From assembly GCF_009176705.1 (NCBI RefSeq), contig NZ_AP021846.1, positions 1,954,001 to 2,018,000 on the forward strand: 64,000 nt of DNA. Reading direction: 5' to 3'. The DNA is from Pseudoalteromonas sp. A25 (GTDB lineage Bacteria > Pseudomonadota > Gammaproteobacteria > Enterobacterales > Alteromonadaceae). The notes under the pieces are model-generated. The model ran no database searches, had not been told where the DNA came from, and was given only the letters and a program-made list of their open reading frames with translations. Shown one piece after another: positions 1-64,000 of this stretch; position 1 is the stretch's first letter; each line of letters starts with the position of its first letter. A program made the translations under genes and the position numbers.

Positions 1-1257
1 AAAGTGATCGTCGTCACAGACGGTGAGCGTATCTTAGGCCTTGGAGACCAAGGTATCGGTGGCATGGGAATTCCAATAGGTAAGTTATCGTTGTATACAG
101 CTTGTGGTGGTATTAGCCCAGCTTATACTTTGCCGGTGATGCTAGATGTGGGCACCAACAACGAGAAATTATTGGCAGATCCTATGTATATGGGGGCGCG
201 ACATAAACGTATTGAACAGCATGAGTATGACGAATTCTTAGAGCTGTTTATTAATGCTGTTAAGCGTCGCTGGCCTAACGTACTTTTGCAGTTTGAAGAT
301 TTTGCTCAACCAAATGCTATGCCGTTACTTAAGCGCTATCGTAACGAGATCTGTAGCTTTAACGATGATATTCAAGGCACGGCATCTGTTACTGTTGGTT
401 CATTGCTTGCGGCCTGTCGGGTTAAAGGCGCTAAGCTATCAGAACAAAAAGTGGTGTTTGTTGGCGCAGGTTCAGCCGGCTGTGGTATTGCTGAGCAAAT
501 TATTAGCCAAATGGTGGCAGAAGGCGCAACCGATGAGCAAGCACGTAGTCAAGTCTACATGGTAGACCGCTTTGGCCTGTTAACTGAAGGCATGCAAGAT
601 CTGCGTGATTTTCAAGCTGCGTTAGTGCAACAAAAAGATGCGTTAAGCGATTGGTCTTATAGTGGAGACTACGCCTCGTTGCTAGATGTAATGCATTGCG
701 CTAAACCAGATATTTTGATTGGTGTATCTGGGCAACCTGGTTTATTTACCGAGCAGGTTATTCGCGCTATGCACAATGGCTGCGAGCGTCCGATTATTTT
801 CCCGCTCAGTAATCCTTCTCGCCAAGTAGAGGCGCACCCTAAAGACGTTATCGAGTGGACTGATGGACAAGCAATAGTAGCAACTGGCAGCCCGTTTGAG
901 CCTGTTAGTTACAACGGGACTACGTTCCCAATTCCTCAGTGTAATAACAGCTATATTTTCCCAGGGATCGGTTTGGGTGTCATTGCTGCAAAAGCAACAA
1001 GCATTACAGACGCCATGTTGATGGTTTCGAGTGAGACATTGGCTGAGTCATCACCATGGGCTAATACTGGCAAAGGTAGCCTATTACCTGCGTTAGTTGA
1101 AATTGAGCCCCTGAGTAAACGTATCGCGTTTGCGGTTGCTAAAAAAGCAATGGAAGAGGGCGTAGCTTTAGAAATGGCTGATGACGCAATATGGGCAGCG
1201 ATAGAGAAAAACTATTGGCTGCCAGAGTACCGTAATTATAAGCGTCGCAGCATTTAA
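1..1257 (+). CDS. maeA: NAD-dependent malic enzyme, 3' part (5' end outside window)
   Basis: The reading frame is open from base 1, so this is the C-terminal 418 residues of a protein normally near 565 residues. It oxidatively decarboxylates malate to pyruvate in the cytoplasm with NAD+. The visible part starts in the catalytic region ([14 protein letters not shown]), carries the malate/metal region with NDDIQGTA, and then a Rossmann dinucleotide fold with [13 protein letters not shown] near residue 157. The conserved SNPSRQVEA and the PGIGLG segment follow. The match in length and motifs is to the large SfcA/MaeA type, not the short MaeB type. It is followed by a strong terminator, so it ends its transcription unit. 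The coenzyme preference is family inference. Confidence 0.93.
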
Positions 1258-1272
1258 TTAATCATAAATAGA

Positions 1273-1299
1273 GCCAGCATTATGAATGCTGGCTTTTTT
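1273..1299 (+). terminator. Rho-independent terminator after maeA
   Basis: A perfect 9-bp stem (GCCAGCATT / AATGCTGGC) with a 3-base loop is followed by six T. It starts 15 bases after the maeA stop codon. Confidence 0.9.
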
Positions 1300-1358
1300 G
1301 TATCTATATTTAATTGAGAACCAAGGAGGTGAGATTACATTTTTACGATGAGAGCTGT

Positions 1359-2174
1359 ATGAAATATCTGATACGAAGCGTTTGTTTTTTAGTTTTTTTT
1401 GTATCCAACTGCTATGCATTGGTTATCGACTTAGCGTCTGATTATGACCCGTCAAAAAGCAACGAGCCTACCGACGCTGCTATGGTGATGTTGTTGAAAA
1501 TCCAAAACAACCTCGATGGTAAGCTTATATTTAATCACATCCCAGCAAGCAGAATTAGAGAGTGGCGTGAATTGGACAGCCATCCCACAACATGTCTTTA
1601 CAATAAAGCGAAAACGCCAGAGCGTGCAAAACAAGCCCTGTATAGTAGGTATCCTTTTACTGCTTTTCCTGCTAATAGGATAATTGTTAATAACCCACTT
1701 TCCTTGCCAGAAAGCCTATCAATAGAAGAGCTTGTAACAAAACATGGGTTACAGCTAGGCGTTGCAAAAGGCCGTTCATACGGCCACGAAATCGACCGTA
1801 TGCTTTTAACATTAAAAGATCGAATATTTATAAATGAAGGAGCCAATAGCGCGGCTCGTCTAAGAAAAATGTTGTTGCAAGGTAAGCTCGATGCAATTAT
1901 TGAATATGGTCCAGTATTTAATTATGACTTTCCAGATAGGTCGCAACAAAAAGGCATCACCTTTCATAAAATAAAGGGGGCGCCAGAGGCAACATTTGGT
2001 TACTTTGTTTGTGCCAATTCTGAAGTTGGTCGCCAAGCAATATTTTTATTTAACCAAGCAATGAATAACAAACAATTACAACAGGAAATCATTGATTTTC
2101 ATAAAAATTTGTTTTTTGAGCAAGAAAGTAATTTTATCAGGCAATCGCTAAGCACACAGTTTCTCGTTCAGTGA
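1359..2174 (+). CDS. Periplasmic solute-binding-like protein (amino-acid-binding fold)
   Basis: A 271-residue protein. I chose the ATG at 1359 because a clear signal peptide starts there (MKYLIRSVCFLVFFVSNCYA); the frame stays open for 15 codons upstream. The mature part looks like a family 3 extracellular solute-binding fold: an N-lobe with 'AFPANRIIVNN', then a hinge-like 'LQLGVAKGRSYGHEID' and 'LLQGKLDAIIEYGPVF', which is typical of the two-lobed binding proteins found alone in Alteromonadales and Vibrio. There is no adjacent permease or ATPase, so it may be a sensor-type or orphan protein rather than part of a transporter. A perfect Shine-Dalgarno (AAGGAGGTGAG, 1323-1333) lies 25 bases too far upstream to serve this start. 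The substrate is unknown. Confidence 0.7.
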   Translation: MKYLIRSVCFLVFFVSNCYALVIDLASDYDPSKSNEPTDAAMVMLLKIQNNLDGKLIFNHIPASRIREWRELDSHPTTCLYNKAKTPERAKQALYSRYPFTAFPANRIIVNNPLSLPESLSIEELVTKHGLQLGVAKGRSYGHEIDRMLLTLKDRIFINEGANSAARLRKMLLQGKLDAIIEYGPVFNYDFPDRSQQKGITFHKIKGAPEATFGYFVCANSEVGRQAIFLFNQAMNNKQLQQEIIDFHKNLFFEQESNFIRQSLSTQFLVQ

Positions 2175-2229
2175 TGATTAATAGTAGTATGATTCAATAC
2201 TGCTATTCCCTAACTAAAGGATTTTTATT

Positions 2230-2943
2230 ATGCGCATGTTAATAAGCACCGTAGCCGCTTCATTGTTTTGTATGAGTTCATTTGCCAGTACCGTACCAGA
2301 CGACCCTCATCTCTATGTACAAGGGCACGCAAAGGTAAAAGTACAACCTGATATAGCGACGATCCGAGTCGCAATAGTAGAGAAGGGTGAGCAACTTGTG
2401 CAGGCAAAAAAGAAAGTAGACGAAATTATGGCAAAAGCCATCAAACTAGCTAAAGGGTTTGATATTGAAAAAGACGACATTCATGCTGATCAACTCAATG
2501 TGTATCGTCAAACCCGTTACAACCGCAATACCAATGAAGAAGAGTTTGAAGGGTTTAGAGTGACGCGTAGTTTGACAATGACGTTAAAAAATATTGAAAG
2601 CTATCCAGCGCTTTTACAGGCTCTCGTTGATACAGGGATCACTGAATTCAATAACACAGAGTTTAGTGTAAGCAATAGAGAAGAACTCGTTGACAGTTTA
2701 AAACTCAAAGCGATTAAAGATGCCAAATTAGCAGCTAAAGAGCTCGCTACGGCGTTTGAGGTAGAGCTTGATAAACTTTATTCTGTGTCTTTTTCACCCA
2801 TTAACGCTCCCGTAGCGCCTTATTTACGTCAGGCTCCTGCCATGAGAATGATGGACTCAGAGTCTGGTAGCTATAAAGAAGCCTATAACACCGGCGCAAT
2901 CACCATTGATGCTGAGGTTTATGCTATCTACTTGCTTAAGTAA
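2230..2943 (+). CDS. SIMPL-domain (DUF541, YggE-like) periplasmic protein
   Basis: A 237-residue protein with a signal peptide ending near residue 20 (CMSSFAS) and one SIMPL/DUF541 domain over nearly the whole mature part. The typical features are the start 'VQGHAKVKVQPDIATIRVAI', the middle 'FRVTRSLTMTLKNIESYPALLQALVDTGI' and the late 'KAIKDAKLAAKELATAF'. The family includes E. coli YggE, linked to reduced oxidative stress, but the biochemical function is not settled. AAAGGA eight bases before the ATG supports the start. It stands alone, 55 bases after the binding-protein gene. Confidence 0.85.
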   Translation: MRMLISTVAASLFCMSSFASTVPDDPHLYVQGHAKVKVQPDIATIRVAIVEKGEQLVQAKKKVDEIMAKAIKLAKGFDIEKDDIHADQLNVYRQTRYNRNTNEEEFEGFRVTRSLTMTLKNIESYPALLQALVDTGITEFNNTEFSVSNREELVDSLKLKAIKDAKLAAKELATAFEVELDKLYSVSFSPINAPVAPYLRQAPAMRMMDSESGSYKEAYNTGAITIDAEVYAIYLLK

Positions 2944-2963
2944 GCATGAATAACTTTGCAAAT

Positions 2964-2987
2964 GATAGGCGACATTGGGCGCCTATC
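2964..2987 (+). terminator. Hairpin after the SIMPL gene, possible terminator
   Basis: An 8-bp stem (GATAGGCG / CGCCTATC) with an 8-base loop, 20 bases after the stop codon. The following tract is only GCATTTG, so termination may be weak or Rho-assisted. Confidence 0.4.
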
Positions 2988-3053
2988 GCATTTGTAGCGT
3001 CTTTGAGTATAATGCGCTCTTTGTTATTTGTTGCGCGCATTAAGTAGAAACTC

Positions 3054-3689
3054 ATGAGTCGTAAGATTTTTATAGTTGGTTTACCAAGAACGGGCACCAC
3101 GAGTATTTGCATAGCTTGTTTAGAGCTAGGTTATAAAACTGCGCATACCGCATATACTAGGCAAACTTTTGAAAATGCACAGGTATTGGCCGATACACCA
3201 ATTTTTAATGATTATCAGCGCCTATCCGAAGTTTACCCAAATAGTCGATTTATATATTTAGAGCGTGATCTACCATTGTGGTTGCCTTCAATATCTCAGC
3301 TATTAACAAGAATGACGACAAACCTTTTAACGGCTGAAGGCGGCTTTAATGAAACCATCAAACGTTGTTATTTAAATACGTTTAAAGGGCTAACCCCTGA
3401 ATTAACGACCAACTATGATTACTTAAAAAACTGTTATGAATTGCATAAACAACAAGCAAAGTCATTTTTTAACGACAATGACTTAGAGCACATAGACCTT
3501 AACATAGCTCATGCTCATGCTTTAGATAAGCTAACAGACTTTTTAGGCGTGACAACTCATAAGCTTAAGCTAATGCCATTTACGAATATAGGGGGAAAGG
3601 TGACAGCTTGGAATAATATTCGCCACCCGCTAAAAGTTGAATCTACACGAAATGGTAAAGTTGACAAAGATTCATTGCTTATTACCTAA
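3054..3689 (+). CDS. Small sulfotransferase-family protein
   Basis: A 211-residue P-loop protein. The N-terminus reads KIFIVGLPRTGTTS, the 5'-phosphosulfate-binding loop of PAPS-dependent sulfotransferases. 'SRFIYLERDLPLWLPS' at about residues 64-79 fits the 3'-phosphate-binding strand and helix. The C-terminal 'LDKLTDFLGV' resembles the usual end of these proteins. It would move a sulfuryl group from PAPS to an unknown acceptor, perhaps a carbohydrate or lipid. It is short for the family (250-300 residues is common) and lacks an obvious catalytic base that I can name. It is a single gene, upstream of miaE with a 77-base gap. Confidence 0.75.
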   Translation: MSRKIFIVGLPRTGTTSICIACLELGYKTAHTAYTRQTFENAQVLADTPIFNDYQRLSEVYPNSRFIYLERDLPLWLPSISQLLTRMTTNLLTAEGGFNETIKRCYLNTFKGLTPELTTNYDYLKNCYELHKQQAKSFFNDNDLEHIDLNIAHAHALDKLTDFLGVTTHKLKLMPFTNIGGKVTAWNNIRHPLKVESTRNGKVDKDSLLIT

Positions 3690-3766
3690 CAAACTTGGCC
3701 ACTTTGCCTGATAGCTCTAATAAGATAGAATGCACGAAATTTTTTGCATAATAACTTTATTTAGCT

Positions 3767-4339
3767 ATGTTCGAACTTAAATATCACACCCCATTTGATT
3801 GGACGCATAAAGTACTAGAAGATTTTGGTACTTTTTTGCAGGACCACGCAGCTGCTGAGAAAAAAGCATCTGGCATGGCTATGTCAATGCTTAGTCATTA
3901 TCCTGATAGGATCAAATTGGTTAAGGCCATGACAGATTTAGCCATCGAAGAGATGATACACTTTAAACAAGTTTTAAAGTTACTTAATGAACGTGGCATT
4001 ACATTAGGTAATGATCAAAAAGACCCTTACGTTAAAAAGATTCGAGCGCTATTTAGAAATGGCCGAGATGAATTTTTGATAGACCGTTTATTAGTTGCAG
4101 CAGTGATAGAAGCGCGTGGTCATGAGCGTTTTTCTTTAGTTGCCGAAGCGCTTCCTGATGGCAAAGAAAAAGACTTTTACGTTGCAATTGCAAAGTCTGA
4201 AGAAAAACATAAAAACTTGTTTGTTGAACTGGCTTACGAATATTTTGACAAGCAAATGATTGACGAACGCTTAGAAGAAATCTTAATTGCAGAGGCAAAA
4301 ATCTGCGAAGAAATCCCTTTTACAGCGGCTCTGCATTAA
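3767..4339 (+). CDS. miaE: tRNA 2-methylthio-N6-isopentenyladenosine-37 hydroxylase
   Basis: A 190-residue ferritin-like diiron enzyme that hydroxylates ms2i6A37 to ms2io6A37 in tRNAs reading codons that start with U. The length and sequence fit MiaE. Helix motifs that supply iron ligands are visible: 'DHAAAEKKASG', 'AIEEMIHFKQV' (E and E..H), 'AAVIEARGHERF' (E..H) and 'AKSEEKHKNLF' (E..H). No signal peptide is present, so it acts in the cytoplasm. It is monocistronic and followed by an inverted repeat before the cold-shock gene. Confidence 0.93.
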   Translation: MFELKYHTPFDWTHKVLEDFGTFLQDHAAAEKKASGMAMSMLSHYPDRIKLVKAMTDLAIEEMIHFKQVLKLLNERGITLGNDQKDPYVKKIRALFRNGRDEFLIDRLLVAAVIEARGHERFSLVAEALPDGKEKDFYVAIAKSEEKHKNLFVELAYEYFDKQMIDERLEEILIAEAKICEEIPFTAALH

Positions 4340-4361
4340 TTACACAAGTGAAGCAAAAGTG

Positions 4362-4396
4362 ACTTGGTGGAACCGTCGAGCAGTTATCCACCAAGT
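4362..4396 (+). other. Ten-bp inverted repeat between miaE and the cold-shock gene
   Basis: ACTTGGTGGA (4362-4371) and TCCACCAAGT (4387-4396) are perfectly complementary around a 15-base loop. No T tract follows (TGGTTAAAAAAT), so it may be a Rho-dependent end or an mRNA-stabilising hairpin for miaE. Confidence 0.5.
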
Positions 4397-4439
4397 TGGT
4401 TAAAAAATAACAAAACACAGAAATAACTGAAAAAATTAG

Positions 4440-4467
4440 TTGACTTACCCTTATAATTCTATATAGT
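4440..4467 (+). promoter_or_regulatory. Candidate sigma-70 promoter of the cold-shock gene
   Basis: TTGACT (4440-4445) and TATAGT (4462-4467) are separated by 16 bases. Start of transcription would be near 4473. Confidence 0.55.
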
Positions 4468-4472
4468 GGGTC

Positions 4473-4628
4473 CCAGCTTAAAAGTAAGAATATATACACA
4501 CTCCATTTCGAAGCGTTAACGTTAGTACCTCCGTCCTGTAGTTTTTAAATATCATTTATTTTTTGTGCTATTCCGTCTGACTCTGATGATAGTCAGCATT
4601 TTAAAATTTAATTTACAGGATAGATATT
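4473..4628 (+). promoter_or_regulatory. Long 5' untranslated leader of the cold-shock gene
   Basis: About 155 bases lie between the predicted transcript start and the ATG. Leaders of this length are typical of cold-inducible cspA-type mRNAs, where they act as an RNA thermoswitch. No E. coli cold-box sequence could be matched with confidence. An AGGA ribosome-binding site ends about eight bases before the ATG. Confidence 0.5.
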
Positions 4629-4838
4629 ATGTCTAACACAGTTACTGGTACCGTTAAGTGGTTCAATGAGTCTAAAGGTTTTGGTTTTATCGCACAAGAA
4701 AATGGCGCAGACGTATTTGCTCATTTCAGCGCAATTAAAGGCGATGGTTTCAAAACTCTTGCTGAAGGCCAACGTGTAGAATTCACTCTTGCTCAAGGCC
4801 AAAAAGGTCCTCAAGCAGAGAACATCGTTGCACTTTAA
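4629..4838 (+). CDS. Cold-shock protein, CspA family
   Basis: A 69-residue single cold-shock domain. RNP1 (KGFGFIA, residues 16-22) and RNP2 (DVFAHFS, about 30-36) are intact, with the family start '[18 protein letters not shown]' and end '[12 protein letters not shown]'. It binds single-stranded RNA or DNA and melts secondary structure. The long leader suggests temperature control, but the constitutive CspE/CspC type cannot be excluded from the protein alone. A strong terminator follows directly. Confidence 0.96.
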
Positions 4839-4858
4839 TTTTTAAAAATTAAGTGAAA

Positions 4859-4886
4859 CAAAAAGGCAGCATAGGCTGCCTTTTTT
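4859..4886 (+). terminator. Terminator of the cold-shock gene
   Basis: Stem GGCAGC / GCTGCC (4865-4870 / 4875-4880) with loop ATAG, flanked by an A tract and six T, which extend the stem. Confidence 0.9.
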
Positions 4887-5000
4887 AATGTCAAAATTTT
4901 AGTCCAAATTCTCTTCAAATTATTAATCAATAGAATAGATAGAACAAACACAAGCTACTGCTAGCAATTTACTTTTACTCTAAATGTTTCCCAGAAAATA

Positions 5001-5027
5001 AAAAACGCTCAATGGAGTCATCGAGCG
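5001..5027 (-). terminator. Terminator of the chemoreceptor gene
   Basis: Read on the minus strand, a 9-bp stem (CGCTCGATG / CATTGAGCG, one G-T pair) with loop ACTC is followed by TTTTTTATTTT. It lies 19 bases after the chemoreceptor stop. Confidence 0.85.
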
Positions 5028-5045
5028 CTTGATAATCTTAGCTAA

Positions 5046-6668
5046 CTAAAGCTTAAACTTAGATGTTGAATCGAGTAAGTTATCCGAAAGTTTGTGTAGG
5101 TTCTGTGCAACATCACCCACTTGCTGTAACGCCTTCATCGTCTCTTCAAATGAGCTATGCATATTAGAAACGTTATCAACAACCATTGCAGCAACCGATG
5201 TTTGTTCTTCTGTTGCGGTTGCTATTTGAGAGTTCATTCCATTGATAGCCAATATTTGCTCTGAAATTAATTGGATTGAATTACCGGTTGCTTGCGCAGC
5301 TTCTGCATTGTTGGTGGCCATGTCTCTTGCTGTATTCATAGCGTTCACTGAATCTGATGCGGCTACTGTTAGTATGTTGATCAGTTCACGTATTTCATTT
5401 GTTGATTTAGCGGTCCTTGATGCAAGCTCTCGTACTTCATCAGCTACAACCGCAAAGCCACGACCTTGCTCGCCTGCACGCGCAGCCTCAATGGCTGCAT
5501 TCAAGGCTAGAAGGTTGGTCTGCTCCGCAATCGAGGTGATCACATTCAAAATCTGTGTCACATTTTGGGTGTCGTCCGCCAGCTTGTTAATCGTAACAGC
5601 TGCTTTATTAATCTCTTCACTTAAATCTTGAGATTGTGCGACTGACACGTTAATTTGCTTCAAACTTTCATCTACTGCGTTTTCTGCCAGTTCTGCTGCT
5701 TGAAAAGCTGACGCCGCAGACTGCGATATGTCGCCGACACTTTGCTTCATTTCTTCCATTGAGTTTCTAACAACTTCAGCATCGCTAGATTGCTGCTGAG
5801 TAGCGCGCTCTGCAGATTCCATCCCTTGTACTAGCCGAGTGGAGTTTTCCATTAGGGGTTCTACCACTGCAATTACATCTTCTACCGTGCCGCGTAGTAA
5901 ATTGATAAACGCGTTGAAATTTTTTGATACCTGGCCAATTTCATCAGCAGAAGACACTGTAAGTTGTGAGCTTAAGGAGCCTTTACCTTCAGCTAGTAGA
6001 TGTAAATTATCTGCAGCTTGGCCTGCGGAGGAGCTTATGCCTCGGGCAATCATTACTGCAAGTACAATAACCAATGCTAAAGATATAACCGCCACAATAA
6101 ACATCATAGTAAGCGCATCATCCGCGTTAGACTTAGTATTGTTTATCAGCTCAGAAAACCGCTCATTGGCGCGCTGTTTATCATCATTAAGGGTTTTTAA
6201 TACGCTATCAAATAGGTCACTTTTTTGCTTGGCGATTTGCGGCAATTTGGCAAAGTCTGCGGTGCCGTCAATCATACTTGTCGCTATTTGCCTTGCTATC
6301 TTGCCGTACTCTTGTAAATTACGAACGGTACTCGATGTTGGAAAGTTTTCATTCAGCAAGGGCACTTGCTTTAAGTTTTCTACTAATTTTTTTTGCGTTG
6401 CTCCTGCTTTACTAATCAACTCAGCATCACCAAAGGTAACCGATTGGGTGTATGTTTCGTCGAGTGTTTGCATTGCAGTAACATTTTCGGATGTTAATAT
6501 TAATAGCTTGTATGTTTGATTTTCTAATTCGTCAAGTGAGCGCTGATTCTCCAGTAAAGAGGTGTAGTTAATCATTACCAATACAATAAATGCTGCAACT
6601 GCAACTATGGTTATCGCATGGATTTTTTTTGAAATACTCATATTTTTAAAATGCAATAAGTTCGACAT
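5046..6668 (-). CDS. Methyl-accepting chemotaxis protein
   Basis: A 540-residue transmembrane receptor for chemotaxis. I place the start at 6668 ([15 protein letters not shown]), where AAGGTG lies six bases upstream; the frame extends ten codons further. It has TM1 at about residues 16-35, a periplasmic helical region of about 150 residues (4-helix-bundle type), TM2 at about 185-208, a HAMP region, and a long cytoplasmic coiled-coil. The hairpin tip is intact ([20 protein letters not shown], then [15 protein letters not shown]). No CheW/CheR-binding pentapeptide is visible at the C-terminus. The ligand is not predictable. It is divergent from the porin gene. Confidence 0.93.
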
Positions 6669-6874
6669 ATAACACCTTGTAATATAACAATGTGACAACC
6701 TAAGTTGTGTTGTTCCTTGCCAACTACCTAATTAAAGGCGTGGCTTTCGTTATTTGGCACTTTCCCCTAAAGATAAGCTTAGCCATATTCCAATTTTTAT
6801 CAATAAAACTTTCTTTTTCGGAGGTTTAACTATACTTAGCTTGCCAATAACTCATAAATTAGGCGGAGCTATCT

Positions 6875-7948
6875 ATGAAACTAAAAGCTACTCTCTTGGC
6901 CGCTGCTTTGTGCTCTACAGCAGCTCATGCAGAGATTAATATTTCGGGTTTTGCAAGTATAAACGGGGGTAAAGTGCTTAGCGGTACGGGCGCGCCCCAG
7001 TATGGTATTGAGCCATCATTTCTTGCTGACTACCCAATCGTTAGTACCTACACAGAGGATTTTTCCTTTTCACCTGAATCACTTATCGGTCTGCAAGTAA
7101 CTGGAAACTTAGGAGATGGACTGAGTGTAACTGGGCAAATTGTTGCACGTGGTGCGAATGACTATGATGCAGAATTTGAATGGGCTTACATATCTTATGA
7201 ACTAAACGACAGTTGGACATTACAAGCCGGCAAGAAGAGATTACCACTTTTTTATTACTCAGATTTTTATGATGTTGGCTATGCCTATGTATGGATGCGA
7301 CCGCCCGCTGACAACTATACCTGGCAAATTTTTAACTACGAAGGGGTTAATTTACTTTACAATGGCTCAGTAGGAGATTGGGGACTGTCAGCCAATATTT
7401 ACACTGGTAAAGAAGATGATGAAGAAAATAAACTGCTTTCAGACTTTTTCTTTAGAGCTCCGACGCGCGAAATTTGGGAAGATATTTTGGGCGGGGTTGT
7501 TAACTTAAGCCATGACTGGCTTGAAATTCGATTAACTCACATGCGTTACACTAACAAACGGTTTGTAAATGGTGAGCCAACCATGTGGAATGGAAAAGAT
7601 AGTCGAGACGGTAAGTTCTATGGCCTAGCGGTTAATGCCGATTTTGGTAACTTCTTTGTGCTATCTGAGCTCAATCGCTTATCTTTAGATACCGATTTTG
7701 ATACGTACATGTTAAGTGCAGGCTATCGCTTTGATGAGATCACGCCTTACATTATGTATTCAAACTATGAACAAGACGGCGAGGGCGATACTGAAAAACA
7801 CGATACTACAGCGATAGGTGTGCGTTGGAACTTTCATCCCTCTGCTGCATTTAAGGTGCAATATGACAGAGTTAAAGACGATTCATTTGACTTTGCCGTT
7901 GCTGGTGACAGCAAAGCAATTACCTTTGGTGTTGATGTAGTATTTTAG
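6875..7948 (+). CDS. Outer-membrane porin-like beta-barrel protein
   Basis: A 357-residue protein with a signal peptide (MKLKATLLAAALCSTAAHA), a mature start 'EINISGFASINGG' typical of gammaproteobacterial porins and OmpA/OprP-like barrels, alternating amphipathic strands and a C-terminal phenylalanine (ITFGVDVVF), the outer-membrane insertion signal. 'SWTLQAGKKRLPLFYYSDF' resembles the porin constriction segment seen in DcaP/OprP-like proteins. GGCGGAGC precedes the ATG. A PstS-like gene follows 10 bases later, so the two are probably one operon. Phosphate or another anion is a possible solute by that context only. Confidence 0.75.
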   Translation: MKLKATLLAAALCSTAAHAEINISGFASINGGKVLSGTGAPQYGIEPSFLADYPIVSTYTEDFSFSPESLIGLQVTGNLGDGLSVTGQIVARGANDYDAEFEWAYISYELNDSWTLQAGKKRLPLFYYSDFYDVGYAYVWMRPPADNYTWQIFNYEGVNLLYNGSVGDWGLSANIYTGKEDDEENKLLSDFFFRAPTREIWEDILGGVVNLSHDWLEIRLTHMRYTNKRFVNGEPTMWNGKDSRDGKFYGLAVNADFGNFFVLSELNRLSLDTDFDTYMLSAGYRFDEITPYIMYSNYEQDGEGDTEKHDTTAIGVRWNFHPSAAFKVQYDRVKDDSFDFAVAGDSKAITFGVDVVF

Positions 7949-7958
7949 GAGCTAAGCG

Positions 7959-8366
7959 ATGAAACATTTTATTTATTTTGCACTTTTAGCGCTAAGCGCT
8001 CATTCATATTCAGCAGTGTCGGTGATTGTTCACCCAAGTAATAGTAGTTCGTTTGACGATTCGACAATTAATCGAATTTTCACAGGAAAAGAGAAGTCAT
8101 TTAGTAACGGTAACAAAGCTATCCCTATCGGCCAAGATACAGGAAACCCGATCACAGAAGAGTTCAATACTAAAGTACTTAATAAGTCATCTGCGCAACT
8201 AAAGGCTTATTGGTCAAAATTGATATTCACAGGAAAGGGCACGCCTCCTAAAGAAGCGGCAAATGATGCTGAAGTGATCCAAAGCGTCTCATCTAACCCT
8301 GACACAATCGGTTTTGTATCTTCAAGCGCCGTAACGGGTGATGTGAAGGTTGTTAAAGAGTTCTAA
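7959..8366 (+). CDS. Small PstS-like phosphate-binding periplasmic protein
   Basis: A 135-residue protein with a signal peptide (cleavage near HSYSA, residue 19). It resembles the N-lobe part of PstS: 'VIVHPSNSSSFDDSTINRIFTGKEKSFSNG', 'KSSAQLKAYWSKLIFTGKGTPPKEAAND' and 'VSSNPDTIGFVSSSAV'. It is half the length of a full PstS, as in the short single-lobe-like proteins common in Vibrionales and Alteromonadales. No pst permease genes are nearby. Location 10 bases after the porin suggests a joint role at the envelope, perhaps in oxyanion uptake or sensing. Transport function is uncertain. Confidence 0.7.
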   Translation: MKHFIYFALLALSAHSYSAVSVIVHPSNSSSFDDSTINRIFTGKEKSFSNGNKAIPIGQDTGNPITEEFNTKVLNKSSAQLKAYWSKLIFTGKGTPPKEAANDAEVIQSVSSNPDTIGFVSSSAVTGDVKVVKEF

Positions 8367-8378
8367 TTGTTAGAACTT

Positions 8379-8408
8379 AAAAAACTCGCTCTTTTGAGCG
8401 AGTTTTTT
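8379..8408. terminator. Bidirectional terminator between convergent genes
   Basis: ACTCGCTC / GAGCGAGT (8384-8391 / 8396-8403) with loop TTTT, flanked by A5 on the left and T6 on the right, so it works in both directions for the PstS-like gene and the secreted hydrolase. Confidence 0.92.
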
Positions 8409-8412
8409 ATGC

Positions 8413-10839
8413 TTACTTATAACTTATTTGGATTGAGACAGATTGCGATAAATCAGAGAGGTTACCTGCAAAATCTTGTGCATATAATGCATAGCTTACA
8501 GTTCCTTGTGGAGGCCATGGATCTTCGAAATAATTATCACTAGTGTGGGTATACATTTGGCCGTTTCTAATAATTTTATATAGTTTTATCCCATTGTTAT
8601 CTTCACTCATTTGCCAATGAAGTTTTACGCCATATTGACCATTAGACTCAATAGTTAGCAATTCTGGAGCGCGAGGAGGCTCACTGTCGCCAGCCTTTGT
8701 AACAATAGTCTGGCTAGCAACGACAGAGTTAGACATTTTTTCTACTGCATCAACTCGATACTTTAAATCAACATTCAATGGTTGCCAGTGGTCTTTAAAT
8801 TGTTCGTCAGTGGTATGGAAAATCAGCTGTTCATTTCGGTAAATTTTGAATACTACCGAGTTTAAAGAATCATTAAGCTGCCAATTTAACATAACACCAT
8901 TGGTGTCGAATAAAGGGCTGGATATGACCTCAATAGTTGGAACTGGGGTTGGTTCGGGTTCCGGTTCTGGTTCTACAATTGGTGGAGGCGTGACTGGGTC
9001 GCTCGGTGGTAAAACAATGGGCTCATCAACGGGGCTAATTGTTCTTTCACAGTTAGCCCACCAACATGGATTTTGCTCCACAAAAGATAATACTGCATCA
9101 AATTTTACGGCATCTTCTCGAGTCTGAGCTTGATACTCTTTAAGTGGAAAAGCGCCCCAGCGGTCCCACCGGCCGGTGCTTTCAAACACCATAAATAACC
9201 CAGCGCCTGAATCGCGCCAATCACTTAGGTGATCAATAAATGCAGTTGCCATTCTTGCATCGCGATTAGCAGCTAAGAACAAAGATTCATTAATAGCTTC
9301 TCGTCCTTCGCGACTATCACCAGCGTACGTTAAGTGCTGACCACCTTCGTAAGCTGCGAGCATCAAATTATACTGTTGTGCAAGTTGAAGATTTCCCGAA
9401 ATATTTTCTTTGGCTTGTGCCAAAGCACCATTTGCGGGTGCCTGCCACCAAGCAGGTTCATCTGCGTTATAGGTTAGTGATCTTAATAGGTCGCTATACA
9501 ATTCGGTAAACAGGTTATCAACGCCAGTTACAGGATCAGCGGCCCAAGAGGTTAAAATATCTAAGTAGCGTTCATTAGCATAATAACCAGCAAAGTAACT
9601 TCCTACCGCGAGTATATCCATGTTTTGCGCGCATTGTTGATTTGTACCAGAGGCATAAATAGGGCAACTAAGTGCTTGCTGATTTATCCAAGGCACGCCA
9701 GCTTGTCCACCCATTACACATTTTACTCTAGATGCTTGTTCAGCAAACTCTTGCTTTACAATGTCACACATTTGAGCGCTGCGCATACCGTAGTAATTCA
9801 TACGATATTCGATGTCATGATGATGCGTATTTGGCCACATTTTTTTACCTTGCTCTTGCATATACAAGGCATCATTTATATAGGGCCATGCATTGTTCCA
9901 AATTTCGTTGCCCAATTCGATGTAAACATCAGACTGGTTATCAGTGGTCAGCTTAAGCAAACGAGCAAATTGCTGGATATAATCATCATTGACACGAGCG
10001 GGTAGGTTATACCACCCCTCTGCTTTGAGCTTATTAGACATTAATATTGCAACCTCTAGCGGGGTGCCGCCTTTAAGCCCCCAGCTAGCGTAATCATATT
10101 TAGGCCGTGCACTCCAGTTCTCAATAGGATTATCTATCGTATTTAGCAACTGCATAAAACGTAAGGTTCTAAACTGCGACATATCCTGCAAAAATAATGG
10201 ATGAAAAACGCGTTGCATATAACTTTGTTCAAAGGGGATGAACATATTTGGTGAGTCACAATCTTGGGCACTTAGTGCATAGTCGGTGAGGGCGGTACTG
10301 CAACTCCCGCCAGGTGCAATAATACGAATATTGCGAATATGGTCACCAAGATTATTTGGGTCGGTGCTATGTATTTGTAAATGAAAATAGCTGTCTTCAG
10401 TCATGCGTACCACATCACGACCCGGTGAGGAGCTCACCAATTCAGGTCCCGAATAGCGCAGTTCACCTTCGCCTTCATACAGTACAACGTACTCGCCTTG
10501 GGCATAATGCGGATTATCATGGAAGATAATGGTGGTTACATAATGAAACGGTGAATCATCAGTCATTGGCGGTAACGAGCGTGGCCAACCTTGTTCATCT
10601 AAATCAAGCAACAATTGATCGCCTGTATTGTATTCATAGGTGCGGGCATTACTGGTGGCCCAAAGCTGTCCGCTGCCATTGGAGGCATGCTTCATAACAT
10701 CAATGGTGGTCCATTGGCTCGACCAATAATTAAGACCAGTTAGGTTAATACCTACGCCAGAATTAGCGTTGCTCGCTACTGAACTAACAGATACGCATGT
10801 AAGCATAGGCAATAGAGCGTTTTTAATTAGCGTTTTCAT
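8413..10839 (-). CDS. Large secreted clan GH-A-like glycoside hydrolase with two C-terminal Fn3-like domains
   Basis: An 808-residue protein. The start at 10839 gives a signal peptide (MKTLIKNALLPMLTCVSVSS) with cleavage near VASNA. An N-terminal beta-rich region (about 25-200) is followed by a TIM-barrel-like region (about 210-600). 'DVYIELGNEIWNNAW' fits the strand-4 acid/base NE motif of clan GH-A, and 'LMLAAYEGGQHLTYAG' fits the strand-7 nucleophile. A Pro/Glu-rich linker (EPEPEPEPTPVP) and two repeated fibronectin-III-like modules follow, each with a 'KIYRNEQ..FHTTD' or 'KIIRNGQ..THTSD' core. It stands alone. I cannot name its family or substrate; similar proteins without proven enzyme activity exist. 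Confidence 0.65.
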   Translation of the reverse strand: MKTLIKNALLPMLTCVSVSSVASNANSGVGINLTGLNYWSSQWTTIDVMKHASNGSGQLWATSNARTYEYNTGDQLLLDLDEQGWPRSLPPMTDDSPFHYVTTIIFHDNPHYAQGEYVVLYEGEGELRYSGPELVSSSPGRDVVRMTEDSYFHLQIHSTDPNNLGDHIRNIRIIAPGGSCSTALTDYALSAQDCDSPNMFIPFEQSYMQRVFHPLFLQDMSQFRTLRFMQLLNTIDNPIENWSARPKYDYASWGLKGGTPLEVAILMSNKLKAEGWYNLPARVNDDYIQQFARLLKLTTDNQSDVYIELGNEIWNNAWPYINDALYMQEQGKKMWPNTHHHDIEYRMNYYGMRSAQMCDIVKQEFAEQASRVKCVMGGQAGVPWINQQALSCPIYASGTNQQCAQNMDILAVGSYFAGYYANERYLDILTSWAADPVTGVDNLFTELYSDLLRSLTYNADEPAWWQAPANGALAQAKENISGNLQLAQQYNLMLAAYEGGQHLTYAGDSREGREAINESLFLAANRDARMATAFIDHLSDWRDSGAGLFMVFESTGRWDRWGAFPLKEYQAQTREDAVKFDAVLSFVEQNPCWWANCERTISPVDEPIVLPPSDPVTPPPIVEPEPEPEPTPVPTIEVISSPLFDTNGVMLNWQLNDSLNSVVFKIYRNEQLIFHTTDEQFKDHWQPLNVDLKYRVDAVEKMSNSVVASQTIVTKAGDSEPPRAPELLTIESNGQYGVKLHWQMSEDNNGIKLYKIIRNGQMYTHTSDNYFEDPWPPQGTVSYALYAQDFAGNLSDLSQSVSIQISYK

Positions 10840-11470
10840 TTTTTGACCATTGCAATTGACCATATTTTAAGCTTATTACACACCATGTAATCGGTGTATA
10901 AGCTCAAAGGCTGGTTTTTAGTGCAAATTAGGTAAATGGTGTTAAAAATAGAGTTAAGAAAAAACAAAAATCCATACTTTAGGGTTATATTTTAATAGCT
11001 ACAGGAGCTATTATTTGAAATCGCATAAAATCATCGAGACCGAATATAAGCGCCTTTATCCGGTTTCATATGTATGACGTAATGGTCGTATTAATGGCTG
11101 AGCAGTTGAAGATGTTCTGCCTGCAAAGAGCAAGCAAGCGTGATGAGTTTAAATGGTTTGTTGATCAAAGTGCTTATCAAGTTTAAAAAATTTAGCTAAG
11201 CGTAGAGTAAAAACCTTTAATATTGAGAGTGTTATTACTAGACATTCTAAATACCTACTTAATTTAACATAATATAAATTATAGGTTGTTATGTTCATGC
11301 ATGCTTTATTACTTCCCACTAAAATAGCGCATCCCATTTTTGAACCTCATAAAAGTCCAATACTAGACGGTATCGGACATATTGTATTTTTATTCATTAA
11401 CTCTGAATTGTCATGCCAAAGTTATTGAGCTTGTGGTTTTGATGTCTTAGTATGTTTTCATACAAACAAT
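10840..11470. other. Intergenic region with only doubtful small ORFs
   Basis: About 630 bases without a convincing gene. A possible TTG-started 20-codon frame (11015-11077) has AGGAG seven bases upstream and overlaps an ATG-started 38-codon frame (11070-11186) in another frame. Together they look like a degraded or frameshifted short gene. No tRNA, repeat or strong terminator was seen. Promoters of the divergent hydrolase and receiver genes should lie here, but I could not pick them with confidence. Confidence 0.3.
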
Positions 11471-11869
11471 ATGAAGTATCGCAATATGGAATTCGTTAAA
11501 CCACTGGAGCCAATATTAATAATCGATGATTCTCAAGACATCAGAGATTATCTTAGTAACATTCTAACCGATTTAGGTTTTGAAGAGATTTTCGAATCAA
11601 AAGATTTTGAGTCTGCTAAAAGCTTACTGATCAGCAACCCTCCTAATGTAATCTTCCTTGATATTGAACTTCCTGATACGGATGGCACACAAATCTTAGA
11701 GTTTATTAATGACCATTACCCAAATACACACGTTATTATGTGCTCTGGTCATAATAGTCTTGAAAATGTACAAAACACATGGGAATTAGGTGCTAAGGGA
11801 TTTATCGCTAAACCTTTTAACGCCAAAAAAGTTGATACAGTATTAAAACGTATAGAAATGATTGCATGA
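11471..11869 (+). CDS. Stand-alone response-regulator receiver protein
   Basis: A 132-residue CheY-like receiver with no output domain. The acidic pair is in 'LIIDDSQDIRDYL', the phospho-acceptor Asp in 'VIFLDIELPDTDG', the Ser/Thr switch in 'VIMCSGH' and the Lys in 'FIAKPFNAKK'. The ATG at 11471 or the one at 11486 could start it. Its last codons overlap the MoxR ATPase start (ATGA), so the two are probably translationally coupled. This makes it a likely phosphorylation-dependent partner or a co-expressed regulator of the MoxR/DUF58/TgpA set. No kinase is adjacent. Confidence 0.85.
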   Translation: MKYRNMEFVKPLEPILIIDDSQDIRDYLSNILTDLGFEEIFESKDFESAKSLLISNPPNVIFLDIELPDTDGTQILEFINDHYPNTHVIMCSGHNSLENVQNTWELGAKGFIAKPFNAKKVDTVLKRIEMIA

Positions 11870-12771
11870 GCCTTCAAATAAACAATATCACTTCGCAGTT
11901 AGCTCATGTTATTTATGGTAAAGAACAGCAAATAAAGCTCGCGGTTTGTTGTTTACTATGCCGTGGTCATTTATTAATTGAAGATTTACCTGGCATGGGT
12001 AAGACAACACTTTCCCATGGCTTGGCTGATGTGCTCGGTTTGAGCTATCAGCGAGTACAATTTACTAGCGATTTGCTACCTGGAGACGTTTTAGGCTCTG
12101 CTATTTTTAACTCTGTTGAGCATCAATTTCACTTCCACCCCGGTCCAATATTTAGTCAAGTTTTGCTAGCAGATGAAATAAACCGTGCTAGCCCAAAAAC
12201 ACAAAGTGCTTTACTTGAAGCTATGGAGGAACGTCAGGTTACAGTTGATGGTGTTAGCCACCCTTTACCCGAGCCGTTTTTTGTTATTGCTACTCAAAAT
12301 CCACTTCATCAAGCAGGCACGCACCCCCTGCCCGAGTCTCAATTAGATCGCTTCTTGATGCGAATTAGCTTAGGTTACCCAAGTGAAGATGCAGAGAAAA
12401 AACTAATCCTTGGTATTAAGCAGCAGTCTGTAAGTCATATTCAGCAAGTTGTTGACAGTGATGCTTTAAAAGAACTTCAAGCACATATTAATGATGTTAA
12501 GGTTGCTGAGGTTGTCGTTGAATATATCCTTGCCTTGGTACGATACACCAGAGAATGCGGTAAGTTTACAGATCCACTATCTCCGCGTGCAAGTATTGCA
12601 CTTGGTAATGCGGTTAAAGCATGGGCTTTAATGGATGGTAGAGATTATGCGACGCAAGATGATGTTCAAGCCGTATTTGGTAGCATAGCAGCCCACCGCT
12701 TAAATATTCCATGCCATTTGCAAGAAAAAGTAGTATCGGACATTTTATCTGAGGTTGAAATACCACTTTGA
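11866..12771 (+). CDS. MoxR-family AAA+ ATPase
   Basis: A 301-residue AAA+ chaperone-like ATPase. Walker A is 'EDLPGMGKTTLSHG' (about 40-53), Walker B 'LLADEINRASPKTQSALLEAMEE' (about 103-125), sensor 1 'PFFVIATQNP', and the arginine-finger region 'LPESQLDRFLMRI'. The C-terminal lid follows (SPRASIALGNAVKAWALMDGRDYAT). MoxR proteins typically assist maturation or metal/partner loading of membrane complexes and are encoded with DUF58 and transglutaminase-like proteins, as here. Start ATG overlaps the receiver stop by 4 bases and its own stop overlaps the DUF58 start (TGATG). Confidence 0.93.
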   Translation: MSLQINNITSQLAHVIYGKEQQIKLAVCCLLCRGHLLIEDLPGMGKTTLSHGLADVLGLSYQRVQFTSDLLPGDVLGSAIFNSVEHQFHFHPGPIFSQVLLADEINRASPKTQSALLEAMEERQVTVDGVSHPLPEPFFVIATQNPLHQAGTHPLPESQLDRFLMRISLGYPSEDAEKKLILGIKQQSVSHIQQVVDSDALKELQAHINDVKVAEVVVEYILALVRYTRECGKFTDPLSPRASIALGNAVKAWALMDGRDYATQDDVQAVFGSIAAHRLNIPCHLQEKVVSDILSEVEIPL

Positions 12772-13694
12772 TGTTTGGCATGTTTGCACGTTATATTCGT
12801 AAAAAGCACAATGCAGATTCTTTAACCTTTAAGCACAATACGATTTATGTATTGCCATCAACCATGGGCACTGGCTTTATTGGTGTGAGTATCTTGAACT
12901 TTTTATTAGGCATTAACTATCAAAACAATCTGTTACTTGCCGTTGCTTATCTCATGGTAATGCTCCTTATCATTGCATTGCTTTATGGGTATTTAAACGT
13001 AAGTGGTAGTGGTGTTAAGTTGATTTCAGTCAATTCGGCACATTGTAATACCCCACCCTCTATTACATTTGAACTTCATACAAACCGCCAACTGTTAGAC
13101 CTTACTGTAGAGAACAACGCTTTTGTTAAACCACTGCACATTGCGCGTATTGATAAAGCGGCGCTATTTACGGCCCCATTAAGACTAAAACGCGGTAAAT
13201 ATCATGTTGGTCAGCTTAAGTTTACCAGTCATTTTCCGTTTGGATTAGTAACTGTATGGAGTTATTTATATTCGGATAAACCAATTTTTGCGTATCCAGA
13301 TCCTATCGAGACTAACCAAGCACTATACACATTTGTAAACTCCAATGAGCCAGAAAACACTCAACAAACAGCACCTGCTAGCGATGAGTTTAAACAGTTG
13401 GTTGGTTATCAGCCAGGAATGAATATACACCGTATTTCTTGGAAACATTACGCTAAATCACAGCAATTAGTGATAAAAGAATATGAAGGAGAACACGCTA
13501 GTGTAACTGTTAAATTCGATTTTGAGCAATTACAAGGCACCGTTGAAGAGCGCTTATCTATGCTGTGTTATTTAGTGTTAAAGGCCGAAGCATCAGATAC
13601 CAAGTATGGTTTTAAATTAGGTGTACTTGATATTGACCCTGCGAGCGGGGAGCACCATAAGATCAGGTGTTTGGAGGCATTAAGTGACTACTAA
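12771..13694 (+). CDS. DUF58 (von Willebrand A-like) membrane protein
   Basis: A 307-residue protein with two membrane helices near residues 25-75 (TMGTGFIGVSILNFLLGINY, then LLLAVAYLMVMLLIIALLYG), followed by a soluble domain. The DUF58 signature is clear: 'GYQPGMNIHRISWKHYAKSQQLVIKEYEG' near residues 215-243. It is a regular partner of MoxR ATPases. The start is the ATG in TGATG at the end of the MoxR gene, and its 3' end overlaps the transglutaminase gene by 11 bases. Its exact role is unknown; it is inferred to form an envelope complex with its neighbours. Confidence 0.88.
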   Translation: MFGMFARYIRKKHNADSLTFKHNTIYVLPSTMGTGFIGVSILNFLLGINYQNNLLLAVAYLMVMLLIIALLYGYLNVSGSGVKLISVNSAHCNTPPSITFELHTNRQLLDLTVENNAFVKPLHIARIDKAALFTAPLRLKRGKYHVGQLKFTSHFPFGLVTVWSYLYSDKPIFAYPDPIETNQALYTFVNSNEPENTQQTAPASDEFKQLVGYQPGMNIHRISWKHYAKSQQLVIKEYEGEHASVTVKFDFEQLQGTVEERLSMLCYLVLKAEASDTKYGFKLGVLDIDPASGEHHKIRCLEALSDY

Positions 13695-15627
13695 TGCATT
13701 ATTTTTCTCAACAAGTTATTTGATATTAACTTTGTTACCTATCACGGACTTTGGTATTGCTTTCAATTCACTGATGATAGGCTTAGCCGCATGGCATGGC
13801 GCGCGATTATTCCAGAAAAAAAGCAATGTGCGTAATGCCATACTAAATGTGGTCGCTATTGTTGGTATGGCCATTACCGTTATGTCGATTGGCCTAAAAA
13901 ATACCGTGAGTGTATTCGTTGCATTAATGCTCTTAGCTTGCCAACTCAAGGTGTTACAGGCTAAATCACTTACGCAGTGGCGACAAGTTCTAGTGCTCAA
14001 TTTTTTTACCTTTCCGTGTGCGTTCTTATTCTCTCAAAGCCTATATGTTGCGCTACTTGTATTGGGCATGCTTAGCTTCAACTTAGTATTAATGATAACA
14101 ATCCAAAACATTGAGACAACAAAGTCTGCGAGTCGATTTGTTTTGTCAAAAATAGTACTTAGCTGCATGCTAAGTGCTCTACTCATTTTATTTTTGCCAA
14201 GATTGCCCGCATTTTGGCAATTGCCAGGCCCGCAAACTGCCAAAACTGGCTTATCAGAAACAGTAAGCCCTTTTAGTATTTCGCAATTATCACAATCTGA
14301 TGAATTGGCATTTAGAGCTATATTTAACAATAAGAATATACGCCAAGCACAATCGCCTCTGTATTGGCGCGCTATTGTTCACGATGAATTTGATGGCCAG
14401 CAATGGCATATAGCTAATTTACAAAAGACTGCCATCAGTATCAAAAAACAACCTGCTGCTCCCTCTTATAGCATTATCGCGCAACCTAGCAACGCCCCGT
14501 GGTTGTATGCTTTAGGTGCAGCATCAAGCCCGACTAATATCGTTAAAAATACGTACTTTGGCACGCTATTTAGAACCGATAAACTCAACGCAACGCTAGA
14601 GTATATTGTTACCCCATCGATAACCGATAATAATACGCAGATGCCCAACTGGCTATATCGTAACAACACTGCTATTCCAGGTTCTTTAAATCCCAGAGCT
14701 CGCGCTTTAGCACAGCAATGGGACAATCAAGCCAATACCACAGGACAGTTTATAGCTCTGATGCGTCGATATTTTACTGACCAGCAATTTAGCTACACAT
14801 TAACCCCACAAGCCGCTACCTCTGAGCATATGATTGACCAATTCTTGTTTGATTATAAAAGTGGTTTTTGTGGTCACTATGCCTCGACTGTTGCAATGAT
14901 GATGCGAAGCGTTGGGATCCCCGCAAGGCTCGTATCAGGTTATTTAGGGGCTGAATACAATGAGCAGCAAGGGTATTTTAGCGTATATCAATATGATGCA
15001 CATGCGTGGGTTGAGTATTTTGTTCCCGGTAAAGGTTGGCAAAGTTTAGATCCTACCGCTTGGGTTTCACCGCAAAGATTACTTGGCTCACTATCACAGT
15101 ACCAACCACTGGCGAATGAATTTCAAACAAATTTAGGGATAAGTCTTACCGCATTTTCTAGTTTTCCAGCGATAAATTGGCTTAGGTTAAAATTAGAGGA
15201 GCTAGACTATCAATGGACTCGTTGGGTTTTAAACTTTGATCAGCAAAAGCAAAACTCAATGCTTGAAAACTTACTTGGAAAAAATGCTAAGCAATGGTCA
15301 GGTATCGTCGCTGTTGTATTGCTAAGTATTATATTTTCCATTTTGTTTTTTTACATTCAGATGAGTCATCGAGTCAAAGAGCCAAGGGCAATTCGTCTTT
15401 ATCGTCAGTTAATGTCTCTGTCATCACAAGACTTAGCGTCTACCGCGCCTAAAAAATCTATAGAACTGTTGCAACAACAATTTCCAGAATATGGTGCGCA
15501 GCTAGAACAGTTTTATGCGAATTTTGCAGCACACCGCTATCAAGGAAAATCTTTTGGGAAAAACCAGAACATTCATGCCAAAAATTTGATAAATTCAATA
15601 AAAACAAAAGCAAAGAGAAAAATATGA
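13684..15627 (+). CDS. tgpA: TgpA-like membrane transglutaminase/protease-like protein (DUF3488)
   Basis: A 647-residue protein started by GTG with GGAGG six bases upstream. Six or seven N-terminal membrane helices (about 1-175, DUF3488) precede a periplasmic transglutaminase-core domain. The catalytic Cys is in '[20 protein letters not shown]', the His in '[15 protein letters not shown]' and the Asp in '[10 protein letters not shown]'. Another helix (about 545-563, [19 protein letters not shown]) and a DUF4129-like cytoplasmic tail follow. This is the arrangement of Pseudomonas TgpA, which is essential there and tied to envelope integrity. The substrate is unknown. It overlaps both neighbours, so the operon runs from 11471 to at least 15627. 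Confidence 0.88.
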
Positions 15628-16946
15628 ATGCAGTAATAATAGGCGTAATATTAATGCTCGGGCTGTCTCTAGCCCGAGTTAACGTAATAGTAGCAATGAC
15701 TGTCAGCGCTATGGTCGCAGGCTTGAGTGCAGGAATGGGGTTAACCGACACGATGAATGCATTCAATAGTGGTTTATCTGGTGGCGCTGAGATAGCGTTA
15801 AGTTATGCCATGTTGGGTGGATTCGCTGTAGCGATATCCAAATCTGGGTTAACCCATATACTCGCTCAAAAGTTACTAAGCGTTGTTGAGCAAACCGACG
15901 ACACGCATACAAAGCTATTGAGCTATATGATTATGGCGATTATTCTTTGTTGCGCTATCGCATCACAAAACTTAGTCCCTGTTCACATTGCATTTATCCC
16001 AATTCTTATCCCACCTTTACTTACTTTATTAAATACGCTCGCCCTTGACCGACGTGCAATCGCTTGTATTTTAACGTTCGGATTGGCGACGTCTTATATG
16101 GTACTTCCCTATGGTTTTGGTGGTATCTACCTCTATTCAATATTACATAAGAACCTCACAGATAATGGTTTGGAATTAGTAAACACGCAAGTACCTACGG
16201 CAATGGTGATCCCTGCGCTGGGCATGTTGGTAGGTCTTGTTATCGCAGTATTTTTCACTTATAAAAAAAATCGTGAGTATAAACATAATGAAGCCACAGA
16301 GGCGGCTGCAGCAAAAGAAGTTGAAAACCCAAAAAGAGTTATGGTTATTGGTTCAATCGCAGTGATAAGCTCTTTGGTTGCGCAAAACATTAGCGGCTCA
16401 ATGATTTTGGGTGGCCTTGTTGGCGTCATGATGTTTAGCGTTTTTGGAATTGTTAAATGGGAGCAAAGCTCCGATGTTTTCAGCCGAGGTGTTGCAATGA
16501 TGGCTATGATTGGTTTTATCATGATCTCAGCTCAAGGGTTTGCATCCGTCATGAAAGCAACAGGTGATGTTGTAAGTTTAGTATCAACCTGTGCAGAATT
16601 TATTGGAGACAACAAACCATTAGCAGCAGCCATGATTTTGTTAGTCGGTCTATTGATCACAATGGGCATAGGTAGTTCATTCTCAACGGTGCCAATTATT
16701 GCCACACTGTTTGTTCCATTGTGTATGGAAGTTGGTTTTTCTGTAATGGCAACTGCTGCCTTGGTTGGCACAGCAGGTGCCCTTGGCGATGCTGGCTCAC
16801 CTGCGTCAGACTCAACGCTAGGACCTACATCAGGATTAAATGCTGATGGGCAACACGACCATATTTGGGATTCAGTTGTACCGACATTTATTCATTTTAA
16901 TATTCCGCTTCTCATATTTGGTTGGATTGCTGCGATGGTGCTTTAG
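15624..16946 (+). CDS. Na+/H+ antiporter-family (YuiF-like) membrane transporter
   Basis: A 440-residue protein with about 11-12 membrane helices and no signal peptide. The N-terminal domain ([20 protein letters not shown]) and the conserved '[27 protein letters not shown]' match the Na+/H+ antiporter family 2 type, and '[26 protein letters not shown]' matches the conserved C-terminal loop. The true substrate in this family can be an amino acid rather than sodium. Its ATG overlaps the tgpA stop by 4 bases, so it is co-transcribed with the MoxR set, although a functional link is not obvious. Confidence 0.85.
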
Positions 16947-16968
16947 ATTCGTCTAGATTTCGCATTTT

Positions 16969-17001
16969 GCAATGCGCTTTGCACCAGTGCATTGCTTTTT
17001 T
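16969..17001 (+). terminator. Terminator of the MoxR-antiporter operon
   Basis: GCAATGC (16969-16975) pairs with GCATTGC (16989-16995) across a 13-base loop and is followed by six T. Confidence 0.7.
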
Positions 17002-17108
17002 GCCCCCTCTTAGAAATTAAATTATCAACATATTGATTTATATGATAAAAATATTCGCATAGTTTTTGCTGCTTATTTGCTAACATACACTAGTAAGCGA
17101 GTTAAATT

Positions 17109-18275
17109 ATGGCATGTATTACTATTGTTGGGCTGGGTTATGTAGGACTGGCAAATGCCCTGCTTTTAGCCCAACACAACCAAGTTTGCGCGTTAGACAC
17201 AGATGTAGAGCGTGTAAACATGATAAATCAAAAAATTTCTCCGATAGCAGATCAACAGATCAGCGAATGTTTGCAGACTCTGGCACAACCCATTTTTGCC
17301 ACAAGAGATCCTCATTTAGCATACAAAAACGCTGAATTTGTGGTTATTGCAACACCGACTGACTACGACCCACAAAGCAACTTTTTTGATACATCAAGCG
17401 TTGAGTCAGTGATAGCACAGGTTAAACACTTAAACTGTGAGGCTGTAATCGTTATTAAATCTACGGTACCTGTCGGTTTTACTGAGCGAATGCAAAAACA
17501 ATATGAATGTGAAGATATTATATTTTCACCCGAATTTTTGCGTGAAGGCCAGGCGCTACAAGATAATTTATACCCTTCTCGCATCATCGTAGGCAGTTTA
17601 TCTCGCTATGCTCAACGCTTCGCAAACTTACTAAAGCAAGGGGCGCTAAAACAAGATGTAGATGTACTCCTTACCTTTAGTAAAGAAGCTGAAGCAATTA
17701 AATTGTTCTCAAACACATATTTGGCTATGCGAGTGGCTTTTTTCAACGAACTTGACACATATTGTGAAATAAAAAACTTGAATGTGCTGCAAATAATTAA
17801 TGGCGTAGGTTTAGACCCTAGAATAGGCAGCCATTACAACAACCCCTCTTTTGGCTACGGAGGGTATTGCTTACCTAAAGATACCAAACAACTGCTAGCA
17901 AATTTTGAGGGTGTACCAAGTAATATTATAAGCGCTATTGTTGCGGCAAATAAGACACGAAAGCGTTACATATCAGATACTATTTTGGCTAAGAGTCCAA
18001 AAAACATTGGTGTATATCGGTTAATTATGAAATCAGGTTCCGATAATTTCAGAGAGTCTGCTATTTTAGATATTATTTCTTTATTATACGAAAGCGGCAC
18101 TAAGGTGACCGTTTACGAACCTGAATTAAAAAAACCATTTTGTGATGAGTTTGCGTTGTGTCACTCACTTGATGAGTTTAAAAAATGTGATGTCATCATT
18201 GCCAATCGAGTTGTAGATGAGTTGACAGATGTCAGAGAAAAGGTTTACACACGCGACCTATTCAATAAAAATTGA
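17109..18275 (+). CDS. ugd: UDP-glucose 6-dehydrogenase
   Basis: A 388-residue nucleotide-sugar dehydrogenase that makes UDP-glucuronate from UDP-glucose with 2 NAD+. The Rossmann start is '[18 protein letters not shown]', followed by '[12 protein letters not shown]', '[13 protein letters not shown]' and '[26 protein letters not shown]'. The catalytic Cys lies in '[15 protein letters not shown]' near residue 260, and the UDP-binding C-terminal domain follows. The length is as expected. It precedes the polysaccharide island and probably supplies UDP-glucuronate to it. Its last 18 bases overlap the convergent histidine-kinase gene. No sigma-54 promoter is visible before it. Confidence 0.95.
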
Positions 18276-20267
18276 AGCTATGGCTTCTTCCAATACATTG
18301 AACCGTATAGGTTTTGTAAGTACTTTATTCATACCGACGGCTAAGCACTTTTCCTTATCGTCTTGGCCTGCATTGGCCGTCAAAGCGAATATTGGCACAT
18401 CCAGTGCCATTTCTTTTCGCATATATTGCGTCGCTGTTAATCCATCCATTACCGGCATCATCATGTCCATTAGCACTAAATCATATTGTTCAGCTTTGGC
18501 CTTGTTTAATGCCTGAGATCCTGTGTCGGCTAAAGTAACATCGTGGCCTAACTTTTCAAGTAAGGCTCTGATCAAGACCTGGTTTGCAGGGTTATCTTCT
18601 GCCACCAAAACTTTAAGTTTTCTAAGGCCTTCGATTTGCAAAGATTCATCTAACTGCTCTTGAACGTTTTCATAGGGTAATTTAACACTAAATTCAGTGC
18701 CTTCATTAGGCTTACTCTGACAATGTATGCTGCCATTCATCGCCTCTACAATTTTTTTTGTGATGCTTAACCCAAGCCCTACCCCCTGCTGTTTTCGTTT
18801 TACGCTAACGCCAACTTGGGTAAATGGCTCAAATATATACTCAAGCTCTGATTCACTGATCCCAACACCTGTGTCACTCACACACAAATGCAAAAACTCA
18901 CCTTCTACTTTTGCGCTAAAGGTAATTTGTCCGTAACTTGTATATTTAAAAGCGTTACCAATTAAGTTAAATAGAATCTGACCTAATCGCGTCGGGTCAG
19001 AATATATATAATCAGGCAGCTGCTCATCAATCTTAACTTCAAACTTGAGCAAGTCTGATTGACGAAGGCTAAATTGAGCAGCTATAGACTTTAGTTGTTG
19101 CTTAAGCTCAACTCGCGTTAGATCTAATTCAAGAATACCTGATTCAATCTTTGAAAAATCCAACACATCAGATATCAGGCCTTGTAAAAGGGTCGCACTA
19201 CTTTGCGCGTAAGATAACCATTCTCTTTGCTGCGAATTGAGTTCGGTATCTGCCAATAACTCAACCATGCCTAAAATCGCATTCATTGGTGTGCGGATCT
19301 CATGTGACATAACAGCTAAAAACTGAGATTTTGCTGAGTTGGCACTTTCTGCTTTTTCTTTGGCATTTTTATAAGCCAACTCGCGCTGTTTTGCATATGT
19401 TATATCTTTTGCTATTCCCATATAGCCGATATAGTTATGTGTTTCATCGTACTGTGGTCGACCACTTAAAGATATCCAAATGGTTCTATTGGCGTTTAAT
19501 TCAAATTCAAAATCATAAAATTCACTGTGTTGATCCATCAGATGTAAAAACCGTGACCACTTATTTTGTTGCAGGTGCTCGTTATCGTTGCCAATTGTTG
19601 ATAGTGATTTACTAACAAAATGCTGTTTATAAAACTCGTTGTCTTCATTAAACGTACTAACTTGGGTGAACGTTAGGTGCTTATCGGTACGCCAAAACCA
19701 TTCGGATGCAAGTTGTGCAAATAATTCTGATTGCAGTGAGGTCTGCTGCAATAAGTCATAGAAATGATCCGTTTGATTAGAAAACCTATCGATAGCGATG
19801 AGTTTTGCACAAAGTTGTTTCAATACTAAACGTAAACATGGATCGGCTAATATCGCCTCTAATTCTGCGCAGCAATTGGTTTGAGTAAATAAAAACGCGG
19901 CTTTTTCTAGTGAGTCATCTAAACAAATAATGAGCGTACTAGCGAGCTGTTCAGTAATGCCTTTTGCTTGCACGGTAAATGCTAACTCAGTTTGTGCTGT
20001 TTCAACAATGCAGCCTCCCATTATTCTAGCTTGCGTAAAAGCAGGGCTAAGAGGCCAATAAGTATGCTCAAAGATACAATCACTTTGACTATGACTTACA
20101 TATGACCCGTCACTTTCAGGGAGTAAAAGAACACATGCTTGATAAGTAAAATAGGGTGCTACCAATTTTTTTAAATGTGAGAAAAGCACCTCATTATTAT
20201 TTGCATGGCAAATATTGCTTAATGCTACATCTAACTGTTCAATACTAATTAAGCTATTGATTGCCAT
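18258..20267 (-). CDS. Soluble hybrid histidine kinase/response regulator (candidate SypF substitute)
   Basis: A 669-residue cytoplasmic protein; AAAGGGGGG before the ATG at 20267 fixes the start. There are no membrane helices. Residues 1-200 look like a GAF-type sensor region, about 210-320 is a PAS domain ending in '[19 protein letters not shown]', then HisKA with the phospho-His in '[19 protein letters not shown]', HATPase with N box and 'GVGLGLSI', and a C-terminal receiver ([28 protein letters not shown]). Hybrid kinases need an Hpt partner; one is encoded 1 kb away at 21300. By position next to the syp-type island it is the best candidate for the missing SypF. Its signal is unknown and must be cytoplasmic or membrane-permeant. 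Confidence 0.88.
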
Positions 20268-20288
20268 AAACCCCCCTTTGAATTTGCT

Positions 20289-20301
20289 TTGCACAATGCA
20301 A
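20289..20301. promoter_or_regulatory. LuxO/SypG-type palindrome, yvcK-like region
   Basis: TTGCACAATGCAA, a perfect TTGCA-N3-TGCAA palindrome inside a longer CTTTGCA / TGCAAAG repeat. Its centre lies 91 bp upstream of the GG of the sigma-54 promoter at 20385 and 22 bases before the divergent kinase gene. Confidence 0.65.
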
Positions 20302-20384
20302 AGAATAGTGGGCATTTCAATATTGGTCCAATTTAAAAAACAGTGTTTTAAATTAATTTCAATAAGTTATAAAAAAATGTGTGC

Positions 20385-20400
20385 TGGAATAGTCTATGCT
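20385..20400 (+). promoter_or_regulatory. Sigma-54 promoter of the YvcK-like gene
   Basis: TGGAATAGTCTATGCT has GG-N10-GC spacing. Transcription would start near 20412, leaving a leader of about 24 bases. Confidence 0.55.
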
Positions 20401-20435
20401 TATTTATTCTCATTAGTCACTTTCGGTTTGTCTCA

Positions 20436-21296
20436 ATGAAAATAGTATGTTTGGGTGGTGGTCATGGGCTTGCGCAAGTATTAAAAGCGATTAGCCCTCT
20501 TAGCAGCGAATTAACTGCCATTATTGCAACAACGGATAACGGTGGTAGTTCAGGTCGGATTAGATCCTCAGAACAATGCGTGGCACTTGGCGACATAAGA
20601 AGGTGTTGTCTAGAGCTTGCTGGAGATAACTCGATATTACACACTATTTTTCAACATCGCTTCAAAGGGGGCGAGCTCGAAGGTCATAGTCTTGGTAATT
20701 TAGCGCTACTTGGCTTATTACAGCTAACTGATAGCGCGACAGAGGCTGTTGCTCAATTTAACGCAATTTTAGGAAACACTCAAACAGTTCTCCCAATGTC
20801 AGATCAAACAGTCGATTTAATCGCAACGATGCGCAACGGCGACACCGTTATTGGCGAATGCGAAATAGATGCATTAAATGAGCTACCTGAACACATTGGC
20901 CTTACTCACAATGTATGTGCTGATCAAAGAGCCATCGATGCCATTCATCATGCAGATGTCGTACTTATTGGGCCTGGGAGCATAATTTCTAGCGTGATGC
21001 CAGCCTTGCTTGTAGAGAACATAGCGCAGGCCCTTAAAAATACAGCGGCATGTAAAATATTTGTAGAAAACATAGCACAAGAAGATAGCGTTGTTGCGCA
21101 GTTAAAAGAGCACTCTATCATTGACTGGTTACAAAGGCAGGTTGGGTATAAGTTTTGTGATATGAGCTTATCACCGCAAGCGATTGCAAAAATTTCTAAT
21201 CATGCGAGCTGCAGTAACAACTGCGAAAGCCAGTTACATAATATTGAGCAACTTCAGTCTGTATTTACAACGTTGTTTCTGACCAAAAAACGATAA
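20436..21296 (+). CDS. YvcK/CofD-like protein (UPF0052), UDP-sugar-binding family
   Basis: A 286-residue cytoplasmic protein. I chose the ATG at 20436 because the conserved family start 'MKIVCLGGGHGLAQVLKAI' begins there. Further family motifs are 'TAIIATTDNGGSSGRIR', 'ALGDIRRCCLEL', 'GHSLGNLALLGLLQL', 'VLIGPGSIISSVMPALL' and the usual end. YvcK proteins bind UDP-GlcNAc and related UDP-sugars and affect carbon flow and envelope growth in Bacillus. Here the gene has a LuxO/SypG-type palindrome and sigma-54 promoter of its own, which suggests it links nucleotide-sugar status to polysaccharide synthesis. No strong ribosome-binding site is visible. Confidence 0.88.
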   Translation: MKIVCLGGGHGLAQVLKAISPLSSELTAIIATTDNGGSSGRIRSSEQCVALGDIRRCCLELAGDNSILHTIFQHRFKGGELEGHSLGNLALLGLLQLTDSATEAVAQFNAILGNTQTVLPMSDQTVDLIATMRNGDTVIGECEIDALNELPEHIGLTHNVCADQRAIDAIHHADVVLIGPGSIISSVMPALLVENIAQALKNTAACKIFVENIAQEDSVVAQLKEHSIIDWLQRQVGYKFCDMSLSPQAIAKISNHASCSNNCESQLHNIEQLQSVFTTLFLTKKR

Positions 21297-21299
21297 AGT

Positions 21300-21638
21300 T
21301 TAATGTTTATTTGCAATAAGTGTTATGGCATCAGAAAAAGCTTCTTCGCTTAACACTGTTGCTTTTTCAATCAGGGGCGACAGCTCATTTAGGGTAATTT
21401 CTTGATGTTTTGTGGCCATCTCTATTAGCTCACAGGTTTGTGCTAATAAAATCGCGCCATAACTGCGGCTACTACTTTTTAAACTATGTGCAAGGTGTTG
21501 GATAAGTTCTATGTTTTCACTGCTGTTTAGTTCGTTTATCTGTTTTCGCGATTCAGTAACAAATACACTCAAAAGCTGTAGTGCCAGCTCTTCACCTACA
21601 TCATTGCATAATTGGGAAAATATCTTGTTATCTATCAC
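21300..21638 (-). CDS. Hpt phosphotransfer protein (LuxU-like)
   Basis: A 112-residue stand-alone histidine phosphotransfer domain. The phospho-His is in 'LIQHLAHSLKSSSRSYGA', the standard HxLKxxS..GA motif. The start is the GTG at 21638, preceded by AAGGA at the right distance; a longer frame begins at 21671 but would run into the divergent gene. The size matches LuxU (about 114 residues). It probably carries phosphate from the hybrid kinase at 18258 to a receiver such as that of SypG (22670) or the stand-alone receivers. It ends 3 bases from the convergent YvcK-like gene. Confidence 0.88.
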   Translation of the reverse strand: MIDNKIFSQLCNDVGEELALQLLSVFVTESRKQINELNSSENIELIQHLAHSLKSSSRSYGAILLAQTCELIEMATKHQEITLNELSPLIEKATVLSEEAFSDAITLIANKH

Positions 21639-21644
21639 GATGAT

Positions 21645-21654
21645 TCCTTGGGAG
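21645..21654. promoter_or_regulatory. Abutting divergent ribosome-binding sites
   Basis: AAGGA on the minus strand (21645-21649, for the Hpt gene) touches GGGAG on the plus strand (21650-21654, for the glycosyltransferase). The start codons are 21 bases apart, so each promoter must lie inside the opposite gene. Confidence 0.6.
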
Positions 21655-21659
21655 AAGTT

Positions 21660-22673
21660 ATGAGTTATCACGTCATTCTATTTGTTGATTCTGCCGGATT
21701 CGGGGGGATTGAATCTCACATCATAGAGTTAGCAAAACTGCTTACGCGCCATCATGTACAGTGTAGTGTGCTTTTTTACAAAGATCATAATAATCAACCC
21801 TATTATAAAAGGCTGCAGAGTGAAAATATTAAATTTTCATTTCTCAGTGGTAGCATTGTGTCTATGCTTTGCGCTCTGACTAAACTCAAGACAAATACAA
21901 TCATTCATACTCACGGCTATAAAGCAGGGGTTATAGCCAAGCTGTGCTGTAAACTTTTAGCAAAGCCGTGCATCAGCACATATCATGCTGGAGAAACAGG
22001 TCTTGGCAAGGTTAAGTGGTATAACAAACTCGATAAATGGCTCAGTTTTTTATCTTATAACTTTGCGGTGTCGCGAGTTATTGCGGCTCAAATTGATAAG
22101 GCAACTGTATTAGATAACTTTATTGTATCCCCGCAACCCTATTCCGTTCGCAAGAATCGTTCAAATGTACTCAAAGTGGGGTTTGTTGGCAGACTTTCCT
22201 ACGAAAAGGGGCCTGATCAGTTTGCACAAATTGCTAACGCCTTCGCAACTGATAAGCGTTTTTCTTGGCATGTATTTGGTGATGGCCCAATGAAAACCGA
22301 GCTAATGAATATGTCACCTACTCTATCATTGCACGGTATTATTAATAGCAACGAAATATGGCCACAAATCGATGTTCTCTTGGTAACATCACGTCAAGAA
22401 GGTTTACCAATGGCAATTCTGGAGGCGATGTCCAATGGCGTCTTAGTGGTTAGTACTGATGTTGGAGCAATCTCTAACGTAGTGGTAAATCGACAGACAG
22501 GGTATTTAATCGAAGATTTTTCAGTTGTTCTATTTTCTGAGGTTCTCAACCAGCTTGGTGACAACCTAAACATTGACGTATTAACATCTCAAGCACGCAA
22601 CCTTATAAAAGAGCGCTTTTCAGGAAAGCAACAATGGCAGCTACTGGATCAGGCCTATCAAAACTCTATTTAA
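21660..22673 (+). CDS. Glycosyltransferase family 4 (possible SypH/I counterpart)
   Basis: A 337-residue GT-B glycosyltransferase. The start at 21660 is supported by GGGAG six bases upstream and by the family-like 'HVILFVDSAGFGGIESHIIELAK'. The C-terminal nucleotide-sugar domain shows 'KVGFVGRLSYEKGPDQFAQIA', 'WHVFGDGPMKTEL' and the EX7E motif 'SRQEGLPMAILEAMSNGV'. It adds a sugar to a lipid-linked oligosaccharide on the cytoplasmic face. It lies at the edge of the island and its 3' end overlaps the convergent sypG by 4 bases. The donor and acceptor cannot be read from sequence. Confidence 0.85.
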   Translation: MSYHVILFVDSAGFGGIESHIIELAKLLTRHHVQCSVLFYKDHNNQPYYKRLQSENIKFSFLSGSIVSMLCALTKLKTNTIIHTHGYKAGVIAKLCCKLLAKPCISTYHAGETGLGKVKWYNKLDKWLSFLSYNFAVSRVIAAQIDKATVLDNFIVSPQPYSVRKNRSNVLKVGFVGRLSYEKGPDQFAQIANAFATDKRFSWHVFGDGPMKTELMNMSPTLSLHGIINSNEIWPQIDVLLVTSRQEGLPMAILEAMSNGVLVVSTDVGAISNVVVNRQTGYLIEDFSVVLFSEVLNQLGDNLNIDVLTSQARNLIKERFSGKQQWQLLDQAYQNSI

Positions 22674-24115
22674 TGTTGAACCTCAATTTCTTCCCAAGAT
22701 TTTATTTTTCGATAAATTGTTGAAGGGCTTACATCTAACATCGCCGCAGCTTTAGGAATATTGTTATCACACAGGCTTATTGCATGTTCAATGTATCTTT
22801 TTTCTACTATCCATAACGGTTCGATATCACCAACTGATTGAACGGAAGATTGAGATTGATTGTCGATTTTATTTACTTCAGGTGTATGTTGAGCTGCAAA
22901 AGACGGTGAGTTGTGTTGTAAAGTGTTTTCTGAAGAGGTAACAACACCGGTATTACGATGTAAATCCGGCACCATATCTATGTCTATCCAACTTTGTTGG
23001 TTCAACACCAACGTATTTCTTACGGTATTTTCTAATTGTCTCACATTGCCAGGCCATGAGTACGCCAAAAAGGCGCGTTTAACCGACTCTGACATACCGG
23101 TATAGCCATGGCGCTCTTCTTTGGCTAGCTTTCTAAATAATGCATCAGCAATCTCAACAATATCATTGCCCCGCTCTCTCAGCGGCGGTAGCGCAATAGG
23201 AATAACATGTAAGCGATAATACAAATCTTCTCTAAACCTACCTGCTTGCACTTCAGCTAACGGATCGCGATTAGTTGCACAGACGAATCGAACATCCACT
23301 TTAACTTCTTTTTCGCTTCCTACTTGTTGATAGCAGCCTGTTTGAATGAACCTTAATAGTTTGCTTTGCAAATTGATGTCCATTTCGCATAACTCATCTA
23401 AAAATAATGTGCCACCATCGGCTTGTCCGGCTGCACCTTCACGGTTTGCAATCGCACCAGTAAAAGCGCCTTTTAAGTGTCCAAATATTTCACTCTCAAT
23501 CAGATCTTTTGGAATAGCTGCACAATTAAGCGCTACAAAAGGTTTATGCGCTCGAGGAGACGCTAAATGAACAGCTCGCGCACACAGCTCTTTTCCTGTA
23601 CCGCTTTCTCCTGTAATAAATACTGTTGCTTTGGAAGCGGCTGCAGAATTAATAATTTGATACACCGATTGCATTGCTCTTGATGATCCGATAAGGTCAT
23701 AAAACTTACCGTTCTCATAAGTTTTGTGATATTTCTCAACCTCTTGAGTAAGGCTTTTTAATTTTAAGGTGTTATTTATGGTGATCCTAAACCTATCTGC
23801 CTCTACAGGTTTTTCTAAAAAGTCGCTAGCCCCTAAGCGTATTGCCTCTATTGCCATTTCTTTTGTTGCGTGGCCAGTCAGCACGATCACCTGCGGTTTA
23901 TTATCAGCTGATAATTGAGATAAAATATCCAATCCATTGATATCTGGTAACATCACATCTAATACAATCAGATCTGGGTTAAACGATTCGATAGCGCTCA
24001 ACGCTTCTTTCCCGCAATGCGCTATGTCAGTTTGGATCCCTGTAGGGATTAGGTATGACTGATACATCAGCGCCAACGATTCAGTATCTTCGACAATTAA
24101 CACCTTCGGCGGCAT
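22670..24115 (-). CDS. sypG: SypG/LuxO-like sigma-54-dependent response regulator
   Basis: A 481-residue NtrC-type activator. I chose the second ATG (24115), since AAGGA has proper spacing only to it; this places the phospho-Asp (IVLDVMLPDINGL) at residue 53. Receiver (1-120) is followed by AAA+ with Walker A GESGTGKE, the sigma-54 loop 'GHLKGAFTGA', Walker B 'GGTLFLDELCEM' and arginine fingers, then a Fis-type helix-turn-helix (IPKAAAMLDVSPSTIYRKI). The C-terminal 'PLWIVEKRYIEHAISLCDNNIPKAA' is typical of LuxO and SypG. It is the last gene of the sypA operon and the obvious factor for the TTGCA-N3-TGCAA palindromes and sigma-54 promoters of this island. Confidence 0.9.
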   Translation of the reverse strand: MPPKVLIVEDTESLALMYQSYLIPTGIQTDIAHCGKEALSAIESFNPDLIVLDVMLPDINGLDILSQLSADNKPQVIVLTGHATKEMAIEAIRLGASDFLEKPVEADRFRITINNTLKLKSLTQEVEKYHKTYENGKFYDLIGSSRAMQSVYQIINSAAASKATVFITGESGTGKELCARAVHLASPRAHKPFVALNCAAIPKDLIESEIFGHLKGAFTGAIANREGAAGQADGGTLFLDELCEMDINLQSKLLRFIQTGCYQQVGSEKEVKVDVRFVCATNRDPLAEVQAGRFREDLYYRLHVIPIALPPLRERGNDIVEIADALFRKLAKEERHGYTGMSESVKRAFLAYSWPGNVRQLENTVRNTLVLNQQSWIDIDMVPDLHRNTGVVTSSENTLQHNSPSFAAQHTPEVNKIDNQSQSSVQSVGDIEPLWIVEKRYIEHAISLCDNNIPKAAAMLDVSPSTIYRKIKSWEEIEVQH

Positions 24116-24142
24116 ACGCATATTCCTTTGTTGTTTATATTA

Positions 24143-25600
24143 TTAATTAATAACGATTAATGACGCATCGTCAAACTCTTTTGACAAACTAGCTTGAGAG
24201 TTTAACCAAAGTTGCTCTGCATAAACCTCTCCTTTTTTAATGTTATCAGGCAGGCATTCTTGTATACGCTTTTCTTCATTGAGTGTTGAACCCAAATTAT
24301 CAACCCAACCATCAGTATAGAAAATAAGATGTGCTATGTCTTTTAGCGGGTAACAATACTTTTCATAGACATGCTCACAAGAAAGTCCCATGAGTGGGCC
24401 AATGCCGGTCATTGGGCTAAATTTCCCATCTTTTTCAATGGCAATCGGTGGAGGGTGACCTGCATTATAAAAATACATATATTGCGCATCAAAAAACACG
24501 ATAAGCATTGTGAGCATACTTCCTTTGCATATTTTTTCATTGCTCAAGGCTTGGTTCATTGCATCAGCAAGCGTATCAATGTTGCTATAGCTGTTAATAA
24601 ACCCGCTGATAAACCCCTTTATTTCATAGCTAACCTGATTTGCTGATAACCCATGCCCCATTATGTCTGCAATAATAAACCCTTTGTATGGAAACTCTAG
24701 GGGAATAAAAATATCTCCGCCCAAGTTTGTTGTTATGGAACCAAATAAATGTGCTTGGCCAACGTTTCCCATTTCATAACGGAAATTCTCTATTTGGTTA
24801 GTTGACGTTGCAGGATGCACTTTTAATTTGTTCAACACTCTGTCTAAGTTAAGTAATAATCGCTCTTTAGTGACAGGTTTAGGGATATAATCATCAATGC
24901 CAAACCGGTTGAGTTTTTTAATGGTACCTACATCGTTATCACCCGTCAGCATAAGTATCGCTAATCTTGCCTTTATGTCTGATCTTGCCAACTGATTAAG
25001 AAGTGTTTCGCAGGTGTCGTTTTTTAATCTATAGTCAAGCAACAGTATGTCTATTTTAGATTGTGTTATTATCTGCCATGCGTCGCTGCAGTTTTGACAG
25101 GGAATAAACTCAAAGTCACTTTTGACATACGCCTCAATTAAAGACAACTGTGTGATATCGTCATCAACATATAACAGCGTTGTTTTGCGTTTAACCTTGT
25201 AAAGGTTAAACGCAAAATAGTTTTTATTGTCTTTTGTAACGTAACTTGCATCGGGGAAATAGTAGCGAATGAGTGCAACACCCATCCCCCCCTCCGCCAG
25301 ACTTTCGCTTTCAATCGTCCATTGAGAGTTGTTTTGTTCAAACAAGTTGTACGGTTCCAAATTGTCAATTAATTGCACGGTATATACATTGTTTCGTTCT
25401 CCGATTAACAAAGTGATGCACTGATCTTCGCCAAAGCTGTGCCGCAACAAATTGGTTAGATACTCGGTGATTACCAGCGCACTGGCGTCAATATCATCAT
25501 CGCTAATTTTAAGCGCCCCTAATACATGTTTTAATGCATGGCGCACTTGTGTGATAGCTGGACGTATTAAACTAAAACGATTGTGAAACTTAATATCCAT
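24143..25600 (-). CDS. sypE: SypE-like protein: HATPase / receiver / PP2C (SpoIIE-type) phosphatase
   Basis: A 485-residue three-domain regulator with the order of V. fischeri SypE. Residues 1-130 are an RsbW-like kinase domain (N box 'ITEYLTNLLRHSF', G box 'GGMGVALIRYYF'); 138-260 a receiver (LLYVDDD, LLLDYRL, LMLTGDN, IPKPV); 270-485 a SpoIIE/PP2C phosphatase (GGDIFIPLEF, ADIMGHGLSANQ, FYTDGWVDN, DDASLIVI). In Vibrio the kinase and phosphatase activities act on a serine of the STAS protein SypA, and the receiver switches between them. The partner SypA is encoded in the same operon. AAGGTG supports the start. All key motifs look intact. Confidence 0.93.
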   Translation of the reverse strand: MDIKFHNRFSLIRPAITQVRHALKHVLGALKISDDDIDASALVITEYLTNLLRHSFGEDQCITLLIGERNNVYTVQLIDNLEPYNLFEQNNSQWTIESESLAEGGMGVALIRYYFPDASYVTKDNKNYFAFNLYKVKRKTTLLYVDDDITQLSLIEAYVKSDFEFIPCQNCSDAWQIITQSKIDILLLDYRLKNDTCETLLNQLARSDIKARLAILMLTGDNDVGTIKKLNRFGIDDYIPKPVTKERLLLNLDRVLNKLKVHPATSTNQIENFRYEMGNVGQAHLFGSITTNLGGDIFIPLEFPYKGFIIADIMGHGLSANQVSYEIKGFISGFINSYSNIDTLADAMNQALSNEKICKGSMLTMLIVFFDAQYMYFYNAGHPPPIAIEKDGKFSPMTGIGPLMGLSCEHVYEKYCYPLKDIAHLIFYTDGWVDNLGSTLNEEKRIQECLPDNIKKGEVYAEQLWLNSQASLSKEFDDASLIVIN

Positions 25601-25608
25601 AATGCACC

Positions 25609-26307
25609 TTAATGGTTATGAAATAGCCAGTGCTGCTTACGAATTTGACTATCAAGCCAATTGGCTAGTTTTGGCCAACGTGTACTTGATTTTTGCAAAT
25701 GCCTAATCAGTCTTTTTCCTAGTGGCTCAAAATGGTGCTGTGTCACAACAACACGCACTGACTTATGGCCACTATCTTGCAGATGCTTTAGGCCAAGGCA
25801 GAGTGATTCCTCATCATTGTGCCCTAGTGCTGCAACTAAAATGGTCATATTGCTACAAGCGCTTAATGCATGTAACGGCACATTACCTTTATTCAGCTTC
25901 ATTACAGGCGACATGTCTATCAAAATGTAGTCATATTGCTGTAAAAGACGTTCGATGGCATATTGCATTGTCAGTCTATTTTTCGCTGATTCAAGCTCGT
26001 TTAAATGAGAAATAGTTAACAGATCATGCTCTGGCGTTTCTATTACGCTCAACTGACAGGAAATGTCATCGAACTGCCAACATTGAGTCTCGCTCCCATT
26101 GGGTAATGGCGTTGGGTTTAATGGGTTTAAATCAATTAGTAGCACACGATTGTGCTCGGCGCTTAAACCACAAGACACACTCTTACAAAGGCTGCTAGCA
26201 CCTCCGTTACCTGTTAGCGACAAAAATGTGACACAGCGCGCTTTTTGCTCTGTTATTTCGTTGCAAACTCTTTCAAGCTCTTGAAATTGATAAGGTATTG
26301 TTTTCAT
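25609..26307 (-). CDS. sypD: SypD-like CpsD/ParA-type P-loop protein with altered Walker A
   Basis: A 232-residue protein with the fold of the cytoplasmic domain of bacterial tyrosine kinases (CpsD/Wzc). Walker B is present (YDYILIDMSPVMKL), and 'RVLLIDLNPLNPTPLPNG' matches the Walker A' strand. The Walker A segment reads 'SLTGNGGASSLCKS', where the usual GEGKST has lost its lysine. The C-terminus (WLDSQIRKQHWLFHNH) has no tyrosine cluster. It may therefore be an adaptor for the Wzz/exporter complex rather than a true kinase. Its ATG overlaps the sypC stop (ATGA) and it lies 8 bases before sypE. Confidence 0.85.
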   Translation of the reverse strand: MKTIPYQFQELERVCNEITEQKARCVTFLSLTGNGGASSLCKSVSCGLSAEHNRVLLIDLNPLNPTPLPNGSETQCWQFDDISCQLSVIETPEHDLLTISHLNELESAKNRLTMQYAIERLLQQYDYILIDMSPVMKLNKGNVPLHALSACSNMTILVAALGHNDEESLCLGLKHLQDSGHKSVRVVVTQHHFEPLGKRLIRHLQKSSTRWPKLANWLDSQIRKQHWLFHNH

Positions 26308-28385
26308 AGCCCCACCACTAGTGCAATGATTGTAATAAAGTCTATAAAGTTATCTTTAAACTGACTCATTAAGTCCTGCCCTTTATCTGGTACATACAGG
26401 GTGTCACCGGCTCTAAGTACGGGGATCCTTGTTGAGTTTGGATTTTTAACAAATTTTTCAAGGTCAAACACCCTTGCTTGCTCTTTGCAGCAGCCGTGAT
26501 TTATCACCACTATTTTATCTATGAGGGCTGTGGAAGTTGGGCCACCGGCCTCTGCTAGCAAGTCTAATAGATTCATGGTGTCATCAAAGTTGTACCGCCC
26601 CGGTTTTTGAATGGCTCCCATGATCCTAACAACTTGATCTTTTGGCTTTTGTAACCAATTTTTATTTTTCTCTGGGATAAAAATTGTATCGCCGGCCAAT
26701 ACATTTGGAAAAAGCGTTTCATCTCCTGTTTCAAAATATAGGGCTAAGTCTAGTTTACTAACTTTTGCGTGCTTGCCATTTCTATGGGTAATTCGGATAT
26801 TACGAATATCAGCATTCGCATTCGGGCCATCAGCTGCTGATAAAATGTCCATAAAGTGCATTTGATTATTAAATGCATATCGCCCCGGCGAGCCAACCTG
26901 CCCCATAATGTATATTGATTTACTTGATTCCTGTCTGATCCATTGAGACTTGTTATCAGCCGGGTCTACGGGTAACTCTTCAATAATAATCGTGTCACCG
27001 GCTGTTAAGGCCGGTAACTGGGCATCTTGTGCACCTATAGTGAACTGCTCTAAATCAAAACGAGTTGTGACTTCACCTTCACGAACAATTTTTATGTCAT
27101 TAATATTCGCGCCTTTTGTCGGACCTCCAGCGTGGGCAAGTAAGTCGGTTAGATCCATCTCTTTACTCCATTCATAACGACCAGGTGACATAACGGCTCC
27201 AATAATTTTTATCGCACGTTTGGGTGGCACTTTCAGCCAGCTTTTTTCATTGAGGTCAGTTTTTTCAGGCACAAATATGACATCGCCTGGATTAAGGTCG
27301 GGCACACTGATATCCACGATACCTTCGCTATAACCTTGCAAGTCGAATAGTGCATTTACGCCGTTGGGCTTCAATATTTTTATTTGTCTGGTTTCAGCAA
27401 ACCGAGTTGGCCCTCCTGCATTGGCAAGAATATCTAAAAAGTTTGTATTGTCGGCAGCTTCATACGCACCAGGCTTTTGTACTTCACCCATAATGTAGAC
27501 GGTACGCGAGGTTGTATTAACATCATCAACCATGATGGGCACATAGATTGTCGAGCCTGGCAATAGCTGTGGCATGGTTTGTTTACTTGGTTTATCTAGA
27601 TACGCTTTTAAGTCAAATATTTCGGGTGACTCATCAATTATAATGCGGATTTTTGTTACATCTGCGTATCGAGTCACACCTTCGGCGCGCATGATGGCAT
27701 CTAACACGCTCATGTTCTCTTTAAAAGCAAAGCTTCCCGGATTATGTACTTCTCCAAGCAATGTTATTGCGCTGCCAGCACTCGCATCGCCTGTGGCACT
27801 GAGCGTTTGTGCATCAAAGTCTATCTGTACGTTACCAAGTAAAGGCGAGACTGGTACAAATACGGTGTCACCACTTTTAAGTTTAGGTAAAAGCGCTAAG
27901 TTGCCCGAGTCTAGGTACGCTTTGTAGTTAAACTCTACGAACTCATCATCGCGCCTGATCTGAAGTTTATCTAGTTGAGCCCCCGGCTTTAAACCGCCCG
28001 CTTTGGCAATGACCATCTGGATATTTCCAGAGCGCGGTATACTGATCTGATCCGGCTGATTAACGTATCCCAACACATTGATAAGTATATCGTGTTCACG
28101 AATTTCTACATAAAAGTCGTCCATTGCGCGGAATACTTTGGACAACTCTAGTTTCAGCGTTTGCTCAACTTGGGTAATAGTTTGGTTTGCAACATGCATT
28201 TTTCCAAGTTCAGGTAACACTATGCTGCCATCGCCTTGCACGGTAAATAGCTTTGAAAATTCATCTTCGCCGGGCAAATATATAAACAATTTGTTACCTA
28301 CTTCAACTACATCGGAATGCGTGTCTTGCTGAGCGGCTATGCCCAAACAAAAGGTCAACAAAATGATAGAGATCAAGTAACGCAT
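26304..28385 (-). CDS. sypC: SypC-like polysaccharide export protein with many SLBB repeats
   Basis: A 693-residue periplasmic/outer-membrane export protein. A signal peptide (MRYLISIILLTFCLGIAAQ) without a lipobox cysteine is followed by a Wza-like polysaccharide-export domain (about 25-105: 'KLFIYLPGEDEFSKLF', 'ITQVEQTLKLELSKVF') and then about six SLBB modules. Each SLBB starts with a line such as 'VYIMGEVQKPGAYE' or 'VRIMGAIQKPGRYN' and ends with 'LxAGDTIFVPEK'. It has one C-terminal hydrophobic segment (DFITIIALVVGL). It forms the conduit for polysaccharide secretion. Wza has about 380 residues, so this is the long multi-SLBB type. AGGAG precedes the start. Confidence 0.92.
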   Translation of the reverse strand: MRYLISIILLTFCLGIAAQQDTHSDVVEVGNKLFIYLPGEDEFSKLFTVQGDGSIVLPELGKMHVANQTITQVEQTLKLELSKVFRAMDDFYVEIREHDILINVLGYVNQPDQISIPRSGNIQMVIAKAGGLKPGAQLDKLQIRRDDEFVEFNYKAYLDSGNLALLPKLKSGDTVFVPVSPLLGNVQIDFDAQTLSATGDASAGSAITLLGEVHNPGSFAFKENMSVLDAIMRAEGVTRYADVTKIRIIIDESPEIFDLKAYLDKPSKQTMPQLLPGSTIYVPIMVDDVNTTSRTVYIMGEVQKPGAYEAADNTNFLDILANAGGPTRFAETRQIKILKPNGVNALFDLQGYSEGIVDISVPDLNPGDVIFVPEKTDLNEKSWLKVPPKRAIKIIGAVMSPGRYEWSKEMDLTDLLAHAGGPTKGANINDIKIVREGEVTTRFDLEQFTIGAQDAQLPALTAGDTIIIEELPVDPADNKSQWIRQESSKSIYIMGQVGSPGRYAFNNQMHFMDILSAADGPNANADIRNIRITHRNGKHAKVSKLDLALYFETGDETLFPNVLAGDTIFIPEKNKNWLQKPKDQVVRIMGAIQKPGRYNFDDTMNLLDLLAEAGGPTSTALIDKIVVINHGCCKEQARVFDLEKFVKNPNSTRIPVLRAGDTLYVPDKGQDLMSQFKDNFIDFITIIALVVGL

Positions 28386-28389
28386 AGTG

Positions 28390-29262
28390 CTACTCCTGAT
28401 TTTCAGTCAGTACTTTGGTCCAATTTTTCAGAACACTCGCTTGACCTGTCGTTGGTGTTTCAAGTTGCTCAGCGCTCAACACGATTGCTTCAACACGGCG
28501 GTCTGAATGACGACCGGTGTCGGTCGTTGGCTGGTCGCTAAATGGCTGGGTAGCACCTTGGGTCAGTGTCGTTAACTGCTCGTTTTTAACGCCATATATG
28601 CTAAGCCAATGTTTAACTGTATCAGCTCTTTTTAACGCCAATTCAAAGTTATTTATTGTGCTGCCTAACTTGTCAGTATGACCAACTAATAAAATACGAA
28701 CGCCGTCAATATGCTTTATTAGATCAGCAGCTTGTGCTAAGCGGCCCATATATTTCGGTGTCACCTGATGATCTGCAAACGCAAATTGATTGTCGCTATT
28801 TAATAACTTAGAAATTTGCTCGATATAATTCTTTTGATTTTCTGTCTTGTCAGGCTTTTGTTGCTCGCCAGCACAATGCGTTACACGCTTTACAGTATCA
28901 AAATGATGTGCAAGTTGATTTAAGCCATGGTAATGAATGAGTAGGTCATGCTCAGCATCTTCCCACATATTGGCACTGATCAAACGGCGGAGACGATTTT
29001 CATAAACTTGGGCTTTTAATAACTGTGCTGGCATACACTGCTTTATGCCTTGGGCTTGCAGTAATTCTAACTTTAACGCCAAATGCTCAAACTCGTTGGT
29101 AATTACATTTATGTTGTCGTTAAAAACGGCGTTGCCTTGCTCGAGCTTAGGCTTATACTGACCATATACCTCGGCCCATCCTCCTTGTCCTTCTTCGGGC
29201 CAAGAAGCACACCCGCCAAGTAAAGCGCTCATTGCAATAAAACTGATTGTGATGTGCTTCAT
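28390..29262 (-). CDS. sypB: SypB-like OmpA-family lipoprotein
   Basis: A 290-residue lipoprotein: the signal ends in the lipobox 'ALLGGC' with Cys at residue 18. A helical middle part of about 130 residues is followed by an OmpA/Pal peptidoglycan-binding domain (about 170-275), with 'GVRILLVGHTDKLGSTINNFELALKRADTVKHWL' and 'NEQLTTLTQGATQPF' and 'GRHSDRRVEAIVL' in the usual order. It should anchor the export apparatus to the cell wall from the outer membrane. The gene is 4 bases before sypC and 14 after sypA. Confidence 0.92.
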   Translation of the reverse strand: MKHITISFIAMSALLGGCASWPEEGQGGWAEVYGQYKPKLEQGNAVFNDNINVITNEFEHLALKLELLQAQGIKQCMPAQLLKAQVYENRLRRLISANMWEDAEHDLLIHYHGLNQLAHHFDTVKRVTHCAGEQQKPDKTENQKNYIEQISKLLNSDNQFAFADHQVTPKYMGRLAQAADLIKHIDGVRILLVGHTDKLGSTINNFELALKRADTVKHWLSIYGVKNEQLTTLTQGATQPFSDQPTTDTGRHSDRRVEAIVLSAEQLETPTTGQASVLKNWTKVLTENQE

Positions 29263-29276
29263 AATTCAAGCCCCTT

Positions 29277-29594
29277 CTACGCATCTAACTTATCAATAAA
29301 TGGGATTGTTTTGTCGACCCTTAACAAGTTCATTAATTTGTGAGGTTGGCCATTAACTTTAAGAAGTGCTAGTTGCTGTCCCTTTTTCTCAATGCGTTTG
29401 TACAAAAATACCATCGCACCGATACCTGAAGAGTCGATAAACTCAGTTTCAGAAAAATCCAATACAATAAAGTCTTGCTCGCAAATGGCTAGCTGCTCAA
29501 AGTTTTCTCTGAAACTGTCGACCGTAAAGCCAGAAAAGTCTTTTGGTAAAGCTAATACACGACGAGTTGTGTTTTTTGGGATTGAAGTGATCAT
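29277..29594 (-). CDS. sypA: SypA-like STAS-domain anti-sigma-factor-antagonist-type protein
   Basis: A 105-residue single STAS domain. The phospho-serine motif is 'FIDSSGIGAM', which puts the second serine at residue 56, the position phosphorylated in V. fischeri SypA. The rest (GQQLALLKVNGQPHKLMNLLRVDKTIPFID) fits the SpoIIAA fold. In Vibrio the unphosphorylated form promotes biofilm formation and SypE controls its state. It is the first gene of the six-gene operon sypA-B-C-D-E-G, with a sigma-54 promoter and two LuxO/SypG-type palindromes upstream. What SypA acts on is unknown in general. Confidence 0.93.
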   Translation of the reverse strand: MITSIPKNTTRRVLALPKDFSGFTVDSFRENFEQLAICEQDFIVLDFSETEFIDSSGIGAMVFLYKRIEKKGQQLALLKVNGQPHKLMNLLRVDKTIPFIDKLDA

Positions 29595-29632
29595 GGGAGT
29601 AACCTCATAGTCGGTTGAGTTAATAATGAGGT

Positions 29633-29648
29633 TACAACTTAAGTGCCA
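29633..29648 (-). promoter_or_regulatory. Sigma-54 promoter of the sypA operon
   Basis: On the minus strand, TGGCACTTAAGTTGTA matches the -24 element exactly; -12 is TTGT instead of TTGC. Spacing is GG-N10-GT. The leader would be about 28 bases. Confidence 0.7.
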
Positions 29649-29698
29649 GCTTTTATGAAATTATAACTTTATGATAGATATAGTAATTTAAAGGAAGT

Positions 29699-29711
29699 GT
29701 GCATAATGCAA
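29699..29711. promoter_or_regulatory. LuxO/SypG-type palindrome, proximal site of sypA
   Basis: GTGCATAATGCAA, one mismatch to TTGCA-N3-TGCAA. Its centre is 58 bp upstream of the promoter GG. Confidence 0.55.
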
Positions 29712-29730
29712 AATTATCAAAAGCGACCAT

Positions 29731-29743
29731 TTGCATTATGCAA
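29731..29743. promoter_or_regulatory. LuxO/SypG-type palindrome, distal site of sypA
   Basis: TTGCATTATGCAA is a perfect palindrome of the LuxO form, followed by CGCATTT. Its centre is 90 bp upstream of the promoter GG and 32 bp (three helical turns) from the proximal site. Confidence 0.7.
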
Positions 29744-29767
29744 CGCATTTATTTGATGCATTGAAAG

Positions 29768-31561
29768 CTACTGTCCTTTACCTGTAAATACAACAGCAAT
29801 TGTGCGCATTAAAATCATCCACTCCATCTGCAACCAACTTTTTCTGTTAGACAAGCTAAGCACGTAGGCATAATCCCAACCAATTTTGCTTTTAACGTCT
29901 TCAATACTTTCATCATAGCCATTCATTACTTGTGCAAGGCCCGATATACCCGGTTTTAAGCCATAGGTACGCCAGCCAAAGTATGGGATCGTTTTATCTA
30001 GTTTGCCGTAAAATACAGGGCGCTCTGGTCTTGGGCCAATAAGTGACATTTCACCGATCAGTACATTCCAAAGTTGAGGTAACTCATCAATGCGAGTTTT
30101 CCGTAAAAAGCGACCTACTTTAGTTATTCTTGTATCATTTTTACTTGCCCAAACAGCGCCACTTTTGGATTCTGCGTCAACAACCATAGATCTAAACTTG
30201 TATACATAAAACAGCGATACGAATTCATCGGTGCTTTTACCCACGCGAAGTTGCTTATATAAAATAGGTCCTTTGGTGTCTAATTTTATGGCTAGCGACG
30301 TAAGTAGCATAAGTGGCATTAGCATGATTAACCCAAAAGCGGCGCCGGCTACATCAACAATACGCTTAGCCAAAAGTACGTGATTGTTCCTAAGCTTTTT
30401 TATCCCTACTCTTTGCCATGGGGTCTTATATTTGCCTAAGAAGTATTTAATTATTCCGAACAACGCCACCCAGTAACTCAATAATGCGTAATGAATTTTT
30501 GCGATTGTACCATTTGAGTGATGCTGTGAGTTTGATATACCAATACCATGCACCGTAAGTAGTGTTGCACAAACGATTATCGCCCAAATACTTTGTTGCA
30601 AAACCATTTGTGCAATTGAAATCCCATATAAACTTGCAATGACCAGTGGCATAACGGCGCGTAACACTTTATGAGAAAGAAAATTAAACGAAGCCCAACC
30701 AAACTTCGGATTCATTAACGGCGCTAACATGATCGCCTGCTGCCAATTACCTGCACCGATCCGCTCACGACGTTTTATATCGTCACACTCTTCGTCACAT
30801 TCACGTTCATAAATGATGATGTCATCATCTAAAATAGACTGCCCGCCCGACAAACTGCTCTGCGAAGCAAGCACAAAATCATCATTAATCGTGTTATTAG
30901 GAATTGGTTTTACTTTGTCTGCACGGATCGCAAACAATGCACCTGGCACACCAGTTAACGCTCCGACATTCGACTCTAGTTGCTTTAATTGATTTTGATA
31001 ACGCCAGTATGCTTGTTGATTCTGTGGTGCTTGTTCATCTAGTGTGTATTTGCCTGTTATCACTGCAACTTGCTCATTTTCAAATTGCCACGCTAATTTT
31101 TTGAAAGCATCAACGCTAATGAGAGCACTTACATCAGTGAAAACCAAAATGTCATAGTGTGCCTGTGCTATGTCGATTAGCGCATTGACAGCATGCGTTT
31201 TGCCTTTATTAACGCTGTCGACATGTAAAATACAGGTCACGCCTTGCTCATTAAGTGTTAGCTTAACTTGCTGCGCGAGCGCCTCGGTGTTGTCAGTACA
31301 ACCATCTAAATATACGTGAATGTCGTATCTGTCATTTGGATAAAGCTGTGCGCCTAAATTGTTGAGCTTTTCGCTTATATGATCCTGTTCATTATAGGCG
31401 CATATCATTACACCAATACGTGGAAAGGTTTTAGTATCAGAAGCTTGCCTAACAGATGGTTTTTTAAGACGTTTAGCCAGTTTTAAGATCAGCGAGTAGC
31501 CAATATGATGATAAATTACTAACGCAGCAAGAAAAATAAACATTGTGTCGAGGTTCATCAT
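29768..31561 (-). CDS. sypR: SypQ-SypR fusion: GT2 glycosyltransferase joined to a monotopic phosphoglycosyl transferase
   Basis: A 597-residue two-enzyme protein. Residues 1-375 are a membrane-bound family 2 glycosyltransferase: one N-terminal helix, 'IGVMICAYNEQDHI', 'VYLDGCTDNTE', 'ILVFTDVSALI', 'NDDFVL' and 'RRERIGAGNWQQ', then three to four helices. Residues 395-597 are a WbaP/PglC-type undecaprenyl-phosphate sugar-1-phosphate transferase: the re-entrant helix 'KRIVDVAGAAFGLIMLMPLM', 'YKFRSMVVDAE', 'TRIDELPQLWNVLIGEMSLIGPRPERP' and 'KPGISGLAQV'. The first enzymatic step of repeat-unit synthesis and a glycosyl transfer are so joined. In V. fischeri these are separate neighbouring genes, sypQ and sypR. 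It ends the long operon that starts at 40069. Confidence 0.88.
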   Translation of the reverse strand: MMNLDTMFIFLAALVIYHHIGYSLILKLAKRLKKPSVRQASDTKTFPRIGVMICAYNEQDHISEKLNNLGAQLYPNDRYDIHVYLDGCTDNTEALAQQVKLTLNEQGVTCILHVDSVNKGKTHAVNALIDIAQAHYDILVFTDVSALISVDAFKKLAWQFENEQVAVITGKYTLDEQAPQNQQAYWRYQNQLKQLESNVGALTGVPGALFAIRADKVKPIPNNTINDDFVLASQSSLSGGQSILDDDIIIYERECDEECDDIKRRERIGAGNWQQAIMLAPLMNPKFGWASFNFLSHKVLRAVMPLVIASLYGISIAQMVLQQSIWAIIVCATLLTVHGIGISNSQHHSNGTIAKIHYALLSYWVALFGIIKYFLGKYKTPWQRVGIKKLRNNHVLLAKRIVDVAGAAFGLIMLMPLMLLTSLAIKLDTKGPILYKQLRVGKSTDEFVSLFYVYKFRSMVVDAESKSGAVWASKNDTRITKVGRFLRKTRIDELPQLWNVLIGEMSLIGPRPERPVFYGKLDKTIPYFGWRTYGLKPGISGLAQVMNGYDESIEDVKSKIGWDYAYVLSLSNRKSWLQMEWMILMRTIAVVFTGKGQ

Positions 31562-31570
31562 GGTTCCCCT

Positions 31571-32647
31571 TTAAGCAAAAAGCGTACAATAAAACTGATC
31601 GTACTTGTTGGTCATGTCTTTGATCTGAGCGATAGACAAAGCATGCTTACGAATGGCGTCCCCCTTTGCCATCATCGCTGCTTTAATTAGTGTATCAGCG
31701 AGTGACTTATACCGGCCAAGTGGTAACAAAAAGCCTTGTGCATCGCTTAGTACTTCACTAATACCGCCCACATCGCTTGCTACAATGGGTACACCGCAAG
31801 CCATTGCTTCTAATATAGACAGTGGCAAACCTTCTCTTTGCGAGAATAGACAAAATACATCGATGGCAGAGTAAAACACTTCCATCTGCTGAACATTTCC
31901 TAAAAAATGTATCCGTTGGCATAGCCCCGCATCTTTCGCGTATTGGATTAAGCTGTCGTGCAGACTACCTTGTCCTGCAAACGCTAAATGATATTCTTGA
32001 GGCAGTGCTTTTAAAGCATCAATTAAAAGAGTGTGTCCTTTGCCTGTTTCCAAGCGTGCGGCGCAGCCAATTATTTTCACTTTTTTAGGTAGATCTAATT
32101 GGAAACGTGCATAGTGCATATTGATTGACGAAAATTTATTGCAATCAATCCCATTTAAAATGGTTTCTTTTGGCATTATTGATGTTTGAGCATAAAAATC
32201 AGTAGCAACAACGTTTGCATCTGCAATCCAATGTACTGGTGAGGCTGTGTTCAAAATTTTGGTTAATATTCTTGGCTTTATACCGTTTAGGTACCATGCA
32301 TCGTGCACCGTCGATACATGCTTTACAGATGGTCGCTTAAGACAAGCTAAGCAAGCATAGAGCATTGGCCCAATATGGTGACTATGAATAATTGAAATCT
32401 CATACTTGTCGATTAACCGAACCAACTTGCTTACCACGGCAAAGTCGAATTTCTGTTTTTTTTCAAGAAAATCGATGCAATTGCCTAGCTCTTTCAATTC
32501 AGGCCAGTGTATGAGGCTGTCTGCTTTATTGCCTTCAAGCGCCGATATGCGCATGTCATCACAGAAGCGACTTTGTTTAACTAAAGACACGGCCATTTTC
32601 TCTAAACCGCCAATTTTCAAATGTTGAACTAAGTGAAGTACTTTCAT
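31571..32647 (-). CDS. sypP: Glycosyltransferase family 4 (SypP position)
   Basis: A 358-residue GT-B enzyme. The start 'MKVLHLVQHLKIGGLEKMAVSLVK' and 'ISIIHSHHIGPMLYAC' are typical of the acceptor domain; 'KIIGCAARLETGKGHTLLIDALK', 'YHLAFAGQGSLHDSL', 'FLGNVQQMEVFY' and the EX7E 'REGLPLSILEAMACGVPIVASDVGG' mark the donor domain. It transfers a sugar to a growing lipid-linked oligosaccharide in the cytoplasm. Its start overlaps the stop of the wzz-like gene by 4 bases, and 9 bases separate it from the fused enzyme. The symbol reflects order in the locus. Confidence 0.88.
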   Translation of the reverse strand: MKVLHLVQHLKIGGLEKMAVSLVKQSRFCDDMRISALEGNKADSLIHWPELKELGNCIDFLEKKQKFDFAVVSKLVRLIDKYEISIIHSHHIGPMLYACLACLKRPSVKHVSTVHDAWYLNGIKPRILTKILNTASPVHWIADANVVATDFYAQTSIMPKETILNGIDCNKFSSINMHYARFQLDLPKKVKIIGCAARLETGKGHTLLIDALKALPQEYHLAFAGQGSLHDSLIQYAKDAGLCQRIHFLGNVQQMEVFYSAIDVFCLFSQREGLPLSILEAMACGVPIVASDVGGISEVLSDAQGFLLPLGRYKSLADTLIKAAMMAKGDAIRKHALSIAQIKDMTNKYDQFYCTLFA

Positions 32648-34143
32648 AGTGAGTTACCTCTATGTTGCGCATCCTCAACAATATGATTTAAATCAGGAGC
32701 ATGCGGGTCATGAATGATCGGAAGCACTGTTAAAACAGGCCCCGCTGAGAGTTTTTCAATGGTTGTGATGTCTTTTAAATGGCTATCGCATAGCGTTGCT
32801 ATAAACACACTGGCGATACCTGTAAATAAACCTAGTAAAACACCCAAAACTAAAGATAAAGCCAGTGACGTGTTAATCGGTTGCGTAGGGCTGTATGCGC
32901 GCTCTATGGTTTTAACTTTATCTGGGCCTTCGTACTTGACGAGTTTTCCTGTCACTTTGGCCATCTCATAGCGCCCAAGCATTTCTTTATACAGTGCTTG
33001 TTTTACATCATAATCGCGCTGTAATTTGCTGAGTTGTTTTTCAATATCACTGGTTACTAATAAGCGTTTACCCAACCCTTTAACTTGGCTATCTAGCATA
33101 TTAAATTCTTGCTGAAGCTGTTCAACCATGCTCTTTGCATCTTGCAAAGCAACAATTTGCGATACTAAAACACTACTTTCTCCACTTTGAGAAATAGGCA
33201 TGGTATTGGCCATTTGCCACAACCGATCTATGTCTATTTTTTGTAACTCTTTGCCTTCACTCAATAGCACTTGCTGCCTGTTGAGCAAACTGTCTAACTG
33301 TCTTGATTTTTCAATAACCTTTGAGTGCTTATCGGTATACCGTGTCTTTAATAAGCTCAACTGCGAGCGTAATCGAATGATCTTTTCTTCCAAATTTCCT
33401 AACACAGGATTAGCTTGCGCCATCTTACTCGCTAAATTGCTTAATTTGGCTTTAGCACCAGATAATTCAATAAACTTGTTTTGCTTATCACTTAACAGCC
33501 TATCCAATGTTTGCCGATTACTATTGAGTACTTCAGGTAACGTATCACTGTACTTAACTTTAAACTTGGCAAGCTCATCTTCCGAGTGTTCTAGTTCTTG
33601 TCTGAGCGTATCTAGTTGTTTATAGAAAAACTGTTCTGAGGTATCGAGGGACGCTTTAGTTGGTGCAAGCAGCCTTTCTATAAATTTTTCTACGACCTTC
33701 TCTAGGATTAGTTTCATCTTCGCAGGTTCGTGCCATTTTAAATGGATCCTAACGAGTTCATCGCCCACTAAGGATAAAGAAAGCGCATTTGCGAGCTGTT
33801 GATGAATTTTTTCAACTTCTTTGTTACTTGCATCAGGTTGGATAAGTTCTGTTTCTTTAGCAACCGCGATAAGCACTTTACGACTGATAACTAAAGTGCG
33901 AAGCGCATCTATCCGATTAGATAGCTCAAATGAAAACGACAGGTCATCTAAAAACGGGTTCAGCAAAGAGGATTCTTCTATCAAAATAGTCGCATGAGTT
34001 ACATATTGCTTTTGCGCTGTGGCGGACAGTACAAAAACCACAACTGGGACAATGCATACAGGCACAATAAACAGCTTAAAACGACTATATAGTGCATATA
34101 GCGATAAATAAGCGAGTCTTTTAATTTGTTCCTTTACTAGCAT
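32644..34143 (-). CDS. sypO: Wzz/GumC-type polysaccharide co-polymerase (SypO position)
   Basis: A 499-residue inner-membrane protein that sets chain length. I use the ATG at 34143 (MLVKEQIKRLAYLSLYALYS), which has AAAGG eight bases upstream; the frame runs 39 codons further without sense. TM1 is about residues 21-43 and TM2 about 431-453 (PTQPINTSLALSLVLGVLLG). Between them lie the Wzz domain, 'DEQLVRIHLKWHEPAKMKLI'-like region (DELVRIHLKWHEP) and long coiled coils. The proline-rich stretch before TM2 is conserved. There is no fused tyrosine-kinase domain, which fits with a separate SypD. It has its own sigma-54 promoter. Confidence 0.88.
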   Translation of the reverse strand: MLVKEQIKRLAYLSLYALYSRFKLFIVPVCIVPVVVFVLSATAQKQYVTHATILIEESSLLNPFLDDLSFSFELSNRIDALRTLVISRKVLIAVAKETELIQPDASNKEVEKIHQQLANALSLSLVGDELVRIHLKWHEPAKMKLILEKVVEKFIERLLAPTKASLDTSEQFFYKQLDTLRQELEHSEDELAKFKVKYSDTLPEVLNSNRQTLDRLLSDKQNKFIELSGAKAKLSNLASKMAQANPVLGNLEEKIIRLRSQLSLLKTRYTDKHSKVIEKSRQLDSLLNRQQVLLSEGKELQKIDIDRLWQMANTMPISQSGESSVLVSQIVALQDAKSMVEQLQQEFNMLDSQVKGLGKRLLVTSDIEKQLSKLQRDYDVKQALYKEMLGRYEMAKVTGKLVKYEGPDKVKTIERAYSPTQPINTSLALSLVLGVLLGLFTGIASVFIATLCDSHLKDITTIEKLSAGPVLTVLPIIHDPHAPDLNHIVEDAQHRGNSL

Positions 34144-34157
34144 GCATTCTACCTTTT

Positions 34158-34170
34158 TTGCATATTGCAA
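34158..34170. promoter_or_regulatory. LuxO/SypG-type palindrome in the wzz leader
   Basis: TTGCATATTGCAA, identical to the site at 40169. It lies 14 bases before the wzz-like start, that is downstream of the sigma-54 promoter (34239-34254), with its centre 89 bp from the GG. A partial site (TTGCATTTTG) is at 34191. Confidence 0.55.
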
Positions 34171-34238
34171 TTGAAAACGCACGTCTTCATTTGCATTTTG
34201 AAAACAATGCCCATTAATGAGCAAGATAAAGGGAAGAT

Positions 34239-34254
34239 TGCAGATTATGGGCCA
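34239..34254 (-). promoter_or_regulatory. Sigma-54 promoter before the wzz-like gene
   Basis: On the minus strand TGGCCCATAATCTGCA has GG-N10-GC and a good -24 and -12 element. The leader would be about 85 bases and includes the palindrome at 34158. Confidence 0.6.
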
Positions 34255-34286
34255 AAACACCCTGACCCAAATATTTACCGGACTAT

Positions 34287-35426
34287 TTAAGGAAGTAAGC
34301 TAAGTGTCTGTGATACTTGCTGTGCTTTTGAATGCCAACTATGGGGCGCAGCCAACTGTGCTTGAGAATACTGCCAGTTTAGGTCTGGCAACTCTTTAAC
34401 GCTCATCGCCATATCAACCGCTTCGATAAAGCTGTCGACATCATTAGCAATAAACAGTGTCTGTTTAAACTGCAGAGCAGCAGGAAAATGAGTTGTTACG
34501 ATTGGCGTACCTGCAGCTAAATACTCTTTTAACTTAAGTGGGTTACATGCTCTAATTTGCTCATTGTCTAAAAATGGCATAATCGATACGTGCCAATGTT
34601 GAGAAAAGCTCGGCAATGTTTTATGGTCAACGGCATCAATATGAATAACATTAGGCAAAGAAAATAAAGTTTCTATCTCGCTCGTGTAGTTTATTACAGC
34701 ACCTATGAGGTATAGCTCATAATGAGGTCTTTGTTTGGCCAGTTGTATCAACAAAGCAACGTCTAACCATGTGTTGATTGAACCGTAAAACCCTACTTTG
34801 CGCTGATGTTTAGATAACATCCTATTTGCTGGAGTTGGATGATTAAATAGCTCAAAATCCACACCGTGGGTTAGCAATTTAGTTTTACTTTGCGGCATTT
34901 TTCGTTTCAGTTTTTCGCTAACCACGTAGATTAGATGAGCACGCTCTATTAGTGTTTGCTCAAATGGCGCGACCATATCATGGTCAACCCCAGCTAAAGC
35001 ACCAAACTCGTCTCCACAATAATAGATAAGTTTGTCTTGTCTCCTTAGCTTTATAAAGCTCATTGCAGTAGGCACACTTATCCAATAAATGATGGGCTCT
35101 TGGTCCTTATTTTCACCTAATTGCAGTAACCACAGGGCTTTATTTATCAAATTAACTAATTTGTTATTATGCCAAGGCAAAATAGCCAAACTGCTTACTT
35201 TCTTTAAATTGTGATCATTTAGTCGTTTTGCATGTTGCCTACTCTTTGTCAAAAAGGCCCATGCTTTGGTACACAACCTCACAAAGTCAGTTTTATTCAT
35301 TTTTGGCCTGCGCATTCCTACAGAGTTAACCCAGTGTACATTGTGGCTTTTACTTAGGTGCTTAAATAAATGCTGAGTACTACTGGGAAGGCCACCCCAG
35401 TCTTCCCCAAATACAATGAATTTCAT
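34287..35426 (-). CDS. sypN: Glycosyltransferase, GT-B type (SypN position)
   Basis: A 379-residue protein started by the ATG at 35426, right after the sypM stop (TAGGTGATG). The N-terminus 'MKFIVFGEDWGGLPSSTQHLFKHL' and the C-terminal 'KVGFYGSINTWLDVALLIQLAKQRPHYELYLIG', 'HVSIMPF' and 'NPLKLKEYLAAGTPIVTT' match the group of WcaI/YpfP-like family 1/4 enzymes whose EX7E motif is replaced by the PLKLxEYLAxG segment. Donor and linkage are unknown. It is within the operon 40069-29768 and followed by a 143-bp gap with a sigma-54 promoter. Confidence 0.83.
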   Translation of the reverse strand: MKFIVFGEDWGGLPSSTQHLFKHLSKSHNVHWVNSVGMRRPKMNKTDFVRLCTKAWAFLTKSRQHAKRLNDHNLKKVSSLAILPWHNNKLVNLINKALWLLQLGENKDQEPIIYWISVPTAMSFIKLRRQDKLIYYCGDEFGALAGVDHDMVAPFEQTLIERAHLIYVVSEKLKRKMPQSKTKLLTHGVDFELFNHPTPANRMLSKHQRKVGFYGSINTWLDVALLIQLAKQRPHYELYLIGAVINYTSEIETLFSLPNVIHIDAVDHKTLPSFSQHWHVSIMPFLDNEQIRACNPLKLKEYLAAGTPIVTTHFPAALQFKQTLFIANDVDSFIEAVDMAMSVKELPDLNWQYSQAQLAAPHSWHSKAQQVSQTLSLLP

Positions 35427-35429
35427 CAC

Positions 35430-36140
35430 CTACCCCTTATTAATAATTTGTTTTACAACCTGAGCGGGATTACCTGCTGCAATGCAGTATGCGGGCACAT
35501 CTTTTGTAACCACTGCCCCGGCACCAATAATTGCGCCCTCGCCAATGGTTACACCAGCTAGCACAGTAACGCCGGTACCCAACCAAGCGCCTTGCTTGAT
35601 AATAATATCTTTAGCTTGATGATCTTCGTCAGGTAAGCCAAGTGCACGTGCTTTACAGTCAATTGGGTGGCCAGAAAAACCGGCTAAAAAAATACGCCCC
35701 GCTAGCCTAACATTGTCTTCTAGTACGATTTTGGTGCCCACAGAAAACGCATTCTGCCAGCCGATATCCACATTATTACCGACGATAAGCTTGGGCGTTT
35801 CATGCGCTGTGCTTCTAGCGCAAAAGGTAGTTATGCCCGAAAGCCTTACGTCATCTCCTAACGTAATAGACAACTCCCCTAATACTTGCGGCATTCCACT
35901 GTACAAACACAAATTACGCGCAGAGCCTTTCACCTGACTCTTAAATACAGGGGTGTAGTAAATAATCCGCAAAGCTTCTGACAACACGGTACTTAAAAAA
36001 CGGTGTATGTTGTAAACACTGTTATGCAATAAGGGAATTACTATGCATTGCGGATTACGAACACGTTTAGCCAACTTGAATAATTTGTCAGCCATGGGGT
36101 GCTCACTGGTTTTTAACCATTTTTTCATTGCTAAGTACAT
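35430..36140 (-). CDS. sypM: Left-handed beta-helix O-acetyltransferase (SypM position)
   Basis: A 236-residue hexapeptide-repeat acyltransferase of the WcaF/CysE-like group. AGGAGGA just before the ATG at 36140 fixes the start. The repeats run from about residue 85 to 230 ('[17 protein letters not shown]', '[17 protein letters not shown]', '[51 protein letters not shown]'-type ladder, shown here only in part). The His before the long loop (FSGHPID) fits the catalytic histidine. It is expected to O-acetylate the repeat unit. The 5' end overlaps sypL by 38 bases. Confidence 0.85.
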
Positions 36141-37494
36141 TTTTCCTCCTCGTTTTATCTGACGAGAGTTTTTCAAGTGCTATCGTCAACGATAAAATAA
36201 TGTATAAAGGCCAAGTGAAAGCTTGCGTTAAAAAGGTGCCAGATACCATAAAACCAATCATGCCTGCTTTCAGTGCAAGGCTGTTTGTGATCAACTGTTT
36301 ATCCTGGTTCAATGCATTCAAACGCTCAATTCTCGCTAAACTTCTAAATACACCCATGATCAACATAATGAAGATAAGTAAACCAACGAATCCGGTTTCA
36401 CCTAATACCTGAAACCATGTGCTATGCACTGCATGATTCTTGCCATCCCAATGCGGGCTGTAAAAATAGTAATTAGCAAAAAAATTATTTACACCGACTC
36501 CAGTTAGAGGATTACCAAGAGCCATATTAATCGCCGCTTGCCACGCATAAATTCTCCCCATTGCCGATGCATCAACGCCTTCTTCAGCTGCGCCACCGCT
36601 TTGCCTATCTGTTATACCCGCAAATACCACCATCATCAGCATACCCAAAACACCAACTGTTGCGACGATAACCGGGTTTTTTACCCTCTGATAAATAAAA
36701 AAACTGAGCACAGCTGCGATACCAAGTAACCCACCCCGACTTTGCGTTGCAATAACGCCGCTGATCACCAGAAATAAGCCTGCAGCAGCCAGAAGCCTTC
36801 TCGATTTATTGTTTCTTTTATCGAACACTTCGGCGGCCAGAAACGATACAGGAAACATTAAAACCAGCGACAGGTCATTTGGATCGCCTAGTTGCGAGCG
36901 TAATTCGCGAGAGATGGTAACGCGAGTGCCTTCAACTAACCCTATTCCATTTGCTTTATTGCTTATTGCAACAAGCGCAACCGCGACACCAGACAACATA
37001 ATACCGATACGCACTATGGCGAAATGCTTTACGCTGGTCATCCACCAACTTATTGCAAATACCATAATGAACACTTTAGTAAGCACACCACTCCAATATT
37101 CAATTGCTATGCTTCGGTTACTTGCCATAAATACACACACAGTGAGCCACAAAAACAAAATGACAAAAAGCACGTGGCAAGTATGCCAATGAGGTTTAAG
37201 CTGCTTTGAAATAAGCAAATGCCAAAAGATACCTAGCAGTGAAGCAAGAGCAAGTAGCTTGGGAATTTTAAAAGGCATCAAAACGGGAAATGCCTCATGC
37301 AAACGAAAATAGCTGAACAAAATAAATAGAATAATAAATGCAATGCTGGCTCGGACAGCACTAAACGCAGCAAATGGTAAAGCAATTAATGCAAAAGCGC
37401 CCAATATACCCACGCCTTTATAGGCGCTTATAACGACCAGCGTGATGGCAAAACCAGTCAAAAATAACCTGTTTTGGTAGATTAGTTCACGCAT
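36103..37494 (-). CDS. sypL: O-antigen ligase/polymerase-family membrane protein (SypL position)
   Basis: A 463-residue protein with about 11-12 membrane helices and one large periplasmic loop (about 290-350: '[33 protein letters not shown]', '[22 protein letters not shown]'). That loop and 'R..W..A' motif are the O-antigen ligase/polymerase (Wzy_C) signature. It should join repeat units in the periplasm, or ligate them. I start it at the ATG at 37494, which overlaps the sypK stop by 8 bases. The C-terminus runs into sypM by 38 bases, which suggests translational coupling. Confidence 0.87.
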
Positions 37495-38908
37495 ATTTGT
37501 ACCCACAAACAGTGGCAAGTTGCTTTGCTATCTTTGAGATATCATGAAAATACAGCCGCACTAAATATGCACCGTATATGCTTAACACAAGCAGGCGCTT
37601 TATAGTTACATAGTCGGTGTTGGAGTACCCAATCAATATGAGTATAAATAGACATAGCCAAGCCACGATAACCTGAGACAATTTATATGGAATTGGCGCA
37701 AGCATTTGACTCGTTATATAAAAAGCGAGCGCCCGTAGCCCGTGCACAGTAATTAGTGAAAACACAGCGCCCGTCATTAAATACTTTGGTACCAGCACCG
37801 CCATCAAAGCCAACATTAACAGTGCGGCTGCTGCATTAATAACAAACACATACTTAGCATTGTGAACTAAAAAACAGCCTATATTGAGTAAGTCAGCATG
37901 ATGGCGAAAAATTACAACGATAATTAACAGTGGTACCCAAGTTGCGCTTTGAGCATAATTATCAGGCAACATTAGCACTAATAATTGCTCGCTTAATATC
38001 AACATGACTAAACTAATGAAAATAGCGATATTTAAGCATCGAGTAGCTTCATATCCATAAAGCGCTGCGTTGTTATTGTGCTTTTCAAACCGCTTAGCAA
38101 ACCACCACATTCTTACCGGCTCAAAGGCAAATGAGGTCATAAGTGCAAATTGTGCTGCTACAAAGTAAATAGCAAGCGTCTGCGTATTTGAGTTAGCAAC
38201 AATAAACCAATTTTCTGCTCCGTTACCCACGTACAAACAAATACTTGAAAGTACAATTGAAGACATAAAGTAAAAATCTCTACGCTTAATGACGGCTTCA
38301 CGAGTAGCGAAGGAAAAAATTAAAGACTTTCTAACTCTAATTAATGCCAACACTAAAATAACTAAAGAGCATATTGCGCCTGACAGCATAACCCCAGTAA
38401 CACCAAGCCCAAGAAAAAGTAAAAACAGCGATAGCATAGTCTGAGATAACCCGTGAGCTACACACGCACAACAGTACGACTTAGCCTTGTTTTGCAAACG
38501 CCAATAACTATATGGAATCGATAGTAAAGCTGAGCAACACAAGTTGACTAGTAGTAAGTAAATGTCTAGTTTATCGACGTTTACTGGTAATAATAAAACT
38601 AATGAGTCGATATTCAGACAGACTAATAACGTTAATACTAAACAACCAGTTAAACTTACTAACACACACTCTGTGATCAGTGAATTGAGTTCATGTTTAT
38701 ATGTTTGTTTGTGTCTAAAGATAAGTTCAGGTAGCCCAAAGCTGAGAATCACAGAGCATGCGGCACATAGCGTAACCAAAAAATTTAAGTAGCCGTACTC
38801 TTGCTGATTAAGCACTCGAGTAAAGACTGGCAACATAAAAAAGCCCAGCCCTTTGAGTATCAAGACGGCTACCCCATAATATGCGACTTGCTTTAGACCA
38901 CTCATCAT
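37487..38908 (-). CDS. sypK: Wzx-type flippase (SypK position)
   Basis: A 473-residue protein with 12-14 predicted helices and no signal peptide. 'GLKQVAYYGVAVLILKGLGFFMLPVFTRVLNQQEYGYLNFLV' (in part) is the standard start of polysaccharide flippases of the MOP superfamily (RfbX/Wzx). It would flip the undecaprenyl-linked repeat unit across the inner membrane. AAAGG precedes the start by six bases. It follows sypJ by 9 bases and is followed by the ligase/polymerase gene. Confidence 0.88.
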   Translation of the reverse strand: MMSGLKQVAYYGVAVLILKGLGFFMLPVFTRVLNQQEYGYLNFLVTLCAACSVILSFGLPELIFRHKQTYKHELNSLITECVLVSLTGCLVLTLLVCLNIDSLVLLLPVNVDKLDIYLLLVNLCCSALLSIPYSYWRLQNKAKSYCCACVAHGLSQTMLSLFLLFLGLGVTGVMLSGAICSLVILVLALIRVRKSLIFSFATREAVIKRRDFYFMSSIVLSSICLYVGNGAENWFIVANSNTQTLAIYFVAAQFALMTSFAFEPVRMWWFAKRFEKHNNNAALYGYEATRCLNIAIFISLVMLILSEQLLVLMLPDNYAQSATWVPLLIIVVIFRHHADLLNIGCFLVHNAKYVFVINAAAALLMLALMAVLVPKYLMTGAVFSLITVHGLRALAFYITSQMLAPIPYKLSQVIVAWLCLFILILIGYSNTDYVTIKRLLVLSIYGAYLVRLYFHDISKIAKQLATVCGYKYA

Positions 38909-38917
38909 TCACAGCCT

Positions 38918-40069
38918 TTATAAAGCTTGAACCCAGCTTGAAAGCTTTTTAGCTTGTAACTGAGCATTAAAGTAACGAGAGACTAATTGATTGGCGTTCT
39001 CCCCCATAACGTAACGAACATAAGGACTTAACTGGCAAAATTCTTTTAACATTTGGTACAAAGCACCTTCATCACCCGGCTCGCAAAGCATTCCAACCTG
39101 TTTGGTAACGATTTCCTTCACCCCCATGAGTCGTGTAGATAACACAGGGATACCACAGGCCATTGCTTCTTTTAGAACCAAAGGGCCAGTGTCTCTATCT
39201 CCATTGAGCGCAATACAAAACGGGGCAACGAGAGCGGAATATTTGCTGCAGTTTTCAGCTATCCATTTAGGTGACTTTCTACCAAGAAACCGCACTTGAC
39301 GATTTATTCCAAGCGCATAGCTAAGTCGCTCGAGCTCTTCGAATAACGGACCGTCTCCTACAATATCTAATGATACAAAAACGTGTTTTTGCAATCTCTT
39401 TATTACTGGCAATAAGAACTGTAGGCCTTTCTTTTCAACAAGACGGCCAATAAAAATAAGTTTTATGTCGGAGTTTAATGCCGTTACCTTGTTTGAAAAA
39501 AAGTTAAGATTAACCCCGCAATGCAGCAGCTTAGTTTGAGTTCGAGACACTCTTTCAAATTGCGACTTCATATCTTTGCAAACAGCAACAACAAAGTCGC
39601 ATTCATTGAGTTTATGCTTGATGTCTGCACCATTCACATATACATCGTGCCCATGTCCAATAGAAGATACCGTTATGTTTGCAAGTTTTGCAGCCACTAT
39701 TCCATAAGCCAAAGGTCCATGCATAAAATGACAATGTAAATGTTCAGCGTTAATCATTTTAATTTGTTGCGCAATGGCAGCACCGTAGCCTAACAAAGAC
39801 AACGTTGATATAGAGTTAAACTTTGCAGCAGTGTTAATAGCATAGGGTGTTCTTGAGTTAAAAATCCCTACTTTTAATAAATCACGTATTGATGGTTTTG
39901 CTATACAATAGACATCCACGCCAGCGCTTAGTTGGTTAGGTGTATTGTGGGTCTCAAATGTTAAAACCGACACCTTGTGGCCAGCAGAAACTAACGCGTT
40001 TATCTCTGTGATCACAAATGTTTCTGAGGCGATTGGAAAGCTCGGCACTAAAATGGCGATGTGTTTCAT
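38918..40069 (-). CDS. sypJ: Glycosyltransferase family 4, first gene of the long operon (SypJ position)
   Basis: A 383-residue GT-B enzyme; AGGAG eight bases before the ATG at 40069 supports this start. Motifs: 'IAILVPSFPIASETFVITEINALVSAGH', 'HLHCHFMHGPLAYGIVAAKLA', 'KLIFIGRLVEKKGLQFLLPVIKRL', 'VSLDIVGDGPLFEELERLSYALG', 'VRFLGRKSPKWIAENCS' and the EX7E segment 'LVLKEAMACGIPVLSTRLMG'. It belongs to the WcaL/AmsK-like group common in exopolysaccharide loci. It heads the operon sypJ-K-L-M-N-O-P-QR under a sigma-54 promoter at 40102-40117. Confidence 0.88.
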   Translation of the reverse strand: MKHIAILVPSFPIASETFVITEINALVSAGHKVSVLTFETHNTPNQLSAGVDVYCIAKPSIRDLLKVGIFNSRTPYAINTAAKFNSISTLSLLGYGAAIAQQIKMINAEHLHCHFMHGPLAYGIVAAKLANITVSSIGHGHDVYVNGADIKHKLNECDFVVAVCKDMKSQFERVSRTQTKLLHCGVNLNFFSNKVTALNSDIKLIFIGRLVEKKGLQFLLPVIKRLQKHVFVSLDIVGDGPLFEELERLSYALGINRQVRFLGRKSPKWIAENCSKYSALVAPFCIALNGDRDTGPLVLKEAMACGIPVLSTRLMGVKEIVTKQVGMLCEPGDEGALYQMLKEFCQLSPYVRYVMGENANQLVSRYFNAQLQAKKLSSWVQAL

Positions 40070-40101
40070 AAAAGGCACTCCTAAATATGGTAACTAGTAG
40101 T

Positions 40102-40117
40102 GGCAATAATCATACCT
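40102..40117 (-). promoter_or_regulatory. Sigma-54 promoter of the sypJ operon
   Basis: On the minus strand AGGTATGATTATTGCC has GG-N10-GC with a perfect TTGC -12 element. The transcript would start near 40090, just before the ribosome-binding site. Confidence 0.65.
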
Positions 40118-40168
40118 ACCAAAATGTTGCACATTTACAGTGTCGATTAGCAATTTAGAAGCCATTTT

Positions 40169-40181
40169 TTGCATATTGCAA
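40169..40181. promoter_or_regulatory. Shared LuxO/SypG-type palindrome between two divergent sigma-54 promoters
   Basis: TTGCATATTGCAA is a perfect LuxO-form palindrome, followed by CGCAATTT. Its centre is 59 bp from the GG of the leftward promoter and 60 bp from the GG of the rightward one. Confidence 0.72.
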
Positions 40182-40233
40182 CGCAATTTATAAATCCCAT
40201 CTCGTTACGCTACTAAAATCTTGGTGTTCACAT

Positions 40234-40249
40234 TGGCGCTTAAATTGCG
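40234..40249 (+). promoter_or_regulatory. Sigma-54 promoter of the GT2/receiver pair
   Basis: TGGCGCTTAAATTGCG matches the -24/-12 consensus with GG-N10-GC. The start of transcription would be near 40261 and the leader about 24 bases. Confidence 0.7.
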
Positions 40250-40284
40250 TAGAGACGTTTACTGTTCGCTAAGAGACTACCGAC

Positions 40285-41205
40285 ATGAAATATGATGTAA
40301 GCGTTATCATTGCAAATTTTAACTGCAAGCAATATTTGCCAATCGCATTTGCAAGTATTTTGAAACAAACTGGACTCATTGTAGAGATCATAGTGGTTGA
40401 TGATGGGTCGGATGATGGCAGTATTGAGTGGTTAGAACTTGCTCAAAAGACAATATCAAACTTGGTGTTAATAAAACAACAAAGGGCTGGCGTAGTTGCC
40501 GCACGAAACCGAGCAATTGATATTGCTCGAGCACCCTATATCGCATTTTTAGACGCTGATGATTATTGGATTGATGACAAGTTAAAAGCACAATATCAAC
40601 ACATGAAAGCTCACCCAGAATGTGTATTGACGTTTACAAACTACATGCACGTAAACGAAAATTACCACCCTATCATTGACTGCTTTTCGTATTGGCCAGA
40701 GTTTTATCAACCAGGCCTTAAAAGCTCAACTAACTACACAACACTCGCAAACCCACTAGACTTGTTATTGCATGCAAACGTAATTGGCACGTCTTCAGTA
40801 ATGGTCTCGGCAAACGCGATTAGAAGAGTCAATAAATTTGACCCAACGTTAAAAAGTGCAAGCGATTGGGATTGCTGGCTAAACCTCGCGTCGATAGGAA
40901 ATGTTGCATACACTTATCAATGCGCTATGGGTTATTTAATGCGCTCAGGTTCAATAACAGCAAATAGAGTGCGTCGTTTAGAGGCTATGCAAAGTATTAT
41001 TAAGCGTGTTTACGCTCAATCTTCGGTAAGCTTTAGCACGAAAATAAAAACGAAAGCGAGAATGAATGAATGTTACGCAGAGTATTTCTCAGAACAAGGT
41101 AAAACGCTCAATGCACTTTTCTACACCGCGTGTGCATTTGGGTTAAACCCACACGCCAGAAATGCCAAGCATTTAATGCATAGTTTAAAGCAGCTTATTG
41201 TATAA
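40285..41205 (+). CDS. Family 2 glycosyltransferase (possible SypI counterpart)
   Basis: A 306-residue GT-A enzyme. 'VSVIIANFNCKQYLPIAFASI' starts the domain, 'EIIVVDDGSDDGSIEWL' holds the first Asp, and 'YIAFLDADDYW' holds the DXD metal motif. 'SASDWDCWLNLASIG' gives the likely base-bearing segment. It lacks membrane helices. It is divergent from sypJ, shares the palindrome at 40169 and has its own sigma-54 promoter, so it is probably co-induced and acts on the same polysaccharide. A receiver gene follows 9 bases later. Confidence 0.88.
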   Translation: MKYDVSVIIANFNCKQYLPIAFASILKQTGLIVEIIVVDDGSDDGSIEWLELAQKTISNLVLIKQQRAGVVAARNRAIDIARAPYIAFLDADDYWIDDKLKAQYQHMKAHPECVLTFTNYMHVNENYHPIIDCFSYWPEFYQPGLKSSTNYTTLANPLDLLLHANVIGTSSVMVSANAIRRVNKFDPTLKSASDWDCWLNLASIGNVAYTYQCAMGYLMRSGSITANRVRRLEAMQSIIKRVYAQSSVSFSTKIKTKARMNECYAEYFSEQGKTLNALFYTACAFGLNPHARNAKHLMHSLKQLIV

Positions 41206-41214
41206 GGTTAAAAT

Positions 41215-41622
41215 ATGTACAAAATAATTATTGTTGACGATGAAGAGCCAGTTTTAAGAGCGCTAAACCGGCTCTTTGCACGACACTATGAATTACACCT
41301 ATATAACGATCCAACCAAAGCGGTAGAGAGCTTTAAGAGTAACCAATATGACCTTATTCTGTCGGATATAAAAATGCCCTATCTCGATGGTTTTGAAGTG
41401 TTAACACAATTTGCGCAGTGTTTTCCTGACTCTGGAAGAATGCTGATAAGCGGATACACTGACTTAGACGAGTGCAGAGGCGCACTGAATAAAGATATTG
41501 CTCATATTATCGTTTCTAAGCCATGGGATAACTTTGAACTTGAGTCGATAGTTGCTCTATTGCTACAAAACTGTGCCTTGAAAAGTGAGCTAAAAGCATT
41601 AAAAAGTAATTTGATAGCTTAG
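41215..41622 (+). CDS. Stand-alone receiver protein (RpfG-like receiver)
   Basis: A 135-residue protein with only a receiver domain and a short helical tail (LLLQNCALKSELKALKSNLIA). The acidic pair is 'IIVDDEEPVLRAL', the phospho-Asp 'LILSDIKMPYLDG', the Ser 'MLISGYTD' and the Lys 'IVSKPWDNFEL'. The 'SKPWD' segment is typical of receivers attached to HD-GYP or GGDEF enzymes, but no output domain is present. It is 9 bases after the GT2 gene, in a sigma-54-controlled unit, so it may compete for phosphate in the Hpt relay or bind a partner. It overlaps the convergent phosphoesterase gene by 24 bases. Confidence 0.85.
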   Translation: MYKIIIVDDEEPVLRALNRLFARHYELHLYNDPTKAVESFKSNQYDLILSDIKMPYLDGFEVLTQFAQCFPDSGRMLISGYTDLDECRGALNKDIAHIIVSKPWDNFELESIVALLLQNCALKSELKALKSNLIA

Positions 41623-42516
41623 TAGTTTATGGTCGCTGCCATTAAATTGTTCAATCTGCAAGTCCGTTATAGCAATTGCTTCACTTACTATACAATTATC
41701 TATTGGAAGTTCTATTAAACTGAAGAGCAGCGCACTATCATAGTGCCATGTATGATAATTAACGCGAACTTGAGAGCAAGACAAACTGTTTTTAAAAGGA
41801 AAATAAACTGACCAAGGAACAGTGTTAAAATCACCGCTTATAACCCATCGCCCAGCAGCGTCTTTGGTCTCATTATGTAAGCGTTTTAATAGCGCATTGC
41901 GAAGTTGCCAATCGCGTCTGGTTCTTGGTGACGGTGGATGAATAGCGAATAGCTTGATAACCTCGCGTGCAATTAATAAGTCTAGCTCCACATAACCCAC
42001 CCGCTCCTTGTGGGTAAATACCACTTTACTACTTATTATTGGATAACGTGTAATTACGCCAATCCCCATGGGAAAACCAACCCTCTGTGAAGGGCCAAAC
42101 TTAAAGTAATGTGGCTTTATTGATTCAAATAGTGGCTTATGTTGATCATTAAACTCTTGAACGACGAGTAAATCCCAATCCTCCTTAGCAAGTTTAGCCA
42201 ACTCTTTTTTAATATATGGGTTAAAGTAGGATAAGTTTATCTGCTTGACCGTGAGTTGTGTTTTCTTTTCAGGTTCGCTAAGAAAATAACTTTGCCAGTT
42301 GAGGTGCAACCCCGTAAGAAACAATGATGCTGTTAGCAAACAAAGTGCTAACTTCTTGTTGTGATATGCGATTAACGTAGCCGGTATAAAAGAAAACAGT
42401 AACCACTGATAGCGAAAACTCCCTATCAAATCTCCGACATACCCATAGTCCTTTGCTAAAAAAGCTATGCTTATGAAGCAGAAATATAAAGCGAGATTGA
42501 TATATTTCATCGTCAT
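41599..42516 (-). CDS. Endonuclease/exonuclease/phosphatase-family membrane protein
   Basis: A 305-residue protein if it starts at the ATG at 42516 (two other ATGs are within nine bases). Three N-terminal helices (about 4-80) anchor it. The EEP/DNase I-like domain follows: 'WDLLVVQEFNDQHKPLF' (metal-binding Glu), 'VFTHKERVGYVELDL', 'LFAIHPPSPRTRRDWQ', 'WVISGDFNTVPWSVYF' (D.N) and 'FNGSDHKLLSYQITF' (SDH). All catalytic motifs are present. The substrate may be DNA, a lipid or a phosphorylated sugar. It is 72 bases downstream of the LruC gene, after a terminator. Its link to the island is positional only. Confidence 0.83.
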   Translation of the reverse strand: MTMKYINLALYFCFISIAFLAKDYGYVGDLIGSFRYQWLLFSFIPATLIAYHNKKLALCLLTASLFLTGLHLNWQSYFLSEPEKKTQLTVKQINLSYFNPYIKKELAKLAKEDWDLLVVQEFNDQHKPLFESIKPHYFKFGPSQRVGFPMGIGVITRYPIISSKVVFTHKERVGYVELDLLIAREVIKLFAIHPPSPRTRRDWQLRNALLKRLHNETKDAAGRWVISGDFNTVPWSVYFPFKNSLSCSQVRVNYHTWHYDSALLFSLIELPIDNCIVSEAIAITDLQIEQFNGSDHKLLSYQITF

Positions 42517-42550
42517 ATTTTTCAATCGCTCAGCAAAAAAATGAAAAAGA

Positions 42551-42577
42551 ATAAAAGCTAAAACCGTTAGCTTTTAT
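42551..42577 (-). terminator. Terminator of the lipoprotein/LruC operon
   Basis: An 11-bp stem (ATAAAAGCTAA / TTAGCTTTTAT) with a 5-base loop; the minus strand is T-rich after it. It begins 12 bases after the LruC stop. Confidence 0.7.
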
Positions 42578-42588
42578 CGTATATATTG

Positions 42589-44064
42589 TTACCACATCCA
42601 AATTGATTTGCCGATGTCTTTGGTGCTTTCTGTGTTCGGGCTCAAATACCAACTCGCATCTGACGTACCATCACCTCGGCTATAAGATAAAAACTTACTA
42701 TATGCTTGACCTAAATCTACATATTCAATTGGAGGGAGCCAATCATCTGGGAAGACCAATGCATATGGATATCCCTGAGTATCTTTAAATTGCGTATCTA
42801 TGCTGCCACTGTTGGCAGAAAATGCTAATCGAGCCACATTGCCCGGTAAATGTACTTCATGCCCGGTAACTTCAGTGTACAAATAAGGGTCGTATGGCGC
42901 GCTAGGCATTTCATTTGCAGGAACTGGACTATCCAAATTTACTACTACGCTAAATTTATTTCCTTTTATAATAGGGACATCTGGCAGCGTATTAACAAAT
43001 TCATAGCCCGGAACAGACATTAAACTTTTACTGTCTTCAAATATGAGTAAATCAACAGAATCAGAGAAGGTTTTTGATTGTGGATATCCAAAAATTGGCG
43101 TCTGCGACCCTGGCTTAAACATGCTTATGGTTGCCGAGCCTGACACTGAACTTGCAAACGGAATGTGTAAATACCAATCATGAGTATATGATGCGCCTCG
43201 CGCTATCATGTACCCTGTTGCATTAATTGAAACCACCTCATTGTTTAACATTCCAAAACCTACTTGGTAACCAACAATCAGATCATTAAAATCGTAATCA
43301 CCTTTGTTAGGATAACTGTCTTCATAACTTACAACAAAATACGAACTATTACTTGGGTAGTAAACCCATGAATCTGGTGACGTTACTTCGGAGTTATTCG
43401 CAATTACCAAAGGAGCTTCATCTAACCCTGCTGCGAGTTGCTCTAAATACTCTTTATCTTGACTACTTAAAAGAGCCACATCTTCGTACCCTGCCCCGTA
43501 GTCATAAAAAGCCTCAGGATCACCTAGCTCAATATTCGTTTGTAAAAACTCAACCGTTAATATTGCACTCACAGCGTCTGACAAGCTATCAGGAACAACT
43601 ATCGACAAAGTTCCATCGAATGACGAGCCATAAATATCACTGTCCTTACTACCTGTTATCCTAGAAGACCCGCTATCCCCAATCACTGTGTAATATTGAG
43701 CACGCTGAGTGTCGCTTTTCGGCGCGACCACCGTACTTGTTGGTGTTGAAAACGTTGAGTAAACATTTGTACCATTAGGAGTGCGTATCGTTAAGTATGC
43801 ATATTTTATCGTTACGCCTTGGGATTGTGCTTTTTCGCTGCCACTTGCTGCCTCGTTTACATCAATCGCAAATACCAAACTTCCGCTATTGTCTTGCCTA
43901 AACCATTCTAATGCTTCAGCTGTAGGATTTTTGTCTGCAATGTGAGCAACAAATAAATCAATGTCTCCATAACCTTGGCGTATCGTATCTTTGAGCTTCA
44001 CTGATTCGAACGCTTGCGTATTCATACTAATAACAACAACCAAGATAAAAATTAACCACTTCAT
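42589..44064 (-). CDS. Secreted LruC-domain protein, candidate biofilm-matrix protein
   Basis: A 491-residue protein with a signal peptide (MKWLIFILVVVISMNTQA). The N-terminal 200 residues are beta-rich ('GSLVFAIDVNEAASGSEKAQ', 'STPTSTVVAPKSD'). From about 225 the LruC/DUF4842 domain is clear: 'PDSWVYYPSNSSYFVVSYEDSYPNKGDYDFNDLIVGYQVG' in outline, with the acidic DYDFNDL Ca-binding-like motif, then 'INATGYMIARGASYTHDWYLHIPF' and 'GHEVHLPG'. LruC proteins are surface or matrix proteins of unknown role. It is coupled (ATGA) to a lipoprotein gene whose promoter region has the LuxO/SypG-type palindrome, so it may be a matrix component made with the polysaccharide. Confidence 0.82.
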   Translation of the reverse strand: MKWLIFILVVVISMNTQAFESVKLKDTIRQGYGDIDLFVAHIADKNPTAEALEWFRQDNSGSLVFAIDVNEAASGSEKAQSQGVTIKYAYLTIRTPNGTNVYSTFSTPTSTVVAPKSDTQRAQYYTVIGDSGSSRITGSKDSDIYGSSFDGTLSIVVPDSLSDAVSAILTVEFLQTNIELGDPEAFYDYGAGYEDVALLSSQDKEYLEQLAAGLDEAPLVIANNSEVTSPDSWVYYPSNSSYFVVSYEDSYPNKGDYDFNDLIVGYQVGFGMLNNEVVSINATGYMIARGASYTHDWYLHIPFASSVSGSATISMFKPGSQTPIFGYPQSKTFSDSVDLLIFEDSKSLMSVPGYEFVNTLPDVPIIKGNKFSVVVNLDSPVPANEMPSAPYDPYLYTEVTGHEVHLPGNVARLAFSANSGSIDTQFKDTQGYPYALVFPDDWLPPIEYVDLGQAYSKFLSYSRGDGTSDASWYLSPNTESTKDIGKSIWMW

Positions 44065-44483
44065 AAGTTAATCTCCATTGTAATTTGAGGGTCACCCGCA
44101 ACCGTTGAAAACATATCTACAAACACGTTAGACACGACATTTTCTATATATAAACTTAAGTTGAGCTCTCCTTTGACTCCGCCCAAAAATAATAACTTGC
44201 CCTGCTCTGTATAGACTTTTATGAACACAGTATTTGCACTAAAATCGTAGCTTTCAGGCTCAATTACGATGTTGTGCTCACGAAATTGAGAAAACACAAA
44301 CTCTTCACCAGCAGGCGTATCACTCAATAACGTTGACAACGAATTAGATTGCTCAGATGCAGGTTGTACACTCTGCTCTTGTGCACTTTGATTTATAATA
44401 TCCGTCGACTTAGCTTGCTCTTCTGATGAACCGCCACAGGCGATTAACGCAACGCAATAAATCAGGGTTAAACAAAACCTCAT
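44061..44483 (-). CDS. Hypothetical lipoprotein upstream of the LruC gene
   Basis: A 140-residue lipoprotein; the start is the ATG at 44483 with GGAG seven bases before it. The lipobox is 'VALIAC' with Cys near residue 16, followed by GGSS. A Ser/Gln/Glu-rich linker (about 20-60) precedes a small beta-rich domain ('EEFVFSQFREHNIVIEPESYDFSANTVFIKVYTEQGKLLFLGG' in outline) of no known family. It lies in the same predicted sigma-54 unit as the LruC protein, and the two probably work together at the cell surface, the lipoprotein perhaps as anchor. Confidence 0.7.
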   Translation of the reverse strand: MRFCLTLIYCVALIACGGSSEEQAKSTDIINQSAQEQSVQPASEQSNSLSTLLSDTPAGEEFVFSQFREHNIVIEPESYDFSANTVFIKVYTEQGKLLFLGGVKGELNLSLYIENVVSNVFVDMFSTVAGDPQITMEINL

Positions 44484-44517
44484 ATCAAACTCCAACAATG
44501 GTGCCTTGCATTACCAC

Positions 44518-44533
44518 TTCAAAATTTGCGCCA
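44518..44533 (-). promoter_or_regulatory. Weak sigma-54 promoter candidate of the lipoprotein/LruC unit
   Basis: On the minus strand TGGCGCAAATTTTGAA has a good -24 element, but the -12 doublet is GA instead of GC. The leader would be about 22 bases. Confidence 0.4.
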
Positions 44534-44572
44534 AAAAAAGAGTACTGATTTAATTGAATAATTTAGATGTGT

Positions 44573-44585
44573 TTGCAATTTGCAA
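44573..44585. promoter_or_regulatory. LuxO/SypG-type palindrome upstream of the lipoprotein/LruC unit
   Basis: TTGCAATTTGCAA, a perfect LuxO-form palindrome followed by CGCACAATG. Its centre is 47 bp upstream of the promoter GG, one helical turn closer than at sypA and sypJ. Confidence 0.65.
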
Positions 44586-44702
44586 CGCACAATGAATAAG
44601 GTTTCAAACTAGGGATTGGTTAACTTTTTATATTTATTCATGCGAAGCTAAACTTACGCTATTAAGAATTAACTGTATGATGTGTTCTTTTACACATAAA
44701 AA

Positions 44703-44725
44703 GTAAGCCACACACTGTGGCCTAC
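44703..44725 (-). terminator. Terminator of the thioesterase operon
   Basis: GTAAGCCACA / TGTGGCCTAC with a 3-base loop and one mismatch; the minus strand continues with a T tract. It begins 14 bases after the thioesterase stop. Confidence 0.75.
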
Positions 44726-44739
44726 TTTTTTCACGTCTT

Positions 44740-45171
44740 TTATTTAAAACCAGACAACATTTTTTCGCATACCACGGGGGTCGGTCTATGGTTATCATCA
44801 ACAGCAACAAAGGTAAAGCTACCCGAGATAGCAAGGTGCTTATCATCTTTATGCATGCGCTCTAAGTATATTTCAACTTCTACTTTCAAACTCGTATTGC
44901 CCACATGTACAACGCGCGATACCAATTCAGCAAAAGTGCCTGCGGGAATTGCCTCTTTAAAATCCACCCTATCTGAAGAAATAGTTACAAGTGGCTTGCG
45001 ACAAAAACGCGTCGCAGCTATAAATGCAACCTCATCCATCCAAGCAAGAGCGTCCCCACCAAATAACGTATTATGGTGATTAGTTCTGCCTGGAAATACT
45101 GTTTTTGTGACAGACGTTACTGAATCTTCTATTCGTTTCGCAATGATTGCTTCTTTATCTATCTGTGTCAT
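44740..45171 (-). CDS. Acyl-CoA thioesterase, hotdog fold (YciA/BACH-like)
   Basis: A 143-residue single hotdog domain. The typical motif 'NHHNTLFGGDALAWMDEVAFIAA' holds the catalytic Asp region, followed by 'LVTISSDRVDFKEAIPAGTFAEL' and 'LKVEVEIYLERMH'. It hydrolyses acyl-CoA to fatty acid and CoA in the cytoplasm. Its ATG overlaps the stop of the M23 peptidase gene (ATGA), so it is the third gene of a PTPS-M23-thioesterase operon. Substrate chain length cannot be read. Confidence 0.88.
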   Translation of the reverse strand: MTQIDKEAIIAKRIEDSVTSVTKTVFPGRTNHHNTLFGGDALAWMDEVAFIAATRFCRKPLVTISSDRVDFKEAIPAGTFAELVSRVVHVGNTSLKVEVEIYLERMHKDDKHLAISGSFTFVAVDDNHRPTPVVCEKMLSGFK

Positions 45172-46001
45172 TTGTTACTACTTTTGTTCGCCAATGTATC
45201 TTGCATTAATAATTGTGGGTCAAGTCGTTCGTTATACCAATTAAAACGCCAATCTAAATGAGGGCCGGTCACTCTACCCGTCGCGCCAATATCTGCGAAA
45301 TGGTCGCCTGTTGCTAATTTATCGCCAACTTTAACATGGAGTTTGTTTAAATGAATGTAGGTTGAGCTGATCCCATACCCGTGATCAACAATGACAGTCC
45401 CTCCGCTGTAATACAGATCAGGATCTGCAAACGTTACTACTCCTGGTAGTGGTGCCAATACTGGGGTTCCGGTTTTATTTGCTATATCAAGGCCGTAATG
45501 TGGATTGCGTGGCTTGCCGTTAAAAAATCGCTGACTGCCATACACGCCTGAGATACGACCAGGTGCAGGCCTAAGAACAGGTTCTTTAAAATATTCTAAA
45601 TCTGAGTCAGTCGCACGCGCTTGTCTAACTGCTTTTGCCTCAGAGCGAATTCTCTCCAAAACAGACTTAGGCGGAGAAACATATTTCTTCTCCACTCCTG
45701 TAATTTTATCTATTTTAAATTCGCGCTGCGTAATAATAATTTCTTTCTCATGCTTAACTTGCTTATCATCAAGCCAAGTTAACGTATGCGTAGTTTTTGC
45801 ATCACGGCCAAAACCAAATACAAACTCACCTTTAGGAGTGATTTTTAACTGCTTGCCGTTGAGGCTAACGTGAGAGACATTTTCAAGCTGTCCGATCACC
45901 ATGCCACCTTGTGTTAAGTGACCTTTTAGCTCTAGTGCAGATGTTAAAAATGGCAACGTTGACAGTAAAAAGCCAAATACAGTGCCCATGTTTTTAGGCA
46001 T
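45168..46001 (-). CDS. M23 family (LytM) peptidase-domain protein
   Basis: A 277-residue exported protein. The start at 46001 gives a signal peptide (MPKNMGTVFGFLLSTLPFLTSA), with AAGGAG upstream. A beta-rich N-terminal part (about 25-110) precedes the LytM domain (about 165-265). 'NPHYGLDIANKTGTPV' supplies the His and Asp zinc ligands and 'SSTYIHL' the next His, but the last motif reads 'GPHLDWRF' instead of GPHLHW. Cleavage of peptidoglycan cross-links or activation of amidases is possible. The gene overlaps the PTPS-like gene by 8 bases and the thioesterase by 4. Confidence 0.87.
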   Translation of the reverse strand: MPKNMGTVFGFLLSTLPFLTSALELKGHLTQGGMVIGQLENVSHVSLNGKQLKITPKGEFVFGFGRDAKTTHTLTWLDDKQVKHEKEIIITQREFKIDKITGVEKKYVSPPKSVLERIRSEAKAVRQARATDSDLEYFKEPVLRPAPGRISGVYGSQRFFNGKPRNPHYGLDIANKTGTPVLAPLPGVVTFADPDLYYSGGTVIVDHGYGISSTYIHLNKLHVKVGDKLATGDHFADIGATGRVTGPHLDWRFNWYNERLDPQLLMQDTLANKSSNK

Positions 46002-46851
46002 GTGCGATTGCTCCTTTACCAACACCTTCAAACGCTTTTACAGTAATAGTGTTATCAGGCAAATCATGTTTAATTTGCTGAGCCAAATATTCGGCAATAC
46101 ACTCCACGGTCGTGTCACATGGTAAGATATCGCAGCAGCTTTGACTGATAGCGAGTTCGAAATAGCCCTGGCTAGACTCATATGCAAAACAAATATCGTC
46201 TGATTTAGCTTTGATACTCTTTAATTCATCGCTTTTAATGATATCTTCTTCAGTGCCCAAATAAATATCCTGCCATCTACTTGCCCACTCTTTTTGCAAT
46301 CTGGGGTGTTTCATGCCGTCAACAAACACACCAATTTGCGAGCGATGGCCATGAATGATGCGCTGGCAGTTACCGTCATGTTTTTTCAATCCATGACTAT
46401 AGTGATAATAAAAGCTTTCACTTTGTTCTGGCCTAAGTTCTATGCCAATGTCTTTAACATTACTTGGCATATTAGGCATAATAACTGACTTCAAAAAGTC
46501 GATAACACTTTGCTCACTAACCACTTCATCGTTAATAACACAAACCGCTTGCTCTGGTGCACTCATCGCTAAGTGATTGGAGTCGCCAAATTGGCAATCC
46601 AAGTAAACTCTGCCGTTTTCTAATTTAACTTCACCATTTACGCCCTTAGCAATCGCGAGTTTATGATCTATCGTGTCATCAATGATACGCTTGATTTGCT
46701 TTTTAACTAACGCGAAATCCAAAACCATCGACTCGTCATTAAGTTGGCCATGTAACGTTAAATCAACAATCCAACTTTCGCCGACCGCGCCACGTTTATT
46801 ACAAAGGAAAGAAAAATCAATGACAGTTAGTGCATCTACAAAAAGGATCAT
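45994..46851 (-). CDS. 6-pyruvoyl-tetrahydropterin synthase/QueD-family protein, long form
   Basis: A 285-residue protein started by the ATG at 46851 with GGAAG before it. It looks like two PTPS-type halves. The first has 'WIVDLTLHGQLNDESMVLDFALVKKQIKRIIDDTIDHKLAI', the second 'DGNCQRIIHGHRSQIGVFVDG', with the HGH zinc-binding pair, and a C-terminal 'FEGVGKGAI' that fits the conserved Glu of the family. Usual QueD has about 120 residues, so this is a long, possibly tandem, variant. It may act in queuosine or another pterin-like pathway. First gene of an operon with the M23 peptidase and the thioesterase. Confidence 0.8.
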   Translation of the reverse strand: MILFVDALTVIDFSFLCNKRGAVGESWIVDLTLHGQLNDESMVLDFALVKKQIKRIIDDTIDHKLAIAKGVNGEVKLENGRVYLDCQFGDSNHLAMSAPEQAVCVINDEVVSEQSVIDFLKSVIMPNMPSNVKDIGIELRPEQSESFYYHYSHGLKKHDGNCQRIIHGHRSQIGVFVDGMKHPRLQKEWASRWQDIYLGTEEDIIKSDELKSIKAKSDDICFAYESSQGYFELAISQSCCDILPCDTTVECIAEYLAQQIKHDLPDNTITVKAFEGVGKGAIAHA

Positions 46852-46937
46852 AAACTTCCGGTAAATTAGTTAAATACTGGCTGTATTATAAAGTTTTTTA
46901 AGACAAAGATCGCCCTATAAGCGTAGAAGAATTTACT

Positions 46938-46956
46938 TTTAATGATAATTATTCTT
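46938..46956. promoter_or_regulatory. Fur-box-like sequence
   Basis: TTTAATGATAATTATTCTT matches 14 of 19 positions of the classic Fur consensus. It lies between the divergent PTPS-like gene and fabA. AT-rich chance similarity is possible. Confidence 0.35.
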
Positions 46957-46988
46957 AAATAACTGCAACTTTTAACTGTTCAGAGTTG

Positions 46989-47012
46989 TTTAGCGTACAT
47001 CTGTACGCTAAA
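46989..47012. promoter_or_regulatory. Long palindrome upstream of fabA, FabR-operator-like
   Basis: TTTAGCGTACA and TGTACGCTAAA are perfect inverted copies around TC, 34 bases before the fabA ATG. Position and AGCGTACA half-site suggest the fatty-acid repressor FabR; this is from family knowledge, not shown here. Confidence 0.6.
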
Positions 47013-47046
47013 GTAGCTCCGAAATTTTCAGCAAAGATTATGAACT

Positions 47047-47562
47047 ATGGAACCAAAAAATAGCTATACAAAAGAAGAATTAATCATATGTGGTCGCGGT
47101 GAAATGTTCGGTGAAGGTAACTGCCGCCTGCCAAGTGACAACATGTTAATGATGGACCGTATCGTTGAAATTAATGACAATGGTGGCGAATTTGGCAAAG
47201 GTCATATCATCGCTGAATTAGATATAGATCCTAGCCTTTGGTTTTTTGATTGCCACTTTAAAGGCGACCCAGTTATGCCTGGTTGCCTTGGCTTAGACGC
47301 AATGTGGCAACTTGTAGGCTTTTTCCTAGGATGGTCTGGTGGTCCAGGTCTTGGTCGAGCATTGGGCGTTGGTGAAGTAAAATTCACGGGTCAAATTCTT
47401 CCTACTGCTAAAAAAGTAACCTACAGAATCGATATGAAGCGTGTTATTAAGCGTAAATTATTCATGGGTATGGCTGATGGAACTGTAGAAGTAGATGGGC
47501 GCGTAATTTACGAAGCAAAAGACCTAAAAGTAGGCCTGTTTCAAGATACCAGCGCATTTTAA
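47047..47562 (+). CDS. fabA: 3-hydroxydecanoyl-ACP dehydratase/isomerase
   Basis: A 171-residue enzyme that dehydrates 3-hydroxydecanoyl-ACP and isomerises trans-2 to cis-3 decenoyl-ACP, the first step to unsaturated fatty acids. Family motifs are '[33 protein letters not shown]' in outline, the catalytic His in '[20 protein letters not shown]' and Asp in '[17 protein letters not shown]'. It is full length. It is monocistronic with a palindromic operator upstream and a strong terminator downstream. Confidence 0.97.
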
Positions 47563-47579
47563 GTTACATTCTGCTTAAA

Positions 47580-47608
47580 CAACAAAGCCCCGTAAAGGGG
47601 CTTTGTTG
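47580..47608. terminator. Terminator between fabA and rmf
   Basis: A 12-bp perfect stem (CAACAAAGCCCC / GGGGCTTTGTTG) with loop GTAAA. It can serve both convergent genes, though the T tracts are short. Confidence 0.8.
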
Positions 47609-47631
47609 TATTTAAATTCGTGTTTGGATTA

Positions 47632-47802
47632 TTAAGTTTTAAAAGTATTACGATTTTCAATCGCCTCTCGCCATCCACCTAACCATTCTGATCTTGGTTC
47701 AACTTGTTGATATGGACATAATTCTTTCGATCTACCTGCCAGCCCGGCTTTAAATCCTTGTGAATGTGCTCTTTCTAAGCGATCTCTTTTCTGTCTCTTC
47801 AT
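47632..47802 (-). CDS. rmf: Ribosome modulation factor
   Basis: A 56-residue basic protein starting at the ATG at 47802 (MKRQKRDRLERAHSQGF), with GAGGAT upstream; the frame extends five codons further. It matches Rmf through 'RDRLERAHSQGFKAGLAGRSKELCPYQ' in outline and 'RSEWLGGWREAIENR'. Rmf dimerises 70S ribosomes into inactive 100S particles in stationary phase. It is convergent with fabA, as is common in gammaproteobacteria. Confidence 0.97.
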   Translation of the reverse strand: MKRQKRDRLERAHSQGFKAGLAGRSKELCPYQQVEPRSEWLGGWREAIENRNTFKT

Positions 47803-48966
47803 AGGTAAAATCCTCACCTTTTCTTTTCAAATGTGTTGCGAACACAATCCGAATGATTGCAATCATCATCAACACTTAATATTTAGTTAATAAACCTGTG
47901 ATATTCAACTTTATAGGCGTGATTCTTAGCACGCCTATGAGAACTAATTACTCACCTTATTGATCACACAGAAATTGTTTTTTAACTGATGTGTATCTAG
48001 CGCACATCACGCATAATTGAATAATTGAGAACAAACAGCACACTCACCTTATAACAGCTGCTATCTACAAACTGTCTAACAGTTGAGGCACTGAGTTAGA
48101 GCAGGGTTGGCCAAACCTCAAGATTCAATAAATCACATTCGCAATTAGCATGCAATGATCTTTATCAATAGTTTTTAATCTGAAAAATAAAGATAGATAA
48201 TATATCTAAGTTGCTACGCATATTTAGCTTAGTTTTACCAATTAAAATTAAAATATAAATTAGCCAAACACCCGAGAGAGTAAAAAAACATTCATAATTT
48301 TGACATAAAAACTTTTCTTTGCAATTCAACACCAAAAGATACTTTGAATAAAATGGGGGCTTTGATTTTTAGCAATTGTCCCCCAAAAACGTGGAGCTGT
48401 CTGCCTACCCTCAACTCAGTGAATGGTATTTTTTATCATTACGACATATTCATTTTGCTAGGTGCAATAATTTTTAGCGTGAACCATTGTTATTTTTGGC
48501 TTCTACGGCTAAAGCTGAAACTCCTTTCTTTAACGAGCTCACCCATTGCGGCTTTAGGTGTACTGTAAAAATTTACAATCAATTTATCGAGTGCATTATC
48601 TAACTGGATATGAGCAGCTTGATATACCAGCTTACCCTGCTCTTCATACCTAAAGTTTTTACACTCAAGCGCGTGACAAAGTGTTGTTTTCATATCCAAA
48701 CATAATGTTAGCAACCATATCAGGTTGGTTTTGTAGTTTGTCATCAGCATAGATTAACGTGCCGTTGGTGCTAAACATTTACCCATTACTCAATTTTTTT
48801 ACAATAAGACAACTCAATGGCGCTTAAATCAGCACTTCCCGCATTGTTCTCAAGTGAGGATTCTATATCAGTCAATGCAAATTCGGCAGAATCTAAAAGT
48901 TTGGCCTCGCAAACGTGTTGCTCTATCTATCAGTATGCAACTCAATGCACAAAAATCAGCGGCATA
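47803..48966. other. Gene-poor region between rmf and the AraC pseudogene
   Basis: About 1.1 kb with no recognisable gene. Two unsupported open frames exist: 48344-48568 (+) and 48490-48750 (-, an 86-residue frame with no family resemblance that I know). The only structures are short inverted repeats such as GATGTG/CACATC near 47984 and AACTGT/ACAGTT near 48069. No repeat, insertion sequence end or RNA gene was seen. The neighbouring pseudogene suggests decaying DNA. Confidence 0.35.
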
Positions 48967-48967
48967 A

Positions 48968-49999
48968 TGCCGCCCCTACTTCGCAACCGATGAAAGTATT
49001 TTTAACGCCCATACGCTTATCCTACCGATTGTAGAAATGGCATTACAGCGTGGTGTTGTACCGGACAAAATACTCAAAGGCTCAAAGTTATTTTATGAAG
49101 ATCTGTCAATACATACCAAGCAGGTTTGCTTTTCGCAACTTCATAATGTGATACACACGCGACAAGATTGCTTAGCTGCGAGGGGGTTAGTTTTTTACTG
49201 GCTGAGCGTTTAACATGCTCTACCTAACAACGCGTTCCAAGCGCTGATGCATGCTGCAAACCTACAACAAATGTTCAGAGTGAGCCAACTTCGCCAATTT
49301 GAACTGTTTCCTTACATGTACGCAAAAAGCTATCGTGCTAACAACCAAATACACTTTGTGATTAACTTTGCAATATCAGAGCCACATGAATTGGTACGAA
49401 ATTTTTTTTATGAGTTGTTGGCTGGCTTAATTGAATACCTGCTAAAATGGCAAGCCACTAAAACTACACAAGTCAATCACACCAGGCCTATTTATCATAT
49501 AAAGTTTCCAATGCCACAGCCAAAGCATATAGAGCAATTCCACAGTCATTTAAGTTGCGAGTATTCGTTCAACCACCCAGTGTTCATGGTATCCATACCT
49601 CAAAAGTACTTACATTTTAAGCGAGCAAACGCGCTCCCAGCTTTAACTTATTATCATTTAAAGCAATCAACTAACCGATACGCTAAATCAGGATTTAAAC
49701 AGTTTGTATCAAACATGATCGCAAGCTCACCCAAAGCCACCAGCGAGCAAATCGCACAGCGTATTGGTATGAGCTGTGCCACTTTAAAGCGTAAGCTAAA
49801 ACAACATAATACCAGCTTTAAAATACTTAAAGACGAATGGCAAAAACAACAGTCAATGATATATATTGTTGAACGACGCTATTCGAATGAACAAGCCGCT
49901 GCGGCGCTCTTTTTTAGTGATATCACAAACTTTAGGCGCTCTTGTAAGCGTTGGACGGGTAAAACACCAAGCGAGCTTAGAGACTGTATACAACGCTGA
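48968..49999 (+). pseudogene. AraC-family regulator, disrupted by an in-frame stop
   Basis: The intact 3' part (from the ATG at 49247, 250 residues) has an arabinose-binding-like middle and a C-terminal AraC helix-turn-helix pair ('ATSEQIAQRIGMSCATLKRKLK', 'NEQAAAALFFSDITNFRRSCKRW', 'GKTPSELR'). The same frame runs upstream to 48968 and codes for the usual N-terminal start of the family ('TLILPIVEMALQRGVV', 'KILKGSKLFYEDL'), but a TAA at 49211-49213 splits it. A further stop at 48965 and no good start codon above it suggest more damage. It is probably a non-functional regulator. Confidence 0.65.
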
Positions 50000-50042
50000 A
50001 ATACAGCGAGTATCGACTGTACAAAAACAAGCTCGCCCAAAA

Positions 50043-51053
50043 TTAGTTATTAAGCTGTTGAATAATTTGCCAACGCAACTTTCTAGCAAGCTCATCATCA
50101 ATGTTACCTAGGCTGCCAAGTGCCTCTTCGTTGATGTGGGCATGATTGTTTTCACTAAAAACATAATGTTCAAATATTGCGCGCCAAGCTTGCCTTTGCG
50201 CATGAGGTAATTGGCTTATAGACAAGATTGCATGCTTGAGTGCATCTGTGGGTAGCCCCAAATGTGCGTCCGTATCACGCCACCAGTAGTTAATTAGCCC
50301 ATTGATAGACTCTGTGCTTTTTACATGATGCCACCACATACTCGGGATGTATATTGCATCGCCAGGAAGCAATTCAACCCTCAATGCCTTGTTCTGTGCC
50401 TCTTTGTACTTTGGAAACTTTACGTAATCGGGATTTGTAAAATCTACCATACTGACTATTTGACCCGCAGGGGTAAAGTCAATAGGCCCAGGATACAAGC
50501 AGTCAATTAGCTCTGGTGCAAACAACGTAAATTGCCTTTTACCGGCGACGACACAAGCTATATTTTCAGGTACATCATAGTGCGCCGCAACTTCTGTTTG
50601 ATTTCCTAACCAAATACTCACCAAAGGTACTTGCGTTAGCATAGGCAATGTGTTTTCTTGCTGTAGATCGCCAAGACAATAACCAAGCGTTGTAGAGCCC
50701 ATATATAAGCTTTGCGACTTATCACCGTTAGGGTTAAGCAGTTGACTAAGCAAGTCTCGAAGGTGGGTTTTTATTTGCGTAAAATTCTTTTGTGTCTGAC
50801 TCTCATCGTAAAAAAAGCGACCTTGATATTTTGCGTCACATTGGTATGCATAAACATCAACTCCCGTGTCAAAACGGCTAAGGTACTGGCAAAACGCATC
50901 GTTTGACTGTTTAGCGGCGTTGACGACTGGCCAATCACTTACCACTTGTCTAAATACCAAAGGAGTCGGAGACTTAGATTGAGACAGTGCCATCACGGTT
51001 GCCACCATATCACCGGCGGTGACGTTATTGTACTCCTTGATTTGCTCTGTCAT
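50043..51053 (-). CDS. Cupin-like (JmjC-type, cupin_8) protein
   Basis: A 336-residue protein of the cupin-8/FIH-like fold. 'VSIWLGNQTEVAAHYDVPENIACVVAGKRQFTLF' in outline holds the HxD iron-binding pair (HYD), and 'LLPGDAIYIPSMWWHHVKS' the distal His. It may be a 2-oxoglutarate/Fe(II) oxygenase. It is the last gene of a TonB receptor-halogenase-SapC-cupin series seen in Alteromonadales, Caulobacter and Xanthomonas. The joint function is unknown. GGAG before the ATG; 5 bases after the SapC gene. Confidence 0.85.
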   Translation of the reverse strand: MTEQIKEYNNVTAGDMVATVMALSQSKSPTPLVFRQVVSDWPVVNAAKQSNDAFCQYLSRFDTGVDVYAYQCDAKYQGRFFYDESQTQKNFTQIKTHLRDLLSQLLNPNGDKSQSLYMGSTTLGYCLGDLQQENTLPMLTQVPLVSIWLGNQTEVAAHYDVPENIACVVAGKRQFTLFAPELIDCLYPGPIDFTPAGQIVSMVDFTNPDYVKFPKYKEAQNKALRVELLPGDAIYIPSMWWHHVKSTESINGLINYWWRDTDAHLGLPTDALKHAILSISQLPHAQRQAWRAIFEHYVFSENNHAHINEEALGSLGNIDDELARKLRWQIIQQLNN

Positions 51054-51058
51054 TCTGC

Positions 51059-51769
51059 TTACTCCTCTAGGCGTTCTTTCAATCTAACTAACTTTTTCAG
51101 CTGCCCTAAAGATGCGAGTACCATATAGATGTGCTGAAGATATCCTGCGCTATGTAGCTTTGACAAAGAACCACTCGAAAGCTTAGCAAGGACATCCTCA
51201 TTAATTGTGTATAAACCACTTAAACGTTGTGTACCTACATTTATCAAAGCACTCTCTAGAAGCTCTAATTCGAGTAAAGTGTTAAAGAACGCCTCACTTT
51301 GGCTATGCCCTTCATGAATTGCCAGTAAAATACTATTTACTTTTTGCAGATAGTCGCTCATTCCTCCTTGACTTGTAAACAACGCTTCGCCTTGCTCTTG
51401 GTTTACGCGAGGATGCGACATATCGATATGCACCGCAGGCTCAGTCACAGGAATACCGTTTTGCTGCTTTTCAACAAATCCTATTAAGAATGGCTGGCGT
51501 AAGATACTCAGCGGAATATATTCATTGCGCCAGCCACTGGCGGTTAAATAAAGATTTTCATGCTCATTAAACCCAAGTAAAACCACGGCTTCAAACTGGC
51601 CTGTTTGGGCATTCTTTTTAAAAAAGATTGGATAGTCACTTTGCAGTTGCGCAAACTCTGAAGGAAATACGCGAGTGATACTCACATCATCACCTAAGCT
51701 TGCGCTGCGCTCGGTAAGAATCTTTATTTCTTTGTGTGTAATATTATCTAGTAATTGCTCTTGACTCAT
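51059..51769 (-). CDS. SapC-family protein
   Basis: A 236-residue cytoplasmic-looking protein. 'YPIFFKKNAQTGQFEAVVLLGFNEHENLY' (in outline), 'WRNEYIPLSILRQPFLIGFV' and 'EALFTSQGGMSDYLQKVNSIL' are typical of the SapC family, named after a Campylobacter S-layer locus gene. In Alteromonadales it is regularly found between a tryptophan-halogenase-like gene and a cupin behind a TonB receptor. No biochemical role is established. AAAGGA supports the start. Confidence 0.87.
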   Translation of the reverse strand: MSQEQLLDNITHKEIKILTERSASLGDDVSITRVFPSEFAQLQSDYPIFFKKNAQTGQFEAVVLLGFNEHENLYLTASGWRNEYIPLSILRQPFLIGFVEKQQNGIPVTEPAVHIDMSHPRVNQEQGEALFTSQGGMSDYLQKVNSILLAIHEGHSQSEAFFNTLLELELLESALINVGTQRLSGLYTINEDVLAKLSSGSLSKLHSAGYLQHIYMVLASLGQLKKLVRLKERLEE

Positions 51770-51783
51770 AAAGTATCCTTTAT

Positions 51784-53319
51784 CTAAATAGTGGGTATAC
51801 CAAACTTAGCAACATTTGTTAGTAGGTCTCTGTTTGTTGGTAAAACCCCAAGCCCTCGTTGGGCATTTTGAGTGACTTGCTTAAACAAACTCGCAGAGTC
51901 CTGATTTAGCGTAGGCTCATAATTTGATGGCAAGAACCCCATACCATATAAGACATATTGATAACTAGCAGCAGAAAACACCTCGTCTATTCTGTCAAGA
52001 TCAGTACTTTTTGGCGCTTGATACTGCCACAGCAATAATAGCTCTTGCAGGCTTTGTGGGATATGTTCACTACGCATCTGTTGCCAATATGGAGTATCAT
52101 CTCTAGTGCTTAGCACATAGTGAAGCTTTAGAAAATCAATGATCCGCTGCCATCGATAATTGAATTTTGCGTTAAATCGACTAGCTACTACGTTCATTAA
52201 TGAGCGCGTACTAGGGAAATTATCACTAAGATACGACGCACTCAGCTCAATCATTACTAACGCCGACGCCTCTAATGGCTCCAGAAAACCCGCCGACATA
52301 CCAATGGCAAGACAGTTGTTATGCCAAAACTTCTCTCGGTAGCCTGGGTTAAAGTGTATTTCTTTAAAGGTATTCTCTTTTGATACCTCCAAGCCTTGTT
52401 CAGATATATAATTGCTCAATTGCTGCTTTGCTATATCGAAGTCGCAGTGATTGCTTGCAAATGTATACCCTATGCCCCTTCTTGTTGGCAGTGCAATGTC
52501 CCATATCCAACCGTGTGGTTGGCCAGTTGATTTAGTGCACGATGCAACTGGCGCACGTTCATCTGCGTGAGGAACCTGAACGGCAATCGCTCTGTCGTTT
52601 TGCAGCACATGTTTTTGTGATAGCCAAGAGATCCCATAGTGTTTCCCAAGCAGCAAAGAGCGACTGCCAGTACAGTCAATAAACAAATCGGCTTCCAGCT
52701 CAACGTTTTGCAAGGTTTTAACTGCTCTAATATCACCATCACTTAAACTGATTACCTCATGCACATCGTCCAAGACTAGCTTTACACCTAACTCATTTAT
52801 ACAGTGTCGTTTAAGTAACTTTGCAAACTTATCGGCATTCAAGTGATAGCCATAATTCCCTTTGCCGCCAAACTGTATATCACTTGGTAAGCGTGGTGCT
52901 TTACTCTCGTCACACCAGTATGCTTGGGCACACACGGCATGCGCAAAATCAACTTTGTCGTGAACCGCTAACCACGGAGTAACCATATCAATGCCTTGTT
53001 CAAAACCAACTGGCAGAGAAAATGGGTGATAATAGGCGTGATCAACACTACTAGCCCAGTTTATAAATTCCGAGCCTTGCTTAAATGATGCGTCACACTG
53101 CTGTATAAATTCGCCTTCTGTGATCCCTATTTTGCGCAAAGTTTCACGCATTGTTGGCCAAGTCCCTTCACCAACACCGATAGTGCCAATATTTGCTGAT
53201 TCGATAAGTGAAATTTCTAGCTTATTTTTGTGTGCAGCAGCCAGTATCCCAGCTGTTAGCCAGCCAGCGCTGCCGCCGCCAACGATAAGCACACGTTTAA
53301 TCTGTTTAGAATGAACCAT
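51784..53319 (-). CDS. Tryptophan-halogenase-family flavoprotein
   Basis: A 511-residue FAD-dependent protein; the start at 53319 (MVHSKQIKRVLIVGGGSAGW) is preceded by GAGAT. The FAD motif is GGGSAGW. 'GVGEGTWPTMRETLRKIG', the likely active lysine in 'CDASFKQGSEFINW', and the halogenase signature as 'HGWIWDIALPTRRGIGY' (WxWxI) follow, then 'NCLAIGMSAGFLEPLEASALVMIE'. A real halogenase would use FADH2, O2 and chloride or bromide. In loci with TonB receptors its function is not known and may be on a carbohydrate or siderophore-like ligand. It lies behind a terminator 88 bases after the receptor. Confidence 0.88.
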   Translation of the reverse strand: MVHSKQIKRVLIVGGGSAGWLTAGILAAAHKNKLEISLIESANIGTIGVGEGTWPTMRETLRKIGITEGEFIQQCDASFKQGSEFINWASSVDHAYYHPFSLPVGFEQGIDMVTPWLAVHDKVDFAHAVCAQAYWCDESKAPRLPSDIQFGGKGNYGYHLNADKFAKLLKRHCINELGVKLVLDDVHEVISLSDGDIRAVKTLQNVELEADLFIDCTGSRSLLLGKHYGISWLSQKHVLQNDRAIAVQVPHADERAPVASCTKSTGQPHGWIWDIALPTRRGIGYTFASNHCDFDIAKQQLSNYISEQGLEVSKENTFKEIHFNPGYREKFWHNNCLAIGMSAGFLEPLEASALVMIELSASYLSDNFPSTRSLMNVVASRFNAKFNYRWQRIIDFLKLHYVLSTRDDTPYWQQMRSEHIPQSLQELLLLWQYQAPKSTDLDRIDEVFSAASYQYVLYGMGFLPSNYEPTLNQDSASLFKQVTQNAQRGLGVLPTNRDLLTNVAKFGIPTI

Positions 53320-53351
53320 TATTTTAATCTCGTGACGTTTGATAAAACAAA

Positions 53352-53370
53352 GCCGCAATTTAATTGCGGC
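53352..53370 (-). terminator. Hairpin between the TonB receptor and the halogenase gene
   Basis: GCCGCAATT / AATTGCGGC with a tight loop, followed on the minus strand by TTTGTTTT. It can stop most transcripts after the receptor and lower expression of the halogenase-SapC-cupin genes. Confidence 0.75.
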
Positions 53371-53407
53371 CTTGTTTTAATACTAGTACTAATCTAAACG
53401 TTGTCGT

Positions 53408-56386
53408 TTAGAAAGTATAACGTGCACCTAAATTGTAACGGGCACCATATTGAGACCCATTTAGGAACTGCTCTGGGTATCGAACATACACTCGCTGCGT
53501 TTCTTCAGTGATATTAAGTCCTTCGAAGAAAACTGTAAGCTGCTCTGTTACTTGATAATTCACATTTACATCAATTTGCGAATAAGCTTCTGTAAACGCA
53601 GGTGACGAATGTTGATCAAAGTCAGATAAGAACTCATCACGCCAGTTATATGAAACCCTCACTGATAAGCCATCTTTGTCGTAAATTGCCGACAAGTTAG
53701 CAGAGTCACTCATACCTAACAGTGCAAACTGTGGTGTGGTAATGTCACGGTTAACGCTTACGTCGCCGTTCACGATAGTCGCGTTTGCTTGTACACCAAA
53801 CCCGCTGTCGCCAAACATATGCTGAAGCGCCAACTCCCAACCATATAAACGCGATGCTCTTAGGTTAACATCTTTTGATACTGCAAACGTCGCGAGCGGA
53901 TCCGTTTCATCAGCGCCAATGCGTGTACCAGAGTCAACGCCCATATTGGCATTAATACGGTCATGAATTGCTTGATCTGAAGGCTGAATACCCTCTGCAA
54001 TTAATTGCTCACGCGCTTCTTCTGCTCTTGGACCAATAAATACATCTCGTAACCCATCAATAGATTCATTAGTCGTTACATTTACTAAGAAGTTATCTAC
54101 CTTCTTATTAAAGTAACCGACTGAAACATAGCTACCTTGGTCATAGTAATACTCTAAAGATACATCGTAGTTATCAGCAACATATGGTTTTAACTCTGGG
54201 TTACCCACTTCTACTTTACGTTGCCCAACTTTAGGATTACCAATGAAGTTTCTGGTTGAACCCAATGCGCCAATTGGTGGGCGCGTTAAAGAGCGAGAGT
54301 AAGACACACGCGCGATAACATCGTCCATTAATTCGTAATCTATATCAACGCTTGGTAAGAACTCTTCTGTTTCACCAGAGCCATCTGAAAACGTTTGCTC
54401 AGCCGCATACACATATTCCCACTCGTTTCCATTAACCCATTCCATGGCAATAGCTGGACGTTCTAGACCTTTTGATTCAACGTCTGTTTTTTCGTAACGT
54501 ACACCAACCACAACATTCAATGGTCTTTGCGCAACATCAAAAGTCATACTAGCTTGCGTATACAAAGAAGTCGTTGTTTCTTTTACGCGACTGTCGTTGT
54601 CAATTGGACCAGCTTGGAATTTACCATTTACTTCTTCTGGCCAACCATCATTGTAAATATCAGGCGCAATGGTATCTTCAATGGTCTCGAACAAATTAAG
54701 CACTTTGTCAAAATCAGCAGTTAAGTAATAGTTAACTGGCCTCGCGCCTGCATTTGAAAAGCCATCTAATAAACCATCAAGTGCAACACGGTTAAACATA
54801 TCATCAGGAAAGTGTACCGCTGACCAAGTCCACCATCCCGCTGGTAAGTTTTGCGAGTATGCATTGGTTTGCTGATACTTCATTTGCGTGCGAGCAGCAC
54901 CAAACGATACTTTATTCAAAAAGCCGCTTTGATTGTTTACCCATTCCCCTTTAAGTTGGAACTGGGTCATATCATTCGTTCTATCTTCTTGTGTGACAGC
55001 GCCGAATAGCGAACCCATGTCAGCACCGGTTAACTCGGCTTGAGGGTTCCCTTGTCCATCGACTAAGTCGAAACCCCAAAGTGGAATACCGCTGCCACTT
55101 ACAGCATTGGTCTTAACATTAATATTTGCGGTGTTTGGACCAAACGCTTCACCAGCGTCATTACAAAAACCACATGATGTGTTACCAATGATCAAAAACG
55201 CATCATTGCCCAGTCCCGTACCTCGGTTTGTTGCAGACGAATCATGTGCATCCAATTCAAATTTTAGAGAATCTGATGCTTGCCACTCTAAGTTTAAACC
55301 TAACGATTTGTTTTCATTTTCATACTCAGCGCGGCTTAAGTTAGTTGCATAATCGCCACCGATTTCGGCAATATCAGTGTATGTACCGTTTTCATTAATC
55401 GTTGCGCTTTTAACGTTACCACCATTGTTAAACCACACACCAAACGCATTACGATTAGACTCAAAGTCAAGCTTTGAATAGGTATAGTCAAGCGTTGCAG
55501 TAAAGTCGTCGTTCGCGGCATATTGTAATACTAGCTGACCGTTTACACGAGTACGCTCATTGTCGTTGATTGAGTAGCCAGAGTTTTGAGGGTACCACGT
55601 CGCTCCGTCAGCGCGCTTGTTGTTGTCTGTTAACTCTAGATTTGGTGATGCGCTTAAGTCGACATTAGGGATCCAGTTATCGATTGCCGCTTTTTGTTCG
55701 CGGTTATTTCTGTCTTGGTAAGAACCTGACAGCAAAACACCAAACTTATCGTCATTAAAGGTGTTGCTATAAATGCCAGACACCTCAGGTGTTATATCGT
55801 CTCCAGCTTCATTAGACGTTTCCAGTACACCTTTCACGCCAAGTGATGCCTTTAACCCAGGAGAGGTCAACGGTTTTGCTGTAATCATATTTACAGTCGC
55901 GCCGATACCACCGCTAGGTAAGTCTGCTTTAGTCGTTTTATATATTTCTACCGCGCTTACACCTTCAGTCGCGATATTACCAAAGTCAAAAGAGCGTCCA
56001 CCATCAAATGAGTTACCTGCAACTGTGGGTAATTGGCGCCCGTTCAACGTAACTAAGTTAAACTCTGGGCCCATACCGCGCACAGTTACTTTGCTGCCTT
56101 CGTTGTTACTGCGATCGATAGACACGCCGGTAATACGCTGTAACGATTCAGCTAAGTTGGCATCCGGAAATTTACCAATGTCTTCAGCGGTAATTGCATC
56201 TACAACACCTGTAGCGCTTCGCTTCACGTCCATTGATTTAATTAAACTACCTTTGATACCTGAAACTTCGATAACTTCGATATTTTCTTGTTGTTCTTGT
56301 GCCATTGCATTTGTAGCAAAGTTGCCCGCTAGAATAAGCGATAAACTGGTTGCCAGCATGGACTTGTTAAATTGTTTTGTTGTCAT
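53408..56386 (-). CDS. TonB-dependent outer-membrane receptor
   Basis: A 992-residue receptor with a signal peptide (cleaved near NAMAQ, residue 29), a plug domain (about 45-160: 'IKGSLIKSMDVKRSATGVVDAI', 'FPDANLAESLQRITGVSID', 'VTVRGMGPEFNLVTLNGRQLP') and a long barrel that ends in 'GARYNLGARYTF' with a terminal Phe. 'EDIGKFPDANLAESLQRI' marks the TonB-receptor subgroup (IPR010104 type) that takes up oligosaccharides in Alteromonadales and Caulobacter. Two LacI operators lie in front of the gene. By context the substrate is a beta-glucan or beta-glucoside. Confidence 0.92.
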   Translation of the reverse strand: MTTKQFNKSMLATSLSLILAGNFATNAMAQEQQENIEVIEVSGIKGSLIKSMDVKRSATGVVDAITAEDIGKFPDANLAESLQRITGVSIDRSNNEGSKVTVRGMGPEFNLVTLNGRQLPTVAGNSFDGGRSFDFGNIATEGVSAVEIYKTTKADLPSGGIGATVNMITAKPLTSPGLKASLGVKGVLETSNEAGDDITPEVSGIYSNTFNDDKFGVLLSGSYQDRNNREQKAAIDNWIPNVDLSASPNLELTDNNKRADGATWYPQNSGYSINDNERTRVNGQLVLQYAANDDFTATLDYTYSKLDFESNRNAFGVWFNNGGNVKSATINENGTYTDIAEIGGDYATNLSRAEYENENKSLGLNLEWQASDSLKFELDAHDSSATNRGTGLGNDAFLIIGNTSCGFCNDAGEAFGPNTANINVKTNAVSGSGIPLWGFDLVDGQGNPQAELTGADMGSLFGAVTQEDRTNDMTQFQLKGEWVNNQSGFLNKVSFGAARTQMKYQQTNAYSQNLPAGWWTWSAVHFPDDMFNRVALDGLLDGFSNAGARPVNYYLTADFDKVLNLFETIEDTIAPDIYNDGWPEEVNGKFQAGPIDNDSRVKETTTSLYTQASMTFDVAQRPLNVVVGVRYEKTDVESKGLERPAIAMEWVNGNEWEYVYAAEQTFSDGSGETEEFLPSVDIDYELMDDVIARVSYSRSLTRPPIGALGSTRNFIGNPKVGQRKVEVGNPELKPYVADNYDVSLEYYYDQGSYVSVGYFNKKVDNFLVNVTTNESIDGLRDVFIGPRAEEAREQLIAEGIQPSDQAIHDRINANMGVDSGTRIGADETDPLATFAVSKDVNLRASRLYGWELALQHMFGDSGFGVQANATIVNGDVSVNRDITTPQFALLGMSDSANLSAIYDKDGLSVRVSYNWRDEFLSDFDQHSSPAFTEAYSQIDVNVNYQVTEQLTVFFEGLNITEETQRVYVRYPEQFLNGSQYGARYNLGARYTF

Positions 56387-56457
56387 ATTGATCCCCGGAC
56401 CACACGATTGTTTATAGCATCTCGAAAACGTAGTTCACATTTGAGAGAAACACACAA

Positions 56458-56471
56458 TGTAAGCGCTTACA
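56458..56471. promoter_or_regulatory. LacI-family operator upstream of the TonB receptor (1)
   Basis: TGTAAGCGCTTACA, a perfect 14-base palindrome of the LacI/CcpA-like form with central CG. It lies 71 bases before the receptor start. Confidence 0.8.
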
Positions 56472-56490
56472 AATGATTTCAAAAAAAATA

Positions 56491-56504
56491 TGAAAGCGCT
56501 TACA
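56491..56504. promoter_or_regulatory. LacI-family operator upstream of the TonB receptor (2)
   Basis: TGAAAGCGCTTACA, one mismatch to a perfect palindrome and identical to the site at 60415. The two sites are 33 bp apart (centre to centre), three helical turns, which allows cooperative binding. Confidence 0.75.
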
Positions 56505-56599
56505 TTTAACTTAGTGTATATGTTTCTTATAGTCAAATAAAATATCATATACCCTATAAATTCATTTTAATTATACGTAAGTTCAACCCTAGGTTAGCG

Positions 56600-57601
56600 T
56601 TACACTCTTTGAATACTCGAACCTCTGGCCTTTAGTTTTGGTACAAATATAGGTTTAACCGACACATCTTTTTTACTGTATACCGTTTTAAGTATTAAAT
56701 TTGCCGCCATCTTGCCCATATCGTAGATAGGATAATCAATTGTCGTTAATGTAGGATAAAGGTAACTTGCGTAAATAATGTTATCAAAGCCAACGACCGA
56801 TAACTCACTCGGTATTCCTATACCCAGCTCTCTCGCTCTACTCATCACACCAGAGGCCATTTCATCATTAGCACACACTATCGCTGTAAATTTTTGACCT
56901 CGATTTAAAAAATAGTCTAACCCTTTACCACCGGATTCTTGCCTATAATCACCTTCAAATAACTGAGCTTGCGTAAAGGCTATCTTGTGCTCTTGTAGCG
57001 CCTGTTTATGACCCACTAATCGCGCTTGTGCATCTTGCTTCCACATTGGTCCTGAGATATACGCCAATTGGCGATGCCCCAATTCTAATAGATGCCGTGT
57101 AGCTAAGTAACCGCCTTGGCGATTGTCAAGACAGATACACCTTGACGCTAAGCTTTCGATGTATCGATTCATTAAAGCAAACTCAATCCCGCGGGCCTCA
57201 AGCTCGACTAAATACTCATCGCTAACAGACTCTGCATGTAAAATCAGTGCATCACATTTACGACCAATTAAAAACTCAATACTCTCTTTTTCTCTTTGTT
57301 CGTCTGAATGCCCCGACGTGATAATGGTATGCTTACCTTCGAGCCTAAGCGTGTCTTCAATCGCACTCATCATGTCTCCAAAAAATGGACCATGGAGTTC
57401 AGAAACCAAAACGCCAACACTGTTTGAACGATTCGAGGCCAGCGACTGAGCAATCGAATTGGGCTGATAACCCAACTCGGCCATGGCATCTAGCACTTTT
57501 TGCTTGGTCTTATCACTGACTTTTGCATTATTGTTCATTACTCGAGAGACCGTCGCCAGCGATACTCCAGCAAGCTCAGACACTTGGTAAATGGTGGCCA
57601 T
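56600..57601 (-). CDS. LacI-family transcriptional regulator of the beta-glucoside region
   Basis: A 333-residue repressor. The helix-turn-helix is 'IYQVSELAGVSLATVSRVMNNNAKVSDKTKQKV' in outline, followed by the hinge 'NSIAQSLASNRSNSVGVLVSE' and a periplasmic-binding-fold sugar domain. 'FTAIVCANDEMASGVMSRARELG' and 'VVGFDNIIYASYLYPTLTTIDYP' are typical. It is the third gene of GH1-MFS-LacI, so it controls its own operon through the operator at 60415. It likely binds the three operators found here; the inducer would be a glucoside. Confidence 0.92.
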   Translation of the reverse strand: MATIYQVSELAGVSLATVSRVMNNNAKVSDKTKQKVLDAMAELGYQPNSIAQSLASNRSNSVGVLVSELHGPFFGDMMSAIEDTLRLEGKHTIITSGHSDEQREKESIEFLIGRKCDALILHAESVSDEYLVELEARGIEFALMNRYIESLASRCICLDNRQGGYLATRHLLELGHRQLAYISGPMWKQDAQARLVGHKQALQEHKIAFTQAQLFEGDYRQESGGKGLDYFLNRGQKFTAIVCANDEMASGVMSRARELGIGIPSELSVVGFDNIIYASYLYPTLTTIDYPIYDMGKMAANLILKTVYSKKDVSVKPIFVPKLKARGSSIQRV

Positions 57602-57619
57602 ACTTTCCCTTAAAAACTA

Positions 57620-58960
57620 TTAACTATGTTGCTGCTTTAGCTCGCTAAGCTCATCTTGTATTGATGACATAGTTTGCGTATCTAGTATGTAATGACGCAT
57701 TAGATAGGCAACGATCAGTGAGCCAAACGCAGGAATAATACTAAAACTTAGTGCGATCCCCTGTTGCGTATGGGCTGATTGTGCCATATCCGCTTGATAA
57801 CCAAAATAGCTTAATAGCCACCCGGCAATTGCACCGCCAAGTGCAATACCCATCTTGATAAAGAACACAACCGAGGAGTAAACCATGCCTGTCACTCGTC
57901 GATTCGTTTTCAAATGTCCATAATCAATTGTGTCAGCCATCATTGCCCATAACAAAGGGGTTGCCATCTGTAAGAAAAAACTCCAAAGCGCAAACAATAT
58001 GAATGCCATCTGCCACTGACTTTGATTTACAAAGTAGGCTAAACCACATAAGAGCGCCGCGATAACTTGCAAGGCGATATAGGCTTTAACCTTACATACT
58101 TTGCGCGCAAGCCAACTAGAACATGCGCACCCAAGTATACTTGCAATCATGCCAACAGTGACAAACTGACTGAGCAGTTGCGGTAATTCTAAGTAGTACT
58201 TTACATAATAAACAGCCAAAGATGCCTTTAATACTTGCCCTGTCAGTAAACTCAATCCCACTAATGATAAAATACGCCACTGGGAGTTTTTAAACAGCAA
58301 TTTGAGATCACTAGAAATAGGCGGTGCAGATTTCTCTACTTCGTGTTCAACACGCTCCTTAGTACCCAAAAAACATAATACAAACAAGATAAGGCCAAGT
58401 AGCCCCATCACAGCCATGGTCAGCTGATAACCGGTTTGAACATTACCTTGACCGAGTAACTCGACTAACGGCATTGTTCCCGCTGCAATTATAAGCCCAC
58501 CGAGCATGCCAAACACAAAGCGGTATGACTGCAAAGATACCCGCTGCTGTGGATCAGACGTCATTACCCCACCGAGCGCAGAATAAGGAATATTGATTGC
58601 CGTATACACCAACATCAGCAGTGCATAGGTAACGAAGGCATATGCCACTTTGAAATTGTATGACCACTGTGGTGTGGTAAACGCGAGTACACTAATAAGC
58701 GCAAATGGTACACATAACCATAATAGATACGGGCGATATTGCCCGTATTTAGTATGTGTTCTATCGGCAATCGCGCCCATAAGGGGGTCGGTCACCGCAT
58801 CAAATATGCGCACAACCAAGAATAATGTGCCTACCAGCGCAGGCTCAATTCCCATCACATCAGTATAAAACAACAGTAAAAACATCATCACTGTTTGGAA
58901 AATCAAATTACTAGCTGTGTCCCCTAACCCATATGCTATTTTTTCTGTTTTTGTCAGCAT
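57620..58960 (-). CDS. GPH-family sugar:cation symporter (MelB-like)
   Basis: A 446-residue transporter with about 12 helices. The family start 'EKIAYGLGDTASNLIFQTVMMFLLLFYTDVMGI' in outline and 'DAVTDPLMGAIADRTHTKYGQYRPYLLW' mark the glycoside-pentoside-hexuronide group. It would import a glycoside with Na+ or H+. It lies 10 bases after the GH1 gene and 18 bases before lacI, so imported beta-glucosides can be cleaved inside the cell by the GH1 enzyme. Confidence 0.92.
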   Translation of the reverse strand: MLTKTEKIAYGLGDTASNLIFQTVMMFLLLFYTDVMGIEPALVGTLFLVVRIFDAVTDPLMGAIADRTHTKYGQYRPYLLWLCVPFALISVLAFTTPQWSYNFKVAYAFVTYALLMLVYTAINIPYSALGGVMTSDPQQRVSLQSYRFVFGMLGGLIIAAGTMPLVELLGQGNVQTGYQLTMAVMGLLGLILFVLCFLGTKERVEHEVEKSAPPISSDLKLLFKNSQWRILSLVGLSLLTGQVLKASLAVYYVKYYLELPQLLSQFVTVGMIASILGCACSSWLARKVCKVKAYIALQVIAALLCGLAYFVNQSQWQMAFILFALWSFFLQMATPLLWAMMADTIDYGHLKTNRRVTGMVYSSVVFFIKMGIALGGAIAGWLLSYFGYQADMAQSAHTQQGIALSFSIIPAFGSLIVAYLMRHYILDTQTMSSIQDELSELKQQHS

Positions 58961-58970
58961 AACCTAGTCT

Positions 58971-60308
58971 CTATTTATTTCGCGCTAAAAGCATATCTCG
59001 ATAAGCAAGCGCACTTTGTTTCAACGTTCTTTGTTGAGTTTGATAATTTACGTGAACAATACCAAAGCGTTTTTTATAACCTTCTGCCCACTCAAAGTTA
59101 TCCATTAAGCTCCATGCAAAGTATCCCTTTATTTTAACGCCTGAGGTCATTGCCTGCTCAACAGCATTAAGATGGCTGTGTAGGTAGCTGATTCGCTCTA
59201 TATCAACAACTTGGCCGTCTATGAGTTTATCATCAATTGCTGCACCATTTTCTGTAATGTAGATGTCAGGTAAAGTGTAGCGCTTATTGAGGTCTGTTAA
59301 TAATTTTAATAGACCGTGCGGATACACTTCCCATCCCATATCGGTTAAGTTCATGGTTTGTGGCGGACACACCTTAAACCCATCTTGCTCGCAGCTTTGG
59401 TAGACAGCTCTGCTGTAGTAATTAATACCTAAGAAGTCTAAAGGTTGACTGATGATAGACATATCACCTGCTTCTATAATTGGTCTTTGCTCTTGTGGCA
59501 TACACTTAATGATATCTGGATAACGACCTTCTATTAGTGGCCTTAAATACCACTGATTGAAATGCTCATCAGCTAGTTTTGCTGCTGCAATATCCTCTTC
59601 TTTGGCACTCGCGGCATAACTTGGGCTGAAGTTCAACACAACGCCACTTTTACTGCTGGGCGCATTTTTTCTAAGCACTTGCATTGCCAGCCCGTGTGCA
59701 AGTAATAAATTATGCGCAGCTTGCTTACCATGCTGCTTGCCTTTAAGTCCTGGCGCGTGAATTCCTACTTCGTAACCAAGGTAAGCACTGCACCATGGCT
59801 CATTTAGTGTGGCGTATGAAAAAACTTGTTCGCCAAACTCTTTTGACACAATATCAACGTAATCGGCGAATGCTTTAGCTGTATTTCGATTTAGCCAGCC
59901 ACCAGCATCTTCTAAATGCTGGGGTAAGTCCCAGTGATATAGGGTAATAAATGCCTTGATATTTAGCTCATCTAACTTATCTAACAGCTTTTGATAAAAT
60001 GCCAAACCCGCTTTATTTTTTGAACCGTCTTGATTAATGACTCTTGCCCACGCAATCGAAAACCGATAGGCATCAACGCCTAACTCAGCAATCATTTCAA
60101 GATCTTGTTGCCAGAACTTAACATGCTCGCATGCTACATCGCCGTTAGAAGCGTCTGCTATATTGCCTTTGGTTGCGCAAAAGGTGTCCCAGATTGTGTC
60201 TTGCCTAGACTCCCTCGCCCCTTCAATTTGAAATGAAGAAGTGGCAACACCAAAAATAAATGACGGATCATTCAACGGCGACATTTTAGACAAGTTCAAT
60301 GAGTTCAT
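58971..60308 (-). CDS. GH1 beta-glucosidase
   Basis: A 445-residue (beta/alpha)8 enzyme. The start is the ATG at 60308 (MNSLNLSKMSPLND), with GAG upstream; the frame extends 21 codons further and an alternative start is at 60284. The acid/base Glu lies in 'FSYATLNEPWCSAYLGY' and the nucleophile in 'DIYITENGAAIDD'. Also visible are 'FIFGVATSSFQIEGA', 'YRFSIAWARV' and 'YFAWSLMDNFEWAEGY'. It has no signal peptide, so it acts in the cytoplasm on cellobiose-like or aryl glucosides. First gene of the GH1-MFS-LacI operon. Confidence 0.95.
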   Translation of the reverse strand: MNSLNLSKMSPLNDPSFIFGVATSSFQIEGARESRQDTIWDTFCATKGNIADASNGDVACEHVKFWQQDLEMIAELGVDAYRFSIAWARVINQDGSKNKAGLAFYQKLLDKLDELNIKAFITLYHWDLPQHLEDAGGWLNRNTAKAFADYVDIVSKEFGEQVFSYATLNEPWCSAYLGYEVGIHAPGLKGKQHGKQAAHNLLLAHGLAMQVLRKNAPSSKSGVVLNFSPSYAASAKEEDIAAAKLADEHFNQWYLRPLIEGRYPDIIKCMPQEQRPIIEAGDMSIISQPLDFLGINYYSRAVYQSCEQDGFKVCPPQTMNLTDMGWEVYPHGLLKLLTDLNKRYTLPDIYITENGAAIDDKLIDGQVVDIERISYLHSHLNAVEQAMTSGVKIKGYFAWSLMDNFEWAEGYKKRFGIVHVNYQTQQRTLKQSALAYRDMLLARNK

Positions 60309-60414
60309 TAGCTCTACTCTATATAGTTGTATCAATTTAAGTGGCTTTGCACATTTAGCTATTCGCTGCAAAAAAAGCCTTGCTTGTTGCTTTGCATCGT
60401 GACTATGCTATAAA

Positions 60415-60428
60415 TGAAAGCGCTTACA
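60415..60428. promoter_or_regulatory. LacI-family operator between divergent GH1 and MFS/GH3 operons
   Basis: TGAAAGCGCTTACA, identical to one of the operators before the TonB receptor. It can control both divergent operons. Confidence 0.78.
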
Positions 60429-60530
60429 TTTTTATTTAACGTTAATGGCAATCTAACGAATGGTCAAGCCATTTAAATATTTAAATCGCTAAGCCTTTAA
60501 AATAAAACTTAAATTTAATGAGGAACAAGT

Positions 60531-61802
60531 ATGGCAGGGTCACCAACGGTAATGCCACCACAAGGCAAAGCCGAACAATATACCGGCACAAATCATATGT
60601 TTGCACTAAGTGCACTCACAACATTATTTTTTATGTGGGGCTTTATAACCTGCTTAAACGATATTTTGATTCCTTACTTAAAAGCAATGTTCTCGTTGAG
60701 TTACACGCAAGCGATGTTAATTCAATTTTGCTTTTTTGGGGCATATTTTGTGGTATCCCTACCAGCGGGTAAGCTTGTCGCAAAACTTGGCTTTCAACGA
60801 GGTATCGTTACAGGTCTATTAATCGCAGCGCTTGGTTGTGCACTTTTCTACCCTGCTGCAGCTTTTGGACAATATAGCTTGTTTCTTGGCGCATTATTTG
60901 TTCTGGCCAGTGGTATTACGATACTGCAAGTTTCTGCAAATCCATTCGTGAGTATATTGGGCGACCCTAAAACAGCATCATCGCGTTTGACAATGACCCA
61001 AGCGTTTAACTCCTTAGGGACCACAGTCGCACCTGCTTTCGGCAGCATGCTAATTTTATCGGCGGGTGTCGCCAGTCAAGATGGCAGTGAAGTTCAGTTT
61101 TCTTATTTATTATTAGCTGGCATGTTATTAGCGCTAGCACTGGTGTTCGCTCTGATCAAATTACCTAAAATTGAGCAACAGCAACAACAGAGTGCGACGA
61201 CAAGTCGCTTCGCAATTTTACATCACAAGCATTTAAGCTTAGGTGCCGTCGCATTGTTCTTATACGTAGGTGGTGAGGTTGCAATAGGTAGCTTTTTAAT
61301 TAACTACATTGGTCTAGAGAACATAGCTGGTTTAGAAGAGGCGCAAGCGGCTCATTTAATTGCCTACTATTGGGGAGGCGCAATGGTTGGGCGCTTCATA
61401 GGCGCTGCAGTGATGCAAAAAGTTAATGCCGCTAAGGTGCTTGTATTTAACGCCTTGATGGGGTCGCTACTGGTTATTTTAGCGATTATGACAGATGGCG
61501 CATTAGCAATGTGGTCTTTACTACTCGTTGGCTTATGCAACTCGATTATGTTTCCCACTATTTTTAGTTTAGCGATTAACTCATTAAAATCTCAAACAGC
61601 CCAAGGTTCAGGTTTGTTATGCCTTGCAATCGTAGGTGGTGCGATAGTCCCCCTACTTCAAGGCATGCTCGCAGATAGCATTGGCCTACAGGCTTCCTTT
61701 GTGTTGCCTTTATTATGCTTTATTTATATCGCTTACTACGGCTTCGCTGGCACAACGCCTAAAAAATTCAAACGCTTTGACATTCAACCGGAAAAATTAT
61801 GA
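60531..61802 (+). CDS. FucP/GluP-type MFS sugar permease
   Basis: A 423-residue transporter of the fucose/glucose-galactose permease group with 12 helices. 'FALSALTTLFFMWGFITCLNDILIPYLKAMF' (in outline), 'FCFFGAYFVVSLPAGKLVAKLGF' and 'LQVSANPFVSILGDPKTASSRLTMTQAFNSLGTTVAP' are family hallmarks. In this context it probably imports glucose released by the GH3 enzyme. Its stop overlaps the GH3 start (ATGA), so the two are co-expressed. It is divergent from the GH1 operon with a shared LacI operator. Confidence 0.92.
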   Translation: MAGSPTVMPPQGKAEQYTGTNHMFALSALTTLFFMWGFITCLNDILIPYLKAMFSLSYTQAMLIQFCFFGAYFVVSLPAGKLVAKLGFQRGIVTGLLIAALGCALFYPAAAFGQYSLFLGALFVLASGITILQVSANPFVSILGDPKTASSRLTMTQAFNSLGTTVAPAFGSMLILSAGVASQDGSEVQFSYLLLAGMLLALALVFALIKLPKIEQQQQQSATTSRFAILHHKHLSLGAVALFLYVGGEVAIGSFLINYIGLENIAGLEEAQAAHLIAYYWGGAMVGRFIGAAVMQKVNAAKVLVFNALMGSLLVILAIMTDGALAMWSLLLVGLCNSIMFPTIFSLAINSLKSQTAQGSGLLCLAIVGGAIVPLLQGMLADSIGLQASFVLPLLCFIYIAYYGFAGTTPKKFKRFDIQPEKL

Positions 61803-64000
61803 TAGCTAGAACTTCTTTAATCACCTCCGTTATACTCGCCGCTTCTGGATTAGTCGGTTGTGCACAAGATTTAGACACAGCCTCACAACAAGCGGACAAA
61901 GTAAAAAATACGAAAGATATTTGGCCTGTTTTACCTAAGGCTGTTCCACATGATGAAATCATTGAAGGGAAAGTCCAGTCTCTATTAGCCAAAATGACTT
62001 TAGAGCAAAAGATTGCGCAAATGATCCAACCTGAGATCCGTGACGTGACTGTTGAAGATATGCGCCGTTATGGCTTTGGTTCATATTTAAATGGCGGTGG
62101 TGCATTTCCAAATAATGATAAACACGCCACACCTGCAGATTGGATAGCGCTAGCAGAACAAATGTATCAAGCCTCCATAGATGATAGTCTTGACGGAATT
62201 AGCATTCCAACAATGTGGGGAACAGATGCAGTTCACGGACACAACAATGTTATTGGTGCAACCCTATTCCCACACAACATTGGCCTCGGTGCAGCAAACA
62301 ACCCTGCACTTATTGAGAAAATCGCGTCAATTACAGCAAAGGAAGTCATGGTAACTGGCATAGATTGGGTATTCGCGCCAACTGTTGCCGTGGTGCGTGA
62401 CGATCGTTGGGGCCGTACATATGAAGGCTACTCTGAAGACCCAGCTATTGTTGGTAAATATGCAGCAGCTATCGTGTCTGGATTACAAGGCAAACCAAAC
62501 GAAGACTTCTTGGCAGATAACCGCGTGATCAGCACAGTAAAACACTTTGTAGGTGACGGCGGTACGCAAGGTGGTGATGATCAAGGGAACAACCTAGATA
62601 GCGAACAAGACCTTTTTGATATTCACGCTCAAGGTTATGTTCAAGGTTTAAGCGCAGGTGCTCAATCTGTAATGGCTTCGTTTAACAGTTGGCACGGTGA
62701 GAAAATACATGGTCACAAATACCTGCTTACTGATGTACTAAAAACGCAAATGGGTTTTGACGGTTTTGTTGTTGGTGACTGGAACGGACATGGGCAAGTA
62801 AAGGGCTGTTCAAACGAGAGTTGCAGTCAAAGTATTAATGCGGGTTTAGATATCTTTATGGTTCCAACCAAAGCGTGGAAGCCGCTACTTGAAAATACCA
62901 TCGAACAAGTTAAAAACGGCGAAATAAGCCAAGAGCGTATTGACGATGCAGTATCTCGTATATTACGCGTTAAATTCCGCGCGGGTCTATTTGATAAACC
63001 AAGTCCTGCAAATCGTAAACTCTCTGGTAAAACAGAACTAATAGGACATCCAGAACATCGCGCCGTTGCACGTCAGGCCGTTCGTGAATCACTCGTGTTA
63101 CTTAAAAACAACGACAAGCTATTACCACTCAAACCAAATGCGACGGTGTTAGTTGCCGGAGACGGTGCCGATAACATAGGCAAACAATCGGGCGGCTGGA
63201 CCATAACATGGCAAGGAACAGGTAATAGCAACGATGACTTTCCTGGTGGTAGCTCTATTTTTGATGGCATAAACGAGGTTGTTTCTGCACATGGCGGTAA
63301 GGCGCAACTTAGCGTAGACGGCTCTTTTACTAGCAAGCCCGATGTCGCTATCGTGGTGTTCGGTGAAGAACCCTATGCAGAGGGCAATGGTGATCTAAAC
63401 AACCTAGACTTCCAGCGTGGCAAAGCTAAGGATCTTGCGCTACTGAAAAAGCTCAAAGAGCAAGACATTCCGGTTGTATCTGTGTTCATTACAGGCCGTC
63501 CGCTTTGGGTTAACCCTGAATTGAATGCCTCTGATGCGTTTGTTGTGGCTTGGCTACCAGGCTCAGAGGGCAATGGTGTTGCGGATGTGTTGTTTAGTTC
63601 AGTTGATGGCAAAATCAAGCATGACTTCAAAGGTAAATTATCCTTTTCATGGCCAAACAGTCCTAACGATACCACGCTGAACGTTCATGATGAGCAATAT
63701 CAACCACTATTTGCTTATGGTTATGGGCTAACATATAACGATGACAAAAACGTGCCTCAGCTATCTGAACAAGAAACGCAAACCGCAAGTAACACTCAAG
63801 CATTAGCTATCATGCAAGGTACTGTAAAAGCTCCATGGACGTTGCAACTAAATAGTGGTGACAAGTCTCGAACGATGACCAGTAATACCGCGTCGTTGGC
63901 TAACCTTAGTGTTAGAACAACTGATAGACATATCCAAGAAGATGCTCGTGCGATTAATTTTATCAATAATGAAGTCAGCAAGGTGCAAATTGCCCACGCC
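61799..64000 (+). CDS. GH3 lipoprotein exo-beta-glucanase/glucosidase, 5' part (runs off the window)
   Basis: An open frame of 734 codons to the window end. The start ATG overlaps the permease stop. A lipoprotein signal is visible (SLITSVILAASGLVGC, Cys near residue 21). GH3 N-domain: 'KMTLEQKIAQMIQPEI', 'IPTMWGTDAVHGHNNVIGATLFPHNIGLG', 'RDDRWGRTYEGYSEDP', 'VISTVKHFVGDGGT', and the nucleophile Asp in 'FDGFVVGDWNGHGQV'. The second domain has 'QAVRESLVLLKNNDKLLPL' and 'SWPNSPNDTTLNV'. It resembles the ExoP-type exo-1,3/1,4-beta-glucanase of Pseudoalteromonas (from memory). The C-terminal end is missing here. It cleaves glucose from oligosaccharides at the cell surface or in the periplasm. Confidence 0.93.
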   Translation, partial: MIARTSLITSVILAASGLVGCAQDLDTASQQADKVKNTKDIWPVLPKAVPHDEIIEGKVQSLLAKMTLEQKIAQMIQPEIRDVTVEDMRRYGFGSYLNGGGAFPNNDKHATPADWIALAEQMYQASIDDSLDGISIPTMWGTDAVHGHNNVIGATLFPHNIGLGAANNPALIEKIASITAKEVMVTGIDWVFAPTVAVVRDDRWGRTYEGYSEDPAIVGKYAAAIVSGLQGKPNEDFLADNRVISTVKHFVGDGGTQGGDDQGNNLDSEQDLFDIHAQGYVQGLSAGAQSVMASFNSWHGEKIHGHKYLLTDVLKTQMGFDGFVVGDWNGHGQVKGCSNESCSQSINAGLDIFMVPTKAWKPLLENTIEQVKNGEISQERIDDAVSRILRVKFRAGLFDKPSPANRKLSGKTELIGHPEHRAVARQAVRESLVLLKNNDKLLPLKPNATVLVAGDGADNIGKQSGGWTITWQGTGNSNDDFPGGSSIFDGINEVVSAHGGKAQLSVDGSFTSKPDVAIVVFGEEPYAEGNGDLNNLDFQRGKAKDLALLKKLKEQDIPVVSVFITGRPLWVNPELNASDAFVVAWLPGSEGNGVADVLFSSVDGKIKHDFKGKLSFSWPNSPNDTTLNVHDEQYQPLFAYGYGLTYNDDKNVPQLSEQETQTASNTQALAIMQGTVKAPWTLQLNSGDKSRTMTSNTASLANLSVRTTDRHIQEDARAINFINNEVSKVQIAHA

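Follow-up and report, generated by a model that had tools for sequence, protein, structure and literature searches.

A predicted SypG-type sigma-54 regulon with LuxO-type operators in helical spacing in a syp polysaccharide island of Pseudoalteromonas

The polysaccharide island in the window, which is the whole stretch of 64,000 nucleotides analysed here, is a syp (scv/rbd-type) locus of Pseudoalteromonas. Its gene order and its separate Hpt protein probably set it apart from the syp loci of Vibrio. Syp-type loci have been reported in 28 genera, with Pseudoalteromonas among the bearers (PMC8941931). The following genes of the island are considered here.

18258..20315, minus strand: SypF-like hybrid kinase (HisKA, HATPase and REC domains by Pfam), true start probably at 20267 judging from the sequence
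21300..21671, minus strand: separate Hpt protein (Pfam), a likely phosphorelay link
22670..24121, minus strand: SypG-type sigma-54 response regulator (Pfam domains REC, sigma-54 AAA+ and Fis-type HTH NIPKAAAMLDVSPSTIYRK; also NCBIfam, PDB and tree)
24143..25600, minus strand: SypE-like protein (HATPase_c_2, REC and SpoIIE phosphatase; Pfam)
29277..29594, minus strand: SypA-like STAS protein (Pfam)
32644..34143, minus strand: sypO (GNVR chain-length protein), with the conserved start MLVKEQIKRLA

Exact copies of the palindrome TTGCA-N3-TGCAA were found at positions 20289, 29731, 34158, 40169 and 44573, and a copy with one mismatch at 29699, all as the original prediction had placed them. Its description of the six as intergenic stood with the likelier gene starts, i.e., a kinase ATG at 20267 taken from the sequence and the conserved sypO ATG at 34143, but not with the longest open reading frames (ORFs), inside which the sites at 20289 and 34158 fall. 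Two further palindromes had escaped that prediction, a degenerate copy at 34191 and an exact copy at 33135, the latter excluded from the operator count as it lies within the sypO coding sequence. Allowing one mismatch, the window contains 16 sites against 7.6 ± 2.7 in shuffled sequence (none of 100 shuffles reached 16; maximum 14). Exact sites number 23 genome-wide, six of them within this 64 kb against 0.31 expected under an even spread, a post hoc comparison given that the window was noticed for them. Elsewhere in the genome, 15 of the 17 exact sites lie within an ORF of at least 80 amino acids, and 3 of 17 have an above-cut-off element at 35 to 124 bp, one of these three with the sigma-54 GG. 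This count is of exact sites, and regulon members with imperfect sites may lie outside the island.

Two sites were considered as additional targets. The candidate at 371434 of contig 2 (L054:2501) has the element TGGTAAGCCATCTGCA 60 bp away, although site and element are both within an ORF and the following same-strand ORF of at least 50 amino acids begins about 380 bp further on. The one-mismatch site at 16960 of the window is upstream of a UDP-sugar dehydrogenase gene, and L056 and L057 have an exact copy there; it was left uncounted, as it shares its place with a terminator-like stem and its -24 element is weak. Within the genus, 29 of 34 genomes have more exact sites than the reversed-pattern control, with or without SypE, so the motif is over-represented for further reasons as well.

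Sigma-54 elements were scored with an author-weighted consensus, with cut-offs that we chose between 14.5 and 17 depending on the analysis. The predicted operators and elements, other than those of sypO, are the following.

29699..29711, minus strand: sypA promoter-proximal operator, one mismatch, 58 bp from the GG; conserved in relatives
29731..29743, minus strand: sypA distal operator, exact (pattern scan), 90 bp from the GG and 32 bp from the proximal site
29633..29648, minus strand: sypA sigma-54 element TGGCACTTAAGTTGTA, conserved
40169..40181, no strand assigned: common operator of the divergent sypJ (minus) and sypI (plus); found in all 14 loci with one mismatch or none
40102..40117, minus strand: sypJ sigma-54 element AGGTATGATTATTGCC, 59 bp from the operator centre; 58-59 bp in all 14 loci
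40234..40249, plus strand: sypI sigma-54 element TGGCGCTTAAATTGCG, 60 bp from the operator centre; 59-60 bp in 7 of 14 loci and 49-50 bp in the other 7
20289..20301, plus strand: operator (exact palindrome) lying upstream of a YvcK/CofD-like gene and, at close range, of the SypF-like kinase
20385..20400, plus strand: yvcK-like sigma-54 element TGGAATAGTCTATGCT, weak, 91 bp from the operator; 88-92 bp in 12 of the 13 loci, counting sites with up to two mismatches
44573..44585, minus strand: operator of the lipoprotein/LruC operon, exact, present in G035 too
44518..44533, minus strand: lipoprotein sigma-54 element TGGCGCAAATTTTGAA, 47 bp from the operator; 49 bp in G035

Recomputed from the operator centre to the first G of the GG, the distances are those originally given (58 and 90 bp for sypA, 59 for sypJ, 60 for sypI, 91 for yvcK and 47 for the lipoprotein). 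The lipoprotein promoter was found in two loci only; the site at 44573 has another weak element 74 bp away.

Conservation in related genomes, on which the original prediction had staked itself, was observed for the sites, the sigma-54 elements and their spacings alike. In the genus set of 15 syp loci (the window and 14 relatives), sites and element are kept at sypA in 14 of 15 loci, the exception being G032, which has no sypA element above the cut-off, as well as at sypJ and sypI in 14/14 and at yvcK in 12/13. Spacing differences among the 14 relatives amount to about one helical turn (49/59/68 and 81/90/100 bp). In the wider set, comprising the 58 loci remaining after thinning by sypC similarity, intergenic sites with no more than one mismatch numbered 161. 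Site-promoter pairs in which the site is upstream numbered 124, and their distances peak at 49, 58-60, 68-70, 80-81, 90-91 and 100 bp. Ninety-eight of these 124 pairs fall in 20 of 96 distance bins, although the bins were chosen after seeing the data and the loci share ancestry, so that raw counts overstate independence. When each genus was allowed a single state per gene, and the 30 of 35 states at 40-110 bp were used, the best period among 7-15 bp was 10.5 bp (R 0.54; p 2e-4 at 10.5 bp, 0.0019 with the period scanned), which supports, as steps of about 10.5 bp, the distance classes on one helical face that had been proposed. States at 66, 74, 98, 104 and 105 bp lie off this comb. Four permuted palindromes, used as a control, gave 65 sites with nine upstream-type and five downstream-type pairs and no common spacing. 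The four sypA promoters of Ferrimonas loci with a threonine HTH include one (L078) that has a LuxO-type site with no more than one mismatch and three (L086, L088 and L112) that lack such a site.

At sypO the predicted arrangement is different, with the operators downstream of the promoter.

34239..34254, minus strand: sypO sigma-54 element TGGCCCATAATCTGCA, pointing toward its operators (motif scan, relatives)
34191..34203, minus strand: sypO operator 1, degenerate, TTTCAAAATGCAA on the minus strand, 56 bp downstream of the GG (relatives)
34158..34170, minus strand: sypO operator 2, exact palindrome, 89 bp downstream of the GG, ending 14 bases before the ATG

The palindrome at 34158, promoterless in the original prediction, pairs with that at 34191, and judging from their placement both likely serve sypO from its 5' leader, downstream of the likely promoter. 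This downstream layout recurs in 31 of 31 loci in which the sypO start was located. Among non-redundant loci it was found in 26/26 (shuffled mean 0.7, maximum 5) and, at a stricter cut-off, in 25/26 (shuffled 0.14, maximum 2), with distance windows set after seeing the data. Across loci the two sites are separated by 29-33, 41 or 51 bp and lie 56-59 and 86-89 (or 98, 109) bp from the conserved sigma-54 element; the first reads TCTCA-N3-TGCAA in G035, L057 and L060. In Ferrimonas the site is upstream instead, at 60-61 bp in four of five loci and 71 bp in the fifth. Sigma-54 activators with sites downstream of the transcription start include FlrC of V. cholerae, FleQ of P. aeruginosa and FlbD of Caulobacter. 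These are flagellar regulators outside the LuxO/SypG family that resemble the sypO case in their downstream sites, and to our knowledge a downstream-enhancer layout is not known for LuxO/SypG activators.

Common ancestry and chance might produce such a spacing pattern with no helical constraint, considering that the loci come mostly from one genus, that thresholds and thinning were our own choices and that some states lie off the comb. This explanation is very improbable in our judgement: the nearer site of the orthologous Pseudoalteromonas sypA promoters lies at 48-49, 58-60 or 68 bp with none between, the comb is common to other promoters and genera, and Vibrio sites of the other operator type peak at similar distances. 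The leader palindromes of sypO could, on the other hand, bind a repressor, act as a roadblock or form an RNA element close to the ribosome-binding site, rather than being a downstream enhancer. A bound protein or a hairpin could act as a block where the second site ends, so close to the start codon, and the upstream position in Ferrimonas also speaks for this. We consider it unlikely, though it keeps a real share of the probability, since other promoters of the island have the same motif upstream, the sites keep their separations and their distances from a conserved sigma-54 element, and an element pointing away from them was looked for in Pseudoalteromonas and not found.

The regulator itself might be a true LuxO that works in quorum sensing, a view found in databases and in one paper on Pseudoalteromonas. 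Its predicted operator is that of LuxO, TTGCA-N3-TGCAA, at the sigma-54 promoters of the island; the top NCBIfam model is LuxO; several database names contain LuxO; and luxO is handled as part of Pseudoalteromonas quorum sensing in PMC6275029, where the luxO may be another gene. Family membership is clear from NCBIfam and PDB scores and the tree, so that a LuxO/SypG-like activator is indeed encoded as predicted: it scores 653 bits with the NCBIfam LuxO model (next model 386) and 495 bits with the LuxO structure 5ep0 (best entry not named LuxO, 320), and is the sole match at E 1e-110 in a LuxO search of the genome. However, 653 bits is below the 800-bit equivalog cut-off, the gene lies within the syp locus together with sypA-E and glycosyltransferases, and the 65 syp-locus regulators, Vibrio SypG included, form a group (88/99) apart from 20 Vibrionaceae LuxO, in a tree whose root serves for drawing only and whose outgroup branch is long. 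Moreover, Qrr RNA was not found in any of 7 Pseudoalteromonas genomes by a search that did find one in Photobacterium. A LuxO identity is therefore improbable to a high degree, and the comparison supports an activator of the SypG clade, not LuxO, although its operator is of the LuxO type.

That operator, which the original prediction had likened to LuxO sites at Vibrio qrr, does have the same form according to PMC3352281, citing Lenz 2004. An account of 61 qrr enhancers gives tandem sites and loop lengths in steps of about 11 bp (PMC4740811). The island thus resembles LuxO/qrr in operator, tandem sites and helical-turn spacing, but its regulator belongs to another tree group, its sites lie beside polysaccharide genes and no Qrr RNA was found. 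With SypG/syp of Vibrio (Aliivibrio) fischeri, ScvE/scv of V. parahaemolyticus and RbdG/rbd of V. vulnificus it shares orthologous genes, SypE and SypF partners, and a sigma-54 response regulator encoded in the locus that is its target, here a predicted one. It differs from them in its operator, its HTH motif NIPK and its sypO operators downstream of the promoter. SypG/sigma-54 control of syp is already known, and helical phasing is published for LuxO/qrr (PMC4740811). The V. fischeri SypG operator is reported as TTCTCANNNTGMDWN in PMC10162802, citing Ray 2013. The main sites of the island are TTGCA-N3-TGCAA and not of this type, a mismatch that is an operator difference and not an orthology-defining feature.

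In Vibrio SypG the HTH motif is NVLN/K (one NVIN), against NIPK here and N-I/V-P-[KRQ] in 20 of 20 LuxO, and the operator is TCTCA-N3-TGAGA in 12 of 18 Vibrio-type loci; the link between HTH and operator rests on one tree transition, so these counts are not independent. Vibrio loci with the TCTCA-type operator show distance peaks at 57, 68-70, 78-81 and 90 bp (42 pairs, counts only), with pairs at 55, 64, 75, 97, 101 and 123 bp off the comb. SypG is accompanied by LuxO in 17 of the 18 Vibrio-type genomes, and two Vibrionaceae loci, L131 and L132, keep hybrid operators. LuxO presence alone probably does not set the operator, as Photobacterium lipolyticum has SypG and LuxO yet a NIPQ HTH and LuxO-type sites, and G062 has a Vibrio-type SypG but no LuxO match. 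The shift of HTH and operator in Vibrio SypG would represent a single transition in evolution, by which it may have escaped cross-talk with LuxO.

Based on the computed sites, spacing, conservation and regulator phylogeny, we propose, with a probability of roughly 0.87, that this syp-type island is activated by the SypG-clade regulator that it encodes, through helically phased TTGCA-N3-TGCAA operators and sigma-54 promoters, with the sypO operators downstream. The SypF-like kinase would signal through the separate Hpt protein to phosphorylate SypG, which would then bind single or paired operators, the pairs often about 32 bp apart, and reach the sigma-54 RNA polymerase through DNA looping. Operator centres at about 49, 59, 69, 80, 90 or 100 bp from the GG, i.e., in one-turn steps, would keep the activator on the same side of the helix, and indels of one turn would have been tolerated during evolution. 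Transcription would start at these sigma-54 elements, the putative targets being the sypA operon, the divergent sypJ and sypI, the yvcK-like gene, the lipoprotein/LruC operon and, from its leader operators, sypO.

A broader reading, to which we give even odds, is that a LuxO-type operator and a NIPK-type HTH are ancestral in the SypG regulon. On the Vibrio SypG branch, where LuxO is nearly always present, the half-sites (TTGCA to TCTCA) and the HTH (IPK to VLN/K) would have shifted together, insulating syp from LuxO with the helical spacing rule kept; separately, the enhancers driving sypO in Pseudoalteromonas and some Alteromonadaceae would lie downstream of its promoter.

Proteins named LuxO in Pseudoalteromonas syp loci are probably SypG. 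With Ferrimonas upstream and Pseudoalteromonas downstream, sypO offers a natural pair of layouts for one gene and regulator, useful for the limits of looping geometry in sigma-54 activation. Paralogous activators must not read each other's sites, and the genomes let one see the two kinds of operator, how the HTHs differ and the branch on which both changed.

Domain searches place a syp-type polysaccharide locus at 18-45 kb of the window, in a genome of 4.74 Mb in two contigs; the proteins closest to its SypC bear Pseudoalteromonas names. It encodes a SypF-like hybrid kinase, a YvcK/CofD-like protein, a separate Hpt protein, SypG, SypE, SypD, SypC, SypB, SypA, a sugar transferase, glycosyltransferases, SypO (GNVR), an acetyltransferase, Wzy, Wzx and an LruC/lipoprotein pair, the syp names being those we take to apply from domains and gene order. 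Sampling 60 genomes of the genus turned up a SypE relative in 15, this one among them, and the gene order around SypE is mostly preserved across the 14 relatives, one of whose loci ends at a contig end. In the majority of the relatives examined, the YvcK/CofD-like gene (20379-21296) stays within the syp locus and has a conserved operator in front of it. The sole Rfam match in the window above the gathering score was a cspA-type thermoregulator leader (RF01766, 4462-4889).

Comparison with NCBIfam and PDB placed SypG (22670..24121, minus strand), originally read as a LuxO/SypG-like activator, in the LuxO family. A tree was built from 65 syp-locus regulators (one Photobacterium lipolyticum protein being present twice), 20 LuxO proteins of Vibrionaceae and a single outgroup taken from the own genome. 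In it the syp-locus regulators, SypG of the window included, form one group (88/99). The deep order is uncertain, since the tree has a very long outgroup branch and a meeting of several long branches, and its root serves only for display. Searching 41 genomes for LuxO (E 1e-110) gave a single match per genome outside Vibrionaceae (7 Pseudoalteromonas, 13 others), and two in 18 of 21 Vibrionaceae; of the remaining three, with one match, G060 and G163 have the LuxO-like protein and G062 the syp-locus one.

The original prediction described six TTGCA-N3-TGCAA palindromes (20289, 29699 with one mismatch, 29731, 34158, 40169 and 44573) at set distances from sigma-54 elements; both recomputed as written, and the overall observation proved real, well conserved and correctly read. 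The exact palindrome occurs 23 times genome-wide, with 15 of the 17 sites outside the window within ORFs, three of the 17 having a sigma-54 element above the cut-off, one of these with the GG. Across 34 further genomes of the genus, counts were similar with a SypE match (3-18, n=14) and without (0-20, n=20), and exceeded a reversed-pattern control in 13/14 and 16/20, respectively; the motif is thus somewhat over-represented in the genus regardless of SypE. The regulon signal is the clustering and conservation of sites in the island. A one-mismatch operator also lies upstream of a UDP-sugar dehydrogenase gene (16960-16972; exact in the related loci L056 and L057). It overlaps a stem resembling a terminator, and a weak element, TCGCATAGTTTTTGCT, lies 90 bp off.

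Across 15 loci, sites and spacing are kept at sypA, sypJ-sypI and yvcK. At sypA, two sites (<=2 mismatches) 31-32 bp apart accompany a sigma-54 element in 14/15 loci, at 58/90, 59/90, 59/91, 68/100 or 49/81 bp; G032, the remaining genome, has both sites and no element above the cut-off. The divergent sypJ-sypI region holds one site (<=1 mismatch) in 14/14 loci, with the sypJ element 58-59 bp away in all and the sypI element at 59-60 bp in seven and 49-50 bp in the other seven. The yvcK distance is 88-92 bp in 12/13 loci (<=2 mismatches; exception G002), and only two genomes showed the lipoprotein promoter, at 47 and 49 bp. Outside the matched genes, five genomes carry an extra promoter (G005 30325, G051 28493, G020 28694, G019 28484, G032 29839; joined-locus coordinates), with paired sites lying at 49/71 bp in G051 and at 59/81 bp in the other four, and the element TGGAATGAAGCCTGCA or similar, which is a putative further target in one clade.

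Palindrome 34158, originally given no promoter, precedes a conserved sypO start (ATG 34143). The features are:

34254-34239, reading toward 34158: sypO sigma-54 element, upstream of the sypO start
34191 (degenerate) and 34158: sypO operators, 56 and 89 bp downstream of the GG

As the element lies upstream and reads toward 34158, both operators are downstream of the promoter; a transcript beginning 12 bp beyond the -12 element would place them near +32 and +65. The sypO start was found in 31 of 37 loci tried (unscored: L096 and five Ferrimonas loci), and all 31 have at least one downstream site (<=2 mismatches) at 56-59 bp (25/31) or 86-89 bp (28/31); variants are L072 (58 and 109 bp), L099 (57 and 98) and L075 (57 only). 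Among 26 non-redundant loci the layout occurs in all 26, against a mean of 0.7 (maximum 5) in shuffled upstream stretches, and in 25 at a stricter cut-off, against 0.14 (maximum 2); the distance windows were chosen after the data had been seen, and the G029 element scores low (14.5). The alignment conserves TTGGC at -24, TGCAA at -12, TGCAA(AT) at site 1 and GCAA..TGCAA at site 2. In Ferrimonas the sypO site is upstream, 60-61 bp away in four of the loci and 71 bp in the fifth; a pair lying downstream, at 38 bp, is also present in one of them, L112.

For spacing, the 15 loci were pooled with 50 of 58 named loci (eight on the same contigs omitted) and the 65 thinned by sypC similarity to 58, which hold 161 intergenic sites with <=1 mismatch. 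Upstream pairs (n=124) heap at 49, 58-60, 68-70, 80-81, 90-91 and 100 bp, and the 28 downstream pairs are mainly from sypO. As a control, four permuted palindromes yielded 7, 24, 2 and 32 sites, which formed 0, 5, 1 and 3 upstream-type and 0, 2, 1 and 2 downstream-type pairs with no heaps. When a single state was kept for each gene in each genus (35 states; five beyond 40-110 bp removed, 17 promoters without a recognised gene left out), the distances bear out the predicted helical phasing, with a best period of 10.5 bp (R 0.54, p 2e-4, or 0.0019 when all periods between 7 and 15 bp are scanned). The principle is already known, since loop lengths at 61 Vibrio qrr enhancers step by about 11 bp (PMC4740811); among open-licence papers we found no published account of the rule at syp promoters or beyond Vibrionaceae. 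Vibrio-type (TCTCA-N3-TGAGA) and hybrid sites (42 pairs from 53 sites, 20 loci) peak, by inspection, at 57, 68-70, 78-81 and 90 bp, with a few pairs elsewhere (55, 64, 75, 97, 101 and 123 bp). Judging by how the family is known to act, phosphorylated SypG most likely binds the palindromes as dimers, paired sites would help the AAA+ ring to assemble, and looping would carry the ring to the sigma-54 polymerase; at sypO the loop would close from the opposite side.

Across the 64 loci that have both SypG and sypA (six near-identical; sites scored <=400 bp upstream of sypA), operator type largely follows the regulator's HTH. Where the second position of the N-x-x-x-A helix is P, S or T (46 loci), 40 loci are LuxO-type (<=1 mismatch; L072, with both types, counted here), three hybrid, one Vibrio type and two without sites; where it is L or I (18 loci, all from the Vibrionaceae search), 12 are Vibrio type, two hybrid, four without sites and none LuxO-type. 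Shuffled upstream stretches gave 2.9 and 0.8 of 64 by chance. LuxO itself has N-I/V-P-[KRQ] in 20/20 sequences. The change falls on a single tree branch, and thus counts as one event, not many.

Eleven Photobacterium syp loci (L079, L080, L092-L095, L098, L101, L107-L109) lack a sypG match, and the scored stretch ahead of their sypA element holds neither operator type (<=1 mismatch); nine have one exact LuxO-type site elsewhere, near sypM or sypN matches. LuxO might act at these loci. Genome G163, which holds the syp locus L117, has a LuxO and nothing further that passes the cut-off; in L117 a LuxO-type site with one mismatch lies 105 bp from the sypA element, and LuxO might thus be the direct driver of syp in this genome.

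LuxO also occurs in 17 of the 18 genomes whose SypG is of the Vibrio type. Having both proteins does not compel the change, as the LuxO-bearing Photobacterium lipolyticum retains a LuxO-type HTH and sites at syp. Since V. fischeri SypG can act via LuxO-type sites at qrr1 (PMC10162802), any insulation would be one-sided, keeping LuxO off syp and not SypG off qrr. Two points are new: the placing of the sypO operators downstream, and the division of SypG, by operator and HTH, into a Vibrio kind and the rest.
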